A stretch of DNA of 64,000 bases from Cerioporus squamosus (lineage: Eukaryota > Basidiomycota > Agaricomycetes > Polyporales > Polyporaceae), in NCBI GenBank assembly GCA_022592435.1, contig JABYQS010000106.1, positions 62,001 through 126,000 on the forward strand, in the 5' to 3' direction. Numbering within the stretch: position 1 is the first letter of the stretch; every line of letters begins with the position of its first letter. The notes beneath the pieces were generated by a model, which saw nothing but the letters and a program-made list of their open reading frames with translations, searched no databases and was not told the origin of the DNA. Positions 1 to 64,000 of the stretch are shown piece after piece. A program made the translations under genes and the position numbers.

Positions 1-467
1 CATCGCTCAACATATTCCCAGACGCCACCGCATGCACAGTCTAATCGTCCTCCCAATAGCTGGCGGGCACATCCAGCGCCCCCGGGGCGAGCGACGTGAC
101 CGAGTTCACCGCCCCGTACGTGTCTCGCCGCAAACACTCGGAGACAGTTCGCTCACATTGTACATGTTCCAATTACAGCATCACAACGCTCCTCATATCG
201 CGCTTCCTCCTCGCATTGCAAGAAGCGAACCAGATGGTCGTCAGGATCGACTCCGACGATCCGCGGCATTCCTCGAGGAACCCATACGACAGCACGCCTA
301 CTTTCATCTCGTCCCTCGGAGGGTTCATCAATCCGGAGCTTTCCGCGCGGTCAGATGACGATAGTTTCGAGTTGCAAGCTTGCTCGCGCTCAGAGGCCGG
401 GGAGGAGGAAGGCGATGCCCAGTCCGAAGTGGGAGGCCTCGAGCTCCGCCGCAATCATCCGATTTAG
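1..467 (+). CDS. DUF6533 7TM protein, copy A (3' part only)
   Basis: This is the last two coding exons of a DUF6533-family membrane protein; the 5' part lies outside the window. The penultimate exon reads LAGTSSAPGASDVTEFTAP up to a GTACGT donor near 118. The last exon, from about 178, begins ITTLLISRFLLALQEANQ, which is the seventh predicted helix, and continues into the family's cytosolic tail (DDPRHSSRNPY, FISSLGGFINPE). The stop is TAG at 465-467. It is closest to copy B: both end SSLGGFINPELSARSDDD before diverging, and their 3' flanks also match. The family is known from Agaricomycete genomes, but its function is not established. Confidence 0.85.
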
Positions 468-1773
468 ATGCTTACAGCCTGTGCGTGCTCTCTCTGGCTG
501 TATCATCCTCCGTCGACCTCGGAGTGTGTCTTCCCTGGGTATTAATTATCGGAGTCTCCCGCGCAGGTATCAATGTTCTTTGACACGTATCGTAGAGCGC
601 ATTCGTGGACCAGGTCTCCCATATAGATTTCAGACCAACCTCTTGGGATCCATGTCACTCGGCATTTCAACTTTTCGTTCGTGACCGCACATACTATGTT
701 CTGCAAGTTCATCTACTGCCATCCAGCCCGTAGACAGGAAACTTCCTGGAATACGTTGCTAAGGCTTTTCAACAGATCGTCGGTGTTTGAACGTTCCTTC
801 TTCGCCGCGGGCGATGTCGGTTGCCAGGAAAGTTGTCGGCCGTTCGAGGAAGTGAGGGAGGAGCTCGTCAAGGTCCTGGAGGACATTGCTGAAGCGCGAC
901 TTGGTAGTAGTCGGTGGCCAAGGTGCACGAACGAGGCTGACATCGTCAGCCTCCCCTTCATGGTAATCAGAGATATTGTAACGTACGTACCGGTTTGACG
1001 ACCATGCTATCATGCATTGTAACCCATATATTGCTGACCTGGCTGACAGGTCTCGTGTTCATCAGGTCAAGCCGTGTCTTCTATTTTAGCCTCAATCTTG
1101 GCCTGCAATGTGAATGGACCTCGTGAAGGACGCCATGTTTGGGGATAGGTTCTCAACGCCCTCCGATACTCCTGAAGGCTGAGTCCCTCAAGGACACTCC
1201 GGTTTAGCGGAGTCTTAGTACTCGCGAATCCTTCCCGCGCCTCGAGAGAGATAGTGGCTAACTCCACGGGTTTTGCAATCTCGCCTATGCAACTTCGCCC
1301 TGCAACGCTCTTGACTGTGAGTCTCTCCCGGTCTCAGGACGGCGCAAATCCGATCTCTGCGGAGACAGCTCTGCATTGCCCTCTAGGACCTGCTTTCTAA
1401 CATCTACGGTCAAAGAACAGACAAACGTGGCGTACCACAACTGAGAAGCATCCTCGTATCTCCTTCGGTCGCCATGGGCGCAAACTTCGAGCTGATACTT
1501 CTGCTCGCCTTCTAGACAACTTCCAACATTCAACAATCACCTCCGGGTTGGTTCTTCTACCACCGCAGTGCCCGTCTGGCTGGATCACCATCAAGTTCCG
1601 CAACGTCGTCCGGCCCAACCAAGCGCGAGTTCTCGCCAACAGCCCTGCCTCGTGCTTGCGCAACGCTTCTATCCTCTGGTGACACGATTGGGTCAGATAT
1701 GGCGGATTTGAACAGCTTGCGCATCTCAACGACCATCCAACAGTCGGCGTCTTAACGAGGAAGTCGTGCTCGC
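468..1773. other. Intergenic, duplicated 3' flank of copy A
   Basis: No gene is supported. Positions about 480-760 resemble the flank after copy B (about 3665-4060), for example the shared pieces around 'cgcgcaggta' and 'ttcatctactgccatccag'. The duplicated unit therefore included several hundred bases downstream of the gene. Near 1473 lies the upstream module with CATGGGCGCAAACTT that recurs before other copies. Confidence 0.6.
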
Positions 1774-1780
1774 TATAAAG
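1774..1780 (+). promoter_or_regulatory. TATA box of copy B
   Basis: TATAAAG lies about 75 bp before the ATG of copy B. Equivalent TATAAAG or TATAAGG motifs stand 50-85 bp before the other copies. Confidence 0.6.
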
Positions 1781-1854
1781 CTTGGTAATGCCATTGATGG
1801 CGTTGCACTACTCTTCGACTCTCGACGACGTGAGGGCCATCCTTCGACTTCACC

Positions 1855-3634
1855 ATGTCCTCCGACGCAGATGCTGCGACCGTGGCCCTATTCGACACCC
1901 TGTACGTCGCATAGCTCGAGGCCTCTTGTTACGGAATACGCATGCTGACACCGCCAGACAGCTATACGGACACCTACTGCGGTGTGGCAGCCGGGGGTGC
2001 GTTCGCGGCACCAATGCAGGCTCGTCCGTGTCAATCTGATGCTTTCTCTCACCGTAGTTCTCTTGATCTACGACACCTTTGTCACGTTAGATCGAGAAGT
2101 GGCATGCTTCTGGACCCTTGAGCGAATCGGCGCGTCACTCTTGTTCTTCGCCAGCAAGTGGTTGCCCCTGGCATACTATGTTATGGAGTTGGTCTCATTT
2201 ACATCTTTCCCCTCGGATCAGGTAAGCAGACGTAGGAGTCCGTGCCGGTCCCATGACAATAGCCTGACTGGATTCAGAGGTTGGTGTGAAGCCTCGCAGA
2301 GTTCAGGATACCGCGTAACGCCCATCAATATCCACAGTTGCTCCTTGTTCAACATGGTGACGCAGGCAATGGAGATACTGCTATTCTTTCCCGGGGCAGG
2401 TGAGTCATGCGTCCAATGCAAAAGTCGTAGTACCTGACACTTCAAGTTGCAATGAGTCTTCTCCGCCCTCCGTGCATATGCATTGAGCAGGAGTAAGCTC
2501 CTCGGACTACTCGTGTTCGCTTTGTCTCTAGCCCCAGTAGGAGCTAATGTGGTGAGTGGATCGTTCCTTGGACCATGTGGACTAATACAGAACATTGCTG
2601 GTCATGACGCAGGTTCCATTTGGCTATCAGTTCTCTGGGGAGAACTTCCCGCCGTTTGGGTGCCTCACGATAGATAACACAACTGTCGCGATTAACATCA
2701 GGTGATCCACTTCAAAGTTCAGTCTCGTCACACACATCGGTACTGACTCTGTACAGGCGTAGGTCGGCTAGGTGGCCAATATCAATGGCGCACGCTCACT
2801 GACAGATATGCGCAGTGACGATTACATCTCGGGTACCCCTGATCGCTGCCGACATTCTGCTCATCTATATCACTTGGACGCAGCTAAGCAGGCGGGAAGC
2901 CTTGAGACATATCCAAAGATCCAAGAGACTCTCACTATCGGATATCCTCTTCCGTGATGGTCCGTTCCTACTGACATCAATGCTGTTCGTGCCCAGTGAT
3001 ATCGCAGTGGCTAACCAAGTACTCCTTCTGCGACATGTACAGGAACCATATATTTTGTGTACGTCACGAAGCGTAGCTGATGGACGGGGATATCTGACAG
3101 ACTTACACATCGTCCATTGTCAGAGTTCTGTTCATCTTGAACGTCCTGCACCTCGCCTTTCGCTCACCGCGGTAAGCCGCATCTCCGCGTCCGTACGCAC
3201 AATCTGATGAACGTCCCCCCGACAGCTGGTGGGCATCGCGGGCAATGGTACGAGTTAAGTGACTGCGTTCACCACCCCGTATGTCCCTAACTGTCCTGGA
3301 ATACAAAAAGCACGCGACAGCTCGCTCATTAGGACTCCATATCCACAGCATCACCACGATCATCGTCTCGCGCTTCCTCCTCGATCTGCAGGAAGCGAGC
3401 CAGATAGTCGTCAGGCTTGACCCCGACGATCCGTTGCATTCCTCGAGGAACCCATACGACACACCCAGCTTCATCTCGTCCCTCGGAGGGTTCATCAATC
3501 CGGAGCTTTCCGCGCGGTCCGATGACGATGATGGGTTCGAGTTGCCAGTTGGCTCGCGCTCCGAGGCCCGGGAGGACTCGGACGGCGGGGCCGCAATCTC
3601 TCAGCAGGCGGCTGCGTCGTCGTCTGCCGCGTAG
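1855..3634 (+). pseudogene. DUF6533 7TM protein, copy B (frameshift and nonsense)
   Basis: The gene starts MSSDADAATVALFDTL and keeps the family's exon plan: a DUF6533 segment (VLLIYDTFVTLDREVACFW), SALRAYALSRSKLLG, APVGAN, and the TSRVPLIAADILLIYITW helix. Two 2-nt micro-exons are needed, AG at 2278-2279 and GC at 2757-2758. The introns around the first are 56 and 58 nt, and those around the second are 55 and 57 nt. Two lesions are visible against the paralogues. Exon 9 lacks one C near 3154 (other copies read GCCCTTTC or an equivalent length), which shifts the frame. Exon 10 also has TAA at 3256-3258 where the others have a Tyr codon in AGTTAC/AGCTAT. The last exon remains open and well conserved, so inactivation looks recent. 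A one-base assembly error could explain the first lesion but not the second. Confidence 0.8.
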
Positions 3635-6106
3635 TTTTCTCGCTGGCCGGGAGCTCCGTCGTTTCTGGCAGTCCGTCCGTGCTCTCTAAGGCAGTATTTC
3701 CGTCGATCTCGGGGTAGTGTCTTTCTCGGTATTTATGATCGAAGTCTCCGCGCAGGTACCATTGTTCCTTGTCATGTATGTATCTGAAAGCGCACCGGTA
3801 GACCAGGCTTCTCATACGAATGCTCTCGGGATTCATACCGCGAAGGCCTCAGGGTTCCCGGTCGCCGTGAACAAATATTGCTCCTCGAGACCTCGGCTCC
3901 GAGTCGTCCCGAGAGTCGAGACCATCAACGTGCACTTCAAGGCGACTCATTACTTCAGACTAACCCTTTGGGAGTTGACGTCGCTCGTTCTCGTTCGCGC
4001 AAAGACAAAGATACTCCACGTTTTGCAGGCTCATCTATTGCTATCTAGCTCGTCGACGGGAGCGCGGTGCACGGACTCTCTCAAACGCCTGATAGTAGTA
4101 CACAACCCGCTACATACCGCAGATTCTCGGCAACGACGCGTGTCTTCCGTGACCATTCGCGTTCCACGACCGCGCAGCAGACGCCGAGTTCTTGAAAGTT
4201 GAGCGTGTATGCGGACATGGCGTCGGCCGAAGTTCCCAATATAATTGGGAGCGTCGATCCCACCAAATATGTACTTACTTAGTTCTTAGACTATCTCCTG
4301 GCTATCTCCGCAACCGTATCGCCCACCTCCCAGAGCACCGTACGGGGTGGAATGCCGGCAGAACCCTCGAACCCTCGAAGATTGACCTCCGTCTGGACCT
4401 GGGTCCTGGAGGTTGGCGCGGCGGAATTGAGAGGTGGAAGCATCGTGGCCGTACATACATAGTACCAGCGCGCGCGCCTCCTCCGAGTCGAACTTTTGGT
4501 GCGTCCAGCCGACGGCCCTAAGTAGTCTCAGTCTGAGCAATTGAAGGACTCACCGGCGAGCGAGCATCTCGGCGTAGCAGAGTCCTGGTGGCGCACGCAC
4601 GCCCATCAGATGGCCACGACGGAGTACCGATCAGCAGCAGGGTGAGTGCTCGGTGCCGGGTGGAGATGGGGACGGAGCGAGCGCGATGGACGGCGAGATG
4701 ATGCGCATGCGGGAAGGTGAGTTGCAGAGATACAGTACACTGGTACTGCACGCTCGCCTGTGGCGTCCTTGTGGCGCGTTTCTCTGCGCGATCGCTCAGA
4801 GTCGCGATGCATGACCTGCTTGCGTTCTTAAGACTCCGGATCGTCGCGAGACCATCGACACGCATTCGCTGGGCGCACTTCCAAGGCGACTCATCGCGAG
4901 CAGTGGCACGCTGCGAGGTGCAGGTACTCTGCAGTGTAAGTGAGACGCAGGGGCATGGAGAGCGTACCGTGGGAGGCCCGGGCGGCAGTCTGGACTCTGC
5001 CCCGAAGGGCCCTAAGTATGTCCGACAAAGATGAGAAGAACGTCGCGGACACGCTGGAGTTTTAGATTTTATGCATTGTGTCGGAACGAGGCGAGCACCC
5101 GTATCCTGCAGGAGACAGGGGCCTTTGTTCTCCGGCGTAGATATATGCGTGACGAGGCTTGCTTTGTACGCTGGGACTGCTCCCGGGCGTGACGTGGTCA
5201 ATGGGAGCGGGGATGAGTCCTTCCTGCATCGCAAGCACGCACACGCCGGGTGCAAGTTCCGTAGTTCAAGTTGTCGACGCACCGAGGAGGTGATACATGG
5301 GCCGTTCTGTCAGCTCCCGGAATGGAGACGTTGCGCTTCGGTGTCAAGGTGCCGTGTTGAAAACGATGGGTCTCGGCCCTGAGTCTGACCGTGAAAACTT
5401 CCGTGAATCCGAGCGCGTTTAGATTGCGAACGCGGGACGCTGGATTTGCGAGGCTGTCCTGCGACTCCTACGGGAGGCGAGTTCACGAAAGTTCCGGAAC
5501 TGCTTACCTCAGGCCGTTTTCCGAGAGGACGCAAGTCGACCATCTGGCGCACCGGGTGGCATCATTGCCTGGCAGGGACGGGAACTGAATGGTTCAGTGC
5601 GCGCGTCGCAGTCGAACGTGCTGGGAACGTGATCTCGTACCCATTCTCCATCATGATGTTCGCTCTCTGCGCAGTTGGACGGCATGCTCGAGTTCTGTCT
5701 TGAGAGGTCGAGGAGGAGATGAGGGCTGCCGTAAGGAACCGGGAAGCAAGCACGAACATGTGTTCGCACACGCCTCCGCCATGCCGAGGCCCACTGGCGG
5801 GGAAGAGTGTCCGAAGTGGGAGTTGCGTTGTCCCCAAGTCGACATACATTTTTCGCTGCGAAAGGCGCGTTGTAGGACGCTGGCGCTGTGTGCAGTCGAG
5901 AGGGTCGTCCGCAGCAGGATGCTCGCTGCGTCGGAGGCTGAGTGCGCCGCGTCGTGGACGCGCCCAGCTAGTGTGTGTTGACGAGGCCTACCGGCTTCGG
6001 ATTCGTGACGGCTCCGCCAGGACAGGAGGTAGCGAGCACAGAGCCCTTAGATGTCGGCGCCATGGGCTGAGAGCACTCGCCAACCACCGTGTTGTCTTAG
6101 AAATAC
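3635..6106. other. Intergenic without recognised gene
   Basis: About 3665-4060 is the duplicated 3' flank shared with copy A. Beyond that I see only unsupported open frames, including a 254-codon one on the minus strand at 4518-5282. That frame has random-looking composition, no intron signals, no domain and no family resemblance. Confidence 0.5.
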
Positions 6107-6532
6107 TGGATGACTTCCCGTAAGAATCTACGGCACTCTGGATGTCCGTAGATGCTGGATCTGAGCTAACGGCCGAGATGCCGAGTACAGATTCAGACTC
6201 CGCTCTCAAACGCCCGTCCGTAAACACGTCAGGCGCCCAAAATCTAGAAGGGGGGGTCGACCCCCCCTTCTAAACTTCAGCACGTCCGTAAATCCTCGCT
6301 TAAGCTCGCTTAGGGCATCGGGAGGACTCAAAAGGCAGTCGCGATCATTACAAATCCTGTTGGCATCAACAAATACCGTATTGGGCGCTGACAAATGCTG
6401 ACATAAGAGTCCCGCCGAGGATGAGCCGTCCAGCGTCTGGTGGTTCAGCGCCCAAGAGATCCAAGGGAGATCAAACTCCGCAAGCGAGCATTTACGGCGA
6501 TTTGGCCGTAAATTCTTACGGGAAGTCATCCA
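6107..6532. mobile_element. MITE-like element, 27-bp terminal inverted repeats
   Basis: The left end TGGATGACTTCCCGTAAGAA (from 6107) is matched by its reverse complement ending at 6532. The two termini agree over about 27 bp with one mismatch. The interior repeats CCGTAA/TTACGG-type motifs at about 6118, 6147, 6220 and 6287 and near the right end, a subterminal-repeat pattern typical of DNA transposons. It also holds a perfect 28-bp palindrome at 6245-6272. No coding capacity is present, so it is non-autonomous. No clear target-site duplication could be read, so the superfamily is open. Confidence 0.75.
6245..6272. repeat. Perfect palindrome with G7/C7 arms
   Basis: TAGAAG, a run of G, TCGA, a run of C, then CTTCTA form a gap-free palindrome inside the miniature element. 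Seven G and seven C flank a SalI-type GTCGAC core. Confidence 0.85.
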
Positions 6533-6579
6533 CTGCCGCGCCTGTACTCTGTACCAGCGGGATACAAAAGCTAGATCTC

Positions 6580-6604
6580 AAAAAAAAAAACAAAAAAAAA
6601 AAAA
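6580..6604. repeat. A-rich tract
   Basis: A run of about 24 A with one C interruption lies just outside the MITE-like element. It could be a retroposon tail or simple low-complexity DNA. No SINE or LINE body was recognised upstream. Confidence 0.6.
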
Positions 6605-7040
6605 GAGTGCGCCGCGTCGGGATGAGGGCGGCTGCTCGGATGCATCGGTTGCTAGACGACGCTTAAGGTACGGGGTGGCTGTGCTATCGATAGCTGGCCT
6701 CGGCTCGGTTGGGCGCGTGTGCTCTGTGCGGGTCTCATCTCCGTCTGCCACGCACAGCGGCGTCGATCGCGGGTCGTCCATGGTGGCCGAGCGGGCGCGT
6801 TGCAGACTGTTGCAGACAAAGGTGCGTGTTGCTCGCTATTGTGGCCGTTGCCCGAGGGCAGCAGAGAGCGCGAGGGTGGAGACAAAGACGGACAAAAGCT
6901 GTTGCGGCGATGCGTGGGACACGGGAGAACAAATGAGAGGCGTCGATGCGCGTTGGCCAAGGCATTGACCCCAGAACGCATGTGGCCGGGATCCACCCGA
7001 AGCGCACGCAGCCATAACCCGTCCTCTTTGCGCGTTTTGT

Positions 7041-7138
7041 TATAAGCCTCCTTGTCCTCTCCCGCCTCTATTTCTCCCCTCGCGACTGCGGTCCCCTTCC
7101 TCTCCTTCACCCCACCACTCTCCTTCTCCTCGCCCAGC
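7041..7138 (+). promoter_or_regulatory. Core promoter and CT-rich leader of the GH16 gene
   Basis: TATAAG at 7041 is followed by an almost uninterrupted pyrimidine-rich leader up to the ATG at 7139. Such CT-rich leaders often precede strongly expressed fungal genes. Confidence 0.55.
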
Positions 7139-8460
7139 ATGCTCGGTGCGCTCGCGTCCGTCGTCCTCACCCTCGCCGCCTCCGGCTCCGCCCTCATGCC
7201 CCACCATGGCGCACACACTCGTCGCCACAACAACGTCGGCCATGCCGTCTCTTACGTCCCCCGGAGCTCGGGTTATAAGCTTGTGAAGGAATACGCTGGG
7301 AAGTCCTTCTTCGAGTGAGTGTATTTCTTGGATTTGCGCCGCCAGTCTTTCGTTCTGCAAGTCGACACGACTTGGCCAAATTTTCGGAGCTTGCCTCGAA
7401 GTCTCGACACAAGTAGAACCAGGCCTTCCAATACCACCCCGTTTTCACGGCGACAGCTGCTGACGCTCTCCGTCACAGCGGTTGGAATTTCTTCACCGGT
7501 GCCGACCCCACCCACGGCCTCGTCAAGTTCGTCGATGGCGACGAAGCGTCCAAGCTCGCCTACGTCCAGGACGACGGCACCGTCGTGCTCGCCGTAGACA
7601 ACTCCAATGACCTCGTGAACGGCAACCGCAAGTCGGTCCGCATCACCACCGACGACAGCTTCGACCGCGGCCTCTTCATCGCCGACATCTACGCCATGCC
7701 CCACGGCTGCAGCGTCTGGCCCGCCTACTGGTCCCTCGGCGCCGGCGCGAACTGGCCCGACGGTGGCGAGATCGACATCATCGGTACGTGCACACCGTCT
7801 CGCTCAGCTGGGGCCACGGACTGATCCGCCTGTGTGCAGAGGGTGTGAACGAGCAGATGCAGAACCAGGTCACCCTGCACAGCGGCGATGACTGCACGCT
7901 CGACCAGAAGGCGGACGCGCTCTCGAACAAGCTCGGGCTCACCTGCACGTCCTCGAACGGGAACAACGCGGGCTGCGCGTACCAGCAGAAGGAGAACAAC
8001 ACGTACGGGCACCTCTTCAACATGCAGGCCGGCGGCGTGTACGCGCACACGCTCGAGTCCGACGGCATCTCCGTCTGGTTCTTCGACCGCAGCGCGATCC
8101 CCGCGGACATCACCGCGAAGACCCCCGACCCGTCCTCGTGGGGGACGCCCACCGCGTACTTCCCGAACACCCACTGCGACATCTCCGCCCGCTTCAAGAA
8201 GCAGCAGCTCATCTTCGACATCACCCTCTGCGGAGACTGGGCCGGCGCCGCGTACTCGCAGTCGAGCTGCCCCGGCATCTGCGAGGACGCCGTCAAGAAC
8301 GCGTCCAACTTCGATGGTGCGTACCCTGCCCTCCCCCTTCTGCCCTTCACCGCCCCGCCCCGCGCGGTGTTGGTAGGCTGCGGACATGACACTGGCACTG
8401 ACACCTTCCGTCTCCGCAGTCGCACAGTGGCAGATCGCCTCGGTTCGCGTCTATCAATAG
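7139..8460 (+). CDS. Secreted GH16 endo-beta-1,3(4)-glucanase
   Basis: This is a predicted laminarinase-type glycoside hydrolase that cleaves beta-1,3/1,4-glucans of fungal or plant walls outside the cell. Four exons were read: 7139-7314, 7479-7783, 7840-8316 and 8420-8460. The protein opens with a signal peptide (MLGALASVVLTLAASGSALM). The catalytic GH16 motif GGEIDIIEG is split by the second intron and carries the two expected Glu residues (nucleophile and acid/base) around Asp. Upstream, CSVWPAYWSLG forms the substrate-cleft strand, and NTHCDI and CGDWAG follow downstream. The length of about 330 residues matches basidiomycete single-domain GH16 laminarinases. No carbohydrate-binding module is present. 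A role in fungal wall remodelling is an alternative to a nutritional role. Confidence 0.93.
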
Positions 8461-9275
8461 ACGTCTCATAGACGGCCGCCTCTGCCTCTCGCATAACGAT
8501 AGAATCGCCCCTCGCATACCCGCACACCGCACTCGCATACCACCACTGGCATCCGCATCTCTAGCTCTCTCATCTACATACGTACGTTATCCCATCTATA
8601 TACGCCCGTTCCCCCCGGCCGGCGGCCGCTGTTACAGTCCCATCCACGCTCTTCCCTTCACTGCATTCGACGGGGACGGGCCGCTTGTACAAACGCGTGC
8701 GTTCCTCAAGCCAGTCAGTTCGCGATGCGCGCTCCCGTCTAGTCTACTAGTACATGTGAGTGCTCGGCCGCGTGCGGCTTGACACTGGTCACGGTGCTCC
8801 CTAGGCGGCGCGTTGCTCGCCTTCTTCTCCTTCCTTCCCGACGCCTGGTCGCACGCGGGGCGGGCCGCGGCGCCCTCCCGTTGACGTCGAACGTCGAACC
8901 CCTCCTCCCGGGTGGTGGTGGTGGTGGTGGTGGTGGAGCGACGAGTCCTGGGTGCACTCGGCGCGGCTTCGGTTGTTACAGTATCGTTATCTCTACGTCT
9001 CTGCCACGCTTTCTTTCACGCGCTTCTCTTTCTCTTTCTCTTGACGGGCATGTTCTTGTTTACGCTCTTGGTTTACCGTCTCGCACGCGTTCTTCTCCTG
9101 TAGCCACCACGTTCACATACATACATTCATTCAACTTGTACGCAATACATACGCTGCGGTTCTTGGTTTACACCGTGCGGGCGTGGGCCAGGCTCTTGTG
9201 CGTTCAACACTTACAAGTGAGGCTTCCGAACCCCGCTGATGAGTTCGTGGCATGCAAGTCCCCCGGGGTCGATAG
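8461..9275. other. 3' flank of the GH16 gene
   Basis: No gene is seen. A (GGT)n microsatellite runs at about 8909-8935. Confidence 0.6.
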
Positions 9276-9475
9276 TAGGGCTGCTCAATTCTGGTCGGTC
9301 GGTCGGTCGGTCGCTGGTCGCAGAACGCATTGATGAAGCCTGTAGCCGAGTCTAGCGAGACTCAAGTAGGAAGGAGGCGACGTCGGCAGTCTCGCCTAGT
9401 CTCCCATCACCTCTGGAGCGCTCACTCAGCGACCGACCGACCGACCGACCGACCGACCAGAATTGAGCAGCCCTA
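9276..9475. mobile_element. 200-bp MITE with about 38-bp inverted repeats
   Basis: TAGGGCTGCTCAATTCTGGT followed by a (CGGT)n run at the left end is mirrored exactly by the right end, which finishes GAATTGAGCAGCCCTA. The tetranucleotide is repeated four or five times on the left and more on the right. The outermost bases are TA on both sides, compatible with a TA target-site duplication of the Tc1/mariner kind. The interior of about 115 bp carries no open frame. Confidence 0.85.
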
Positions 9476-11291
9476 GTGGGTTACTTATCGAGGGGACGAC
9501 GGTCGCCGTCGTGAACGGGGGACTCGTGCGCCGGGCGTACGCGTACCTGTGGGTGGAGCTCGGTGGAGCGGCACTAGCAACAGATTATGTATCGACGAGC
9601 CGAACCTTGAGGCGGTACGACGGGGGCGACGGGCGAGAGGAAGCTCGAGGGGAAGAACTGACCAAACGGTACTTGGCAAGTCCGCCATGGCCCATGTATA
9701 TATGCGGTCCGGGGGTATGTAAGTACTGCGCCCACCACCATCTTGCCGCGTAACCGATGATAGAATGGGCTCTAGCCTCTCGGGATGCCGCGACGACGGT
9801 CGGTCTGCGCCGCGGGTGGCCGCAGCACCCTCAGGTGCATCTGAGCAGGCCCACAGGGAGACAGCCTGATATATGACAGCCAAGTCCAGGTTGGATTGGA
9901 TGCATGGTGTACATAGTACCGACACCGACACCGACGCGCGGCGCCGCCGCCGCCGTCTAATGCGTTACCGTACGAGTGACGGGACCGGAGGGGAGGCCAT
10001 ACATAGACTGCCGTGGTTTGGGTTTGGGAGGTTCGACCTTTTCGGCACGCGTCGGGGGTTGCTGGCACCGGAAGACCGAGGTGGGAGAGTGATACGTGCG
10101 TTGGGCGCAGTAGTACGAAGGCGGGTAGGGCATGGCAGCATGCACGTGTATGGATGATTGACTCGGACGATTGCGCGGACGCGACGACGCATTTGCACCT
10201 GCGAGGCATGGTTCGGGGTCGGCTGTATGCGCAAAGTGCCGGGCTTATGAACGGGGGACGTGGACTTTTGAAATGGGGGTCCCGCATGGATTGGATGGCA
10301 GTCCTAGATCCAAGGGCTCGGCGGAAGGGGACTCGGTTCTCGGTTCTGGACTTGATAAGGAGGGCGGGGTGTATTGGCCGGTGAGCACTGCAGTGCCCCA
10401 GCTCAAGTGGAGCATGGCTGGGATTACGAGATGAGTGAGCGACCATATGAGGCGGCCGTGGTCGCGTATCTGCTTGAACCCCGGAGACTTGAGGTGATCC
10501 GCAGCGTGTAGAGATACAACGGTTGGCCTGGTATGACAGCATCGCGAGTCTGAGACGAGGCGCAACAGTAAACACCGGTCATAGCAAACTCCAGGAATGT
10601 GGCGGGTCGGGTACGCGAATCACTGTTAGCGATAGAGTCAGTCGACAGCGAACGAGAGCAAGATGGTAGTACGCCGAAGCTTGGTACTTTTGGGTGAGGG
10701 AGATGCCTGATGGCTGCTGCACACCTGCGCCTCGGGACTGCCAACAACGCCACGATACGAACGCATCTGCGGTAAGTTATCAGTACTCCGTGACCATGCT
10801 GGCTCTCGCACCGAGGTGATGGTGAGGTTCCTGGACAGTTCGGCGGGTGGCGGAGCAGAGATGGGGACGGTGGACCTGCGCGCAGGTGCACCGTCTTGGG
10901 ATGATTACGAACTGATGATGGGAATGGGAAGACTAGGCTCACTAGACCCAGCATCAAGGAGACTCGAAGGGACATCTCGTCACTGGAATGGAATCTGTCC
11001 CGTCGAGTGTGAAGCACGGCGTCCCCCATGCATGAGTACGATTATGACGCCCTCCTGAGGTTGACGAACTGGGAATATTGTACATTGCTGAGAAGCTTCT
11101 CAGATGCGAGTGCAGCACGTCTGTCCAAAGACAAGTCAGCAAGCAGCCTGTCACAAAGCATATGCACGACGTACTCGAAACTTCGCATCTGGGCGGGTCG
11201 CTCACCGCTGATGAGACTCACCGCTTGCTCACCGCTGACGTACGATGCCGGACATCCTTAGGTGCAGCAGAATCCTCGGAGAGAGCAGATA
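9476..11291. other. Intergenic without recognised gene
   Basis: The open frames here (for example minus strand 9772-10575 and 10424-11029) show no domain, signal peptide or exon pattern. I see nothing convincing besides the 3' flank of PEX7. Confidence 0.5.
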
Positions 11292-12571
11292 TCATACACG
11301 GAATACATTCAGCCTGCAGTCCCAGCTACAGCTCGCAAGCACGCCCTCCTCATACAGTGACCATCCGCACCCAACCACGAACTCCGTGTGCGGGTCGTGG
11401 ATGTGCATCAGATGTGATCCGCCCGGTGCGGGCGTCGTTGACCACCTGCACCGTGAATCTCGCGTCAGCAAACCCATCCTCACACATTTCGACAGGCATG
11501 AAGTATGCGAACGTGAACTCACACTCTGCATGTCATGTCATAGCTCGCGCTCGCCAGCACGTCCGCCCGATGCGGGCTCCACTGTACCTTCCGCACCGCA
11601 TATTCGTGCCCCGCCAGATGCGTCTCGCACACCCCACCAACCGCGGGGGCCTGTGCGGCCTCTGGGCCCAGCTTCACCATGCGGCAGTCCCATACCTTGA
11701 CGACCTTGTCGACGCCCGCGCTTGCGAGGACGAACGGCCTGTACTTGTTCCAGTCTAGCGTAAGGATCTCCCCGCCGGACGCGGGGACGGTGAGCGCGGC
11801 CGCCGTGAGGGGCGTGGTGAAGTTGTTCGCGCCTGGTCCGGAGGGCACGTACGCGGGGGAGCGGAGGTCGAAGATCTTCAGCGTGCCATCAGTGGAGCAG
11901 GTCGCGACGATGTTGGGCTGGTGCGGGGAGAAGAGGGCTTGGTAGACGCAGGAGGCGTGCGCTTGGAGGGTCGTGAGCGATCTCGGACGGTCTGGTGTCC
12001 ACTGCACTTTCGTCAGGCGAGCATACGAGCGAGCGTCCAAACAACGTACGAGCTTTATAGTCCCGTCCCATGAGGAGGAGATAAACTGGTCCTTGTTGAT
12101 GTTGGACCAGTCAACGGAGAAGACTTCGCGCGTGTGCTCTTGCCAGGCACGGATCGGGAGGTCCTAGACGTGCTTGCAAACATTGAGCGCGACGTATGTT
12201 GGTATGGCGCAGACCTACCTGGATCATGATGTCCCACAGCTTAATTGACCCGTCCCCTGAGGCAGTCACCAGCTGGTTCTCGTGGATCTCAGACCATGCT
12301 ACATCGTACAGGCCGTCCTGCGTCTCGTAGCTAGCTCGCTCAACACACGCACACGGTGAACCGCTCGTGTCACTCACAACTTCTCAATCCCAAGCCCTGG
12401 TAGTCCGCCCGGGCCTGGCCCGAGGGCGACTATATGCAGCCTCCCGTTCCCGACGAGTCCGTAGTTCGCCGAGGACGCGAGCGCGAGCCTGTTGCTGTGG
12501 AACGGCGACCAGGCGAGCGAGTAGTGCGCAAAGCCAGGGGTGTGCAAGACCGACGGCGGGGGCCTGTTCAT
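11292..12571 (-). CDS. PEX7: PEX7, peroxisomal PTS2 receptor (WD40 propeller)
   Basis: This cytosolic receptor binds PTS2-bearing proteins and carries them to the peroxisomal docking complex. Five exons were read on the minus strand: 12571-12378, 12330-12219, 12163-12050, 12001-11523 and 11445-11292. The protein is a chain of WD40 repeats: GDGSIKLWD, SSWDGTIKLW (joined across an intron), CSTDGTLKIFDLR, VDKVVKVWDCR, SYDMTCRVWS and SCSWDCRLNVF. The N terminus FAHYSLAWSPFHSNRLALAS is typical of PEX7, as is the order with HIHDPHTEFVVGCGWS near the end. The length of about 360 residues fits. The start codon lies 71 bp from that of the divergently transcribed sirtuin. Other WD40 proteins are possible in principle, but the N- and C-terminal repeats fit PEX7 best. 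Confidence 0.92.
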
Positions 12572-12642
12572 CGTCGTGGACGTCGAGGACGAGTGCGGGG
12601 GCGCTGGGGGCGAGCTGGGGACGCGGGCGGGCGCTGTATCAC
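12572..12642. promoter_or_regulatory. 71-bp divergent promoter, PEX7 / sirtuin
   Basis: Only 71 bp separate the two start codons. The stretch is GC-rich without a TATA box, so both transcripts probably start from a shared bidirectional promoter, or the leaders overlap. Confidence 0.6.
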
Positions 12643-14256
12643 ATGCGTGTCTCTGTTCCTACCATCCCGGACGCCGTCCTCCGGACTGCCAACGCCCAGC
12701 ACAGACGAATCACTCCTGCGTTCGCCGTCGAACGCATCGCTCGCTTCTTGTCGAACAGAGATGCCGCGGTCCTCACCGGTGCGGGCGTGAGCGTCGACTC
12801 GGGCATCCGCGCGTACAGAGGCGAGAAGGGCAGCTACCTCAATCCGAATTACAAGTGCGTACCGTTCGTTCATTCTAGAGATGAGCTTGAAGGACTGAAC
12901 CTCTGTGCAGGCCGATATTTGTACGTGCAGATTCACTCTCATTGCGGATGAAGTACTGAGGCCGCTGTAGTACCATGAGTTAATGGAACCAACAGCGCGC
13001 GGGTTCGGCTTCAGGTCAGTAGCTGAGTAATAAGTGGCCCGGACGACTATCTGCTCACCCAATTCCGTCCAGACAACGATACTGGCAAGTACCACATTGG
13101 CATGGTGCACTGCGTACGTCCTCATGAGTCCTCAGGCTACGGTCGTATCTCGGTTATCCCCCTGTCCGCGACGCACAACCCAATCCCACCCACTATGCCC
13201 TTGCCGCTCTCCAACATGCTGCCGTCGCTCCCCATATCATTACCCAGAACGTCGATGGTCTGCATCACAAAGCCATCCAGCATGTTTGGGACGAGCCGAG
13301 GAGAAATAGTGGGATCTTAGAGCTGCACGGCACACTGCATGTACGTTGAACCAAGTACCCAGGTCATCCCCTCCGCTTAGCACGCGCTGACTTCCTGGGA
13401 CATAGAGGGTTCGCTGTTCACATGGTCACACAATCGGCAGACAGACCTTCCAGGACATGATTGCAGAAACGAATCCCCAGTGGAAGACGTTCTTGGATGA
13501 CCTTGAGCGCACGGGTACACGACCGCGGACGAACCCGGACGGAGACGTGCGTCGCTCGAGCCGACACGCCTCTCACTCAACTAAATCATCTGTGTTGTCA
13601 GGTTGTACTCCCGGAAGGCACGAGATACGACCAGTTCGTCGTCCCAGATTGCCCGAGCTGCTTACTCGAGAAGCGCCAGAACTCGATGCTGAAGCCCGAG
13701 GTCATATTCTTCGGGGAGTCCATATCCAAGGAGGTGAAAGACAGATCGTACGTCCGCTCTTCACAGTTCCTGCAGGTGTATGCTGACAAAACGTGATAGT
13801 TTCGAAATCGTTGACTCCCATGAACGGTTGTTCGTCCTTGGCACCACTCTTGCGACATTCTCTGCGTACCGGTGCGTCTGCCATGCTTCCCGCGCCACAG
13901 GGAGAGCGTTGACGCGTTGAGTCTGTTTTCTAGGCTTGTGAAGCACGCGGTTGAACAGCGCAAATCGGTGATGGTGTTAAACGTTGGCCCGACGCGTGCA
14001 GACCAGCTACTGGGCATCGAGACGATAGAGATCCCCGCCGGTGCTGTGATGCGAGATGTTGTGAAGGCAGTCTTGTACGTGCTCTACTGCCCCTTGCTCC
14101 CTCGTGTTGATTCGGCTGCTCACCCGTAACTGTTCGATTCATAGGGGGAGCGAGGTTGAGAGGAACACCGTCATTGCCCAGATGCTCGAGAGTGGCGTCG
14201 TCAAGAGGCCTCCGGACGACTACGACGACCCCATGCCTCGACCTGCTGGGCTATGA
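12643..14256 (+). CDS. SIRT4-like (class II) NAD-dependent sirtuin
   Basis: This is a predicted NAD+-dependent protein deacylase or ADP-ribosyltransferase. Ten exons were read: 12643-12854, 12911-12920, 12971-13014, 13073-13084, 13136-13340, 13406-13546, 13602-13747, 13800-13871, 13934-14074 and 14145-14256. Sirtuin motifs appear in order: AVLTGAGVSVDSGIRAYRG (NAD binding), PNYKPIF across an intron, HIITQNVDGLHHKA, catalytic His in ELHGTLH, KPEVIFFGESI and LGTTLATFSAYRLV. NPDGDV before the second zinc pair is a class II hallmark. Exons 2 and 4 are only 10 and 12 nt, and the intron 13085-13135 starts GCAAGT, a GC-AG intron. Of the usual four zinc Cys, three are seen (VRCSHGH, PDCPSC). The N terminus is short, so mitochondrial import, usual for SIRT4, is uncertain. 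Confidence 0.9.
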
Positions 14257-15019
14257 CCAGTGGTATATGTGGGTTCAATGGGTTCAATCATGAACTTCAA
14301 TAGTTTCCATCCGAATGATTCGCACGCGGCACAAGTTGTACACTACAGTACACGAGCACTAATAGCATCCTCTACTTCTCACCAAAGAAGGAGTCAGGAC
14401 GCTGTTATCATCAACATATGGAAGGTTTGGGAAATTTCACGGACCCCACGGAGCGGTCATGGGGCTTTCAGCTCTGGTGCTCGCTCGGAGGACCGTGACT
14501 GACGTACTCAACCAGTATTCAACCGCGGCCAAATATGCTCAGCATGCTGATGGACGATTAATGCATGCGGCGCTCCAATGTCTGGGGTCATCGAAAAGTG
14601 GGCATTGCGAAGTCACTTCGTTCGAAGGCTTCCCAAGCGAGAATCAATCGCTGCGCGGCACTTTCACTTTCTATCAGCTCGCACAGAAAACAAACATCGG
14701 TCCGTACGACTCACTCACACAATGCACAGGTGACAGACGACTAACTCTGCGATCCTCACAAACTAGTACGGAGAGCGCACGCGGCTATACAGCAGTCAAC
14801 CAGTGCCGTGGATCCTGCCCGAATGACAGGCCGCCAGGGTACTACTCAGTTTCGCCCTTGCATTTCCCGAACGAGTAAGTGATTGCAGTTTCCTCGTCTT
14901 GTAGATGATCATACGCATGTTGCTGAGGGGCATTAGGGAGGGACAATACGGAATGGATTCCCACGACACTCGGTACTGTACGCAGAACGAAGTTGGAATG
15001 AGATCTAGCGAGCGACTTT
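14257..15019. other. Intergenic, convergent 3' ends of sirtuin and LPMO
   Basis: I see no gene or repeat here. The two flanking genes converge on it. Confidence 0.6.
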
Positions 15020-16016
15020 TCACCCAGACCAGACAGCCTGCCCAACACACAAGACGTCAGCGCCAAGTCAACGAGTCTCAAGGTTACGAATACTCACGGG
15101 ACCAGGCTGGGTGTAGTTCTTCGGGACGGGGTACTGCACGACATTGAGTCAGAGAAGCACAGTTAGAACACTTGATAGGGCTCACGTTGATGTTGATGAG
15201 AATGCCGGGCTCCTGTGCATAGCAAGGTCAAGATCGCAGTTCAGCAAGTGCCACACGAGAGAAGAGGGGATCAGACGTACGTAGCCAGTGTACACTCCCG
15301 GAATGGCGACAAGCGGGCCTGGAGAGCCGCTGCCTCCGTTGGTGACGTTGATCTGCCCGCAGGAGATCTGGAAGGAAGAGCCCGTCGTGAGCACGTCCCT
15401 CCTTGTCTGCACTCGAGTGAATCGCTCACGTAGAACTGGGCACCACCGTACGTCGAAGCGACGTGCAGCGCGATCGCCTCCATGCGGACGAGGTACTGGC
15501 CCGTGGGGAGGTTCTTCGGGAGGGTGAACGTCACGCCCGGGACACCCTCAGCAGGGAAGCTGATGCTGCTGCCGCCGTCGGTGACCGCGGAGATCTCGTA
15601 CACCTTGAACCACACGTCGCCGTCGCCCGCAAAGTCGGAGACGTCGCCCGGGGCCTTCGCCATGTACACGTTCACGACACCGGGGTGGTAGATCGTGCCG
15701 TCGGACATGATGCCGAGCTGCCCGCCCGCCGGGACGGTGACCGTCTGCGCGGTCGGGTTCGTCTGCGAGTCGTAGCACCGGAAGTCGGCCGAGGTCACAT
15801 CGGTGACGGGGGCCTGCGTGTTGAAGTTGTTCGTCTTCCGGACGTTCACCCAGGCGGGCGTCGTCGTGCCCCCAACGACGAGGGACGGGAAGGTGTCTGT
15901 GGGTAGCCAGTCATAGGTGTCAGTTCTGGAGACCGAAGTGGATGGTGAAGTGGAAACTCACAGTGCGCGGTCGCCGAGGCGACGAGAGCGGCGAGGGCGA
16001 CGAAGGACTTCATCAT
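15020..16016 (-). CDS. AA9 lytic polysaccharide monooxygenase
   Basis: This is a secreted copper enzyme that oxidatively breaks cellulose (or other beta-1,4-glucan) chains. Six exons were read: 16016-15962, 15896-15430, 15367-15282, 15212-15186, 15133-15098 and 15037-15020. The signal peptide KSFVALAALVASATA ends immediately before His, giving the mature N terminus HYTFPSLV, so the first copper-brace histidine is in place. The second is in TIYHPGVVNVYMAKAP. Further family signs are FKVYEIS, LPTGQYLVRMEAIALH (active-site His region), GGAQFYISCGQINV and the C terminus PGPAVWSG. No CBM1 or linker follows, so it is a single-domain AA9. A TATAAAGG lies about 52 bp upstream of the start. The upstream of two adjacent ATG codons was taken as start. 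Confidence 0.93.
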
Positions 16017-17113
16017 CGTGTAAAACCTGGGAGACCGGTGCTGCAGTCTGGGTACGTCCTCCTACAACCTTTATACTCTCGGCTAAGGACGCCTTCTCGG
16101 CCTGCACATTGCCACAAAGGTATGCAACGCAGCCATACCACGCAACCATAGAGTCGGCAGAACGCTATCTGTGTCGGAAGACGTGCCGCGCCATGCCGTC
16201 GAAGCAGGTTCATCCGGTGAGTAGCGGGCAGGCATCATCAGCTTTCTCCGAGCGACTGAAGGAACGCGCTGAACGTCATTCCTCCAGAGTCCCGCACCTC
16301 CGAGAGACCAGTCTCGCGACTTCCGCTATCTCGTCGGCGCGCTGGGAGAAGGACCATGAACCAATGTAGCTCCACAGATTTGCTAGAGATCGCGATGTAC
16401 GTTGAGAGGTAGATGCATCCGACATATAACCATATTATCCGAAAGTGTACCGAAGCCGCTTCCCCGGACTGTCGAGCTGCGGGGCCCCAGCCGGAGTGCA
16501 TTGTCCGGCGAAACCAGTCGCCAGGTGGCGGATGAATGAGTAAGCTTGTTGGTCGCCGTCGAGGGTTCCTACTGGTACTGACAGCTTCGGAGGCGATGAC
16601 TGGCAGAGTAGGGCAACTATTTATAGGACAAGTTGCGCATTCACGAAATCCGCTCGACATGAGACCAAAGTGCACCTGTACTGAGGGGGTTGTCCCATGA
16701 CAAACGTTCACAGACAAGAATAGACTGACCGAAACATACCCGAACATCTGTCAGAGCGTTCAAAACATACTGAGCTTTGGCCATTTGGAGGCCATTCGTC
16801 ATCATGTATCGTCACAAGCATTGTCCCGGCAGATGTGGACAGGTGAAGATAGCTGGAGGGATGATAATGATGTCTTGAGATAACTGCGGGGTCATTCTGG
16901 GAGACTCGGGAGACGCACCCGATCACCGAAAACCGCACTCGTTGGTCCAGCATCCCGCTTTCACGAGCAGCAGCGAGAACTCCCGCAGACGACTTTGGGT
17001 CATGCAATCGCAGGCATCTTGGTGCTGACAGTTGTTCAATTGCTTGTCATCATGCGGAAAGAGAGGATCTGCAGGGTACGCATTGTGGGACAGAAAACAT
17101 CGGCACCGACATG
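16017..17113. other. Intergenic, AA9 promoter region
   Basis: TATAAAGG (minus strand, 16075-16068) serves the AA9 gene. I see no gene or repeat in the remainder. Confidence 0.6.
16068..16075 (-). promoter_or_regulatory. TATA box of the AA9 LPMO gene
   Basis: TATAAAGG on the minus strand lies about 52 bp before the LPMO start codon. Confidence 0.65.
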
Positions 17114-18229
17114 TCAATGATAGAGACCCTTCTCGTCGTATCGGTCAGCGGCGGCAGCATGTAACGTGGCAAGAGATTTCCGCAGTCTGCACGAATGAGC
17201 CATTAGTTTTCGACACAGGAGGAAACACACATGGGTAGTACGTACTCGACTTGCTCATCGTAGTACTCTCTAATCTCTTGGTACCGCTTGATCCGCTGCC
17301 GTTTGTGGAACAGCGTCAGCATCACCATGATGGCGGACATCGCTGCGGAGGAGGAAATTCAGTCATACGAGCACGTCGTGACCGAATTGTCCTTACCGGC
17401 GATGACACTAAGTCCAGTGATGACGAACTGCCATGTCTCGACGCGAGCGGGCGTTCCCGGTGTGTCTACGCACACGCCTTGCGGGCCGCAGGTTGTCTGG
17501 AAACAGCTCACACTAACGGTATGCTACGCACCGAGGCAGAAGCGTACCGATTGACACTCCTCGTTTGACTCGCAAGGAAGCCCGAGGGCTTTCGTCGGGA
17601 CGCAGACTTCGAAGCCTGAGTGACAGTAGAAACGGGGAGTCTGGCAGTTGTGTCGTGCGATGGTGTTGTTATGTGCGCCGTCGGCATACGTGGCAACGTC
17701 TAGGATGCATGGCTGACCGAGCGTCATGTTCGCATACCTACCGACCACAACAGCACAGACATCAGCGCATCGTCAGGAGCTGCCAAGAGACCCGGACGTA
17801 CGTGCACGTAGACTTCAAGCACACCGAGCCATTGTTGTTCCAGCTGCTCGCGATGCTCTGCCAGTTAGGCGGGGGCGCACACTGCTCGTCGCGGTCGACC
17901 TGGCATGACAGCCCCGCGGCCACCAACGCCTTGCACCCGCTTCCTTCATCGGGGCAGTACATCCCGTCCTTGCAGAGAGGTGGTATTGCGGTCGCATTCT
18001 CGAAGCCAAACGGAAACTCGTCGCGGCGACATGCACGAGGCTGGCAGGTTGCATTTGTAGGCCCGGAACAGAATGCAGTGTCGTCGCAGTCGCTATAGAA
18101 CTTCCCGGATACGACGTCCAAGTGATCGTGGTCCGTCGAGCATGCAGCACCTATAGGCACATCGGCCGAGGAGAATGGGACGGAGGTGAGCACGACTAGG
18201 ATGGCTATCGGTACTGAGAACATGGTCAC
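17114..18229 (-). CDS. Cysteine-rich type I membrane protein, function unknown
   Basis: Five exons were read: 18229-17802, 17737-17548, 17496-17397, 17342-17246 and a last exon ending at 17114. The product starts with a signal peptide (MFSVPIAILVVLTSVPFSSADVPIG). About 200 residues with many regularly spaced Cys follow (CSTDHD, CDDTAFCSG, CKDGMYC, CKALVAAGLSC, CESNEECQS, CGPQGVC). This resembles the Dickkopf-type colipase-fold Cys pattern that automatic annotation often assigns to such fungal proteins. After TWQFVITGLSVIA comes one transmembrane helix and a basic stop-transfer (HKRQRIKRYQ), then a short helical cytosolic tail (LRKSLATLHAAAADRY). The layout suggests a cell-surface protein exposing a disulphide-rich ectodomain. 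The ligand and role are unknown. The intron 17547-17497 is required to avoid an in-frame TAG. Confidence 0.75.
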
Positions 18230-18582
18230 GGTGTTGTTGCGGTGTTGTAAGGCGGGTTCGAGAGGATACGGACCCGGATACTTAGTAGTCCATGATTGCG
18301 AGGGGCTGACACGAGTCTCAAATGTCCGCCGCTTTGGTCTCAGGTAGCATTGGCAGATATGTCCAGTTCCAAATCGTTGTACTCACATGCAGCCTCCGTC
18401 GCGATCGCCAACTAGAACAGTATTGACGATGTCGGTATACTAAAGCGTCATTGTGGCTTGCAGCAAGGAGCTCGCACATTTGCTAGTGTGGACAGAACAT
18501 GGCGTAAGGTCGTGGTTTGAGCTCAAGGAACCTGCGTAAATATCGTGAATGACGTTGATCAACTAAAGCCACCCGTTGACAT

Positions 18583-18656
18583 GGGTCGGTGGCGTAGTTG
18601 GTTATCGCATCTGTCTAACACACAGAAGGTCCTCAGTTCGAACCTGGGCCGACTCA
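18583..18656 (+). tRNA. tRNA-Val (anticodon AAC)
   Basis: A full cloverleaf can be folded by eye. The acceptor stem is GGGTCGG with CCGACTC (one G-T pair). The D arm is GCG...CGC. The anticodon stem is TCTGT/ACAGA around the loop CTAACAC (anticodon AAC). The T arm is CTCAG-TTCGAAC-CTGGG. The discriminator is A, and no intron is present. Confidence 0.93.
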
Positions 18657-18984
18657 AAGTCTATGTTTTTCACTCATTTGACTGGGCACCGAGTCAACGG
18701 CATACATATTTAGTCTGATGTCTCTCCATCTCAAGTCTACATGTGTTTTTTGGCATACAAACACTGTCATAAATACGGGAGAATCTGGAATCGTGACCCT
18801 CTATGTGACCCTTCACTGGGCAGAGTTGTGCTATAAACATTCAAGAAATATTCAGGAAACAGGATAGACCAAGGACAACAGGAGTATGGGTAATGGGAGA
18901 ATGGACATGGAGGGCATGGACAGACATCAAGCATCTATGGTAAGTATACTGTAGGGCACTGTGACTGAGTATCATGGTGAGAGG
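18657..18984. other. AT-richer, CpG-poor flank of copy C
   Basis: There is no gene here. The base composition changes visibly here, with more A/T and few CG dinucleotides, and stays so through copy C. Confidence 0.55.
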
Positions 18985-20989
18985 TTATGGGGTGGAAGAC
19001 GAGGACACAACAGCCTGAGGTAACCCAGTCTGGCCAACATCTTCCTGCTCCTCGGGAGCCTCTGGGTTTGAGCAGACTTGCAACTCGAGACTATCAGCAT
19101 TGGACTGCACTGATGGATTTGGATTGATGGAACCTCCCAAGGATGAGATGAAGCTCGGTGTGCTGTCATACTGGTCCCTCGAGGAGTATAGTGGATCATT
19201 GGGGTGGAGTCTGACAACCATCTGGTTTGATTCTTGCAGAGCAAGTAGGAAGTGTGAAATAAGGATGGCTGAGAGGCTGCAAAGGGGATAGTTGAAAAGT
19301 GGTTCGGATGAGCATGCCATTACAGAATATAACAAGGATAAATGCGCACGGGGCAGTGAATGTGGTGACATCACTTGCACCCTGTACTCCATCTAATGCC
19401 ACCTGTCAACATGATAGTGATCATCAGCTGGCAAAGTTGGAAGCAGCAAGACATGTTTACCAAAGTTGCTGTGAAGATGAGGTGTAGAACATTCATAGTG
19501 AACAGGATGCTAATATTCAGTGTTGCAGAGTTAACCAGATCTAACAACCTTGCAGCAGGACATACATGAAATATATGACTCCTGTAGGTAAACCCAGGCA
19601 TTCAGTGATATATGGAATCCTTCAAATTGCATACAGAGAGACATACCACCTTGGAAAAGTACTTCTGACAGTGAGGGTTTCTTGGATTGTTGAATATCCC
19701 TCAAGGCACCCCAGCTGCCAGTACTCAGCCTTGTCCAGGTACTGTAGAGTTTCGACCGATGCGGTGCAGGCCCCAGCGGGGTGTGACCTGTAACCGCCCG
19801 CAGTCGCCGGAGCGGAGCGGAGGCGCCCACAATTTGCCTGATTTGGCCTGCTAAACACCCGAAAACCGAGCCAAACGCGAAAATGGGGGCCCCAAAGGGG
19901 CCGTGACCTGTGACCTACAGCTCGATGCGGTGCGGCGGAGGTCCCTGTGACCTGTGACGCGCCGCATCGGTCGAAACTCTACAGTAATGCAGATCAGTAT
20001 AATGTCGGCAGCAATGAGTGGTAATCGAGATATGATTGTTACTGTATGGGTTAAGCATAAGTTTGTGACATTGCTTGTGATTGCCAGCCAACCTACACCT
20101 TGTACATTATTAGTACCAATGTGTGTAATGAGATTGAGCAGGCCATACTTAAGGTTGAGCACAGCAGTTATGTTGTCTGTTGCAAGGCATCCCAATGGTG
20201 TGAAGCTCTCTCCAGATAAGTGATAGCCATAGATCACCTGTACCATAGACCTTGGTGTTGGCTGACATGCTTCAAGGAATGTAGACATACTCACCAGGTT
20301 AGCACCTACTGGCACTAGAGACAAAGAGAAGACAAGCAGTCCAAGGAGCCTGCTTCTGCTCAATACATGTGCACGGAGGGCAGAGAAAGCTCATAGCAAG
20401 TGTCAGGTACTATGAGTCGAGACTGGAGGCATGACTCACCTGCTCCAGGAACAAATTGCAATACCTTCATTGCCTGTCCTGCTATGACAAACAAGGAACA
20501 ACTACAAATGCCATTGAGCATTCTGCAATACTGTGTACTCCATGAGGCCATACACAAACCTCTGATCATGGTCAGATTTGCAATAGGAGGAATTCAGAAC
20601 TGCTTACCTTGTCTGATGGGAAAGATGTGAATGAGACCAAAACCATGACAAAGATTGCCATGTTAATCCATTTGTTTATGAAGAACAAGAGTGACGCTCC
20701 GCCAGGGCGCTTTGCTGTCCAGAAGCATGCCACTTCTCGATCAAATGTGATGAAGGTATCATAAATGAAGAGAACTATGGCAAGACAATGCATGAGGTTC
20801 ACTCAAATGAGCTTGTGATTGACTGAACGCACCTGAGGCTGCCACTTTGCAGTAGTTGCTTGTATAGCTGTTTGGTGGTGTCAGCAAGAGTTATCTGTGA
20901 CAACGGGCCTCACAAGATGCAACATACAAGGCGTCAAACAAGGCCACGGTGGCAGCAGCAGCAGCAGCAGCATCTGCGTCGGAGGACAT
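18985..20989 (-). pseudogene. DUF6533 7TM protein, copy C (MITE-interrupted, CpG-depleted)
   Basis: The gene starts MSSDADAAAAAATVALFDAL and shows all family exons: LFIYDTFITFDREVACFW, LLGLLVFSLSLVPVGANL, TIISRLPLIAADIILICIT, ILFTMNVLHLIF, and a tail ending SSSSTP with its stop at 18985. Micro-exons AG (20561-20560) and GT (20098-20097) keep the frame. The helix-5 exon is split by a 243-bp transposon at 19742-19984 flanked by TA. Conceptual removal leaves a continuous exon that matches the paralogues (ITWTRLS...). No other lesion was found, although the sequence is strongly depleted in CG dinucleotides compared with its paralogues. It was probably silenced first and interrupted later. Confidence 0.85.
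19742..19984. mobile_element. 243-bp TA-flanked MITE inside copy C
   Basis: The ends CTGTAGAGTTTCGACCGATG and its reverse complement form inverted repeats of about 26 bp with one mismatch. TA stands on both sides (19740-19741 and 19985-19986) as the target duplication, as in Tc1/mariner elements. The interior repeats the motif GTGACCTGTGAC several times and codes for nothing. Unlike the surrounding gene it is rich in CG, suggesting a younger arrival. Confidence 0.9.
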
Positions 20990-22200
20990 GGTGAAGTCGA
21001 AGTCGCACCCTTAGGTCGTCGAGGGGCCGAGGAATATTGCAAGGGTATCAATGGCACAATCAGGCCTTATATTTCGTGCACAGCCAACATGCAGGACACC
21101 GACTGCAGATGGTCCTTGAGGTACGCATGCTGTTTGCATCTGCCAAATCTGACCCAACCGCGTCGTCGGGGATAGAAGAGTTGTGCGAGAAGCGAGCGCT
21201 GTCGCACGTGATCACTCGCAGTTGCCCAGATTAAATGTATTGGACAACATGAAAGTTGAGCTAATTACGCAGCAGTGCATAGACCAACCTAAAGGCGATT
21301 GTGATGGTCAGCGGTCAACTATGATGGTTGTCCAGTAAACGAACGTAAGCACCAAACCAAGGTTTGCGCCCGTGTGCGAGGCACGGGCGATTGAAACGAA
21401 GACCACGGCCGCGACTCGGACTGGATGAGGCGGTGCCGCGGGTATATACATCTCACTTCCCCAACTTGATAGTGACGCAAAGAGATGGATAGAAGAGCCT
21501 GTGGGCTGTTGACCTAAAGATTCAGAAGAACCTCAGCGCAACTAAGCGGATCACTGGCGTGCGCACGATGAAGAGCAACTGACCTTCGAGAACCGTATGT
21601 CACTGCCCATCCACAGCTTCGTGCAACGATGAGGCGAGTTCAATCTTCCGGGCTGTACGTCGCACGACCGCTGGCCATGACTGCGACCAGTGTCGTTGCG
21701 GAGGCGAGCTGAGCCGACCCAGGGATATGTATGATGAGCACCGCTGGTAAGGCGACAGGAAGCCCAACAGGACCATCTTCCCAATCGCCAGACTATCACA
21801 TCCGCCACGCCACAGCTCGAGAGCGAACAACAAACGTGTGTGATTGCACTTGCGCGCGAGCATCTATAACGACACAATAACTGGGAGCTAGAAACGAAGG
21901 TCAGAGCAGTAGGCGGGGTAGCGGGATGTGACGCTGAGATGTGGTGTGCTATAATAGAACTACACCCTGATTGCATGGGTGTGGACCGCGAAGAGAGATA
22001 TTGAGGGTTGGCAGCCGGACGACAGGGAGTGGGAGCATGGAGATGGAGAACGCGGGGGAAACGAGCAGACCGGAAGAGACGAGCAGAAACGCACAACAGC
22101 AAGACATGAGGAGCACTGCCCGGGGCGTAGTGGTCGTGCATAAGGCCTGAGGAGGGGTGTCGCGATTGCCAACCCAGCGGCGTGGGAGTGGCGACCCCAG
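20990..22200. other. Upstream region of copy C
   Basis: CCTTATA (minus-strand TATAAGG) at about 21064-21070 sits about 75 bp before the copy C start. GCGCAAACCTTGG on the minus strand near 21360 resembles the conserved upstream module of other copies. No gene is supported. Confidence 0.5.
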
Positions 22201-22206
22201 CTACTA

Positions 22207-23272
22207 CTAGACGTCCTGCATAAGCGACCCGGTGCGCCGGCATGAGGGAAGGCGTAACGATGTGCGCGACGGACATGCGCGCGCCGCGGTTCGTGAGCGG
22301 GCTGGAGGGGATGGGTGGAGCGCTGAGGACAACGAGGCCCACGAGTAGAGGCGCAGTGTCACCGAGGGTGGAGAAGGGGACGCGAAGAGCGATGTAGCCT
22401 GTGCAGGCGGAGTAGATGGACGCGCGGAGGTAGATGGCGCGGAGGCACGCGAACAAGATACTGGCTTGGGGGAGGTCAAGGAGGGCCGAGGTAGGTCGGA
22501 ACGCGGAAGAACATCCTCTGCTGGCCGACGTTCGCGTACCGCGCGAGCAGCCTCCATGCTGTCCATGAGTGACATGTAGTATTGGATAGGCCCGTCAGAT
22601 GGAAGACCGTGCTCGACCTCGACTTGCGAGTTCTAGTCAAGGACGGTGTTACGGGAGTGGAGTCGTCGAGGATGCGCATGCCACTTGCCTGAACAACTCC
22701 CTATCCCGCAGAACTGGGTGCTCCCTCTCGTTTCCAGGGACTATCACATCGATGGGAAGGCTGCCTCTGCCAGAGGACGCCTCATGTGTGCTGCTCACGT
22801 CTGCCGCGACGACGGAGAATTTGAGCGATGGCCGGTCGCGTCATCGAAGGCTTGAGGCTCGTCGGAGTCCAAGTCCAGTCCAAGTCGAAGGTGTCCCCGT
22901 ACATCCGCTTCTGAATGGCGGGGTGTTGGGCTCAGGCCTGACGTGTACGGCGAGCTGACGAGGTGAAGCATAGAGAGTACGTGCGGTTGATGACAAGGAA
23001 AGATGGGGAAAACGAGAGTGAGCGTATAAATAATAACGGAAGGGACGAGGGCGCAGAACGTCGCGTAGAGCTGAGCCGAGGCCGAGGGTGCCGGTGACGA
23101 GCGAGGCAGAGAATAGAGGCCCGACGAGGAAAGCCAGGCAAGATACGGCGGCAGCGTTGCGAGTTGAGTTGGATGAGGTTGGACGAGCTCCGAGCGGTGT
23201 CGAGCAGGTGTAGTAGACAGTTTCGCACGTCCGCACGGCGCACATGTTGGACTCGCGATGCACGTACTTCAT
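22207..23272 (-). other. Possible decayed membrane-protein gene, unrecognised
   Basis: Several minus-strand frames carry coding-like stretches that do not join into one frame. About 22460-22620 reads WRLLARYANVGQQRMFF, then LFACLRAIYLRASIYSACTG with TLGDTAPLLVGLVVL (22300-22460) in a different frame. 22960-23150 reads LVPSVIIYTLTLVFPIFP. The hydrophobic helices separated by short loops vaguely recall fungal wax-synthase-like (MBOAT) proteins, but no diagnostic motif is visible. I regard it as a pseudogene candidate or an intron-rich gene I could not resolve. Confidence 0.25.
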
Positions 23273-23368
23273 GGTCCTGGTCCTGTGGACTGGATCCTCA
23301 AAGGCTCAGAAGGAGTATGTGACTATATATTGACTGGCGTTCAGAGGCTCACAGGAAGCTCACAGACG

Positions 23369-24480
23369 TTATCTATGCACTACACAAGCACGGACATAGA
23401 AAGGCTCCGTCCAACCGTACGAATACAATCCAGCATACACATCGACCAGACCCCACACTCCGGACGCATCAACCTCGTCGTCTGCCTCGATGGGCAGGTG
23501 AATTTCCTCCAGCAGCGGGCAAGCCTGCACCATGCGCTCAAGGATCCCGCGGGGAAGTTCAACGCCTCCCCCAATCTTGACAATAATGTTACCATCCAGG
23601 TGCAACCTCTCCAGCAGCGGCCACGCCGACGCCATCGCCCTCAGATCCGCTTTGGAAACAGTCACAGCAACGCTCTTGGAAGCGAGAGACAAGCGAACAT
23701 CCCTGATGCCGCGGACCTGTAAGAGTGGATGGCGGCCGCTCGAGCGTGATCGAGGGCCCTCGGATTCCACACACGAACAACGCGAAGACCTCGAGGGCAG
23801 ACGCGAACTTCGACCGAAGGACGGCACAAAGATCGCGGAGGCCATCCGCGAGGGCGTCCGTGCGGCACTCGCAGTCTTCAATGCGCAGAGAGCGCAGATG
23901 CGGAGACGCGATACGACGGAGGAGGTCTGCCGTATTCTGTAGCGCCGCGAACTTGTCGTAGAGGTGCAGCTGTCGTAAAGATGCAGCTCAGGGAGAGCGA
24001 CGAACCCTCCAGCCGCGGCTTCGAGCGCGGGGTTGCAAGTCGTGCTTTAAAACGAAGCTTCAGGGTCCGCAGATGCTGGAGAGTCGACGGGGGCTGCAGA
24101 AGCGCAGCGGAGGACACCGCGTCGTGCATCGGCTTGAGGAGGTCGATCGTCTCCACACACGCGGAACAACAGTCATGATTCCAGGATCCCGCTCGTTCGA
24201 GTGGTACGGAGGTAGTGGGTCAGGTTTGGGGCGCGGTCGGCGGCGCGGACGAGGAGCGTCTCGACGAATTCCCTGTGCGCATTGTATTTCAGGCTGTCGC
24301 GGTGCCAGGAGCAGAGGTAGCGGAAGATGATGTGCAGAGATCGGAGGGACGGGTCTAGCAGAGCGAGGAGGTGCGTGTTCCCGGGGGTCTCTTGTATCCA
24401 TCGCAGTTTCGTGAGCGCGAGACGGGATGCCGTTTCCGCTTGTTAAGCCAAGAACTCAATAGCGTTCGTGCGGACTATTG
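23369..24480 (-). pseudogene. F-box/LRR-like gene, frame-broken
   Basis: Minus-strand segments encode leucine-rich stretches typical of Agaricomycete F-box-like proteins: LRSLHIIFRYLCSWHRDSLK, IDLLKPMHDAVSSAALLQPP, LQHLRTLKLRF, LPELHLYD, LLRRIASPHLRSLRIEDC and WPLLERLHLDGNIIV. One 58-nt intron (about 23772 to 23715) joins EVFALF to VRGIRDVRLSL cleanly. Upstream, however, the frame changes at least twice without usable splice sites: near 24190, and at about 24045. A third break is caused by two adjacent, near-identical 17-bp units at 23955-23988, a tandem duplication encoding LHLYD twice. The N-terminal F-box itself was not identified. Confidence 0.6.
23955..23988. repeat. 17-bp tandem duplication
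   Basis: GTCGTAGAGGTGCAGCT is followed directly by GTCGTAAAGATGCAGCT (two mismatches). It shifts the reading frame of the F-box-like gene. Confidence 0.85.
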
Positions 24481-25590
24481 CGTCGGCTGTCGTATGGTTT
24501 CGCGGAAGGAACGCGGGCAGAGAGCATGTCACAACCAACCTCAACTGATCTGCGAGCCTAAGACAAAGTGAGCGCAGAGAGATTCAAGGAGCAACATCAT
24601 ATGGTACTCACCTTCCCGTGCGCTTTGCAGCCTCGTTCGCCTAGCTACATCGCGTCGTGCTGATGAATCCAACGAGATACTATTGGACTTAAGATGAAGG
24701 CTCTTCGGGTTCTGAGTAGTTGGTGGGCAAAGGAGCTGGTGGGAACCTGTAGCGCTCAGGACGCGTCTGTGGCGGAGACCACATGGGTCGTGTCGTCGCG
24801 TACGCGTGTCTCAGTGATGGCTTCCTCCTCACCACCACCAGCTCCTCGAGCTCCGAGTCTCCACCTCTCCCCCATCATCTCCTGGACATGCAGGTACATA
24901 ATCGCACTGCGCTTTTGTACCATAAGCTGACTACTCGACCTGCCAGCCAGCAAATTGTCTCTGGGGCTACTTCTGCAGATACTGACCCGTCCCCGGGGCC
25001 TGGCCGCCTCAATGTCGCTCTTCCTACGCGCTCGGCTTATCCTGCAAGCGTAATGCCCGTGCTGTGCCATTGTGTGTATCGCTAAGTCCCCGAGACGTGC
25101 TTGTCGGAGGTCGATACTGCAACACAGCAAGTGCTCGCTGTGATTTATGATCCTAACGTAAATGAACAGCTGCTCGCCGGCACTTATGCGATCGATGTCA
25201 GTAGGCACGGGTGTGCCGGCCAGTTGCAAGTAGACAGCTCGAACTAGGGCAGATTGAAACGACAAGCCCGGGGTTGGTGGCCCGCGAAGCTCAGGTGATG
25301 TCGTCTTTCCCGCACTTGCACAACGATGGTTGACTTGTTCACACTCGTATTGACAGCTGTGCGGGCAACTTGCGTCTCGGTGCGGGATCGTGTGATCAAA
25401 CCTCCGCAATGATGGTTTGAGGCCTCGTCATCATCATCGCCGCCGCCGCCACTACCACCATCGTATATCCCCGAACACGAAGACGAATTAGCGTCCCAGT
25501 TGAAGTATGTAACTCGGCGAACAGTCCGTGTTGCCCGCCAACAGTCGTCCGGAGCCTCGTCCCCGAAGATCACCACCACCTCCGCCATTG
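24481..25590. other. Intergenic without recognised gene
   Basis: A 217-codon minus-strand open frame (24756-25409) shows no domain or exon signals. I see nothing else here. Confidence 0.45.
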
Positions 25591-25616
25591 CATGGGCGCA
25601 AACATCGGAGCTGGTG
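25591..25616 (+). promoter_or_regulatory. Conserved upstream module of copy D
   Basis: CATGGGCGCAAACATCGGAG about 220 bp before the start matches the module upstream of copies B, F, G, H and I. Confidence 0.5.
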
Positions 25617-25809
25617 GAGTTTGTCTCGTACCATGTACTGCCCACGGGACGCCCACTGGCATTTGGGTGGACCACTGCAACGACTTCCGTAACGTGGCTT
25701 GGTGCCAAGTCATACTCAGGTATGTAGCGGATATGACCAGTGTGCCGGCGCTGACGAGTACCATAAAGCCTGAACGTGCTACGAATGCTAATCATTCTTC
25801 GACTTCATT

Positions 25810-27556
25810 ATGTCCTCCGACGCAAGTGCTGCTGCCGAAACAGTGGCCCTGTTCGAAACGCTGTGCGTTGCATATATTTGGACTGTCCGTTGCAGATATG
25901 CTTGCTGAAATCGCCGAATAGCTATCCCGACACCTACTGCAACATGGCAGTCTCAGGTGCGCACAGTCCATCTCGTCACCTTGTCCGTCATATGAAACTT
26001 CAACCTCATGGGCGGCGTCCTCGCGACAGTTCTAGTCATCTACGAGTCCTTCGTCACGTTGGATCGCGAAGTGACGTGTTTCTGGACCGCTAAATGGACC
26101 GGCGCGCCACTTCTGTTCTTTGCGAACAAGTGGATCTCAATGACATTCTACTTCACCACGTTGGTTTCATTTGCGTCTTTTTCTTCGGACAAGGTGAGCA
26201 ATTTGAGTCTTTGTAATCGCCATTTGAACTGACACCCCGGAGCACTAGAGGTCGGTTCATGTTCCACAGCATTGACAGCACTACAGAACGCGTGTCGCTT
26301 CTACAGTTGTTCCATCTTCGCATTCACGCAGGAGGCGATATTGGTACTGCAGTACCTTCCCTGGGCAGGTAAGTGAGCTAGGGATTGTGATAATTGATCC
26401 GTACCTGATCTATTGCCCTTGAACATTGGAGTCTTCTCCGCCCTTCGAGCATATGCGTTGAGCATGAGCAAGCCGCTTGGACTGTTCATCCTCGCTGTGT
26501 CTCTTGTTCCAGCAGGTGCTAACCTGGTGAGTGGTTGAATAATCTAGTCTGACCTCGGCTTATCCGCTACGCAGGTCATCTACAGTTATCACTTCAATGG
26601 AGTGAGAGTCCCGTCATTCGGGTGTTTTCAAACAAGTAATACGAGTAGGGCGGTTTACCTAAGGTTCGGGCTCCTCACTTCTATCCTACTGACATATTCA
26701 TTGGTACTGACAACTTGCAAGACGTACGTTGGCACTTAATGATCTGCGGTAGCGGGCGCTCACGCAACAAGATCACCCAGTTGTCATCATCTCTCGAGTG
26801 CCGCTCATCGTCGCTGATATTTTACTCATCTACATCACGTGGACAAAGATACGCAGTCGGGATGCGCTCAGGGATCTTCAGCAGTCCAAGAGAATGTCGC
26901 TCTCGGATATCCTCTTCTGCAATGGTGAGTCCCTCTACGACATAGGCTCAGAAAATGGTGACTGACTATCCTCTCTGCACCTGCGAAGGCACAACATACT
27001 TCGTGTATGTCCCTTTGCTGATGACTTAGCTATCGAATCATCTCTAACTCATCAATGAACAGAATCATGTTTATCCTGAATGTCCTCCACGTCACCCTGT
27101 CGGTCACGTCGGTAAGCCGCACGCCATGTCTCACGCGCCTAACTGCATGACAGTGTTGCCTTCACAGGTTGCGATCAATAACAACTCATGGAGTTACGTG
27201 ACCGTATTCACTCCCCCGTAGGCATTTCGACATAAGTGCGCGATGGTACAACTCCTGACTCACCAGTGCCCTCCATCTTCAGTATCACAACAATCCTCGT
27301 GTCGCGCTTTCTCTTGGAACTGCAGGAAGCGAACCAGACAGTCATCAGAGTCGACCCCGATGACCCGCTGCATTTCTCGAGGAACCCATACGACGACACC
27401 CCGAGCTTCATATCTTCCCTCGGAGCTTTCATCAACCCCGACGTGCCGGCACCACGCGACGATCATGCTGACTCGCACGTTGACTCGGTACGCTCGGAGC
27501 CGGAGGTGGAAGGTCAAGGCCAGGCGTCTCAGGCCGCTGTGTCGTCTTCCGCGTAG
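25810..27556 (+). CDS. DUF6533 7TM protein, copy D
   Basis: This copy is intact. The start MSSDASAAAETVALFETL is followed by the DUF6533 segment VLVIYESFVTLDREVTCFW, SALRAYALSMSKPLG, SRVPLIVADILLIYITW, FILNVLHVTLSV, ITTILVSRFLLELQEANQ and the tail DDPLHFSRNPY, SFISSLGAFINPD. Seven hydrophobic helices with a short N terminus and a tail of about 80 residues are predicted. Two 2-nt micro-exons are required: AG at 26249-26250 (between 55- and 56-nt introns) and AC at 26722-26723. Further tiny exons occur, for example 16 nt (GCACAACATACTTCGT). The TATA-like ATAAAGCC lies about 45 bp upstream. The role is unknown; the topology is receptor-like. Confidence 0.87.
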
Positions 27557-27933
27557 GCTGTTTCCATGCTCCATATGTACGTCGACATGCACTTCTGTAT
27601 GTCTCGTCAGTGATCCCGTACGTAGGCCTAGTAAGTAGTAAGTAAGTTTGTATGAAGCCCATACTTATCCGACATACTGATGTGAGAATCTCGGTACCAC
27701 GTACTACTAATATGGCTTATTAGTAGACAATTTGACTCTGATAAATTATGATCAAGTCTCACAAGGCCCAGCGTGGTATTAGTATTGCGGCCAAGGTCCT
27801 GAAGCTTCCGACCATCGCTAAGAGGTTGTTTGTTCTTGTTAGGATCAAAGGCCTATAGCCTTGACGCGCGCCGCTTTTGGACACTACGCGGGCCTGCGCA
27901 GGCCGAGGGCTTCCTCCTCCTACCGCCATCTAC
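27557..27933. other. Intergenic between copy D and NDUFAF7
   Basis: I see no gene or repeat; the interval holds the upstream region of the methyltransferase gene. Confidence 0.6.
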
Positions 27934-29614
27934 ATGCTTGCTCGTGCAGCTCGTACCTCGACGCGACGATGTTTGCCTCTTTTTAGAGCATCTTTCTTTG
28001 CGACCAACTCTCGTGGCAAGAAAGCAGAGACGAAGACGGAGGACAGGATCAACTATAATGACAAGATCTCCTTCTCCGACATTCCTGACGCCGAGCATGT
28101 CAAGTACAAACGCGTCACGGCCAATGACCTCGAGCGGGAGCACGAGCCCCCGCGCCGCGTGAAGATGCTCGTGCGCGACTTCATCGAGGACTCCCTATAC
28201 AATCCCAACTACGGCTACTTCTCCAAACAGGCGACGATCTTCACCGCCCTCGAGCCCATCGACTTCTCCGCAATCCGGAACAGCACCCAGTTCGAGGCGG
28301 AGGTGTCGAAGCGCTACGCGTCGTACGGAGAGGACGGGGAGGGCCCGGGGAAGCAGCTGTGGCACACACCCACGGAATTGTTCAAGGTGCGTCACCAGAG
28401 TTCCTGTGCCCGCACGGCCGATCGTTGATGGTGCAGGTCGGAAGCCTTGGTACGGCCGAGCGATCGCGCAAAGCCTCGTGTCCGAGTACCTCCTGAAGTT
28501 CTTCCCTTACGAGGACTTCGTCATCTACGAGATTGGTGCGGGGAACGGCACCCTGGCCCTCGACATCCTGGACTACCTGCAGGAGTACTATCCGGACGTG
28601 TACGAGCGCACGCGGTACAACATCATCGAGATTAGCGCGAACCTCGCGAGCCTGCAACGGGAGAAGCTCAGTGCGGCACATTCGTGCGTGACAGTCCACA
28701 ACAGGAGTATCTTCCGGTGGGACACTCGGGAGCCTGCGCCGTGTTACTTCCTTGCAATGGAGGTCATCGTGAGTTCTCATGCTTCTTCTGCGACTTCGTG
28801 ACGCGAACTACTTGCACAGGACAACTTCGCGCACGACCTAATACGATACGACCTCCGAACACTGGAGCCGTACCAAGGGATCGTCACTGTCGACAAGGCT
28901 GGGGACTTCAGCACGTACTACACGAAGATCACAGACCCGCTAATCAGCGACTTCCTCGCTCTCCGACGCTACCTGAACCACCCACCGCCAATATCGCGTC
29001 TCCTCAAGCTCTCCCAAACATTCCGCACATTCTACACCAACCTCCCTTTTGCTCCGAACCTCTCCCCTCCCGAGTACATTCCGACACGCCTCCTCACCCT
29101 TCTCCGCACTCTCCGCCGCAACTTCCCCCGGCATCGCCTCCTCCTCTCCGACTTCTCCTCGCTGCCCGACACAATACCCGGCGTCAACGCTCCAGTCGTA
29201 CAAACACGGTTCCAGAACGCGATGGTGCCTTGCGAGACGCTACTCGTCCGGCAAGGGTACTTCGACATCTTCTTCCCCACGAACTTTGAAAACTTGCGCG
29301 ACATGTACGAGCACGTCCTCGCGCAGCCGCGTCCGTTTGAGTCGGAGGAGGCCCCGCGTCTCACGCCGATCAGCATGACCGCCTCCCCGCTCGCGGAGGG
29401 CAATAGCTTCTTCTCCTCATACCACCCGAAGACGCGGCGATCACCGGTGGACGGGGTGCCGTCGAGCAGCGGGCTACCCGTCGGCGAGCGCAAGTCGCAG
29501 GTGTACACGCACGCGGACTTCATGGCGACGTATGCGGATTTGAGCAGGACGCAGCTGCGGAACGGGGAGAACCCGCTGTTGGATACGTATAAGAATGTCA
29601 AGTTTCTGTTTTGA
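27934..29614 (+). CDS. NDUFAF7/MidA-type mitochondrial protein methyltransferase
   Basis: This is an S-adenosylmethionine-dependent arginine methyltransferase that helps assemble respiratory complex I in the mitochondrial matrix (family role). Three exons were read: 27934-28386, 28446-28768 and 28820-29614. The Arg- and Ser-rich N terminus MLARAARTSTRRCLPLFR looks like a mitochondrial presequence, which favours this ATG. Family landmarks are YNPNYGYFSK, LFKPWYGRAIAQSLVSEYL across the first intron, the SAM-binding loop YEIGAGNGTLALDIL and FLAMEVIDNFAHDLIRYD. C-terminal landmarks are HRLLLSDFSSLP and VRQGYFDIFFPTNF. The first acceptor used here is the weak GAAG at 28445, because the nearer GCAG would break the frame. 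The length of about 520 residues fits fungal members. Confidence 0.92.
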
Positions 29615-30334
29615 GATGTGCTCAGGACATCTTGCGTACGTTGACACCTTGCTCACGGACCTGTTCTTGCGCGGCGCTTACTGTGAGGGAACCTGGAGGT
29701 TAACGTTGGGTAAGGCGGAGTATATGCGAGTGGTCTCTTGACGTCGGGCCCGGCATGAGAGCAAGTCTCGCCAGACCTTACCATAGCCCCGCCCGGTTGA
29801 CCACATCTTCGACGTCCGCCCTTGTCATGTTTTGTTGCTTTCGGCAACACTTTGGTGACGAACATGGAGGCTGCACTTGTAACTACTTGTCGGCTAAGTA
29901 TGTGTAGCTCGGTCGTCAACGCATCCTAAGCTCTCCGTTCATGACAGCGTCAGTCGACAAGGTGCTGTCTTTACCTCAGAGCGTTGCAGTGAGTCAAATT
30001 CACTCCTCATGATCCGCGAACTGAAGGACCCGAGGCAGAGTCAGTGTGATCAGGAAGTCATTATGAACGACATAGCCATGGCTTTCCCGGTCCCACAGAC
30101 TTCGAGTCCGTGTTACGATGATGCGCGTTCGCGTTCGGGAATTCTTTCATCCTTGTTCGTCCTCTGATTCCAGCGGGGGGACAGTCCGCCAACGATCGGC
30201 ACCGGAAGGAGCGTCGGTCCCGCCGTTCTGACTCCACAGCCCGGTCGGTCTGCTGCCATCTGCTGCTCGTATACTTAAACCACCCGCTGATCTTCACGAC
30301 TTCATAGTACTCACTGTCGACACCTTCACTGAAC
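29615..30334. other. Intergenic, esterase promoter side
   Basis: I see no gene or repeat here. Confidence 0.6.
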
Positions 30335-32681
30335 ATGCTCCTTTCAAGCACAGCCGCGGGGCTGCTTGCATTCCTGCACTCGTGGTTCTTTCTGGGAAGC
30401 CAAGCGCCTACCTCCCCAACCCACACCGGTCCCCATGTACAGCTCGATCACGCAACTGTGCTGGGCAGAGCGAACGGGTCGGTCGAGAGCTTCCTGGGGA
30501 TCCCGTATGCACAACCTCCGTCAGTTCTTATCCGTCTGCACCTTGTGACAGGGATGTTCGCGACATTGACTGACCGCGTGCAGTGTGGGAGACCTCCGTT
30601 TCCGTCTTCCGCGACCCATGGAATCCTACCACGGCACTGTCAACGCAACCGCGTTCGAGAACCAATGCATCCAGCAGGGATCGGCCCCCCTAGACGTGCC
30701 TCCCGAAATCCTCGAGGCTGTTCTGCCGTTCCTCGGACGATTCGCACCTGACCCGACCGTACCCCAGAGCGAGGATTGTGAGTGACACTACATAGCACTT
30801 AATGCATGTGTCCGCAACCGTGCTCATCCTTCACAGGTCTGAATCTGAACATCTACCGTCCTGCGAATATATCCGCCGATGCCAAGTTGCCTGTTCTGTT
30901 TGTGAGTGCCTTCAATACTCCGGACAAGTCGGTGACCCTAAAGATGGGCGCAGTGGATCTACGGCGGCGGGTTTGCGGTTGGATCAATTGCGACGTGAGT
31001 GCTCTCATGATGCCTACCTCCACAGTTGTTTACGAAAAATACAGACCGTTACATAACGGTACGGCGATCGTGCAGAGGTCTATAGATATTGGCCAGCCAG
31101 TCATCTATGTGGCCGTGAACTACCGGTATGTAGGTGTAGACCTTCGGAATCGATATCGAAGGCTCAATCATTGGCTGCAGACTTTCTGTGTTCGGGTTCC
31201 TCGGTGGCGCGGAAGTCAAAGAAGCGGAGGTCGGGAATCTGGGTCTCCAAGATCGTAAGTGGTTCCATGCCCGCTCGAAATGTCGGCGTATGCCAACAAT
31301 ATTGGATAACACAGAGCGAGCTGCCCTCAAATGGGTTCACAAGCATATCTCGTCTTTTGGAGGTGACCCAGGCAAAGTCACTATGTGAGCATCTCTTTGA
31401 CGATGTCTTCCTCCGCAGTGCGTGCTGACAATTAGACAGCTGGGGAGAGAGCGCCGGCGCGGCATCAGTCTTCTTCCACCTCTTCGCCAACGGGGGTGAG
31501 CCCCAAGGCCTCTTCCGCGCCGGTATCATGAGCTCCAGCTGGCTTCTCCCTACCGGGGACATCTCCGAGGTGCAAGGAACGTACGACTTCGTAGTGGACG
31601 AAGTAGGATGCTCTAATGCGACCGACTCTCTCGCGTGCCTGCGAACGGTCTCGACCGACAGCCTGCTTGCCGCTGCGAACACCACCCCCGGTACTGGCTT
31701 CGTACGTGAACATGTCTGAGCGTGCGTCACCCTCAAGTCTCACGGTATCCCTTCAGGTTTCCACTCCATACTTGCCGCGTGCCGACGGCGTCTTCGTCGA
31801 AGATTCCCCTCAGCAGCTCGCGCGTCATGGCAAAATGGCCGAGGTCCCCTTCATAATCGGTATGTTCCTACGTGGTGCAAGTGTCTCTCCGCACAATTGA
31901 ATCCTCCTTTCGCAGGCGATACGAAGGACGAGGGAACCCTCTTCGCGCTGGGCAGCTTCAGCATCACGTATGGCTCTCCTCCCTCCCTCCCCCGTAGTTC
32001 CCGCGGAGCTGACCGAGTCATTTAGTACTGATGACGAGTTCGTCGACTACCTCTCGCAACAGTTGTTCCCGGGTGCATCTCCTGCGGACCTGGGGAAGCT
32101 CCTGCAGTTGTACTCGTCGGATCCGGCTGCTGGCTCTCCGTTCGACACGGGGAGCGCGAACGCGTTCACGCCAGAGTACAAGCGTATCGCCGCACTGCTG
32201 GGTGACTGGGCTTTCAATGCACCTCGTCGTCAGCTGTTGGAGACCTTCTCTTCTCGGAGCACCGCCTACAATTTCCGTCAGTATTTCTCTCATCTCAATA
32301 CCAGAGTTCTGCGCAACTGACACGCACCATGATGGCCAGTGAGCGCACGCGTGAACGTCCCGGCCCTAGGCTACGTGAGTACCTCGTTGCTTGTCTATCA
32401 ACTTGCGATCTGACTCATCATCTGCTTGCTAGCCCCACGGACACGATTTATTCGTCGCCTTCGCACCAGACGACATGACGGACTACTTCATCCGCTTCGT
32501 GAACAACCTCGATCCAAACGGAGACTCGGACATCGATGTGCATTGGTCGCGTTACGACACCACCTCCCGCGCCACTCTCGAGTTCAGCGACGGCGAGGTG
32601 CCCCTCAGCATCACTGCCGATGGTGCGCGGCTGCCCGGGACGAGCGAACTCACGTCGCTCAGCTTGCGCTTCCCACTATAA
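30335..32681 (+). CDS. Secreted type-B carboxylesterase/lipase
   Basis: This is an alpha/beta-hydrolase of the cholinesterase/carboxylesterase family, predicted to be secreted and to cleave carboxylic esters. Thirteen exons were read: 30335-30519, 30584-30777, 30837-30901, 30954-30994, 31045-31125, 31181-31254, 31315-31384, 31440-31701, 31757-31859, 31916-31967, 32026-32276, 32340-32374 and 32433-32681. A hydrophobic leader (STAAGLLAFLHSWFFLGS) precedes the domain. Motifs are ESFLGIPYAQPPVGDLRF, SEDCLNLNIYRP, the oxyanion hole WIYGGGFAVGS, nucleophile Ser in IWGESAGAASV and a C-terminal PHGHDLFVAF containing the likely catalytic His. The acid residue probably lies in GDTKDEGTLF. No intron causes a frame problem. 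The substrate cannot be told from sequence. Confidence 0.92.
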
Positions 32682-33455
32682 GTAGCTGCATGGTACAATC
32701 GAATGTTCGTTGCTGCGGCATGAGCGCATCCTGGACCCATCCTTGGGCCACGTAGTCCTCTAAAGGGAGTGACAGGTCGATCGAAAGGGCATCTAACGCT
32801 TTCATCTACAGTAAGAGCGAGGCGCGCATCGCACACACTGTACACATAAGTATCATACCGACGGCCATCTCTCAGCAGACTGAATGTTGGAGTTCATCCT
32901 CTCCACGAGTAGATAACTCCCTTGAGTCGCTGCTGTCATGCGGGTACTTTTGCATCTAGTTGCAATTTAAGCCCGCTATCATATAGCCTGCCAATTGCAA
33001 GTTCAACAGCGTCAGGCGCGCATGGATAATTGGCACCGCTGGGCGTCAGGCCGTGCCGGCAACCTTCCTCCCATGCCATAACAACCTGGATGCGAGGGTC
33101 GTACAGGCTCGTACTGTGTCCTCGGGTATAGTACTCTCATGCGGCGAAGACGTCGGCGTTGAATAGATCGTATGCTCAGCATGGACATAGCAGGGGACAC
33201 CACAGCACCCTAAATGGCAACCCTGACGCTGGGGCCGCAGAGAAGCACTGCAATCGACGTTCAACTTCGTGCCCCTCACCTCGACGCAGTTCGCGATGTC
33301 GGCAGGCTTCGCACTGATATCAGAACGTCGTTGATTCCGTTCCGAGGCTGCCTCCGAGCACGGGTATCGCGCCGGCGGCGGCCACAAGGTACATCACCCT
33401 GGCGACAGCGATCAGGTACGCTTTCTCGAAGTCCTCGAGGCCGCGGGCTGCACGC
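32682..33455. other. Intergenic without recognised gene
   Basis: I see nothing convincing between the esterase and the promoter of the small secreted protein. Confidence 0.6.
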
Positions 33456-33463
33456 TATAAAGG
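33456..33463 (+). promoter_or_regulatory. TATA box of the small secreted protein gene
   Basis: TATAAAGG lies 255 bp before the start codon and is followed by a long pyrimidine-rich leader. Confidence 0.55.
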
Positions 33464-33717
33464 TGCGGGCTCGTGTGTCGATTTACTCAAACAAATCCTC
33501 CACCCCCTCCTCGTTCCTCTGACCGGTTCAGCCTTCGCTCAAGCAGCGCTGCTTCCTTGTTTCTCATTCTTCTTTGATTGAGTCGCTGCTTTTGCCGTCT
33601 GCGACGGTCTTTGGAATACCTCCCTTACTCCCCCGATCCTTCCTGCTTGCTTTTTGGTGTTTGCCCGCCGCTCCTGCCCTCCAGAGTCTGAGCAATCGCC
33701 ATTCCACACAAGTCAAG

Positions 33718-34302
33718 ATGCAGTTCGCTACTATCTTCTACGCCTTCGCGATGCTCTTCGTCTGCGCGTTCGCCGCGCCGCTCGAGGTCCGTCAGGAGAC
33801 CGTCTCCAACGTGAAGTGCACGAGCACCACGTGAGTTCCCCGTTCCCCGCCTCTCATCTCCGCGCGGAGTCGTTCCGCCAATCGTGCAACCGCTGTTGCA
33901 ATGTTCGCCTACCTTCTGCGAATGATGCTGACATACATGGTTCTGCAGGGCTCTTGACTTCCACACGTCCAACGTTGCGCTGCTCCAGATCTGCGGCGGC
34001 ATTGCGGGCACGATCCAGAAGTGCCAGGGCGCGCCGACGTCTACGACCGGCCAGTCGGGCAATGTCCGCTTCACGATCACGCCCGTGGTCAAGGGCGACA
34101 CCATCAACATCTCCAAGGGTCGCTGGGAGCGTGCGTGCCGTTCTCGCTCTCTCCTCGCCCCCTTCTGTGAAGCTGACCTGCTAGTGTTGCAGAGGGCATC
34201 AAGGCCGCGTTCGCTGTCTGCGGCCAGAACATCCCCTTCACGGCGACGTTCACCGGGGGTGCGACCAAGGGAGACGTCAACGTCGTCTACGAGTCGGTGT
34301 AG
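33718..34302 (+). CDS. Small secreted protein
   Basis: This is a predicted extracellular protein of about 135 residues with three exons: 33718-33830, 33949-34130 and 34193-34302. The signal peptide FATIFYAFAMLFVCAFAAPL is followed by LEVRQ, a typical KEX2-like Arg-containing junction. The mature part is compact with few Cys (VKCTST, LQICGG, QKCQGA, AVCGQ), which could form two disulphides. It is rich in Thr/Gly/Val beta-strand-like segments (VRFTITPVVKGDTINIS, FTATFTGG). No known catalytic domain is seen. Polypore genomes carry many such small secreted proteins, and roles in wood interaction or signalling are only guesses. TATA box and long leader suggest inducible, strong expression. Confidence 0.85.
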
Positions 34303-34812
34303 ATGGTGTTGGCTCTCTCGGATTCGGTCAACTTGGATGTATAGTCGGGATTCTTGTGTTGGATTGTAACTCGGGTCTCACCGATTCTCCTTTGGGTTGT
34401 GCGTGAACGCAAGACGTCTTCGGCCCGTTCACTGCCGGCATGTTCCTGTCATTTGAGCTTGGGCTAACATTGGGACGAAGACCCACCTCCAGATTGATAG
34501 GCGACATTGACACTCGTTTCAGCGACGAGCGCATGCGCGGGCTGAACAGACAGCAGGCGTGTGTTGTATGCCAACACATGGCAGCGTCATGACATAGTGA
34601 GGAGCGAGATGTCTGAACTTAGGTTACAACCGTCGATCTATATAGCTGAATAGATACGCATGACGGGTGCATCCTATCTCTATATACGAGAATCCAAGAG
34701 GGGTGATATCACAACGATGACGAAGCCGGCAAGGATAATGACTCAGCACGGTAACCTGGAATCGAAGCCAGGCCACGGCCCACACTGACAGGGAATCCGA
34801 GCCGGACGCAGA
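34303..34812. other. Intergenic, convergent 3' ends
   Basis: I see no gene or repeat here. The small secreted protein gene and copy E converge on it. Confidence 0.6.
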
Positions 34813-36574
34813 TTAGGCGGAAGACAATGTTCCAGCGGCCTGAGACTCAGAGACCGGGAGCCCGCCTTCCTCCATTCCATCCGAACGCGAGACGTCGTGC
34901 GAGTCAAGGTCATCGTCGGACCCCGCCGGAACATCCGGGTTGATGAAGGCTCCAAGGGACGAGATGAAGGTTGGCGTGTCGTATGGGTCCCTTGAGGAGT
35001 GCAGCGGATCGTCGGGGTCGACTCTGACGACCGCCTGGTTCGCTTCTTGCAGGTCGAGGAGGAAGCGCGAGATGAGGATAGCCGTGATGCTGTATATGGG
35101 CCGGGAGGAAGGTGGTGAGTAAAGCGCTGCAGTATATGAGGGGTGCGGTGAATGCATACGGGCCGGTAAACACGGAAACGAGACTCCAATTCCCATTGCC
35201 TGCCACCTGTCGAAGCGATGACGATGACGAGCCTGTGAGTCAGACGGGCGAGACAGTACATCTAGCTTACTGCAGTTACGGTGAAGACCAAATGTAAGAC
35301 GTTGAGGCTGCACAGAGCTCTGCCGACGAAGGTATGAGTCGGTCATCTGTAGTCACTCAGCCCTCTTGCTGGACTTACACGAAGTACATCGTTCCTGTGA
35401 ATGGTACGGCATCAATAGTATCCTACAGTATCCTTGGAATATCGCCGTAGTGAGACATACCGTCACGAAAGAGGATATCTGATAATGACAGCCTCTTGGA
35501 CTGCCGGAGTTTCCTCAGGGAGCCCCTATTGCTTAACTTCATCCAGGTGATGCAGACGAGTATCAAGTCGGCGATTATGAGCGGCACCCGCGCAACGAAT
35601 ATGACTGCACGTTTCCTTGGATTAGCGTGCATTATTGCACCTAGTAACGAGCCGACGTACGTCTTACACGAAGTCAGTATACGATCATATGAGATGGGAT
35701 GGAGAGAGCCGAACCTTAGCTCGACTGCCTCAGTTGTGCTGTCACTTTCGAGGCATCCAAATGGCGGGATGTTTTCTCCAATAAGTTGGTGGCGATATTG
35801 AACCTGCGTGTCGCGCAGTCTGCGTCCCGTCAACATGATCCGAGGAACACATGTTCACTCACCAAGTTAGCACCTACTGGTGCGAGAGAGAGCACGAGTG
35901 CGAGGGATCCGAGGAGCTTGCTCCTGCTCAAGACGTACGCACGAAGGGCAGAGAAGACTTGTCGCAAAACGTCAGGACTCCTGCTTCGAGAATGGAAGCA
36001 TGACTTACCCGCCCCGGGAACGAACTGCAGTATCTGCACTGCATATAGGACATTGATGAACACGGAACAACTGTGAACATCAAACGTCATGCGTCAATCC
36101 GCTGGGCCGGTACACAAGCTCTGCGGAACTGAACACGGACCTCTGATTCAAGTTAGATATCGCCATGGCACGGACTAAGACGACTGCCTTACCTTATCCG
36201 AAGGAAAGATGCAAACACCACGAACGCCATGACATAGATCGTCATGGAAATCCACTTGTTCGCGAAGAACAACAGTGGCGCCCCGGTCCACCTAGCGGTC
36301 CAAAAGCACGACACTTCCCGGTCGAACGTGGCGAACGCGTCGTAGATGAACAGCACTACAGTTATGGAACACGTCAATTGGACACTGGATCGAGTCTGCG
36401 ATGTGGAGAACGCACCTGAGGCTGCCGCAGCGCAGTAATTTCCGGTATAGCTGTTCGGCACCGTCAGCAAGCGTCGACTTGACAAAAGAGCTAAGGAAAT
36501 AGGACGTACAGAACATTGTATAAAGCCACGGTCGCAGCAGCAGCACCGGCATCTGTGTCGGAGTCGGAGGACAT
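34813..36574 (-). CDS. DUF6533 7TM protein, copy E (one-base deletion, possibly rescued)
   Basis: The start is MSSDSDTDAGAAAATVALYN, and family exons follow: LFIYDAFATFDREVSCFW, SALRAYVLSRSKLLGSLALV, ARVPLIIADLILVCITW, VVRVDPDDPLHSSRDPY, SFISSLGAFINPD. Micro-exon candidates are AG (36142-36141) and AC (35662-35661). At the end of exon 3, TCTTTCCTTCGGATAAG lacks one C relative to the paralogues (TTTCCCTTC), so exon 3 ends in a different phase. If the 2-nt AG exon is included the frame is lost. If it is skipped, exon 3 joins exon 4 as ATAAGTTGTTCC and the family sequence SCSVF resumes. The other exons read through. It may therefore be functional through skipping, or a very young pseudogene. Confidence 0.75.
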
Positions 36575-38146
36575 GGCGACGTCGAAAGTTGCCCTGTCGA
36601 GGCAGAGCGAGGAATGTACGAGTATTAGCATTCCTCGCACGACCAGGCCTTATACGGGTCGAGCACGATGGCGCGGTCAATGTGCCGGGTGCGCACAGTC
36701 AGATACACGCGCCGGTCACATCTGCCATATCCGACGTGTCCGGGATAGAAGGCTTGTGCGAGGAGAGGCGGCGCCGCAGATGACACAGCCGACTCTCTTG
36801 CTTCACAGCAGTCCGGCCAGTTGATAGTAGCAGGGCCATCGGCGAGAGGAACGAGCCTGAGGAAGACTACTAGCTTCACGTCCGCGCTCTTGATAACCAC
36901 ACGCGACGGAAGCCAGGGAACCCGAGGACATGAAGTCGGTATCTTGATGAACGCATGCTTCTCGCTTCTTGGCCACGCAATCCGCGCACCGAGATGGATC
37001 GCAGAGAGAACGTGCCATGGCTGGCGATCTGCTACAACCGTCAGCACGACCTTCGGCGGGTGATCAGAAGATGAAAGGCTGGAAACCGACATTACCTATG
37101 CAGCAACAGACAGTCTCGTACTGGTACCTAGAGCGCTAGGAACCTCCGCTGTCAGGTCGAAGGACGATGTGTTTGATCAGTAAAACATGTATGATACGAA
37201 GGAAGAGCTCGACCGAAGAGGGCTATGATGTTTGTCTCCTCGCCATCACGTTCGTAGCTTTCCAATACCCGGCCACCCCCTACCAGCGTGCAATTCTCCA
37301 CCGGGGTACTTGCCTGACCAGTGTACGCAGGCTCAAAAATCTGACACTCTATACAGTGCAGCCAGGTCCGCTCTAATTGGGAGCTTACCGGGCGAAGCCT
37401 GGATCGCCCGGTGACGACCAGGACTAGGACGCTGTTGCCAAATGAGCTCGTCACCGACTTTAGCTCGGGCGGAAATTGACTTCTACGACAGAGCATGATG
37501 CTATATGTCGTCTGTTCGGTGCATTCAAGGTCTCCACTGCAGCAAAGGGACGTCAGCAGGAGATCATGCCTCGTAGAGAGTACATGCCGGAGACAAGCAT
37601 GACGGCTCGAGGAGTCGGGCGAGGATACTTACAAGGAAAGAGCAGAGAAATCCTGCTGCGTTGCAATCGTGTTGCTGGCAGCACATCAAGCATGAGCTTC
37701 GAGACTAAAAAGAGTTCGACGATTTGAGTGAACACTGGACTGTTGAGAGGAGGGTAGGAGGAGGGGCTCGGAGTACAAAGCTGCCAGAGATCGGAGGACT
37801 CGGACTCGCGTCTGTGGGGGAAGATGGCCACGTGAGGCGCGTCGCATGTCTCGGGACTCCCTCCTTCCCTTCCTCAGCCTACGTACTCTCACTGCTGCAC
37901 TCCGCGAGTCGTACTAGTACTGTCTGGAACACGGAGTACGACGTGGTATGCTGAAGCATCCGTTGTGATACATACATACAGGCACTACTGACCGATGGCC
38001 GTGACCAATGGCAAGCATCAATTCGTTACATTCACACTAGGACTGAAGAAAGGCGGTGCAACAACTCGAACGAATATAGAAAGATTGGGGACATGGAGTG
38101 TAAAGCGCGCTGTGGGAAGGTCAATCAACAAGGAATCGGACGCAGA
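36575..38146. other. Intergenic between copies E and F
   Basis: CCTTATA at 36649-36655 (minus-strand TATAAGG) serves copy E. Open frames on the minus strand at 36625-37092 lack domain or splice support. No repeat was recognised. Confidence 0.5.
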
Positions 38147-39875
38147 CTACGCGGAAACCGATGAGGGCGAGGCGGCCTGAAACTTCGAGACCTGGGCTCC
38201 GCCTTCCTCCTCCCGGTTTGGGCACGAGACGTCGTCCAGCTCGAGCTCATCGTCGGACGATGCTGGAAAATCCGGGTTGATGAAAGCTCCCAGAGATGAT
38301 ATGAAGCTTGGTGCATCAGACGAGGAATGTAGCGGATCGTCGGGGTCGACGCCTCTGACGACCATCCGGTTCGCTTCCTGCAGATCCAGGAGGAAGCGCG
38401 AGACGAGTATGGCTGTGAGACTGTAAAAGGAGAGTGACAGTAAATAGAGAATCGCAGTAACGTGCGGTTATGATGAAATGCATACGGGCCGGTGAAATTG
38501 GTCGCATAACTTGCGCCGTCGCCCGTGATCCCCAGCTGCCCAGGTAACGGTTAATTCAGGTCAGACCTGGGAGACAGACCATGCTTCTTACCGCAGTCAC
38601 CGAAAGGACAAGATGCAGAAGGTTGAGAACGGACAGAACCCTGACGAGGAGGGTATGAGTTCCCCTCAGGTAACCCGTAAGCTTTGCGGCAGCCTGACGT
38701 ACACAAAGTAGATTGTTCCTGCGTGCGGTGTAGAATACGTCGTAAGCCACGATGGCCTCCCACGCATTGTTACTGAAAGACGAACCATCACGGAAGAGGA
38801 CGCTTGCAAGCGACATGGAGTGTCGCGTATCCCTCACTGGAGCGCTCCTACAGCTCAGCTTAGTCCAAGTGATGTAGATGAGCACGATGTCGGCAAAAAT
38901 GAGTGGCACGCGAGAGGCGACTGTGACTGTGCACCAATCGTTGGATGAGCGGGTGCTGAAGGTCATGATCACTAGTCAACCTACGCCTTATTTCGAAGTC
39001 AGTACGAAGTCAGATGAGGTGAGAACGGAGAAAGCCAAACCTTAAGGCAATCGGTTCAGTCACACTGGTGTCTTGGAGACATCCAAAGGGCGGGTAATTT
39101 TCTCCAGAGAACTGATAGGCGTATCCGACCTGCATAGTCGATGAGTCTGCACCCGTTCATGCGATGCGAATGACATTAAACCACTCACCAGATTAGCACC
39201 TACTGGTGCTAGAGAGCAAACGAGAACAAGTAGTCCAAGCAGCGAGCTCCTGCTCAACACGTAGACTCGGAGGGCAGAGAAAACTCATGGCAACGCATCA
39301 GATTATTCTCTCCGAGCAGTAAGAGCAAGACTTACTAGCCGCGGGCACGAGTTGAAGCACATTCACTGCTTCATATACAATTTGGAACGAAGAGCAACTG
39401 CGGTCGTCAACGATCAACTTGCGGTACTCTGAGCTCTGTGAGGCTGTACACGAACCTCTGGATCCGGTTAGATATAGCCTCAGCATGAACTGCGGTAACT
39501 TACTTTATCAGAAGGGAAAGATGCAAGGCTGACCAAAAACATCACATAGAGCGCCATTGATATCCACTTGTTTGCGAAGAACAAGAGCGACGCCCCGGTC
39601 CGCTTGGCGGACCAGAAGCAAGCCACTTCTCGATTGAACGTGCAGAAAGTGTCGTGAATGAAGAGAACTACGGTGGGAATACGCGTTAGGTCGACAGGGC
39701 CGGATTCGCAATGATAAGCACGGACCTGAGGCAGACACATCGCAGTAATCCTCGGTATAGCTGTTCGATGTGTCAGCAAGCGTTGTACGGAATGAGAGGC
39801 TTGAATTGGAGATGCGACGTACAGGGTGTTGAACAGGGCCGCGGTTGCAGCAGCAGCATCTGCAGCGGAAGACAT
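38147..39875 (-). CDS. DUF6533 7TM protein, copy F
   Basis: This copy is intact. The start MSSAADAAAATAALFNTL is followed by LFIHDTFCTFNREVACFW, SLLGLLVLVCSLAPVGANL, ASRVPLIFADIVLIYITW, VLSVLNLLHLVLSVTA, LTAILVSRFLLDLQEAN and the tail DDPLHSSSDAPSFISSLG with its stop at 38147. Micro-exons AG (39457-39456) and GC (38996-38995) are needed for frame. The tail lacks the RDPYDT segment seen in the sisters, and the loop before the conserved DPDDPL has an extra residue (VVRGVDPDDPL). TATAAAGCCCGG lies about 75 bp upstream, and the conserved upstream module at 40211-40232. Confidence 0.86.
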
Positions 39876-39948
39876 GCTGGAGTCGGGTAGTGGCCGTCGC
39901 CTTGTTGGGGTCGAGGACAACCGCAACGTCACCCATCGCACAGCCGGG

Positions 39949-39955
39949 CTTTATA
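39949..39955 (-). promoter_or_regulatory. TATA box of copy F
   Basis: GAGTATAAAGCCCGG on the minus strand is nearly identical to the TATA region of copies H and I. Confidence 0.65.
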
Positions 39956-41463
39956 CTCCAGTACGGTGATGCGATGAGCATGTTGGCCGTTGACCTTGTG
40001 ACTGTATGGAACCCGATCTCATCAGCTGGAGTAGAAGAGTTGTGCGAGCGTGAGGTTGCGCCGCATATCCTCCGAGTTGTAGCTTCCTGCGTTGCGGACG
40101 CCATCGTGGTGCAACCGATTGGGTGGCCAATAGAGAGTAGTGGAGTATTATCCCGAAGATGATCTGGAATGTCTAGTTATGACGGTTGCCCAGAGGACCG
40201 AATTACATACTAGCTCTACGTTTGCGCCCATGCAGAATTCATGAGCAAACGAAGCCAAGAACCTGAGGATGAGAGAATAAGGTTGGCTTCTCTCTCGATA
40301 AACAAAGAATCCGATTCTCGAACCTGATATCCGCGCGCCCGGCTGGATAGAACAGAGATTGAGCCCTGGAACCAGTATACCGCAGTCGGCCGCATTATCA
40401 TGCACGGATCGTTGTCGTACAATGAGGAGGACAACTTCTGACCGTTGCAGTTCGATCCTACCGTATGCAGTAGGCAACTTCGAACACGCCACGTCCTCCT
40501 AGGTGGGGCCTCGGATGACGACTGGCCGTCATCGCAGACTATCCAGCCATGTGCTGCACACGGTCGCCCGCCTGCCGGCATGCGAAGCTCGAGGAATCTT
40601 CAGCTGCTAGGCAGAGCGTGTTAGACGAGTGATCCATGCACGATAAGTTAGAAGAACTCAACTGAAAAGGGCCATGCAATCTCGCAGCCACCGTAGACCC
40701 GCTACCAGCGCGTGATTCTCCCGAGAACATGTCCGGCGACTGTACAAGACGAAGACGTTCCCTCGGGTTTTGGTGGCGGCATGGCCATGTTACGGTTGGA
40801 TGAGCTCCATAGGATGATATGAATAGTAGAGGCGAACATCGAGGAAAGGACGGTGCCCATAGGTAGGATGGTAGGCCAGAGGTTAATTCACTTATCCTTC
40901 ACCGCCCAGCATCCAACATACGCACTAGGTTGGCACCGGGATTGCATGAAGGATGGAAGTCGAAGGCCCTGAGTCGACGCTCTGCTTCAAGCTGCCAGTA
41001 CTAACCGGAGGCGAGCCCCGCAGTCGGCGAACGCGTAGCCCCGTTCGCGTTATTTTGAGCCACAACCACGCCGAAAGCACAACCGTACTGGTCTGGCAAG
41101 TTGCAACCAGGAGTATTGGACCGGCGTAGTCAAGCTTCACACCAAACGTTCAATAAACACTGTATCTGACAAGTACTTTGGTCAGTCCACCTTCGCAAAT
41201 GAAGACAGTAGGATAGTCGTCCTCACATACTCTCTCATCCATTCACAAGGACATGGGTACACAATCGCGAGATGATGACCGTCAACGTTCAAGTTGGGCA
41301 TGCCAGAGTAAGTAACTTTAGTAGACTTGTTACAGTGCTAATCGATGCTAGTTACCCGAATAGTAGACGACCGCTTATGTAGTTGGTGTTACACGTACGC
41401 GCGCGGACTAATCTGGGGCGTTGTCAAGTAACTCTGCACGAAACCACCACTGTCTCTACCACC
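39956..41463. other. Intergenic with upstream module of copy F
   Basis: A stretch at about 40211-40400 (minus strand) resembles the region upstream of copy H over roughly 180 bp, including CATGGGCGCAAACGTAGAGC. I see no gene or repeat in the remainder. Confidence 0.5.
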
Positions 41464-42872
41464 ATGCCCTCCATCGACAACGACGACGACGTGTTCAGCT
41501 CGCGCTATCTCTCGCCGAAGACTGGACCATCACCACACAAGTCGCCGTCAAGACAAAGCCTCAGCTTGAACGGCCGCAAGTCCTCCGCGTCTCTACGCGG
41601 CCCATCCTCTCTTGCCGACGCGCTCGGGGACGACGCAGCCAATGGTCGGCACTCGCTCGCACATGAACTGGCGGCTGCGCTGCTCCCAGAGCCGAGCGCA
41701 GGGTCGAAGCTGCTTGCGGAGGAGTTTGGGATCGAGTACGATGAGGGCGCAGAGGGCATAGATGGTACCCCACAAGGCACGTACGACGAATCCGCACCAC
41801 AGTTCCAGGAGGAAGAGAATGGCGTGGAATTGGATATTGGCGGCGCAGACTCTCTCGCTGCACAGCTCAACGGTGCCTCGTCTCAACCACACTCGCCCGC
41901 ACACCTCGTTGAAGATGTCCCACCCGACTATGACCCCGACTTCCGCAGCCCCACGGTCTCCCCGACGAAACCTCGCCGACAGCCGAGCAGGACCCGATGG
42001 CGATTCTCGCCGCCGACTTGGAGTACACGGAGAAGTTCCTGTCCCAGCTGCGCCGGCTGGACGCGGGCGAACCGTCTCACACCACTCCGACGCTCGAGCG
42101 GCTCGCGTCGGACATGATTCGGCGGATCAACGACGCGACGCGGGACCGGGAGACCCAGCTGCGGGAGCTGCTCGAGTACGAACGCGAGTTCCGCAAGATC
42201 TCGGGCGAGGTGGGAGGGACCGACGCGCTGAGCGTGCTTCCCGAGCTCGAGGACATAATCAAGGACGATGTCGTGGCTCCGGGGCCGTCGTCGGCGACGC
42301 GTGCTGGAGCAGAGGTTGCGGAGCTCGATACGGTCACCGAGGACGCGACGCTGCAGTCCAATGACTGGGAGGTGGACCCCGACCGCGCACGGCTCGGGGA
42401 CGAGGAGGAGGACGAGTATGACTCGGCGTATCCGCCTACACCGGTGAAGACGGAATTCCCGCCACCCCCGTCGCTGCATGGCCCTCCCACACCCACTGTG
42501 GCCATTACCCACCTTACTCATCTCCGCACGTTCACGACATCTACTGCGACTTCGCTCGCCACAATATCGGAACACACACAAGTCAACGCCGCAGCGACGA
42601 CCGAGGCCGGCCGGAAGATTCGTGCGCTAAAGAACAAGCTGGGTGGCTGGAGGACGGAGTGGGACAGCGCGGAGCGGAGTAGAGTGCGAATAGAGAAGTG
42701 GGAGGCCGGGATCGTGGAGGGTGATACCCCCGTGTCGGGCGCGACCTCGCCACCGAGAGTGCAGCGAAGGGTAGACGGGAGGAAGATCGTCCAGGAACAC
42801 CTGCAAGCCTTCGAGAAGGCCCTTGCGGAGGCGCATACGAAGACGCAGGCGATCATCGCCGCCGTCTCATGA
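41464..42872 (+). CDS. Acidic, partly coiled-coil protein of unknown function
   Basis: The product of about 455 residues was not recognised. The N-terminal third is Ser/Pro-rich and low-complexity (SRYLSPKTGPSPHKSPSRQS). Acidic patches follow, then a helical core AILAADLEYTEKFLSQLRRL, ERLASDMIRRINDATRDRE and ELLEYEREFRKISGEV with heptad-like spacing. An acidic linker (LGDEEEDEYDSAYPPTP) comes next, and a C-terminal helix (KIRALKNKLGGWRTEWDSAE, VQEHLQAFEKALAEAHTKTQ). There is no signal peptide or membrane helix. The frame changes at about 41956. A 35-nt GT-AG interval (41956-41990) would restore it in phase 0, but this is very short for an intron, so a one-base sequence error is an alternative. 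A decayed partial relative lies at about 59470-59950. Confidence 0.8.
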
Positions 42873-43195
42873 GCGTATCCTGCCAACTCTGCGTACGCGT
42901 TTTTCCTGCTTATCGTTATGTTACTGCTACTGCTTGGTTAGTTTCCTGGATCATATGGAGTGTGGAGGGATGAGGAGTAGATGTCTGGTCTGGGGAAGCA
43001 GGTTGCTCTCGTCATGACTCAACGCTTTTATGCATGCGCACAATATCTAGTACATCTTTCGCTATACATTGTTCAGTTCCTGCTACTACAACTACCGTAT
43101 ATCAACACGGCGTCATGTACTCTCACCCCGATTGTCTTACATAGATCATAACTACGATCGCCATGGACATACCCTTCGTCATATATCATGGTGGT
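42873..43195. other. Intergenic, convergent 3' ends
   Basis: I see no gene or repeat between the coiled-coil protein gene and MMS19. Confidence 0.65.
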
Positions 43196-46100
43196 TAGCC
43201 GGAGAACTTGAACCTGCGGGGAGTGACATCAGTGCAAATCACAGCTCCAGTCCATCGAATCGCATACCAATTCGTGCTGTGGGGCAAGTACGTGTTATAG
43301 AAGGTTGCAATGCGATTTGAGAGGACGAAAGACGCACCGTGCTTCCACTGCTTCGCTTCTGACGACTCTCTTCGGGTCGTCCAAAACCTTCGCCAGCTCG
43401 CGTATAACAGTGGCCTTCTGGGGATGCAGAACGTCATACCGCACCACACTCGGGAGGATGGCGAGGTAGCGCAGTGCCGCTACACGGACCCGCTATGGCC
43501 GGACGTGAGCCTTTGCATTGCGACGGTTTTGGCATCTTGGGGACTCACCACAGAGGGCATCTGCGAGACGAGGCTGTTCTTCAGCATCGTCGACACCAGG
43601 CTGGATGCATGTTCCGCAATGATCGCGTTGTCTTTCTCGCTTGAGACCGCTGCGGCGTGCAGGGTGTCGATGACGCTGGCCCGGATATCATTGTCGGGTA
43701 AGTCGAGTCCACGAAGAAGCAGAGGCATGAGCTGAGCCGTTTGCAGGTGAGAAGTGTGTGGCTGATAAGGGAGAGGAAGGGCGGTACCGAGGGCATCTCA
43801 TGTGCGTAGGTAGACTTGGGCACGGACTTGATGAGGGCAGCCAGCGCGACAAGGTACGCGTTCTGCCGTGGCGAGTCTACGTGTTGATCAGCATGAGGAC
43901 ACCAGATACACATCTATAAGAGAGATACTCACTAGTTGAGGCTTTCGCACCCTCGATGATCCGCGGCAGGACAGAGTTGCAATACTTCTGAGCGTAGAGT
44001 ATCTGGGATGCGTCGTGAACATAGAGATCGGGGGATGGCGAGCTTCGCGGACACATACCCTGAGAATCGCATGGTTCTTCTTCGTCAAGACTTTGTCGGT
44101 GCCAGGTATCTTGCCGACAGCCCGTGCAGCGTCCCAGCTCACGTGCTCGTCGTCAAACAGCTCGAACAGGCGGTCCACGTTCTGCATCGCTCGCGCATGT
44201 CCGCGGACGAGCAGGGCCTTGGTGAGCTACCAGCAATAAGGTTGGTCAGCAGCCATACCACGCGGCGCGCGCCAGTGGTCGAGAGACGGTGCCATACCCA
44301 TGTGAACGTCGATATGGCATTTCGACGGGCCTCGGGGGATGCATTGGTGTTCGCGATCTGTGACGTCCAGAAGCCATCGACGTTTGACGAGAGGAAGGCG
44401 TCTAGCTCTGGCCAACCCATTCAGTCAGAAAGTGAGAACACCACCAAAGCTGCAAATAGTTGACTTACTCTCGGCATGTCGGTTCACGACGGCGGCGATG
44501 AGATGCATCAGCGCCTCTCGTTGCAGAGCATTCTCCGCATGTGCGACTATCCACTGCAGCAAACTATCGAGGAAAGCGACCTCATCTGACACCGGTAAGG
44601 CAACCTGGATGATCCTCAGAACTGATCATGAGATGCGTTATACTGCAATTCAGACACACCTCTTTGTGGAGCGCAATCACAGCCGCAGAGAAAAGTACCA
44701 AGAGTTTCTTCTGGTACGTCGATGCACCAGGCTGATCGTGTCCGTCAGGATGATGGTAGCAAGCGAAACGAACAAACAAACTGGCCTGCAAGGGACTGAA
44801 CTTCTTGTCAGCAGGGATCTTCTGGATGCCCTGAGTGAGCTGCGACACGTCCCCGTCCAAATATGCTGCGAAGACAGACTTGACGAACGTTTCTTGTCTC
44901 CTATTGCGAAGTTAGCACGATGTCAGTACCCAAAAAGTGGACACGCACGTAGCAGTGAGTGTTTGCGTAACCAACGTCACTATCTGCGCGGTCACAGCGA
45001 GCAGCCGCGGATCCGTCGCGACCATGGGCCTCTCCTCCGCGAGAAGCGCAGAGAAGATGAAGAGGTTGTACAACCGCGGGGCCAATTTATCGATATACTT
45101 GACCACATCCGTATGGCCCAGCTCGATCTTGGCAGAGAGGACGTCCGCGAGGGTCTTCAATATCGAGTGCGCGTATGCAGCAGCGGGCTCCAAGTCCTCC
45201 GGTGCTTGCTCGCCTGCTTCTGAAGACGCTGAAGTGGACGATGGAGATGGGACGCAAAGGAGGTCGAGCTTGGTGGACAATCGGACGACGAGTGTCTCGA
45301 AGAGGTCGGGTTGTGTGCAGAGCTTCTTGAGCGACGCGAGTGTACGCCAGTACTTCAGGCGCTCTGCATCTGCGTCGCGCGCCGGTGCGCGGTCCGGGAG
45401 AGCAGAGAAAAGGAGTGGCAATGTGTTCCCGGAGACGTGCGATGGTGCGACCGCAGAAACTGTGCATAATAGGTCCAGAGAGACATCGCTGACGAAAAGG
45501 TTCGCACATCTGAGACTGCTGTTGAACGAACGGATGGATGAGTAGGGTTCTCACCTGAGGTCAGTCTCGTCCTCGTCCTTCTGTAGCACCTCGTTCACGT
45601 TGTGCACCACGAACCCGAGCTCCTCGTCCGTGAGGAGCCCTGGAGTGCGCACCATGCTCTTGAGCGCATCGATGGCAGGATAAGCCGTTGCGGGAGTCTT
45701 GAGGCCCACTGTAAGGACGCCAATCACCTCGTCCTTATAGGGGGCCAGAGGGATGCTCCCTTCATCCGGGAGGACCTCGGGGTCTTGCGACGTCGACTCT
45801 CGCGCAGCCTCGATCAAGTCGGCAAGCAGTCTCAGAGTCGGGGCCCGATTTGGCAACTCGTCAGGATTAAGGAAGAGTTTGACGAAGTGCGGGACTGCTC
45901 TGGCAAGGGTAAACCTCGCAACGGACGCTGTAGAGGCAAGGTTAGCGATACCACACACATACGGAATTGAGAAGACTGACGTGTAGTTGACATGAACGCG
46001 CAGAGAACCTTGATGGCATGCTTCGCCTGGCTCTTCTCGGGTTCGCGCAGGATCTGAATGCACTCTTCACAAGCCTCCTTTGCCAGACCCTCGATCTCCG

Positions 46101-47551
46101 CATCGTCCGCCTTCTCGGCAGGAGTTGCGGAGTATATGGTCTGGATGAGGACCTGCGTGGTCTTCAACGCCTTCTCCTCCGTTACGTTGTCCGTCGGTTG
46201 GAATATCTGCATCGCTGGGTGAGATCACAGTGACGATCGGGGGAACAACACCAACCTCTAGCTTGAGCGTGTTCCACATCTTGCGTGCGAACTCTCTCGC
46301 GATGGCTGGACCATACACAGGAAGACAGACATCGAGCGTGTCAAGCGTATCTTTCTGCGACCAGGGACTTGTCAGATATATAAGACTAGCATGATTAGCT
46401 CAATACCTTCGTCACAGGGGATCCTGCTGTCAGCTTCTCCAGGAACACGGGAATCGCCAACTTCCCAAATGCCGGTGTAGCGTGCAGACAGGAGCTGAAG
46501 AGTGAAGTGGGAATCGGTATACGCAAGTACGGGGCACGTTGGCGGCGGGCTTACCGTAGCGCAGCCTTGAGATCCTCCGTCGTGATGCCATATGGGTCGT
46601 TAGGAGGCGGCCTGAATGTGATCGGGAAGTAACAGAATGTGATGTTGAAAAAGTCCTGGAACATATGAGATTCGGCTCCATTGAGCAACGACATTAAATG
46701 TACCTCTATGAACTTGGTGACATCAAATTCGATCAAGAGAACGCGGTCTATCGCGAAGGCAAGGAGCAGGTTCCGGGGATCCTTCTCTCCCTCTGCTAAG
46801 CCGACATACCCACGGACGAACTCGTCGCCCATGTTCTTGAGAGCTTCTCTCTGGCTGGCAACTAGATTGTCGATGATGGTGAACACCATGAAGCGCTGCG
46901 ATTGCACAAGAACGTTCATTCTGACGTGCGCGAAGAGCCTGCGGATGCAGTCAGCGCGGGTACCGCCTGTCAGTCCGTCGACCGACCAAAGCGAACGCGA
47001 GGCGTCTCTCGTGAAGCCGATCACTTACGCCCTGGCAACATCGACAGCATCTATCGAGGTGAACAATGGAAGCTTCGTGAGGGTGGTCAAACCCTTCAGA
47101 GCAGGTATGATAGTCTCCGTGTCTTCGAGCTTGCCACAGTAGAACGCGACAAGTGTCCGGACTTGAGTGACGCAGACCGTCAGAACGAATAAATGCTTGA
47201 GCAGCACAGAACGTGCGCACCGGATTGGCGGTTGAGCTTCTCAGGGGGACATCGTGCGATGACGAGGGAGAGGAACTCGACGCCTGGTATTACGATGTGT
47301 GAAACAGGGTGCGTACAAGGAGGTCGAGAGCATTACCCTTGGTGCGCAGATCGTCTTCCTCCGAGGTGAGATACTCCCCGAGGGACTTCACGACATGTAG
47401 CAAGGTTGCATTTCCCTGCTCAATCTCTATGAACCGTTACGATGCTGTTACTGGCCGTACAAGGTCCGGACGCACCTTTGACCGTGTCCTCGATCTCCTG
47501 CTCCTGTTCAGAGGCAATCCAGGTCCTAACAAGCCGGTCTATTCGTTCCAT
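43196..47551 (-). CDS. MMS19: MMS19, Fe-S cluster targeting factor (HEAT repeats)
   Basis: This is a component of the cytosolic iron-sulphur targeting complex that delivers clusters to nuclear enzymes such as helicases and polymerases, and so affects DNA repair and transcription. The gene has many exons (roughly eighteen short introns). The start MERIDRLVRTWIASEQEQEI was chosen because it opens the first exon with a good donor. The diagnostic N-terminal block reads FIEVHLMSLLNGAE, FFNITFCYFPITFRPPPNDP and YGITTEDLKAALR. HEAT-like helices follow through ESTSQDPEVLPDEG, GLLTDEELGFVVHNVNEVLQ and FAHAENALQREAL-type segments. The end VLHPQKATVIRELAKVLDDP runs over two introns to RTNWFKFSG, stop 43196. 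The length is roughly 1,100 residues. No frame break was noticed, but not every exon boundary was checked. Confidence 0.88.
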
Positions 47552-48327
47552 GAGTGACTGTAGCCCAGCAAGGCGCAAGCTGCTGAAGGAAGGAGGATGT
47601 AAAGGTAGGAGTCAAAGTCCAGAATCTATGCAACTTCTCGCGCAAGTTCAAGGCGTCTATCTTATCGACGGGCTCTCGGACCGGCCAGCCACGGCCTGTA
47701 AGCGCCCTTTGTGCTATTGGGCGAGACGTCCGAGTCGTCGTTACTGTCATGTTGCTGTCATGACCTTGACTGCTGTCGCTACCGAAATAGTACCCGTCCT
47801 CCTGCGGCTCTTGCACCACCGGAATCATTTAGATAACAGCATGTCTTCCTGCAAAACGCAATGTCTATTTCTTACCGGTTACACAGGGTGCGGAACGGTG
47901 CGGACTCGGATTTTCCTCGTCCTGCGTGCTGGGCCGATGGGCAACTGCGACGTACTGATTCCACCGTCTCGCCTCCTCTAGGCGACAAAGGGCAGTCTAC
48001 TTGGAGTATCCGCAGACATAGACCAGGTCCTACTGCATTGCCGCTTTGAACTCATGACGGAACATGATCCCGTCCGTCCTCAAGTCCGAGCATCTCTCAC
48101 CTTCCGAACATTATGCGCTTCCCCTCCCTGGGCGGAAAGCATCACCCGCCTTGACCGTCACTGGCCACCAGACCTTGAGCAGGCTCGATGTCCAGACGGC
48201 GCGACAGACCTAGTCTCCGGAGTGCGCAAACATATAAGGACGGCGCAGTCACAAACATCTCTGCTGAGAGCTTCTTTCGACATCTCCCTTCTCTGTCTCG
48301 AATAGCTCAGAACATTGGTGGGAAGCT
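47552..48327. other. Divergent intergenic, MMS19 / GH45
   Basis: TATAAGG at 48233-48239 belongs to the GH45 gene. I see nothing else in this interval. Confidence 0.6.
48233..48239 (+). promoter_or_regulatory. TATA box of the GH45 gene
   Basis: CATATAAGGA lies about 90 bp before the ATG. Confidence 0.55.
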
Positions 48328-49136
48328 ATGACAAGCCATCTTCTGCTCTTTCTACAGTTTATTGCGGCCGCCTCCACAGCAAGCTGCGTCTTCATCCCCG
48401 AGACTCGCGCGACTGGGGGCTACATCCAGGTCCCGTCGGGCAATACCTCCTTCACGCACTACTCGTACTGCGCCCAGCCCGGTGAGTAATCCGACGTCTC
48501 TCGCTTCTCGGTATACCATCACTGACATAAAATGCTTGCATCAAAGCGTGTGGCATCGTCGGGTACGGATACACAGCAGCCGTCAACCAGCTTGCATTCG
48601 GCTCCCCACCAGGCCTGGGCCCTGGAGACGCATGCGGCCGCTGCTTCGCATTAACAGGCAACAGGGACCCGTACTCGCCTTCTTACCCGGGTCCTTTCGG
48701 CCAGACTATCATCGTAAAAGTCACCGACCTCTGCCCCGTGCAGGGCAACGAGCCGTGGTGTGGCCAATCGCAGAGCAACCACATCAACCAATACGGCGAG
48801 CCCATGCAGTGCGTCTCCACTCTCGATTCGCTCGCGCACCTGTGAGTTGACAGTTTGATGTGCACGCAGCTTCGACATCTGCGAAGATACCGGCGGTGCT
48901 GCAGTGTTCTTCCCCTCGGGCCACGGTGCGCTCACGGGAACGTACACGGAAGTACCTTGCAGCCAGTGGTCAGGCTCCGACGGCGGCCCGATCTGGAACG
49001 GGGCATGTATCAAGGGCGAGTCTGCCGACTTGTGGCCTGCAGTCGGGTGCGGCAACCAAGGTCTGTCTCTCAGCACTTCTGGTTCTATGTGCGGTGAGCT
49101 GATGTGGCGTTGGAATTCACAGGTACCGCTCCCTGA
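48328..49136 (+). CDS. Secreted GH45 endoglucanase (subfamily C-like)
   Basis: This is an endo-beta-1,4-glucanase with a double-psi beta-barrel, acting on amorphous cellulose or related glucans outside the cell. Four exons were read: 48328-48481, 48547-48808, 48870-49060 and 49123-49136. The signal peptide TSHLLLFLQFIAAASTASC leads into ATGGYIQ. Conserved blocks are GYTAAVNQLAFGS, DACGRCFALTGN, FGQTIIVKVTDLCPVQGN, HFDICEDTGGAAVFF, GTYTEVPCSQWSGSDGG, WNGACIKGES and CGNQGTAP. The Asp of FDICED is the conserved catalytic acid position. The compact single domain of about 205 residues without CBM1 agrees with basidiomycete subfamily C enzymes, related to expansin folds. The last exon is only 14 nt (GT ACC GCT CCC TGA). 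Confidence 0.92.
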
Positions 49137-50404
49137 AGAATAACATTATGTCGGAACCCCGTGTATAAATCCTCAAAATGTCATCATTGCTCCTGTATGT
49201 ATGTCTCCTGTGCGTGCCTTCGGTCTGGATGTAACTGGCCACCTCCGACCTACGCAGCGTACCCTTAAACGTGGATGTCTGATAGCGACTGGCTACACGA
49301 ATGACCAAACTCTCTGAGCTAACATATACACTAGGAACCCTATCGTTGGTATGCTGTGCGGCAGAAGCAGGGCCTCGAGGGCATTCGTCACCTCCGCCGG
49401 CGATCGGCGTGCTTCACCTCTCCGTGTGAGTCCTGTATGCGTCATCCGAATCCGATCCTGCGAGCAGCTCCAGGGTTGGGTGTTAACTAACCATCGGAAA
49501 CTCGTGCCCTGTGCGGCGTTGTGCGACTCGCACAGTGGCTAATTTCCAGTAAGAGATGGAAGTCGTATTTGGCATGCTCCTCACTTGCACGTCAACTACG
49601 ACTTCCAGAGGACTATCGACCGTCTTTCCGCGGTAGCAGCGATGACGCTGCGATCACTGAGGATACAGCATACTGCGCCATGCCGTCAGAGAACTGCTCC
49701 GCGGCCGCCCTCTACAGCATCCATCACTGACATACCTGATGGTGAGCGCGTCGACACCAAGGGCGAGCACACATGTTTTGGGAACACCTTGGGTCGAAGC
49801 CGTGTGGGATAGTGCGGGCTTGGCTTCTAACAAGGGTGTGCGCTCCGAGCCGAGTCGGGGCTATCGCGCGAGGGGGGAGATAACTAGCCGCAGTTGATAC
49901 TGTCACGACAGCATCGGGTCCACCTGTGCGGCCGTACGGCGACGGCAGAGCACAGACCATCGGTTCTCCTTCGCTACAGGGAAGCGTCTTCCTTGGAGTC
50001 GTTCATATAGAACCGTCAGTTGCCGGCTGAAAGCCGCTCGAACTTTGCGTGCAAGGGGTGACTTACTAGGTCTAGGTGCGTTGCTCATGGGCGCGAACTT
50101 AGAGCTAGTACGTTGGTTTGCTGTGCAACTTCAAGGCCTCATGGCTGATCGTTGGATATACCTTCACATCGGTTCCCTCTACTACTCAGTCGCGGGCAGC
50201 GCTGCCTCTCCGTCATGCTCCGAGTCGCACAACTATTCTGACTCAGGCGACGCAGTCCGGTCGAGTGGGGTCGGACGTGGTCGATGCAACGAAAATGCGT
50301 ACCTGTCACGGGTCACTTGTGCTCAATATAAGGCCCCGTCGTGCCTTCGGTGCTGCTACGACCTAAGCGTCGCCTTGAACTCGAGGCCATCCTTTGGCTT
50401 TGCC
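49137..50404. other. Intergenic, upstream region of copy G
   Basis: No gene is supported. CATGGGCGCGAACTTAGAGC at about 50086 is the conserved module, and AATATAAGGCCCCG near 50326 is the TATA region of copy G. Confidence 0.5.
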
Positions 50405-52204
50405 ATGTCCTCCGACGCAGATGCTACTGCTGCAACCGTGGCCCTATTCGAATCCCTGTACGTCGCACATCTCTAGCTCGCACTCACGGTACAAAGCTAC
50501 AGTAGCTAACACCGCCGAACAGCTATACCGGTGGATACTGCGGACTGGCGGCCGCCGGTACGTCATGCTCATCGCAAGTTCGTCCTTCAAGTTGCCGACC
50601 TCAAACGTTCTCTCGCCGCAGTTCTCTTCTTTTACGACGCCCTTGTCACATTCGATCGGGAAATGGCGTGCTTCTGGACCGCCAAGTGGACCGGAGGGCC
50701 GCTCCTCTTCCTCGCCAACAAGTGGATTTCCATGTTGTACTATGTTGTGGCGTTGGTCACGTCCGCATCTTTCCCTTCCGATAAGGTGAGCAAGAATAAC
50801 CCCGGTACCACGGCGATACATGTCTGACCAGAATCAGAGGTTGGTGTCTAGCCTCCCAGAGCTCAAGAATAATGATTGCAGATTGACCATCGCCCTTCGT
50901 AGTTGTTCCTCGTTCGTGATGGTGCAGCAGGCTGTCCAGGCACTGCAATTCATCCCGGGAGCCGGTAAGTCACGTTTCCAGTATCCATGAGGAAGTATCT
51001 GATGTGTTACCATGAGTCTTTTCCGCCCTTCGTGCATATGTATTGAGCAAGAGCAAGCTTCTCGGCATACTCGTCTTTGCGTTGTCACTAGCACCAGTAG
51101 GGGTCAATCTGGTGAGTGGATGAATACTCCTTGGATCATGCAGATGGACGAAGACTGGTCACCCATGCAGGTCAAATACGGCTATCACATCTCGGGAGCA
51201 AATCTTCCGCCGTTTGGATGCCTCGGGACAGACAACGAGACCGAGGCACTTTCAGTAAAGTTCGGCTCTCCCCATCTGATCTCAAGATCTTTCAATACTG
51301 ACTTGATACAAGGCGTATGTACTCTAGCGAGTATATGCAGTGGCGCACGCTCATCCGAGACACTGCACAGTCATAGCCGTCTCTCGAGTGCCGCTCATCG
51401 TAACCGACTTGCTACTCGTCTACATCACCTGGGCGAAGACAAGCAGTAGGAGCACATTGAGGGATATGCGACAGTCCAAAAGGCTGTCGCTATCGGATAT
51501 CCTCATTCGCGACGGTGTGTCTCTCTCCAGCAATATCAGATGTGCCCCGAACGTCGTGGCTCATGATCTCTACACTGCACACAGGAACAGTATACTTTCT
51601 GTATGTTCCGCAACACGGCCGAAAGCAGACCGGACTGACTGACTTACGCGCTTGGCTACCAGAGTCCTCTTCATCCTGAATATCCTCCATCTGGTTCTTT
51701 CGGTGACCGCGGTAATGCGCATAGCTGGTCTCATGCTCGTTCACTGTAAGCTCATCCTCCATTTGATCTCACCAGATAGCCGCCAATTCACTAGGGAGCT
51801 ATGTGACCTACTTCACCACCCCGTACGCATCTCGCCATAACCACAATATGCCGTGACTGTCTACTCATTACCCAGCTCCTTTTTGCAGCCTCACCGCCAT
51901 CCTCATCTCGCGCTTTCTCCTTGACCTGCAAGAGGCCAACCAGACGGTCGTCAGACTCGATTCTGACGACCCGCTGCATTCCTCGAGGGACCCCTGGGAC
52001 GACACGCCCAACTTTATCTCTTCCTTTGGAGCATACATCAACTCAGACCTTCCGGCGCGGCCCAACGACGATCTCGGCTGGGACGTCGCATCGCACCCTA
52101 AGGGGGAAGGCAGCTCGGTCGAGACGTCTCAGCTCGAGGCCACTGCGTCTTCGTTGTCGTCGCCATCTTCTACTTGTTCTGTGTCGATATCCGCTTCAGT
52201 TTGA
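50405..52204 (+). CDS. DUF6533 7TM protein, copy G
   Basis: This copy is intact. The start MSSDADATAATVALFESL is followed by LFFYDALVTFDREMACFW, ANKWISMLYYVVALVTSASF, SALRAYVLSKSKLLG, SRVPLIVTDLLLVYITW, VLFILNILHLVLSVTA and LTAILISRFLLDLQEANQ. The tail DDPLHSSRDPWDDTPNF differs from most sisters (WDD for YD), and the C terminus is Ser-rich (SSLSSPSSTCSVSISASV). Micro-exons are AG (50838-50839, between 52- and 63-nt introns) and GC (51313-51314). Without the first, exon 4 enters the wrong frame. A 16-nt exon (GAACAGTATACTTTCT) also occurs. Helices are predicted as in the other copies. Upstream module and TATA are present. Confidence 0.87.
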
Positions 52205-54700
52205 TCTTTGCATTGCATGCTTTCCCTGGGTTTTGTGCGGACGGTGAAAGGCTACAAGTCCTTCGTATAGATCTCTATGTATCTCGTACTGTACTTATGA
52301 ACGACCTCGCGTCATGCACCTTGCTCCTCCACTCTCGCTGGTCTCTGTCCGATACCCTCGATCCTCTTGCACGCCGGCCTGAGAGGTAACCAGACCGCCA
52401 AGTACCGTCGTCCGGATACTTGTGGCCGAGCCCACCGAGGCGATCCATGCTCAAGAGCTCAGTCTCCTCCGTCTGCTTGCTCTGCACTGTCGGGTGTAAG
52501 AGATATATTCACGATGACGGCGCGGACACGGACCAGAACTCCGCCTCGAACACTTGCTACGCTGTCCGTCCGCCCTGGCTGCCTCCACCACTCGAGACCG
52601 CGTTGCAAACCGCCGAACCCGACGACTTCCCGTGAGCGACGACCGCGCATCGGAGAAAGCACGGTGCGGTGGGTCTAGAGGTCTTCTAGGCAGGCTTTCG
52701 GTGCCCACGCTGCGTCTAGTGCCGACGGTGCGTTTGTACGTCTGTGATCGACCCGGGCGAGCGGTAGCCAGAAACGCTGAACGTCTGTACTGCCCGGCCG
52801 GGATAGCTGCGTGCGGACCGCGCACATGGCAGTGTTGCCCTTCGTAGCCTTTTAGCCAATTCTGGAGAAGGTCGAGGAAGCAATGGCGTGGCGGTGAACG
52901 TGGAGATCGTGCGATAGAGGTTCCGGCGCGCCCTAACTTCGTCCAGCGGCTGTATCCTCTGACCTCGAAGGTCTATTCGAGATGCCCATCGCCCTGGGTG
53001 ATGGCGACCGGGTGCCTCTCATTCGTCAAGGGCACGACGACGGCTTCGACGCTGCGGCCAGAGACGGGGTCGGGGACGAGGACAATGGAGGTCGATACGG
53101 GCGCAAGAAGACGTGGGATCTTCGTGAGGCGCAACTCAGTGTGCTGTTCCATGACGTGTAGAGCGGAGGTAAGCTCACTCGAGAGAGCACCAGGATGGAT
53201 GAGGGAAATCGCAGGTCAGAACTCGATGCGACTCTGTGCTCTGTGACTTACCGAGGCCTATGTCCGTCACGGGATCTAACCCACTGTTGCAACAGAAACA
53301 AAGGAATTTTCGGTCAGAAGGCTTCTTGAGGAAGCCGTACATTGTAGGAAAGGGGTATGTTGTCGAGTTGAGTTCCATCTGTCCGTAGTAACTGATCGCA
53401 GAGAGGCATCGCTCGTCGGCCAAGTATCTCTGGTGGCGCTGGACTATCCAAGTAGTATATCACAGGGAGCTATAGAGCAGCAAAGGCAAGCTACGAGGGA
53501 GCAAACGGCGAGAACTTGACAGGATGATGGTGGACGAGTAGGCTTGTAGCTCTTGAGGGGGGGGGGTCGCAGATACCCCCCGTGAGAACTTCTGAGTGCG
53601 AAGTTTGGCTGGTGGGAACGATCGGAGTTTGAAGCTCGGGCGCTAGCACTTCCGTCGTCTTGCGTAGAACTCATTCTCTCGTCCTCCAAGCTGCCGAGAT
53701 CGTGGACAAAGTTCCCTGAGACCACGGTCTCCGGGTCGTGTATCTACCACACGGCGTAATTTCTGGCTGAGCCTGGAGTCCCAAGTGGACGAGGGACTGA
53801 GAGCGAGAGAAGATGTTCCCACGGTACCTCACTGCCACCCCCCCTGCGAAGACGTACCAGCTGTATTCTGAGGGACGAGGAACTACAGGCTGGCAAGCGA
53901 GCCTAGTGGACGAGCAGCATGAGCAGCGAAAGAAACGCCCAATTCTCAGATCTCAGATCTCCGCTATCGCCACGTGGTTATCTCGACAGCCTGTCCCCGC
54001 GGCTCAGCGACTTGGAAGTTCAACTTGTCCACTTACTGCCACTGTACTGCTTCCTTTGCCGCCGTGTGCACAGACTGTGTCCGTTCTATGAGGAAAATGT
54101 TTCCTGTCCTCCGGGTCACAGACATGAGAACATGTACAAGGCTATAAGGTCGACCGTCCCGACTACATGCTATATCCGCAGCCAGCGGTGTCGTCAGCCA
54201 CAAATATGGCTGCAGGTGAGCTCTTGTTCAAACAGTTCATAGGTTTGCGCCTTTCTACTGTGCTGATACTACTCGCGAGGATGCTCAAATTGTGAATATT
54301 CCAAACATGGCCGAGTTCCTTGGATTATCCACACGTTAACAGTCAATCGCTGGCAGTGTCGACAGCTACCGTGGTGATCGTCAGAAAGATCCCCGCAGGC
54401 GTACCAGTGGTGTTAGGTTCACGGCCTCCCGAGATACGCCACTATCGCCTCCTATTTGTGCGTGAGCGACCGGCGCAGTACACGACCCGACCAATTTCAG
54501 TCCAGTGCCTTCCCCACCCAGGAAGGTGCTGACCTGTGAGAATCTACCCGCTTCATAAGCAGCATCGCCGACAGCGGTCAGTTGCTTTGCTTCTACTCGC
54601 ATGCAAACGATTTACTCACAAATGCGCCGATGGCTGCAGGATAATGCTCAGTCAACGACACGTTCACTGTTCTATCCATCCGGGTGCGCAAATATCAAGT
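52205..54700. other. Intergenic without recognised gene
   Basis: Only unsupported open frames are seen. A G-run/C-run pair near 53560-53582 is a weak inverted repeat. Confidence 0.5.
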
Positions 54701-54822
54701 TCGAGAAGTCTCTTGCACGCTCATCGGGAGGCTAACTTCCGCTGCTTGTCCTCAGTCTTTGTGTCCTTTCTAGCTTCGTTTGCCTGTGCATTCTACATGG
54801 GCGCGAACTTAGAGCCGGTACG
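54640..54822 (+). promoter_or_regulatory. Conserved upstream module of copy H
   Basis: The segment matches the region upstream of copy F over about 180 bp and contains CATGGGCGCGAACTTAGAGC. In one frame it reads CSIHPGAQIS, then FLASFACAFYMGANLEPV, weakly like exons 4-5 of the family (VPGA, LAPVGANLV). It is either a relic of a truncated copy or a shared regulatory block. Confidence 0.45.
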
Positions 54823-54952
54823 CAGGTCGGGCCATTATATGGGAATGTGTCATCGTCCCTGATGTGGTTAAATAAGGCGGGCACGCCCGTAATTGGTGTG
54901 CGACCCGCGATGCCCATCGAGTAGTTATGTTCACCGCATCTCCGTGCTCGAG

Positions 54953-54959
54953 TATAAAG
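54953..54959 (+). promoter_or_regulatory. TATA box of copy H
   Basis: CTCGAGTATAAAGCCCGGT, shared almost exactly with copy I, lies 58 bp before the start. Confidence 0.7.
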
Positions 54960-55010
54960 CCCGGTGACCCCTAGGCTCTGACAAAGTCACGGCCATCACT
55001 GAACTCCAGC

Positions 55011-56766
55011 ATGTCCTCCGACCCAGATGCACCTGCTGTCCCCGCAAACATATTCGACGCCCTGTACGTTGCACATCTCTAGCCTGCTCTCCCGGGACAA
55101 CGCTAGCTAACATTTTGAACAGATATACTGCGACTTACTGCCAAGCGGCAGCCTCTAGTGCGTCCGCTTTTAGGCTATCGAAACCTTGTCCCTTCTCAAC
55201 GTCACGCCTTTTGACCCGTTAGCTCTCTTCATCTATGACGTCTTCGTCACGTCCGATCGAGAAATGGTGTGCTTCTGGACCCCCAACTCGAAGCGGACCG
55301 GAGCGTCGTGGTTTTTCTTCGCAAACAAGTGGATTTCCATCACGGCCTATGTAATGGTCCTGGTCAGCTCGGCCACCTTCCCTTCGGAGAAGGTGATTCA
55401 TCTCTGTCCGTGCCATGGCAGTTTCTAACTGGTTTCAGAGGTTGGCGTATAGCTCTGGGTACTATGGAATGATTGGTGTGACATGGCACGCAGTTGTTCC
55501 GTGTTCACAAATGCAGTTGCGGCAACAGGTGCACTGCAATTGGTTCCCGGGGCCGGTAAGTCGACCATGCTTTTGGTTCTCGGAACACGGTACTTATCCG
55601 ACGTGTTGCTACGAGTCTTCTCTGCCCTCCGTGCATACGTGTTGAGCAGGAGCAAGCCCCTTGGGATACTTGTCCTCGCTTTGTCTCTTGCACCAGTGGG
55701 TGCCAATCTGGTAAGTGAATATACCATCCTTGAACAATTTGTATGGCTTCCTGAGAGACAGGCTCATTATGACTATCATATATCTGGAGAGAACCTCCGA
55801 CCGTTTGGATGCCTTTGGGCAGACAATACGACTGAGGCAGTCAATCTAAGGTTCAGTTCTCTCAATGTCTTCGCGTATCGACTGGTACTAACTTCGTACA
55901 AGGCGTAGGTTGGCCAGTGCCCATACACATGACTCATGAGCGCACGCTCATCTGAAGAGCTACACAGTCACAATCGTCTCTCGAGTACCACTCATCGTCG
56001 CGGACACGTTTCTCATCTACATCACCTGGACAAAGCTGAGCAGCAGTGGCGGCGCCATAGGGAACATCCGACAGTCCAAGAGGCTGTCGCTATCGGATAT
56101 CCTCCTCCGCAACGGTACGTTTTCCTGTAGCAATGGTGGACGTGCTTCAGGATGTTGTGGCTCATGATCTCTACCGTTCCGTACGCAGGAACAATGTATT
56201 TCGTGTACGTCCCCCAAAACAGCCCATTAAAGACCGGACAAAGTCTCACACTCGTCATTAGAGTTCTGCTTACTCTGAATACCCTCCACCTTGTCCTTTC
56301 GGCATATACGGTAAGCCCTACGATCATTCCACTCCTTCTATCTGCGTTGATTTTGCTCTCGGCAGCTGGCAGACGAGGCCTCCAGAGGCCTGAGTTATAT
56401 CACCATATTCACCGGCCCGTACGCATTTCACCTAAACCGTGGGATACTGCGACCCTCTACTCACTACCACTCCCCCTTTGTAGCCTCACAGCCATCCTCA
56501 TCTCGCGCTTCCTCCTCGACCTGCAAGAAGCAAACCAGGCAGTCGTCAGAGTCGACCCAGACGATCCGCTGCATTCCTCGAGGGACCCATACGACACTCC
56601 TAGCTTCATCTCGTCGCTCGGTGCTTTCATGAACCCGGATCGTCAACCAGCGCCGCATGACAGTGACCTCGAGTGGGACGTTGGTTTGCGCTTGGATGGG
56701 GAGGAGGAAGGCGCAGCCCAAGTCTCAGATCTTCAGGCCGTTGTGCCGTCGTCGTCTTCCGCGTAG
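55011..56766 (+). CDS. DUF6533 7TM protein, copy H
   Basis: This copy is intact. The start MSSDPDAPAVPANIFDAL is followed by LFIYDVFVTSDREMVCFW, ANKWISITAYVMVLVSSATF, SALRAYVLSRSKPLGILVL, SRVPLIVADTFLIYITW, LTLNTLHLVLS, LTAILISRFLLDLQEANQ and the tail DDPLHSSRDPYDTPSFISSL, stop 56764-56766. Micro-exons are AG (55439-55440) and GC (55903-55904). A short insertion (TPNSKRTGAS) lengthens the first loop relative to TAKRTGAS-type sisters. Exon 3 uses an acceptor shifted within CCGTTAG compared with the family's ACCGCAG but keeps the frame. Confidence 0.87.
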
Positions 56767-57833
56767 TCGGCATTCGGTTCTCTTCTCGATGCTGCCGTCC
56801 TAGCTGCCACATGTCCGACAATCCCACCGGTCGGTCTCATTGTCATACCGCTTTTCCGGAGTTCCCGTACAGATGCAGACTGAGAAGGTCTAGATGTACT
56901 CGCCGTCACTGGTCCTTGTGCATGTGTACCGATCGTACGGAGGACTTGCTTGGCGAGTAGTAGCGGTGGTCGTGCAGAGACCTATGTATAATGAGGACTA
57001 CGACAACTCCGCAACGTGGGAGCTGAGCTAGCTAAGCTTAGGAGCAGAGCGGAGGAGGGAGTTATCATACAGCTCGACGAAGACGATGCCGCGACCAGGA
57101 CGTCGCGACCACGTGGTTCCAGCCACAGACGCGCCCGGCCGCGCTGTGGAAACCTGCAACTCTGTCCGAGACGGCGAGCTCGCGATTCCCTGCTCTCCAC
57201 ACGTCCGTTCATGCCAGCCGCTAGCTTGGTCCTAGTGCTTCACTTTCGTCCACGGCTCGTCAACATCTGCAGATCTGAGGTCTGGCCAGTCCACTAGCAC
57301 GCACGTCGGAATCTTCCTTGTCCCTCCACCGGGCAAGCCCCATTCGTGCCCACTCACCATGGCTCCCGCTGTATCCACCCGTCTCTCTCATAGTGCGTAC
57401 GTGCTTACTGATATGCAGTTGACGTTTCTGTATGTACTCAGGCTCAACTCAGGCTTTCCTGCAGCTAGGTCCGCGCGCGCTCTTCCCGTACTATGGATTG
57501 CAACTGGCGACCTCGCGCCCTCTGCATGCAACGAGACGGCCACGACGCGTAGTACGCAGTAAGGATATTGCTACGGTGCTGGGAGGACGCTGTGAAGCTG
57601 AATGAAGTCTGGGACGTCGTTGGGTGAACGTCTACCGAGTCCTGACCGTGGTGAGTATCTACGTTCTCCAGCCATATCTCCCAGTACCAACTTTTTCCCA
57701 CCGCCGTTGGCTCTCTAGATGACGGCAAGGATGCTAGATGCCCCGTGACGCGGCTAAACACGACTCCAAACCCTGACTCCCGTACTACGATCTCACTCCA
57801 TTCTACCTCGCCACCGCCATCGCTAGTGACTTG
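56767..57833. other. Intergenic without recognised gene
   Basis: I see nothing convincing here. Confidence 0.5.
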
Positions 57834-57979
57834 CAAGTCCCGGCCTCAGGCCGTCAAGCCGTGAGGCCGAGCCGCCCTGCAGGCCGGGACGAGACGAGCC
57901 TTGGTGGCGGCTTTGGACGGCCTGAGGGCCCGGCTTGCGAATATATTAAGCCCAAGCCGAGCCGTCAGGCCGGGGCTTG
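57834..57979. repeat. GC-rich MITE-like repeat
   Basis: CAAGTCCCGGCCT at the left is roughly inverted at the right (AGGCCGGGGCTTG). The interior repeats AGCCG, AGGCCG and GGCCTGAGG motifs. A related GC-rich block lies at 58268-58410. Confidence 0.55.
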
Positions 57980-58267
57980 AGCGCTGTCCCGTTCACGCCC
58001 TCGATGAGCCCAATGACCTGTCAGAATGGGTCAGAACTCTCCGTGTACTCAGTTTTCCAGACTCACATGCATACTAAGTATCTGGGATCCCCTGCTCTTG
58101 ACATGCGTCCGTAAGCACAGCAACCTGCGCGCTCAAGAGAAGAACTGCCAAATCACATTTAGGGACTCCCTGACATGTCAGGTGTGTACATTGAACTCGA
58201 GAAATCGCTCACACGTGCCGCGAGACTCGCCCAAATAGCCGTAGTCCGTGCCCTGTCAGTACTCCTC

Positions 58268-58410
58268 TTCAGCCAACCAAAGCCGCGGCCTGAGCCGGGA
58301 CGAGCCCCAAGGCCCGGCCTGAGCCGTCCTCGGGGCTCGTCCTGGAGGTCCACAAAGCCCGAGCCGTCTGAAGCCGGGCCCAAGCCCCGGGCCGCCATCG
58401 CTACCCTCGT
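58268..58410. repeat. GC-rich repeat related to 57834-57979
   Basis: Runs of AGCCGGGACGAGCC, GGCCTGAGCCG and AAGCCCGAGCCGTC match the motif vocabulary of the element 290 bp upstream. Ends were not defined. Confidence 0.45.
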
Positions 58411-58737
58411 GGTGCACGAGCATGTATGTATCCGTCTCTGCAACTAAATGGTTGCCGACGCTCCCCCGCCCACAGCACCGACATTGCGTCTACGCCAACA
58501 CCGACCTCCAGACCACAATATACAATACATCTGAGACGACTGCTCCGACGAGGATACTCAGGCTGCGCACAGCCTCTTTCAGGACGAGTGCCCGTCCGGT
58601 GAGTAACAACTTTACAAGCTCCCCCAAAGCTCTCCATCCATTTCCTCCCGCCCGCCGCCGGGCACATCTTCCCAACCCACTTCCGTCAGGAACACATCTC
58701 TGACATTCTTCTCGTTTCCATGCTTGTCTAGCAGCCA

Positions 58738-59190
58738 GCACGGCCTCGTCCGGAAGCTGGACCATGACCACTGGGAGCGCCTCCTTCTCCTGGCCATCTG
58801 CAACGTCCGTCTTCGGGTGTGAGCAGCGACAAACCAGCGACGTTGATCACGTCCCCGACTTCTGCAAGTACGAGCAATTGCCGCGAGTGCGCTCGAGGAC
58901 AGCCTCGGCTTCGGCTTTGGTGCGGATGAGGGCGTTAGAGTGGCTCTGGCCGGGCCATTGCGGGCGCTGTGATTCATCCATCGTGGTCGACTCGAGCTCG
59001 CGATCTTCCGCTCGTTCTGTGAGACTCCTACCTCGCCGTTCTGTCTCTCCGATACCCCCGGGATATTCGCCAATCCGTCAGCGCCTTTTGGTCGTCGTGT
59101 TCTTCACACACAAGCGGCCTCTGTCGACGCGCACCACACGTACAAACCTGACTATATGCCTATATGCGTGCGATCGCCGGGCGTTGCGGT
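58738..59190 (+). repeat. Segmental duplication, left copy
   Basis: Similar in the same order to 63243-63570. Shared blocks start at CGGCCTCGTCCGGAAG, continue through ACCACTGGGAGCGCC and GACTTCTGCAAG, and reach TACAAACCTGACTATA and GTGCGATCGC. In one frame it reads TMTTGSASFSWPSATSVFG, a Ser/Thr-rich stretch, so the unit may derive from a secreted or surface protein gene. Confidence 0.65.
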
Positions 59191-59469
59191 CTAGGACTCC
59201 TGTCGTGTTTCGTTCCTACCCTGCAGGCAGTAACAGCACGCCGAGACCACCCCTCTTGTCCTTCCGACCACACTTCTACCCACGTGTTTCGCCGGGCACC
59301 AGACTTCGAGTCCGCAACGCACCCTCTTGGACCTACCAAGGCGGCAGCGACGGGAAACGGACGATCCTCCGGTGGATGTCCAAAGACGAGCCAGGAGAGA
59401 ATCACCGCACCTCGTGGAGCCGCGGCCGTTCAGCGTTCAACGTTTAGCGATGGAGGTGGCGGAACTGCA

Positions 59470-59950
59470 TCTTCGCTGATGTGGACCAGATGCCGAGTAG
59501 GGATACTCGACCTCCTCGTCTTCGAGCCGTGTGCCGCCAGGGACAACCTCCCCGTCGCTCAACTGCACCGTCGCATCCGTCACAATCGTCCCGGGCTCCT
59601 GCGTCGTCGGCTCCATCGTTCTCGCAGTGTCCTTCGCGATGTTCTCAAGCTCGGGGAGCACCGCCAGCGCATGGTCCCCTCGCTCTCTGCCACTTGATTG
59701 TTCAACGGACTGCCCGCCATTCGCAGTCGAGGGGTGGGCGCCGCGCGTAGAAGCGCGAAGGCGGTGCGGCAGTTCAGGAGGCTTCATCGTGACCGCCGCG
59801 ACCGCGTACAGGCGTCTTGCCCTCCGTCTAATGGGCGCACTATCTTCTACCTCACCAGAAGTGCGACACCGCTGTTGGATGCTGTGCCCGATGTCACTGG
59901 CAGTCAACTGCGTCGCACGGGCGTACATTGTACTCTCACCCGTGAAGGGC
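59470..59950 (-). pseudogene. Decayed fragment related to the 41464 coiled-coil gene
   Basis: A minus-strand frame reads HALAVLPELENIAKDTART, then TDATVQLSDGEVV and RLEDEEVEYPYS. These parallel DALSVLPELEDIIKDDVV, EDATLQSNDWEVD and RLGDEEEDEYDS of the 41464 product in order and spacing. Upstream, TQLTASDIGHSIQQ may match ERLASDMIRRINDA. Neither the N-terminal third nor the C-terminal helix was found, so it is a partial copy. Confidence 0.65.
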
Positions 59951-60579
59951 TCGGAGACAGTTGAGCTGGGGCAGTGATGGGGAACCAAGATGCTGCCAGT
60001 GGACAGCAGCTAAGGTTAGAAAGGATGGCGGTGCGAGTGTTGTGCCAGCGCAGATGAAGGGACACATTGAGGCCGTTCAGCAGTTAGAGAGCGTCCAGGG
60101 TGACAGAGCTTAAAGGAGTACGGCGTCAGACCCAACTTTGGTACACAGCAAGCGGCAAAGCCAGCATGTCGTGGAGGATCCTGGAGGAGTAGCTGCGAGA
60201 ACTGGAGGCTAACCTTGTCAGTGCGTCCTCAGGGTCTTGACTTCGGTCGCCTGTGCATCGCACATGGGCGGGACTTTGAACGGAACTCGTGTGTTGATTC
60301 ATCTGAGTATTCTCTTGACCGCACGCCTGATTCGCCTACAGATTAACTCGTCTACCACTGCTCATGGGTCACCCAATTGGCCGGACCAATAGTGGTTGGG
60401 CTACAAGCAGCTGCAACGCTCGTATGCTGTACGAACTTGCGCCCGCACATATCTTCTATCGTAGTTGACGTGATTGGGTCAGACGCAACGGTCAGATATG
60501 GCGGGGGCGACTAGTGCGCATATCTCCGTGCCCATCGAGGAGACAGCGCCCAAGAGGTCACCGCATCGCTCTGCTCGAG
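59951..60579. other. Intergenic, upstream region of copy I
   Basis: The conserved module (CATGGGCGGGACTTTGAACG, 60263) and a CCAATTGG/CCAAT region near 60370 are the only signals I see. Confidence 0.5.
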
Positions 60580-60586
60580 TATAAAG
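60580..60586 (+). promoter_or_regulatory. TATA box of copy I
   Basis: CTCGAGTATAAAGCCCGGT lies 84 bp before the start, and is the same as for copy H. Confidence 0.7.
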
Positions 60587-60663
60587 CCCGGTTGTGGAAT
60601 GGTTGCCGTTGCTATCCCGCGGACCCGACAAGTCGAAGGCGACGGCCGTTACCTCACTCCAGC

Positions 60664-62408
60664 ATGTCTTCCGACGCAGATGCCGCCGCCGCCGCTATCG
60701 TATTCGAATTTGATGCTCTGTACGTTCTCGACTCCATGTTCAAACAGACAACACTTGCTCACACAGCTGGACAGCTATACTCAATGGTACTGCCAACTGG
60801 CAGCCTGTGGTGAGTTCCTGCCATCACAAGCTCGTTCTCGTCAATCTCACGTTTTCTCTCACCGCAGTTCTCTTCCTTTACGACATTTTCGTCACATTCA
60901 ATCGAGAAGTGGCCTCCTTCTGGGCTGTCAAGCGGACCGGAGCATCGTTCTTGTTCTTTGCGAACAGGTGGATTTCCATGACATTCTACACGATGGTGTT
61001 GGTCGTGTTTGCACCATTGCAGGTAAGTGGTGTTAGTATATGCCATTGGGACCATACTTGACTGGATTCAGAGGTGGGTGCATAGCCTCGCCGACTCCTG
61101 AGATCACTGCAGGTTTACTTGTGAACATGCAGTTGTTCTAGGGTCCGTAGCGCGATTGAGGTGATGCAAATACTGCAATTTGTTCCCGGTGCAGGTAAAC
61201 GGTCACCTTATCAGTCATAACGAAGCCACTAATGCATCATCACAAGTCTTCTCCGCTCTCCGTGCATATGTGTTGAGCACGAACAAGCTCCTCGGAATGC
61301 TCTTTCTCGTTTTGACTCTCGCGCCAGTAGGTGCCAACCTGGTGAGTAGATTGATATTACCTGAACGGTGTGGATAGACGCAACCAATTTGGGATGCAGG
61401 TTCACTTTGGCTATCCGCTTTTCGGACAAAACTACCCGCCGTTTGGATGCCTCCAGATAGTCATTATCAATCAGGCGATAGAATTAAGGTTTGGCTCTCT
61501 TCATCAGGCTCGTTCTCGTATGACATTGTATTGACTTTGTGTAGGCGTACGTTGGGGATCGTATCGGCAGCCGGAATGCGCACTCATCCAAGGAACCACA
61601 CAGTCACAATTGTCTCTCGAGTGCCCCTCATCCTTGCCGACATCCTGCTCATCTACATCACCTGGACGAAGCTAAGCAGTAGGGCCGCCCTGATGAATAT
61701 TCGACAGTCCAGGAGGATGTCGCTTTCATATACTCTGTCTCTTGATGGTATGTCTCTACAGCATAGTGATACATGTCTCAGTCATCGACAGGACTGTTTA
61801 CGGTACTTGTTCTACAGGAACCATATACTTCGTGTACGTGCTGCAGTACAGCTGTCCCTGGACTTTCTGACGGACCCAACACTTCTCATCAGAGTGTTGT
61901 TTATTTTGAACGTCCTCCACCTTGCCCTTTCTGTGACCGCGGTAAGCCCATACCGCTTCGCAGGAATGGCTCATCTTGCACCTCTGATCTTTGATGATTG
62001 TTGCCTGTGTAGCTGGCTGGGAGTCAGGCCAGCGGCGTGAGCTATGTCACTGCGTTCACTGCCCCGTACGCATCTCAGCGTAACCACAGTCTACTGCGAT
62101 TCTTGTCGACTCACAATCACTCTCTTCGCAGCCTGACAGCCATCCTCATCTCGCGGTTCCTTCTCGACCTGCAAGAAGCAAACCAGGCCGTCGTCCGAGT
62201 CGACCCCGACGATCCGCTGCATACTTCGAGGGACGCCTGGGACGACACACACAGCTTCCTTTCATCGCTCGGAGCATTCATCAACCCGGATCTTCCAGAG
62301 CGGTCTGACGGATTCGGCTCGCACGACGTCTCGCGCTCAGATGGAGTGGAGGAAGACAAGGCCCAGGCCTCTCAGGCCGCTGCACCTTCGTTGTCGTTGT
62401 CGGTGTAA
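60664..62408 (+). CDS. DUF6533 7TM protein, copy I
   Basis: This copy is intact. The start MSSDADAAAAAIVFEFDAL is followed by LFLYDIFVTFNREVASFW (the usual Cys of ACFW is Ser), ANRWISMTFYTMVLVVFAPL, SALRAYVLSTNKLLGMLFLV, SRVPLILADILLIYITW, VLFILNVLHLALSVTA, LTAILISRFLLDLQEANQ and the tail DDPLHTSRDAWDDTHSF, stop at 62406-62408. Micro-exons are AG (61072-61073) and GC (61545-61546, with an excellent GTACGT donor after it). The loop SFPSDK present in the sisters is replaced by APLQ. An upstream in-frame TGA before exon 4 excludes reading through without the micro-exon. Confidence 0.87.
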
Positions 62409-63242
62409 TCTGCACCTAGTTCGCTTGCTTGCAGCCTTGCTTCCCCGCAGCACATACTGCGCTCTTTCCATCTGCTTCCTAGTCTTGCCTCCAGTTCCAT
62501 CTTTCGTTGCGCCTCCTTTCTTGGGTTCTCATACACTGATAGAAGGTCTCAAAGTACTGTACCACTTCGCATTGATCCTCGTGCATTCAATGTATATCAA
62601 GCCGCGTCCGTTACATGCCCTCGCGTACGAAGTACTTGCATGTGTGCTATAGCGCATCTCTCCTCGCTCATCGGCTAAGGGTCAGGGAGTTCGGCGCGTA
62701 GCTCAGGAGTTCCTGGTTACAGTCGCGACCGCGCAGCGGAACGGTGTGCTAAAACCGTCCGAGCCTGAAGGAGGTAAGTACCATCCTACAACGTCGGCCG
62801 GTTAGAGATCATACGGTAGAAGTGGACAGGCGGCCCGGAGGTAAGTGCAAGGTCAGAAGCGTGGAGGTAAACAGCAGGGCGCACCGAGCGATAAGGACTT
62901 CCTCCATGCAACACAGCCTACTACGCAGCTTACGCAATTCCAAGAAACATGTTCCATAGATGGCGCAAGCTCCATTGAGTGCGGTATAGTCGAAGTTCAA
63001 GTTTGCTGAATGTCATGTCCGTAGGATTGGTGGCAACGATTTGCATGCCGGCGAGCGCCAGACTCCAGTGGTTTCCGATGGCCGCTGCTTCAGACTGCTC
63101 TCTCCTGTCCCTCTATGAGCTCATTCGCCACGCAAGTCCTCTTCCCGCCCTCTCACTTCGGCCCCGAACCACTCGCCCCTCCTTCTCTTATAATCTGTAC
63201 GATTTGATCGTGCAACCAATGTTCGCGCTCGTCCAGTATTAA
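62409..63242. other. Intergenic downstream of copy I
   Basis: No gene is supported. Confidence 0.5.
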
Positions 63243-63570
63243 GCATGGCCTCGTCCGGAAGTTCGACCGTCACCGGTTCACCACTGGGAGCGCCACCTTT
63301 TCTGGGCCATCTTCAACCTCCGTCCTCGACAACCCTGCGACCTTGACCACGTCGTCCGCGACTTCTGCAAGCACCAGTACTTCTGCGCGAGCCCGCTTGA
63401 GGACTGCCTCGGCTTCGACTCCGGTGTTGGTTGGCCTTGAGCTTGAGAGTGTGGGAGTGGCTTTATCGGGGTGGTTGTGCAGCGCCTTCTGCCTGCACGC
63501 AATAGCGGCCTCTTTCGACCCACGTACACGTACAAGCCTGACTATACATGTGCGATCGCGGTGCGTTGCG
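63243..63570 (+). repeat. Segmental duplication, right copy
   Basis: Shorter partner of 58738-59190 in the same orientation. One frame reads FTTGSATFSGPSSTSVLDNP followed by Ser/Thr-rich sequence (TSSATSASTSTSARARL) and a hydrophobic stretch. This resembles the stalk and C-terminal anchor of a surface protein, but no start or complete gene is visible. Confidence 0.6.
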
Positions 63571-64000
63571 CGCGGCCTTGGACTTCCATCGCCTTTCCTC
63601 TCTTTACTTATCTGATCCCTTCTTGCTGTCACCAGAGATGGCAATGCACGCTCGACTGACCGCAATCGTTTGGATGCCTCGACAGGAAGAGACTCGCCGG
63701 TGCGACTACATTCCACTTTATCGCCGTCTGCACTCAAAATCCATGAAGGGAACCCGTCAGCTTCGTGCAGCATGTCACGCGAACGGTTCCCTTTGGACTT
63801 GCAAAGCGCACCGATATATCATCGCCACTCCGCAGGCACGGAAGGCACCGCCTTGACACAGGACACGGCCGCGGCGAACTTCTTTGGTGGGCGTGGGACA
63901 AGCCAGCCAGACCGACGGCCATGAGCAGTACACGTCCCGCCGAGCCTAGCAAGACCTTGCAACCAGTTTCATTCGGGCTCGGTAGCCTCTGAAGTATACA

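Follow-up and report, generated by a model that had tools for sequence, protein, structure and literature searches.

The question raised by this locus is whether the genes of a basidiomycete multigene family are spliced through exons of only two nucleotides, and if so, whether these exons are a regular part of the genes. The window, a stretch of 64,000 nucleotides (positions 62001-126000 of contig C9) from a genome of 54 Mb in 988 contigs, carries eight genes of the DUF6533 family, A to H (Table 1). At two places in each of the eight genes, a tandem pair of short introns encloses two letters, an arrangement that had been reported in a preliminary description of this DNA. We infer that two 2-nt coding exons are obligatory in each gene, both of them placed between two ordinary GT-AG introns of mostly ~45-65 nt, and estimate the probability of this reading at about 0.93; judged from DNA sequence, the interpretation given in the preliminary description is supported. 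The site-1 exon would fill positions 1 and 2 of the codon that precedes an invariant cysteine (usually AG followed by T or C, giving serine), and the site-2 exon would fill position 3 of one codon and position 1 of the following one (usually Arg/Lys-Leu in the subfamily present in the window). At each site two letters (modulo 3) are needed to keep the frame, the 2-nt length recurs throughout a diverged family, and paralogs that have lost an intron retain the letters as exon.

Gene models of the DUF6533 family

DUF6533 is described as a basidiomycete-specific domain, and one protein that carries it, SNB1, has been reported as a seven-helix membrane protein (PMC10949477). The genome contains at least 150 DUF6533 matches (236 candidates, 150 of them scored). 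In the three proteins that were scanned (genes C and F, and the diverged paralog L093), the Pfam domain PF20151 was matched with 43.9, 46.5, and 53.0 bits, respectively, against a curated cut-off of 24.1 (E-values of 2.6e-11 for gene C and 4.1e-12 for gene F), and the match covers 43-46 residues lying entirely upstream of site 1.

Genes were modelled using a custom program for spliced alignment of protein to DNA, which accepts introns of 40-160 nt in all phases and places no restriction on exon length. The first run covered 77 close loci, made up of the eight genes of the window and 69 close relatives; distant members were aligned with a family profile, initially 31 and later 51 plus two alleles. 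The final set consists of spliced models of 130 loci from the same genome, alleles included, and is a chosen part of the 150 DUF6533 matches from which apparent duplicates and 40 further regions were left out. Independent genes number fewer than 130, because alleles and near-identical duplicates are among the loci (e.g., the pairs L015/L016, L044/L045, L060/L063, and L102/L114). The family profile was derived from models that contain the micro-exons, so that the model counts given below depend in part on the hypothesis; the tests based on reading frame and on intron loss are less exposed to this circularity.

Table 1. Coordinates of the eight DUF6533 genes of the window and of their 2-nt exons (for minus-strand genes, positions are those of the forward strand).
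Feature	Position	Strand	Remarks
Gene A	1855..3508	+	spliced model; tail uncertain, probable premature stop
A, first exons	1855-1901, 1962-1996, 2058-2221, 2278-2279, 2338-2399, 2457-2551	+	spliced model
A, later exons	2613-2701, 2757-2758, 2816-2959, 3043-3058, 3124-	+	spliced model; tail uncertain
A, site-1 exon AG	2278..2279	+	introns 56 and 58 nt
A, site-2 exon GC	2757..2758	+	introns 55 and 57 nt
Gene B	19117..20989	-	extra sequence splits the long exon downstream of site 2
B, site-1 exon AG	20560..20561	-	introns 46 and 58 nt
B, site-2 exon GT	20097..20098	-	introns 50 and 55 nt
Gene C	25810..27442	+	spliced model; Pfam match
C, site-1 exon AG	26249..26250	+	introns 55 and 56 nt
C, site-2 exon AC	26722..26723	+	introns 58 and 57 nt
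Gene D	34933..36574	-	exon 3 of 163 nt, 1 nt short
D, site-1 exon AG	36141..36142	-	introns 50 and 70 nt; letters intact
D, site-2 exon AC	35661..35662	-	introns 52 and 56 nt
Gene E	38270..39875	-	spliced model
E, site-1 exon AG	39456..39457	-	introns 46 and 58 nt
E, site-2 exon GC	38985..38986	-	by homology; first model, introns 54 and 58 nt
E, site-2 alternative 8-nt exon	38973-38980	-	preferred in later models
Gene F	50405..52051	+	spliced model; Pfam match
F, site-1 exon AG	50838..50839	+	introns 52 and 63 nt
F, site-2 exon GC	51313..51314	+	introns 53 and 56 nt
Gene G	55011..56640	+	spliced model
G, site-1 exon AG	55439..55440	+	introns 46 and 53 nt
G, site-2 exon GC	55903..55904	+	introns 52 and 63 nt
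Gene H	60664..62294	+	spliced model
H, site-1 exon AG	61072..61073	+	upstream intron 40 nt (model), downstream 59 nt
H, site-2 exon GC	61545..61546	+	introns 56 and 57 nt

The positions that the preliminary description gave for the micro-exons, which on the minus strand are the lower of the two bases, are correct for 15 of 16: all eight at site 1, where the letters stand in the order acceptor-AG-GTNNG(T/C), and seven of eight at site 2. The remaining position, 38995 in gene E, is wrong; with an acceptor that reads AAATAAG-GC-GTAGGT, the pair falls at 38986-38985. The site-2 letters that it listed for individual copies are consistent with ours if its labels begin at B with the copy at 2278, and the same labelling makes its copy with a deletion in exon 3 the copy at 36141 (gene D), which lacks 1 nt. 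For gene D the frameshift-free model skips the site-1 micro-exon and a frameshift-tolerant model places the AG, scoring a frameshift in its stead; with exon 3 one letter short, as also in L067, only skipping of the micro-exon would keep the frame. L081 resembles this copy: its model omits the micro-exon, and its exon 4 measures 61 nt. The idea that 1-nt deletions cluster around the micro-exon, suggested by the copy at 36141, L067, and L034, in which skipping keeps the frame, was dropped, because the frameshifts and stops detected by a frameshift-tolerant scan (16/77 close loci) are spread over many exons. At site 2 of gene E the first model has the 2-nt GC exon and later models have an 8-nt exon. 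For site 2 of gene G an earlier model had a single 112-nt intron instead of the 2-nt exon, and the upstream site-1 intron of gene H is 49 nt long when a stronger gtaagt donor is used.

Across the final, unselected run of 130 loci, the 2-nt exon is present in 109/124 models that span site 1 and in 105/121 that span site 2. The claim that every testable gene has the arrangement stands for the window (8/8) and is too strong for the genome, where 15/124 and 16/121 models lack the exon, some being degenerate, some having lost an intron, and some using an alternative join. At site 2 of L014, L029, and gene E, the aligner preferred another join to the 2-nt exon; L098, L089, L115, and L124 have no clear site-1 model. 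In L041 and L120, AG with a GC donor fits (alternatively, in L041, GT with a GT donor). Away from both sites, exons of ≤6 nt occur only three times in 130 models (profile columns 66, 127, and 246), and five more lie within a few columns of the sites.

The exons of relatives recur with lengths of 35, 161-170, 2, 62, 95/98, 80-98, 2, 126-150, and 16 nt. At site 1 the introns that flank the micro-exon have median lengths of 51 and 59 nt, at site 2 of 55 and 56 nt; the medians of other introns are 54-65 nt. Nearly all models have GT..AG borders on both sides of the micro-exons, and the site-1 downstream donors have G at +5 in 96/108 cases. The donor statistics of the flanking introns are broadly like those of other introns, and motifs resembling branch points are found ahead of the acceptors in all four flanking introns, with frequencies in or near the range of other introns. 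Exact intron position is conserved in 107 and 109 of 116 (site 1) and 103 and 107 of 115 (site 2), and for other introns in 93/112 to 116/116; the introns around the micro-exons have been retained with roughly the same fidelity as other introns. The arrangement would already have existed before the family radiated in this genome and would have been maintained like the other exons.

Reading frame and letters at the two sites

The median dN/dS in the proposed frame is 0.27 upstream of site 1, 0.31 in the segment that separates the two sites, and 0.25 downstream of site 2, and the medians in other frames are 1.08-1.48 (66/77 close loci in both cases). All three coding segments are under purifying selection and are translated in the proposed frame, so that each site must add 2 nt modulo 3. 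The variability of codon positions leads to the same length: the last base of exon 3 and the first base of exon 4 are both at codon position 3, while the last base of exon 7 and the first base of exon 9 are both at position 2, which leaves 2 nt missing at each joint.

The length of the micro-exons is conserved and their letters vary. At site 1 (n = 109) the letters are AG in 89, GG in 7, CG and AC in 3 each, GC and CT in 2 each, and AT, GT, and AA in 1 each; the resulting codon is serine in 89/109, and the next residue is cysteine in 109/109. Eleven different pairs occur at site 2, the commonest being GC (55/105), and the second codon at this site is leucine in 83/105 models, with the codon split in various ways (e.g., GT+TA, GC+TC, and AC+TT).

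To this may be added the frequency of the layout itself. A strict motif ([ACT]AG-NN-GTNNG, both introns of 40-85 nt), applied only to loci already modelled with a 2-nt exon, and hence preselected by model, is present at site 1 in 68/70 close and 27/38 distant relatives and at site 2 in 64/64 close and 40/40 distant relatives. In dinucleotide shuffles the mean number of matches is 2.4 and 0.9 (site 1, close and distant) and 0.9 and 0.6 (site 2, close and distant); the 2-nt arrangement exceeds chance. A spacing of 6 nt also occurs above chance (20/70 and 7/38 at site 1; 38/64 and 5/40 at site 2), as do spacings of 0 nt (26/64, close site 2) and 8 nt (15/70, close site 1). We attribute these mainly to GT or AG dinucleotides that overlap within the conserved site (GTNNGT, AG-NN-GTAGGT); the 0- and 6-nt spacings do not restore the frame, and the 8-nt spacing does.

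Paralogs lacking an intron and rival explanations

Three diverged paralogs, L093, L108, and L111, have lost the downstream site-1 intron and retain a single intron (51, 60, and 56 nt, respectively), which is followed by a 64-nt exon (2+62). The fused exons read in frame as Ser-Cys in L093, Asn-Cys in L108, and Ser-Cys in L111. In L107 the site-2 letters are joined in frame to the preceding exon (89+2), a weaker case because it involves a GC donor. In a tree of 53 members, L093, L108, and L111 stand at three places among members that bear the micro-exon; L111 adjoins L083 with support of 98/88, and the other two placements are weakly supported; a single origin is formally possible. L118 was dropped as a candidate paralog without either site-1 intron, since the alignment is gapped there. 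A search of the genome for reverse-transcribed (joined) copies yielded none above control level: the motif with the micro-exon included matched 3 times (reversed control, 6), and the skipped motif matched 31 times (control, 35).

The layout, with two abutting introns of ~55 nt that would be removed sequentially, resembles that of fungal stwintrons, in which two abutting short introns are removed in this way, but with no coding letters between them (PMC5639578). Were the DUF6533 sites of this kind, the inner intron would be excised first and the two letters discarded as part of the outer intron, and at site 1 the sequence CAG-AG-GT could indeed serve as a zero-length recursive site. Loss of the letters would nevertheless break a frame on which purifying selection acts to either side of the site, and in the paralogs without the downstream intron the letters are retained as part of an exon; moreover, letters other than AG are present in 104/105 site-2 models and in 17/38 distant site-1 members. 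The frame and the fused paralogs indicate, indirectly, that coding letters would be kept here, which makes a stwintron or zero-length recursive site highly improbable.

Comparably improbable is splicing that restores the frame through a longer exon (5, 8, or 11 nt) or through a single ~110-nt intron with a shifted donor or acceptor. Such solutions are available at some loci: in 35/108 site-1 models an 8-nt exon could end just before a GT at +7 (only 8 of these models have G at +5), L103 has an 11-nt exon and L113 a 5-nt exon, and gene E has the site-2 alternative listed in Table 1. Among the loci examined, however, no alternative exon length was seen to work across the whole family, as the 2-nt solution does, and the fused paralogs carry exactly 2 extra nt. 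A ban on exons of ≤6 nt lowers the score in all 74 + 49 loci that use one, with median losses of 28 and 18 bits and losses of more than 5 bits in 72/74 and 45/49. An intron of ~110 nt would also be at odds with the medians of 54-65 nt for the other introns of these genes. That the genes are frameshifted pseudogenes in which the micro-exon goes unused is extremely improbable: the frameshifts and stops in 16/77 close loci would fit such decay, but the dN/dS values given above hold across all three segments, and the same arrangement is found in members sharing 32-50% identity with gene B across exon 3 (distant members with listed values). Frame constraint, frequency, the fused intron-loss paralogs, and the score penalty agree with the proposal in the preliminary description that a 2-nt exon is the simplest frame-keeping splicing at each site.

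Proposed splicing of the 2-nt exons and comparison with known systems

A 2-nt exon is too small for the footprints of acceptor and donor factors to be accommodated simultaneously. Since factors cannot occupy both of its ends at once, the flanking introns of the DUF6533 micro-exons would be removed sequentially, each by intron definition; these introns are short and uniform in size, and hence each is recognisable as a unit. A regulatory role would not be necessary to explain the arrangement. It had been suggested that exons this short challenge exon-definition models, which is not really so for genes with introns of ~50-65 nt; for the 1-nt exon of APC11 in plants, a combination of intron definition and recursive splicing has been put forward previously (PMC4674806).

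One-nucleotide exons have been published in Arabidopsis and Fusarium, so that the ultra-short obligatory exon is a known kind. The APC11 exon of Arabidopsis and land plants is frame-essential and absent from annotation, and relatives that have lost the introns retain its letter (PMC4674806; PMC8831610); transcript proof is reported for the 1-nt exons of APC11 and VPS55 (PMC8831610). The DUF6533 micro-exons are likewise ultra-short and frame-essential, with letters that are kept in relatives without the intron, but whereas APC11 has one 1-nt exon per gene in plants, DUF6533 genes would have two 2-nt exons each, in about a hundred loci (including alleles) of a single fungal genome, as read from DNA only. 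In the ascomycete Fusarium, a 1-nt exon with the same letter throughout and with RNA-read support has been described for 20-24 CYP621A genes, based on a frame argument and on an intronless relative as length marker, with a 139-nt composite intron as a hint; gene finders are reported to miss such exons (PMC12940212). The DUF6533 case is similar in being fungal, in the frame argument, and in having relatives that mark the length through missing introns, but it concerns a basidiomycete-specific family with variable letters and two sites. Exons of 2-5 nt, the size class to which the DUF6533 micro-exons belong, are known from Arabidopsis, Drosophila, and human (Volfovsky 2003, as cited in PMC12940212). 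Among basidiomycetes, the P450 genes of Phanerochaete chrysosporium are also a multigene family with micro-exons, the shortest reported there being 6 bp (PMC1184071), compared with 2 nt in DUF6533. No report of this DUF6533 arrangement was found in the open-access literature searched, and within that literature its scale, the pairing of two sites, the basidiomycete host, and the intron-loss intermediates look new.

The sequence CAG-AG-GT at site 1 might constitute a built-in switch, in which use of the first AG would yield the 2-nt exon and the membrane protein, and use of the second AG would create a recursive site of zero length, the resulting message being frameshifted and degraded. We consider this very unlikely; if it were true, one splicing choice would gate many paralogs. 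Automatic gene models for the DUF6533 family may well be wrong downstream of the first site; that the PF20151 match stops before site 1 in the three scanned proteins could conceivably be a consequence, which is a guess. With roughly one hundred natural loci in a single genome (alleles counted), most of them with two 2-nt exons, with variable letters, and with paralogs from which one flanking intron has been lost, the family would offer a test bed for how the spliceosome handles exons below the size required for exon definition, and for the order in which the flanking introns are removed.

Splice sites and a short conserved exon

At the two places where a 2-nt micro-exon is proposed between two short introns (sites 1 and 2), certain DUF6533 loci probably carry GC-AG introns adjoining the micro-exon: at site 1 of L041 and L120 the micro-exon AG is followed by GCAGGT, and at site 2 of L107 GCACGT adjoins the micro-exon letters. 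A 16-nt exon, present in gene A and with equivalents in other copies, is kept in nearly all models and codes for approximately GTIYF; of its two flanking introns, one keeps its exact position in 108 of 113 cases and the other in 111 of 112.

Copies that are probably interrupted or truncated

Gene A has probably lost at least its final 60 residues because of an in-frame TAA (AGT TAA GTG), at a point in the tail where most other copies in the window have a Tyr codon (compared by eye). Inspection by eye also indicated that a foreign-looking stretch splits the gene B exon that follows site 2, and that the same stretch breaks exon 4 of L073, past the site-1 acceptor; one frame of this stretch reads VEFRPMRRVTGHR. 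Its presence in both copies resembles the insertion of a mobile element into two members of the family. In the DUF6533 copy L048, approximately 50 nt compared at the start of intron 3 match locus L037 and are followed by unrelated sequence, which is probably an insertion.

Positions of features in DUF6533 genes
Feature	Sequence	Position
16-nt exon, gene A	window	3043-3058
In-frame TAA, gene A	window	3253-3258
Foreign-looking stretch, gene B	window	~19741-20041
L048	C5	17641-19591
Further genes (at least 6)	C9	starts near 1485, 5351, 22981, 60878, 127025, 131196

Clustering and duplicate loci

The DUF6533 genes of C9, the 132-kb contig containing the window, form a cluster, with eight in the window and the remainder elsewhere on the contig. 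Many near-identical locus pairs lie on separate contigs of the genome (e.g., C158/C379 and C101/C480, with equal DUF6533-match scores), which suggests that the assembly holds both haplotypes of a dikaryon.
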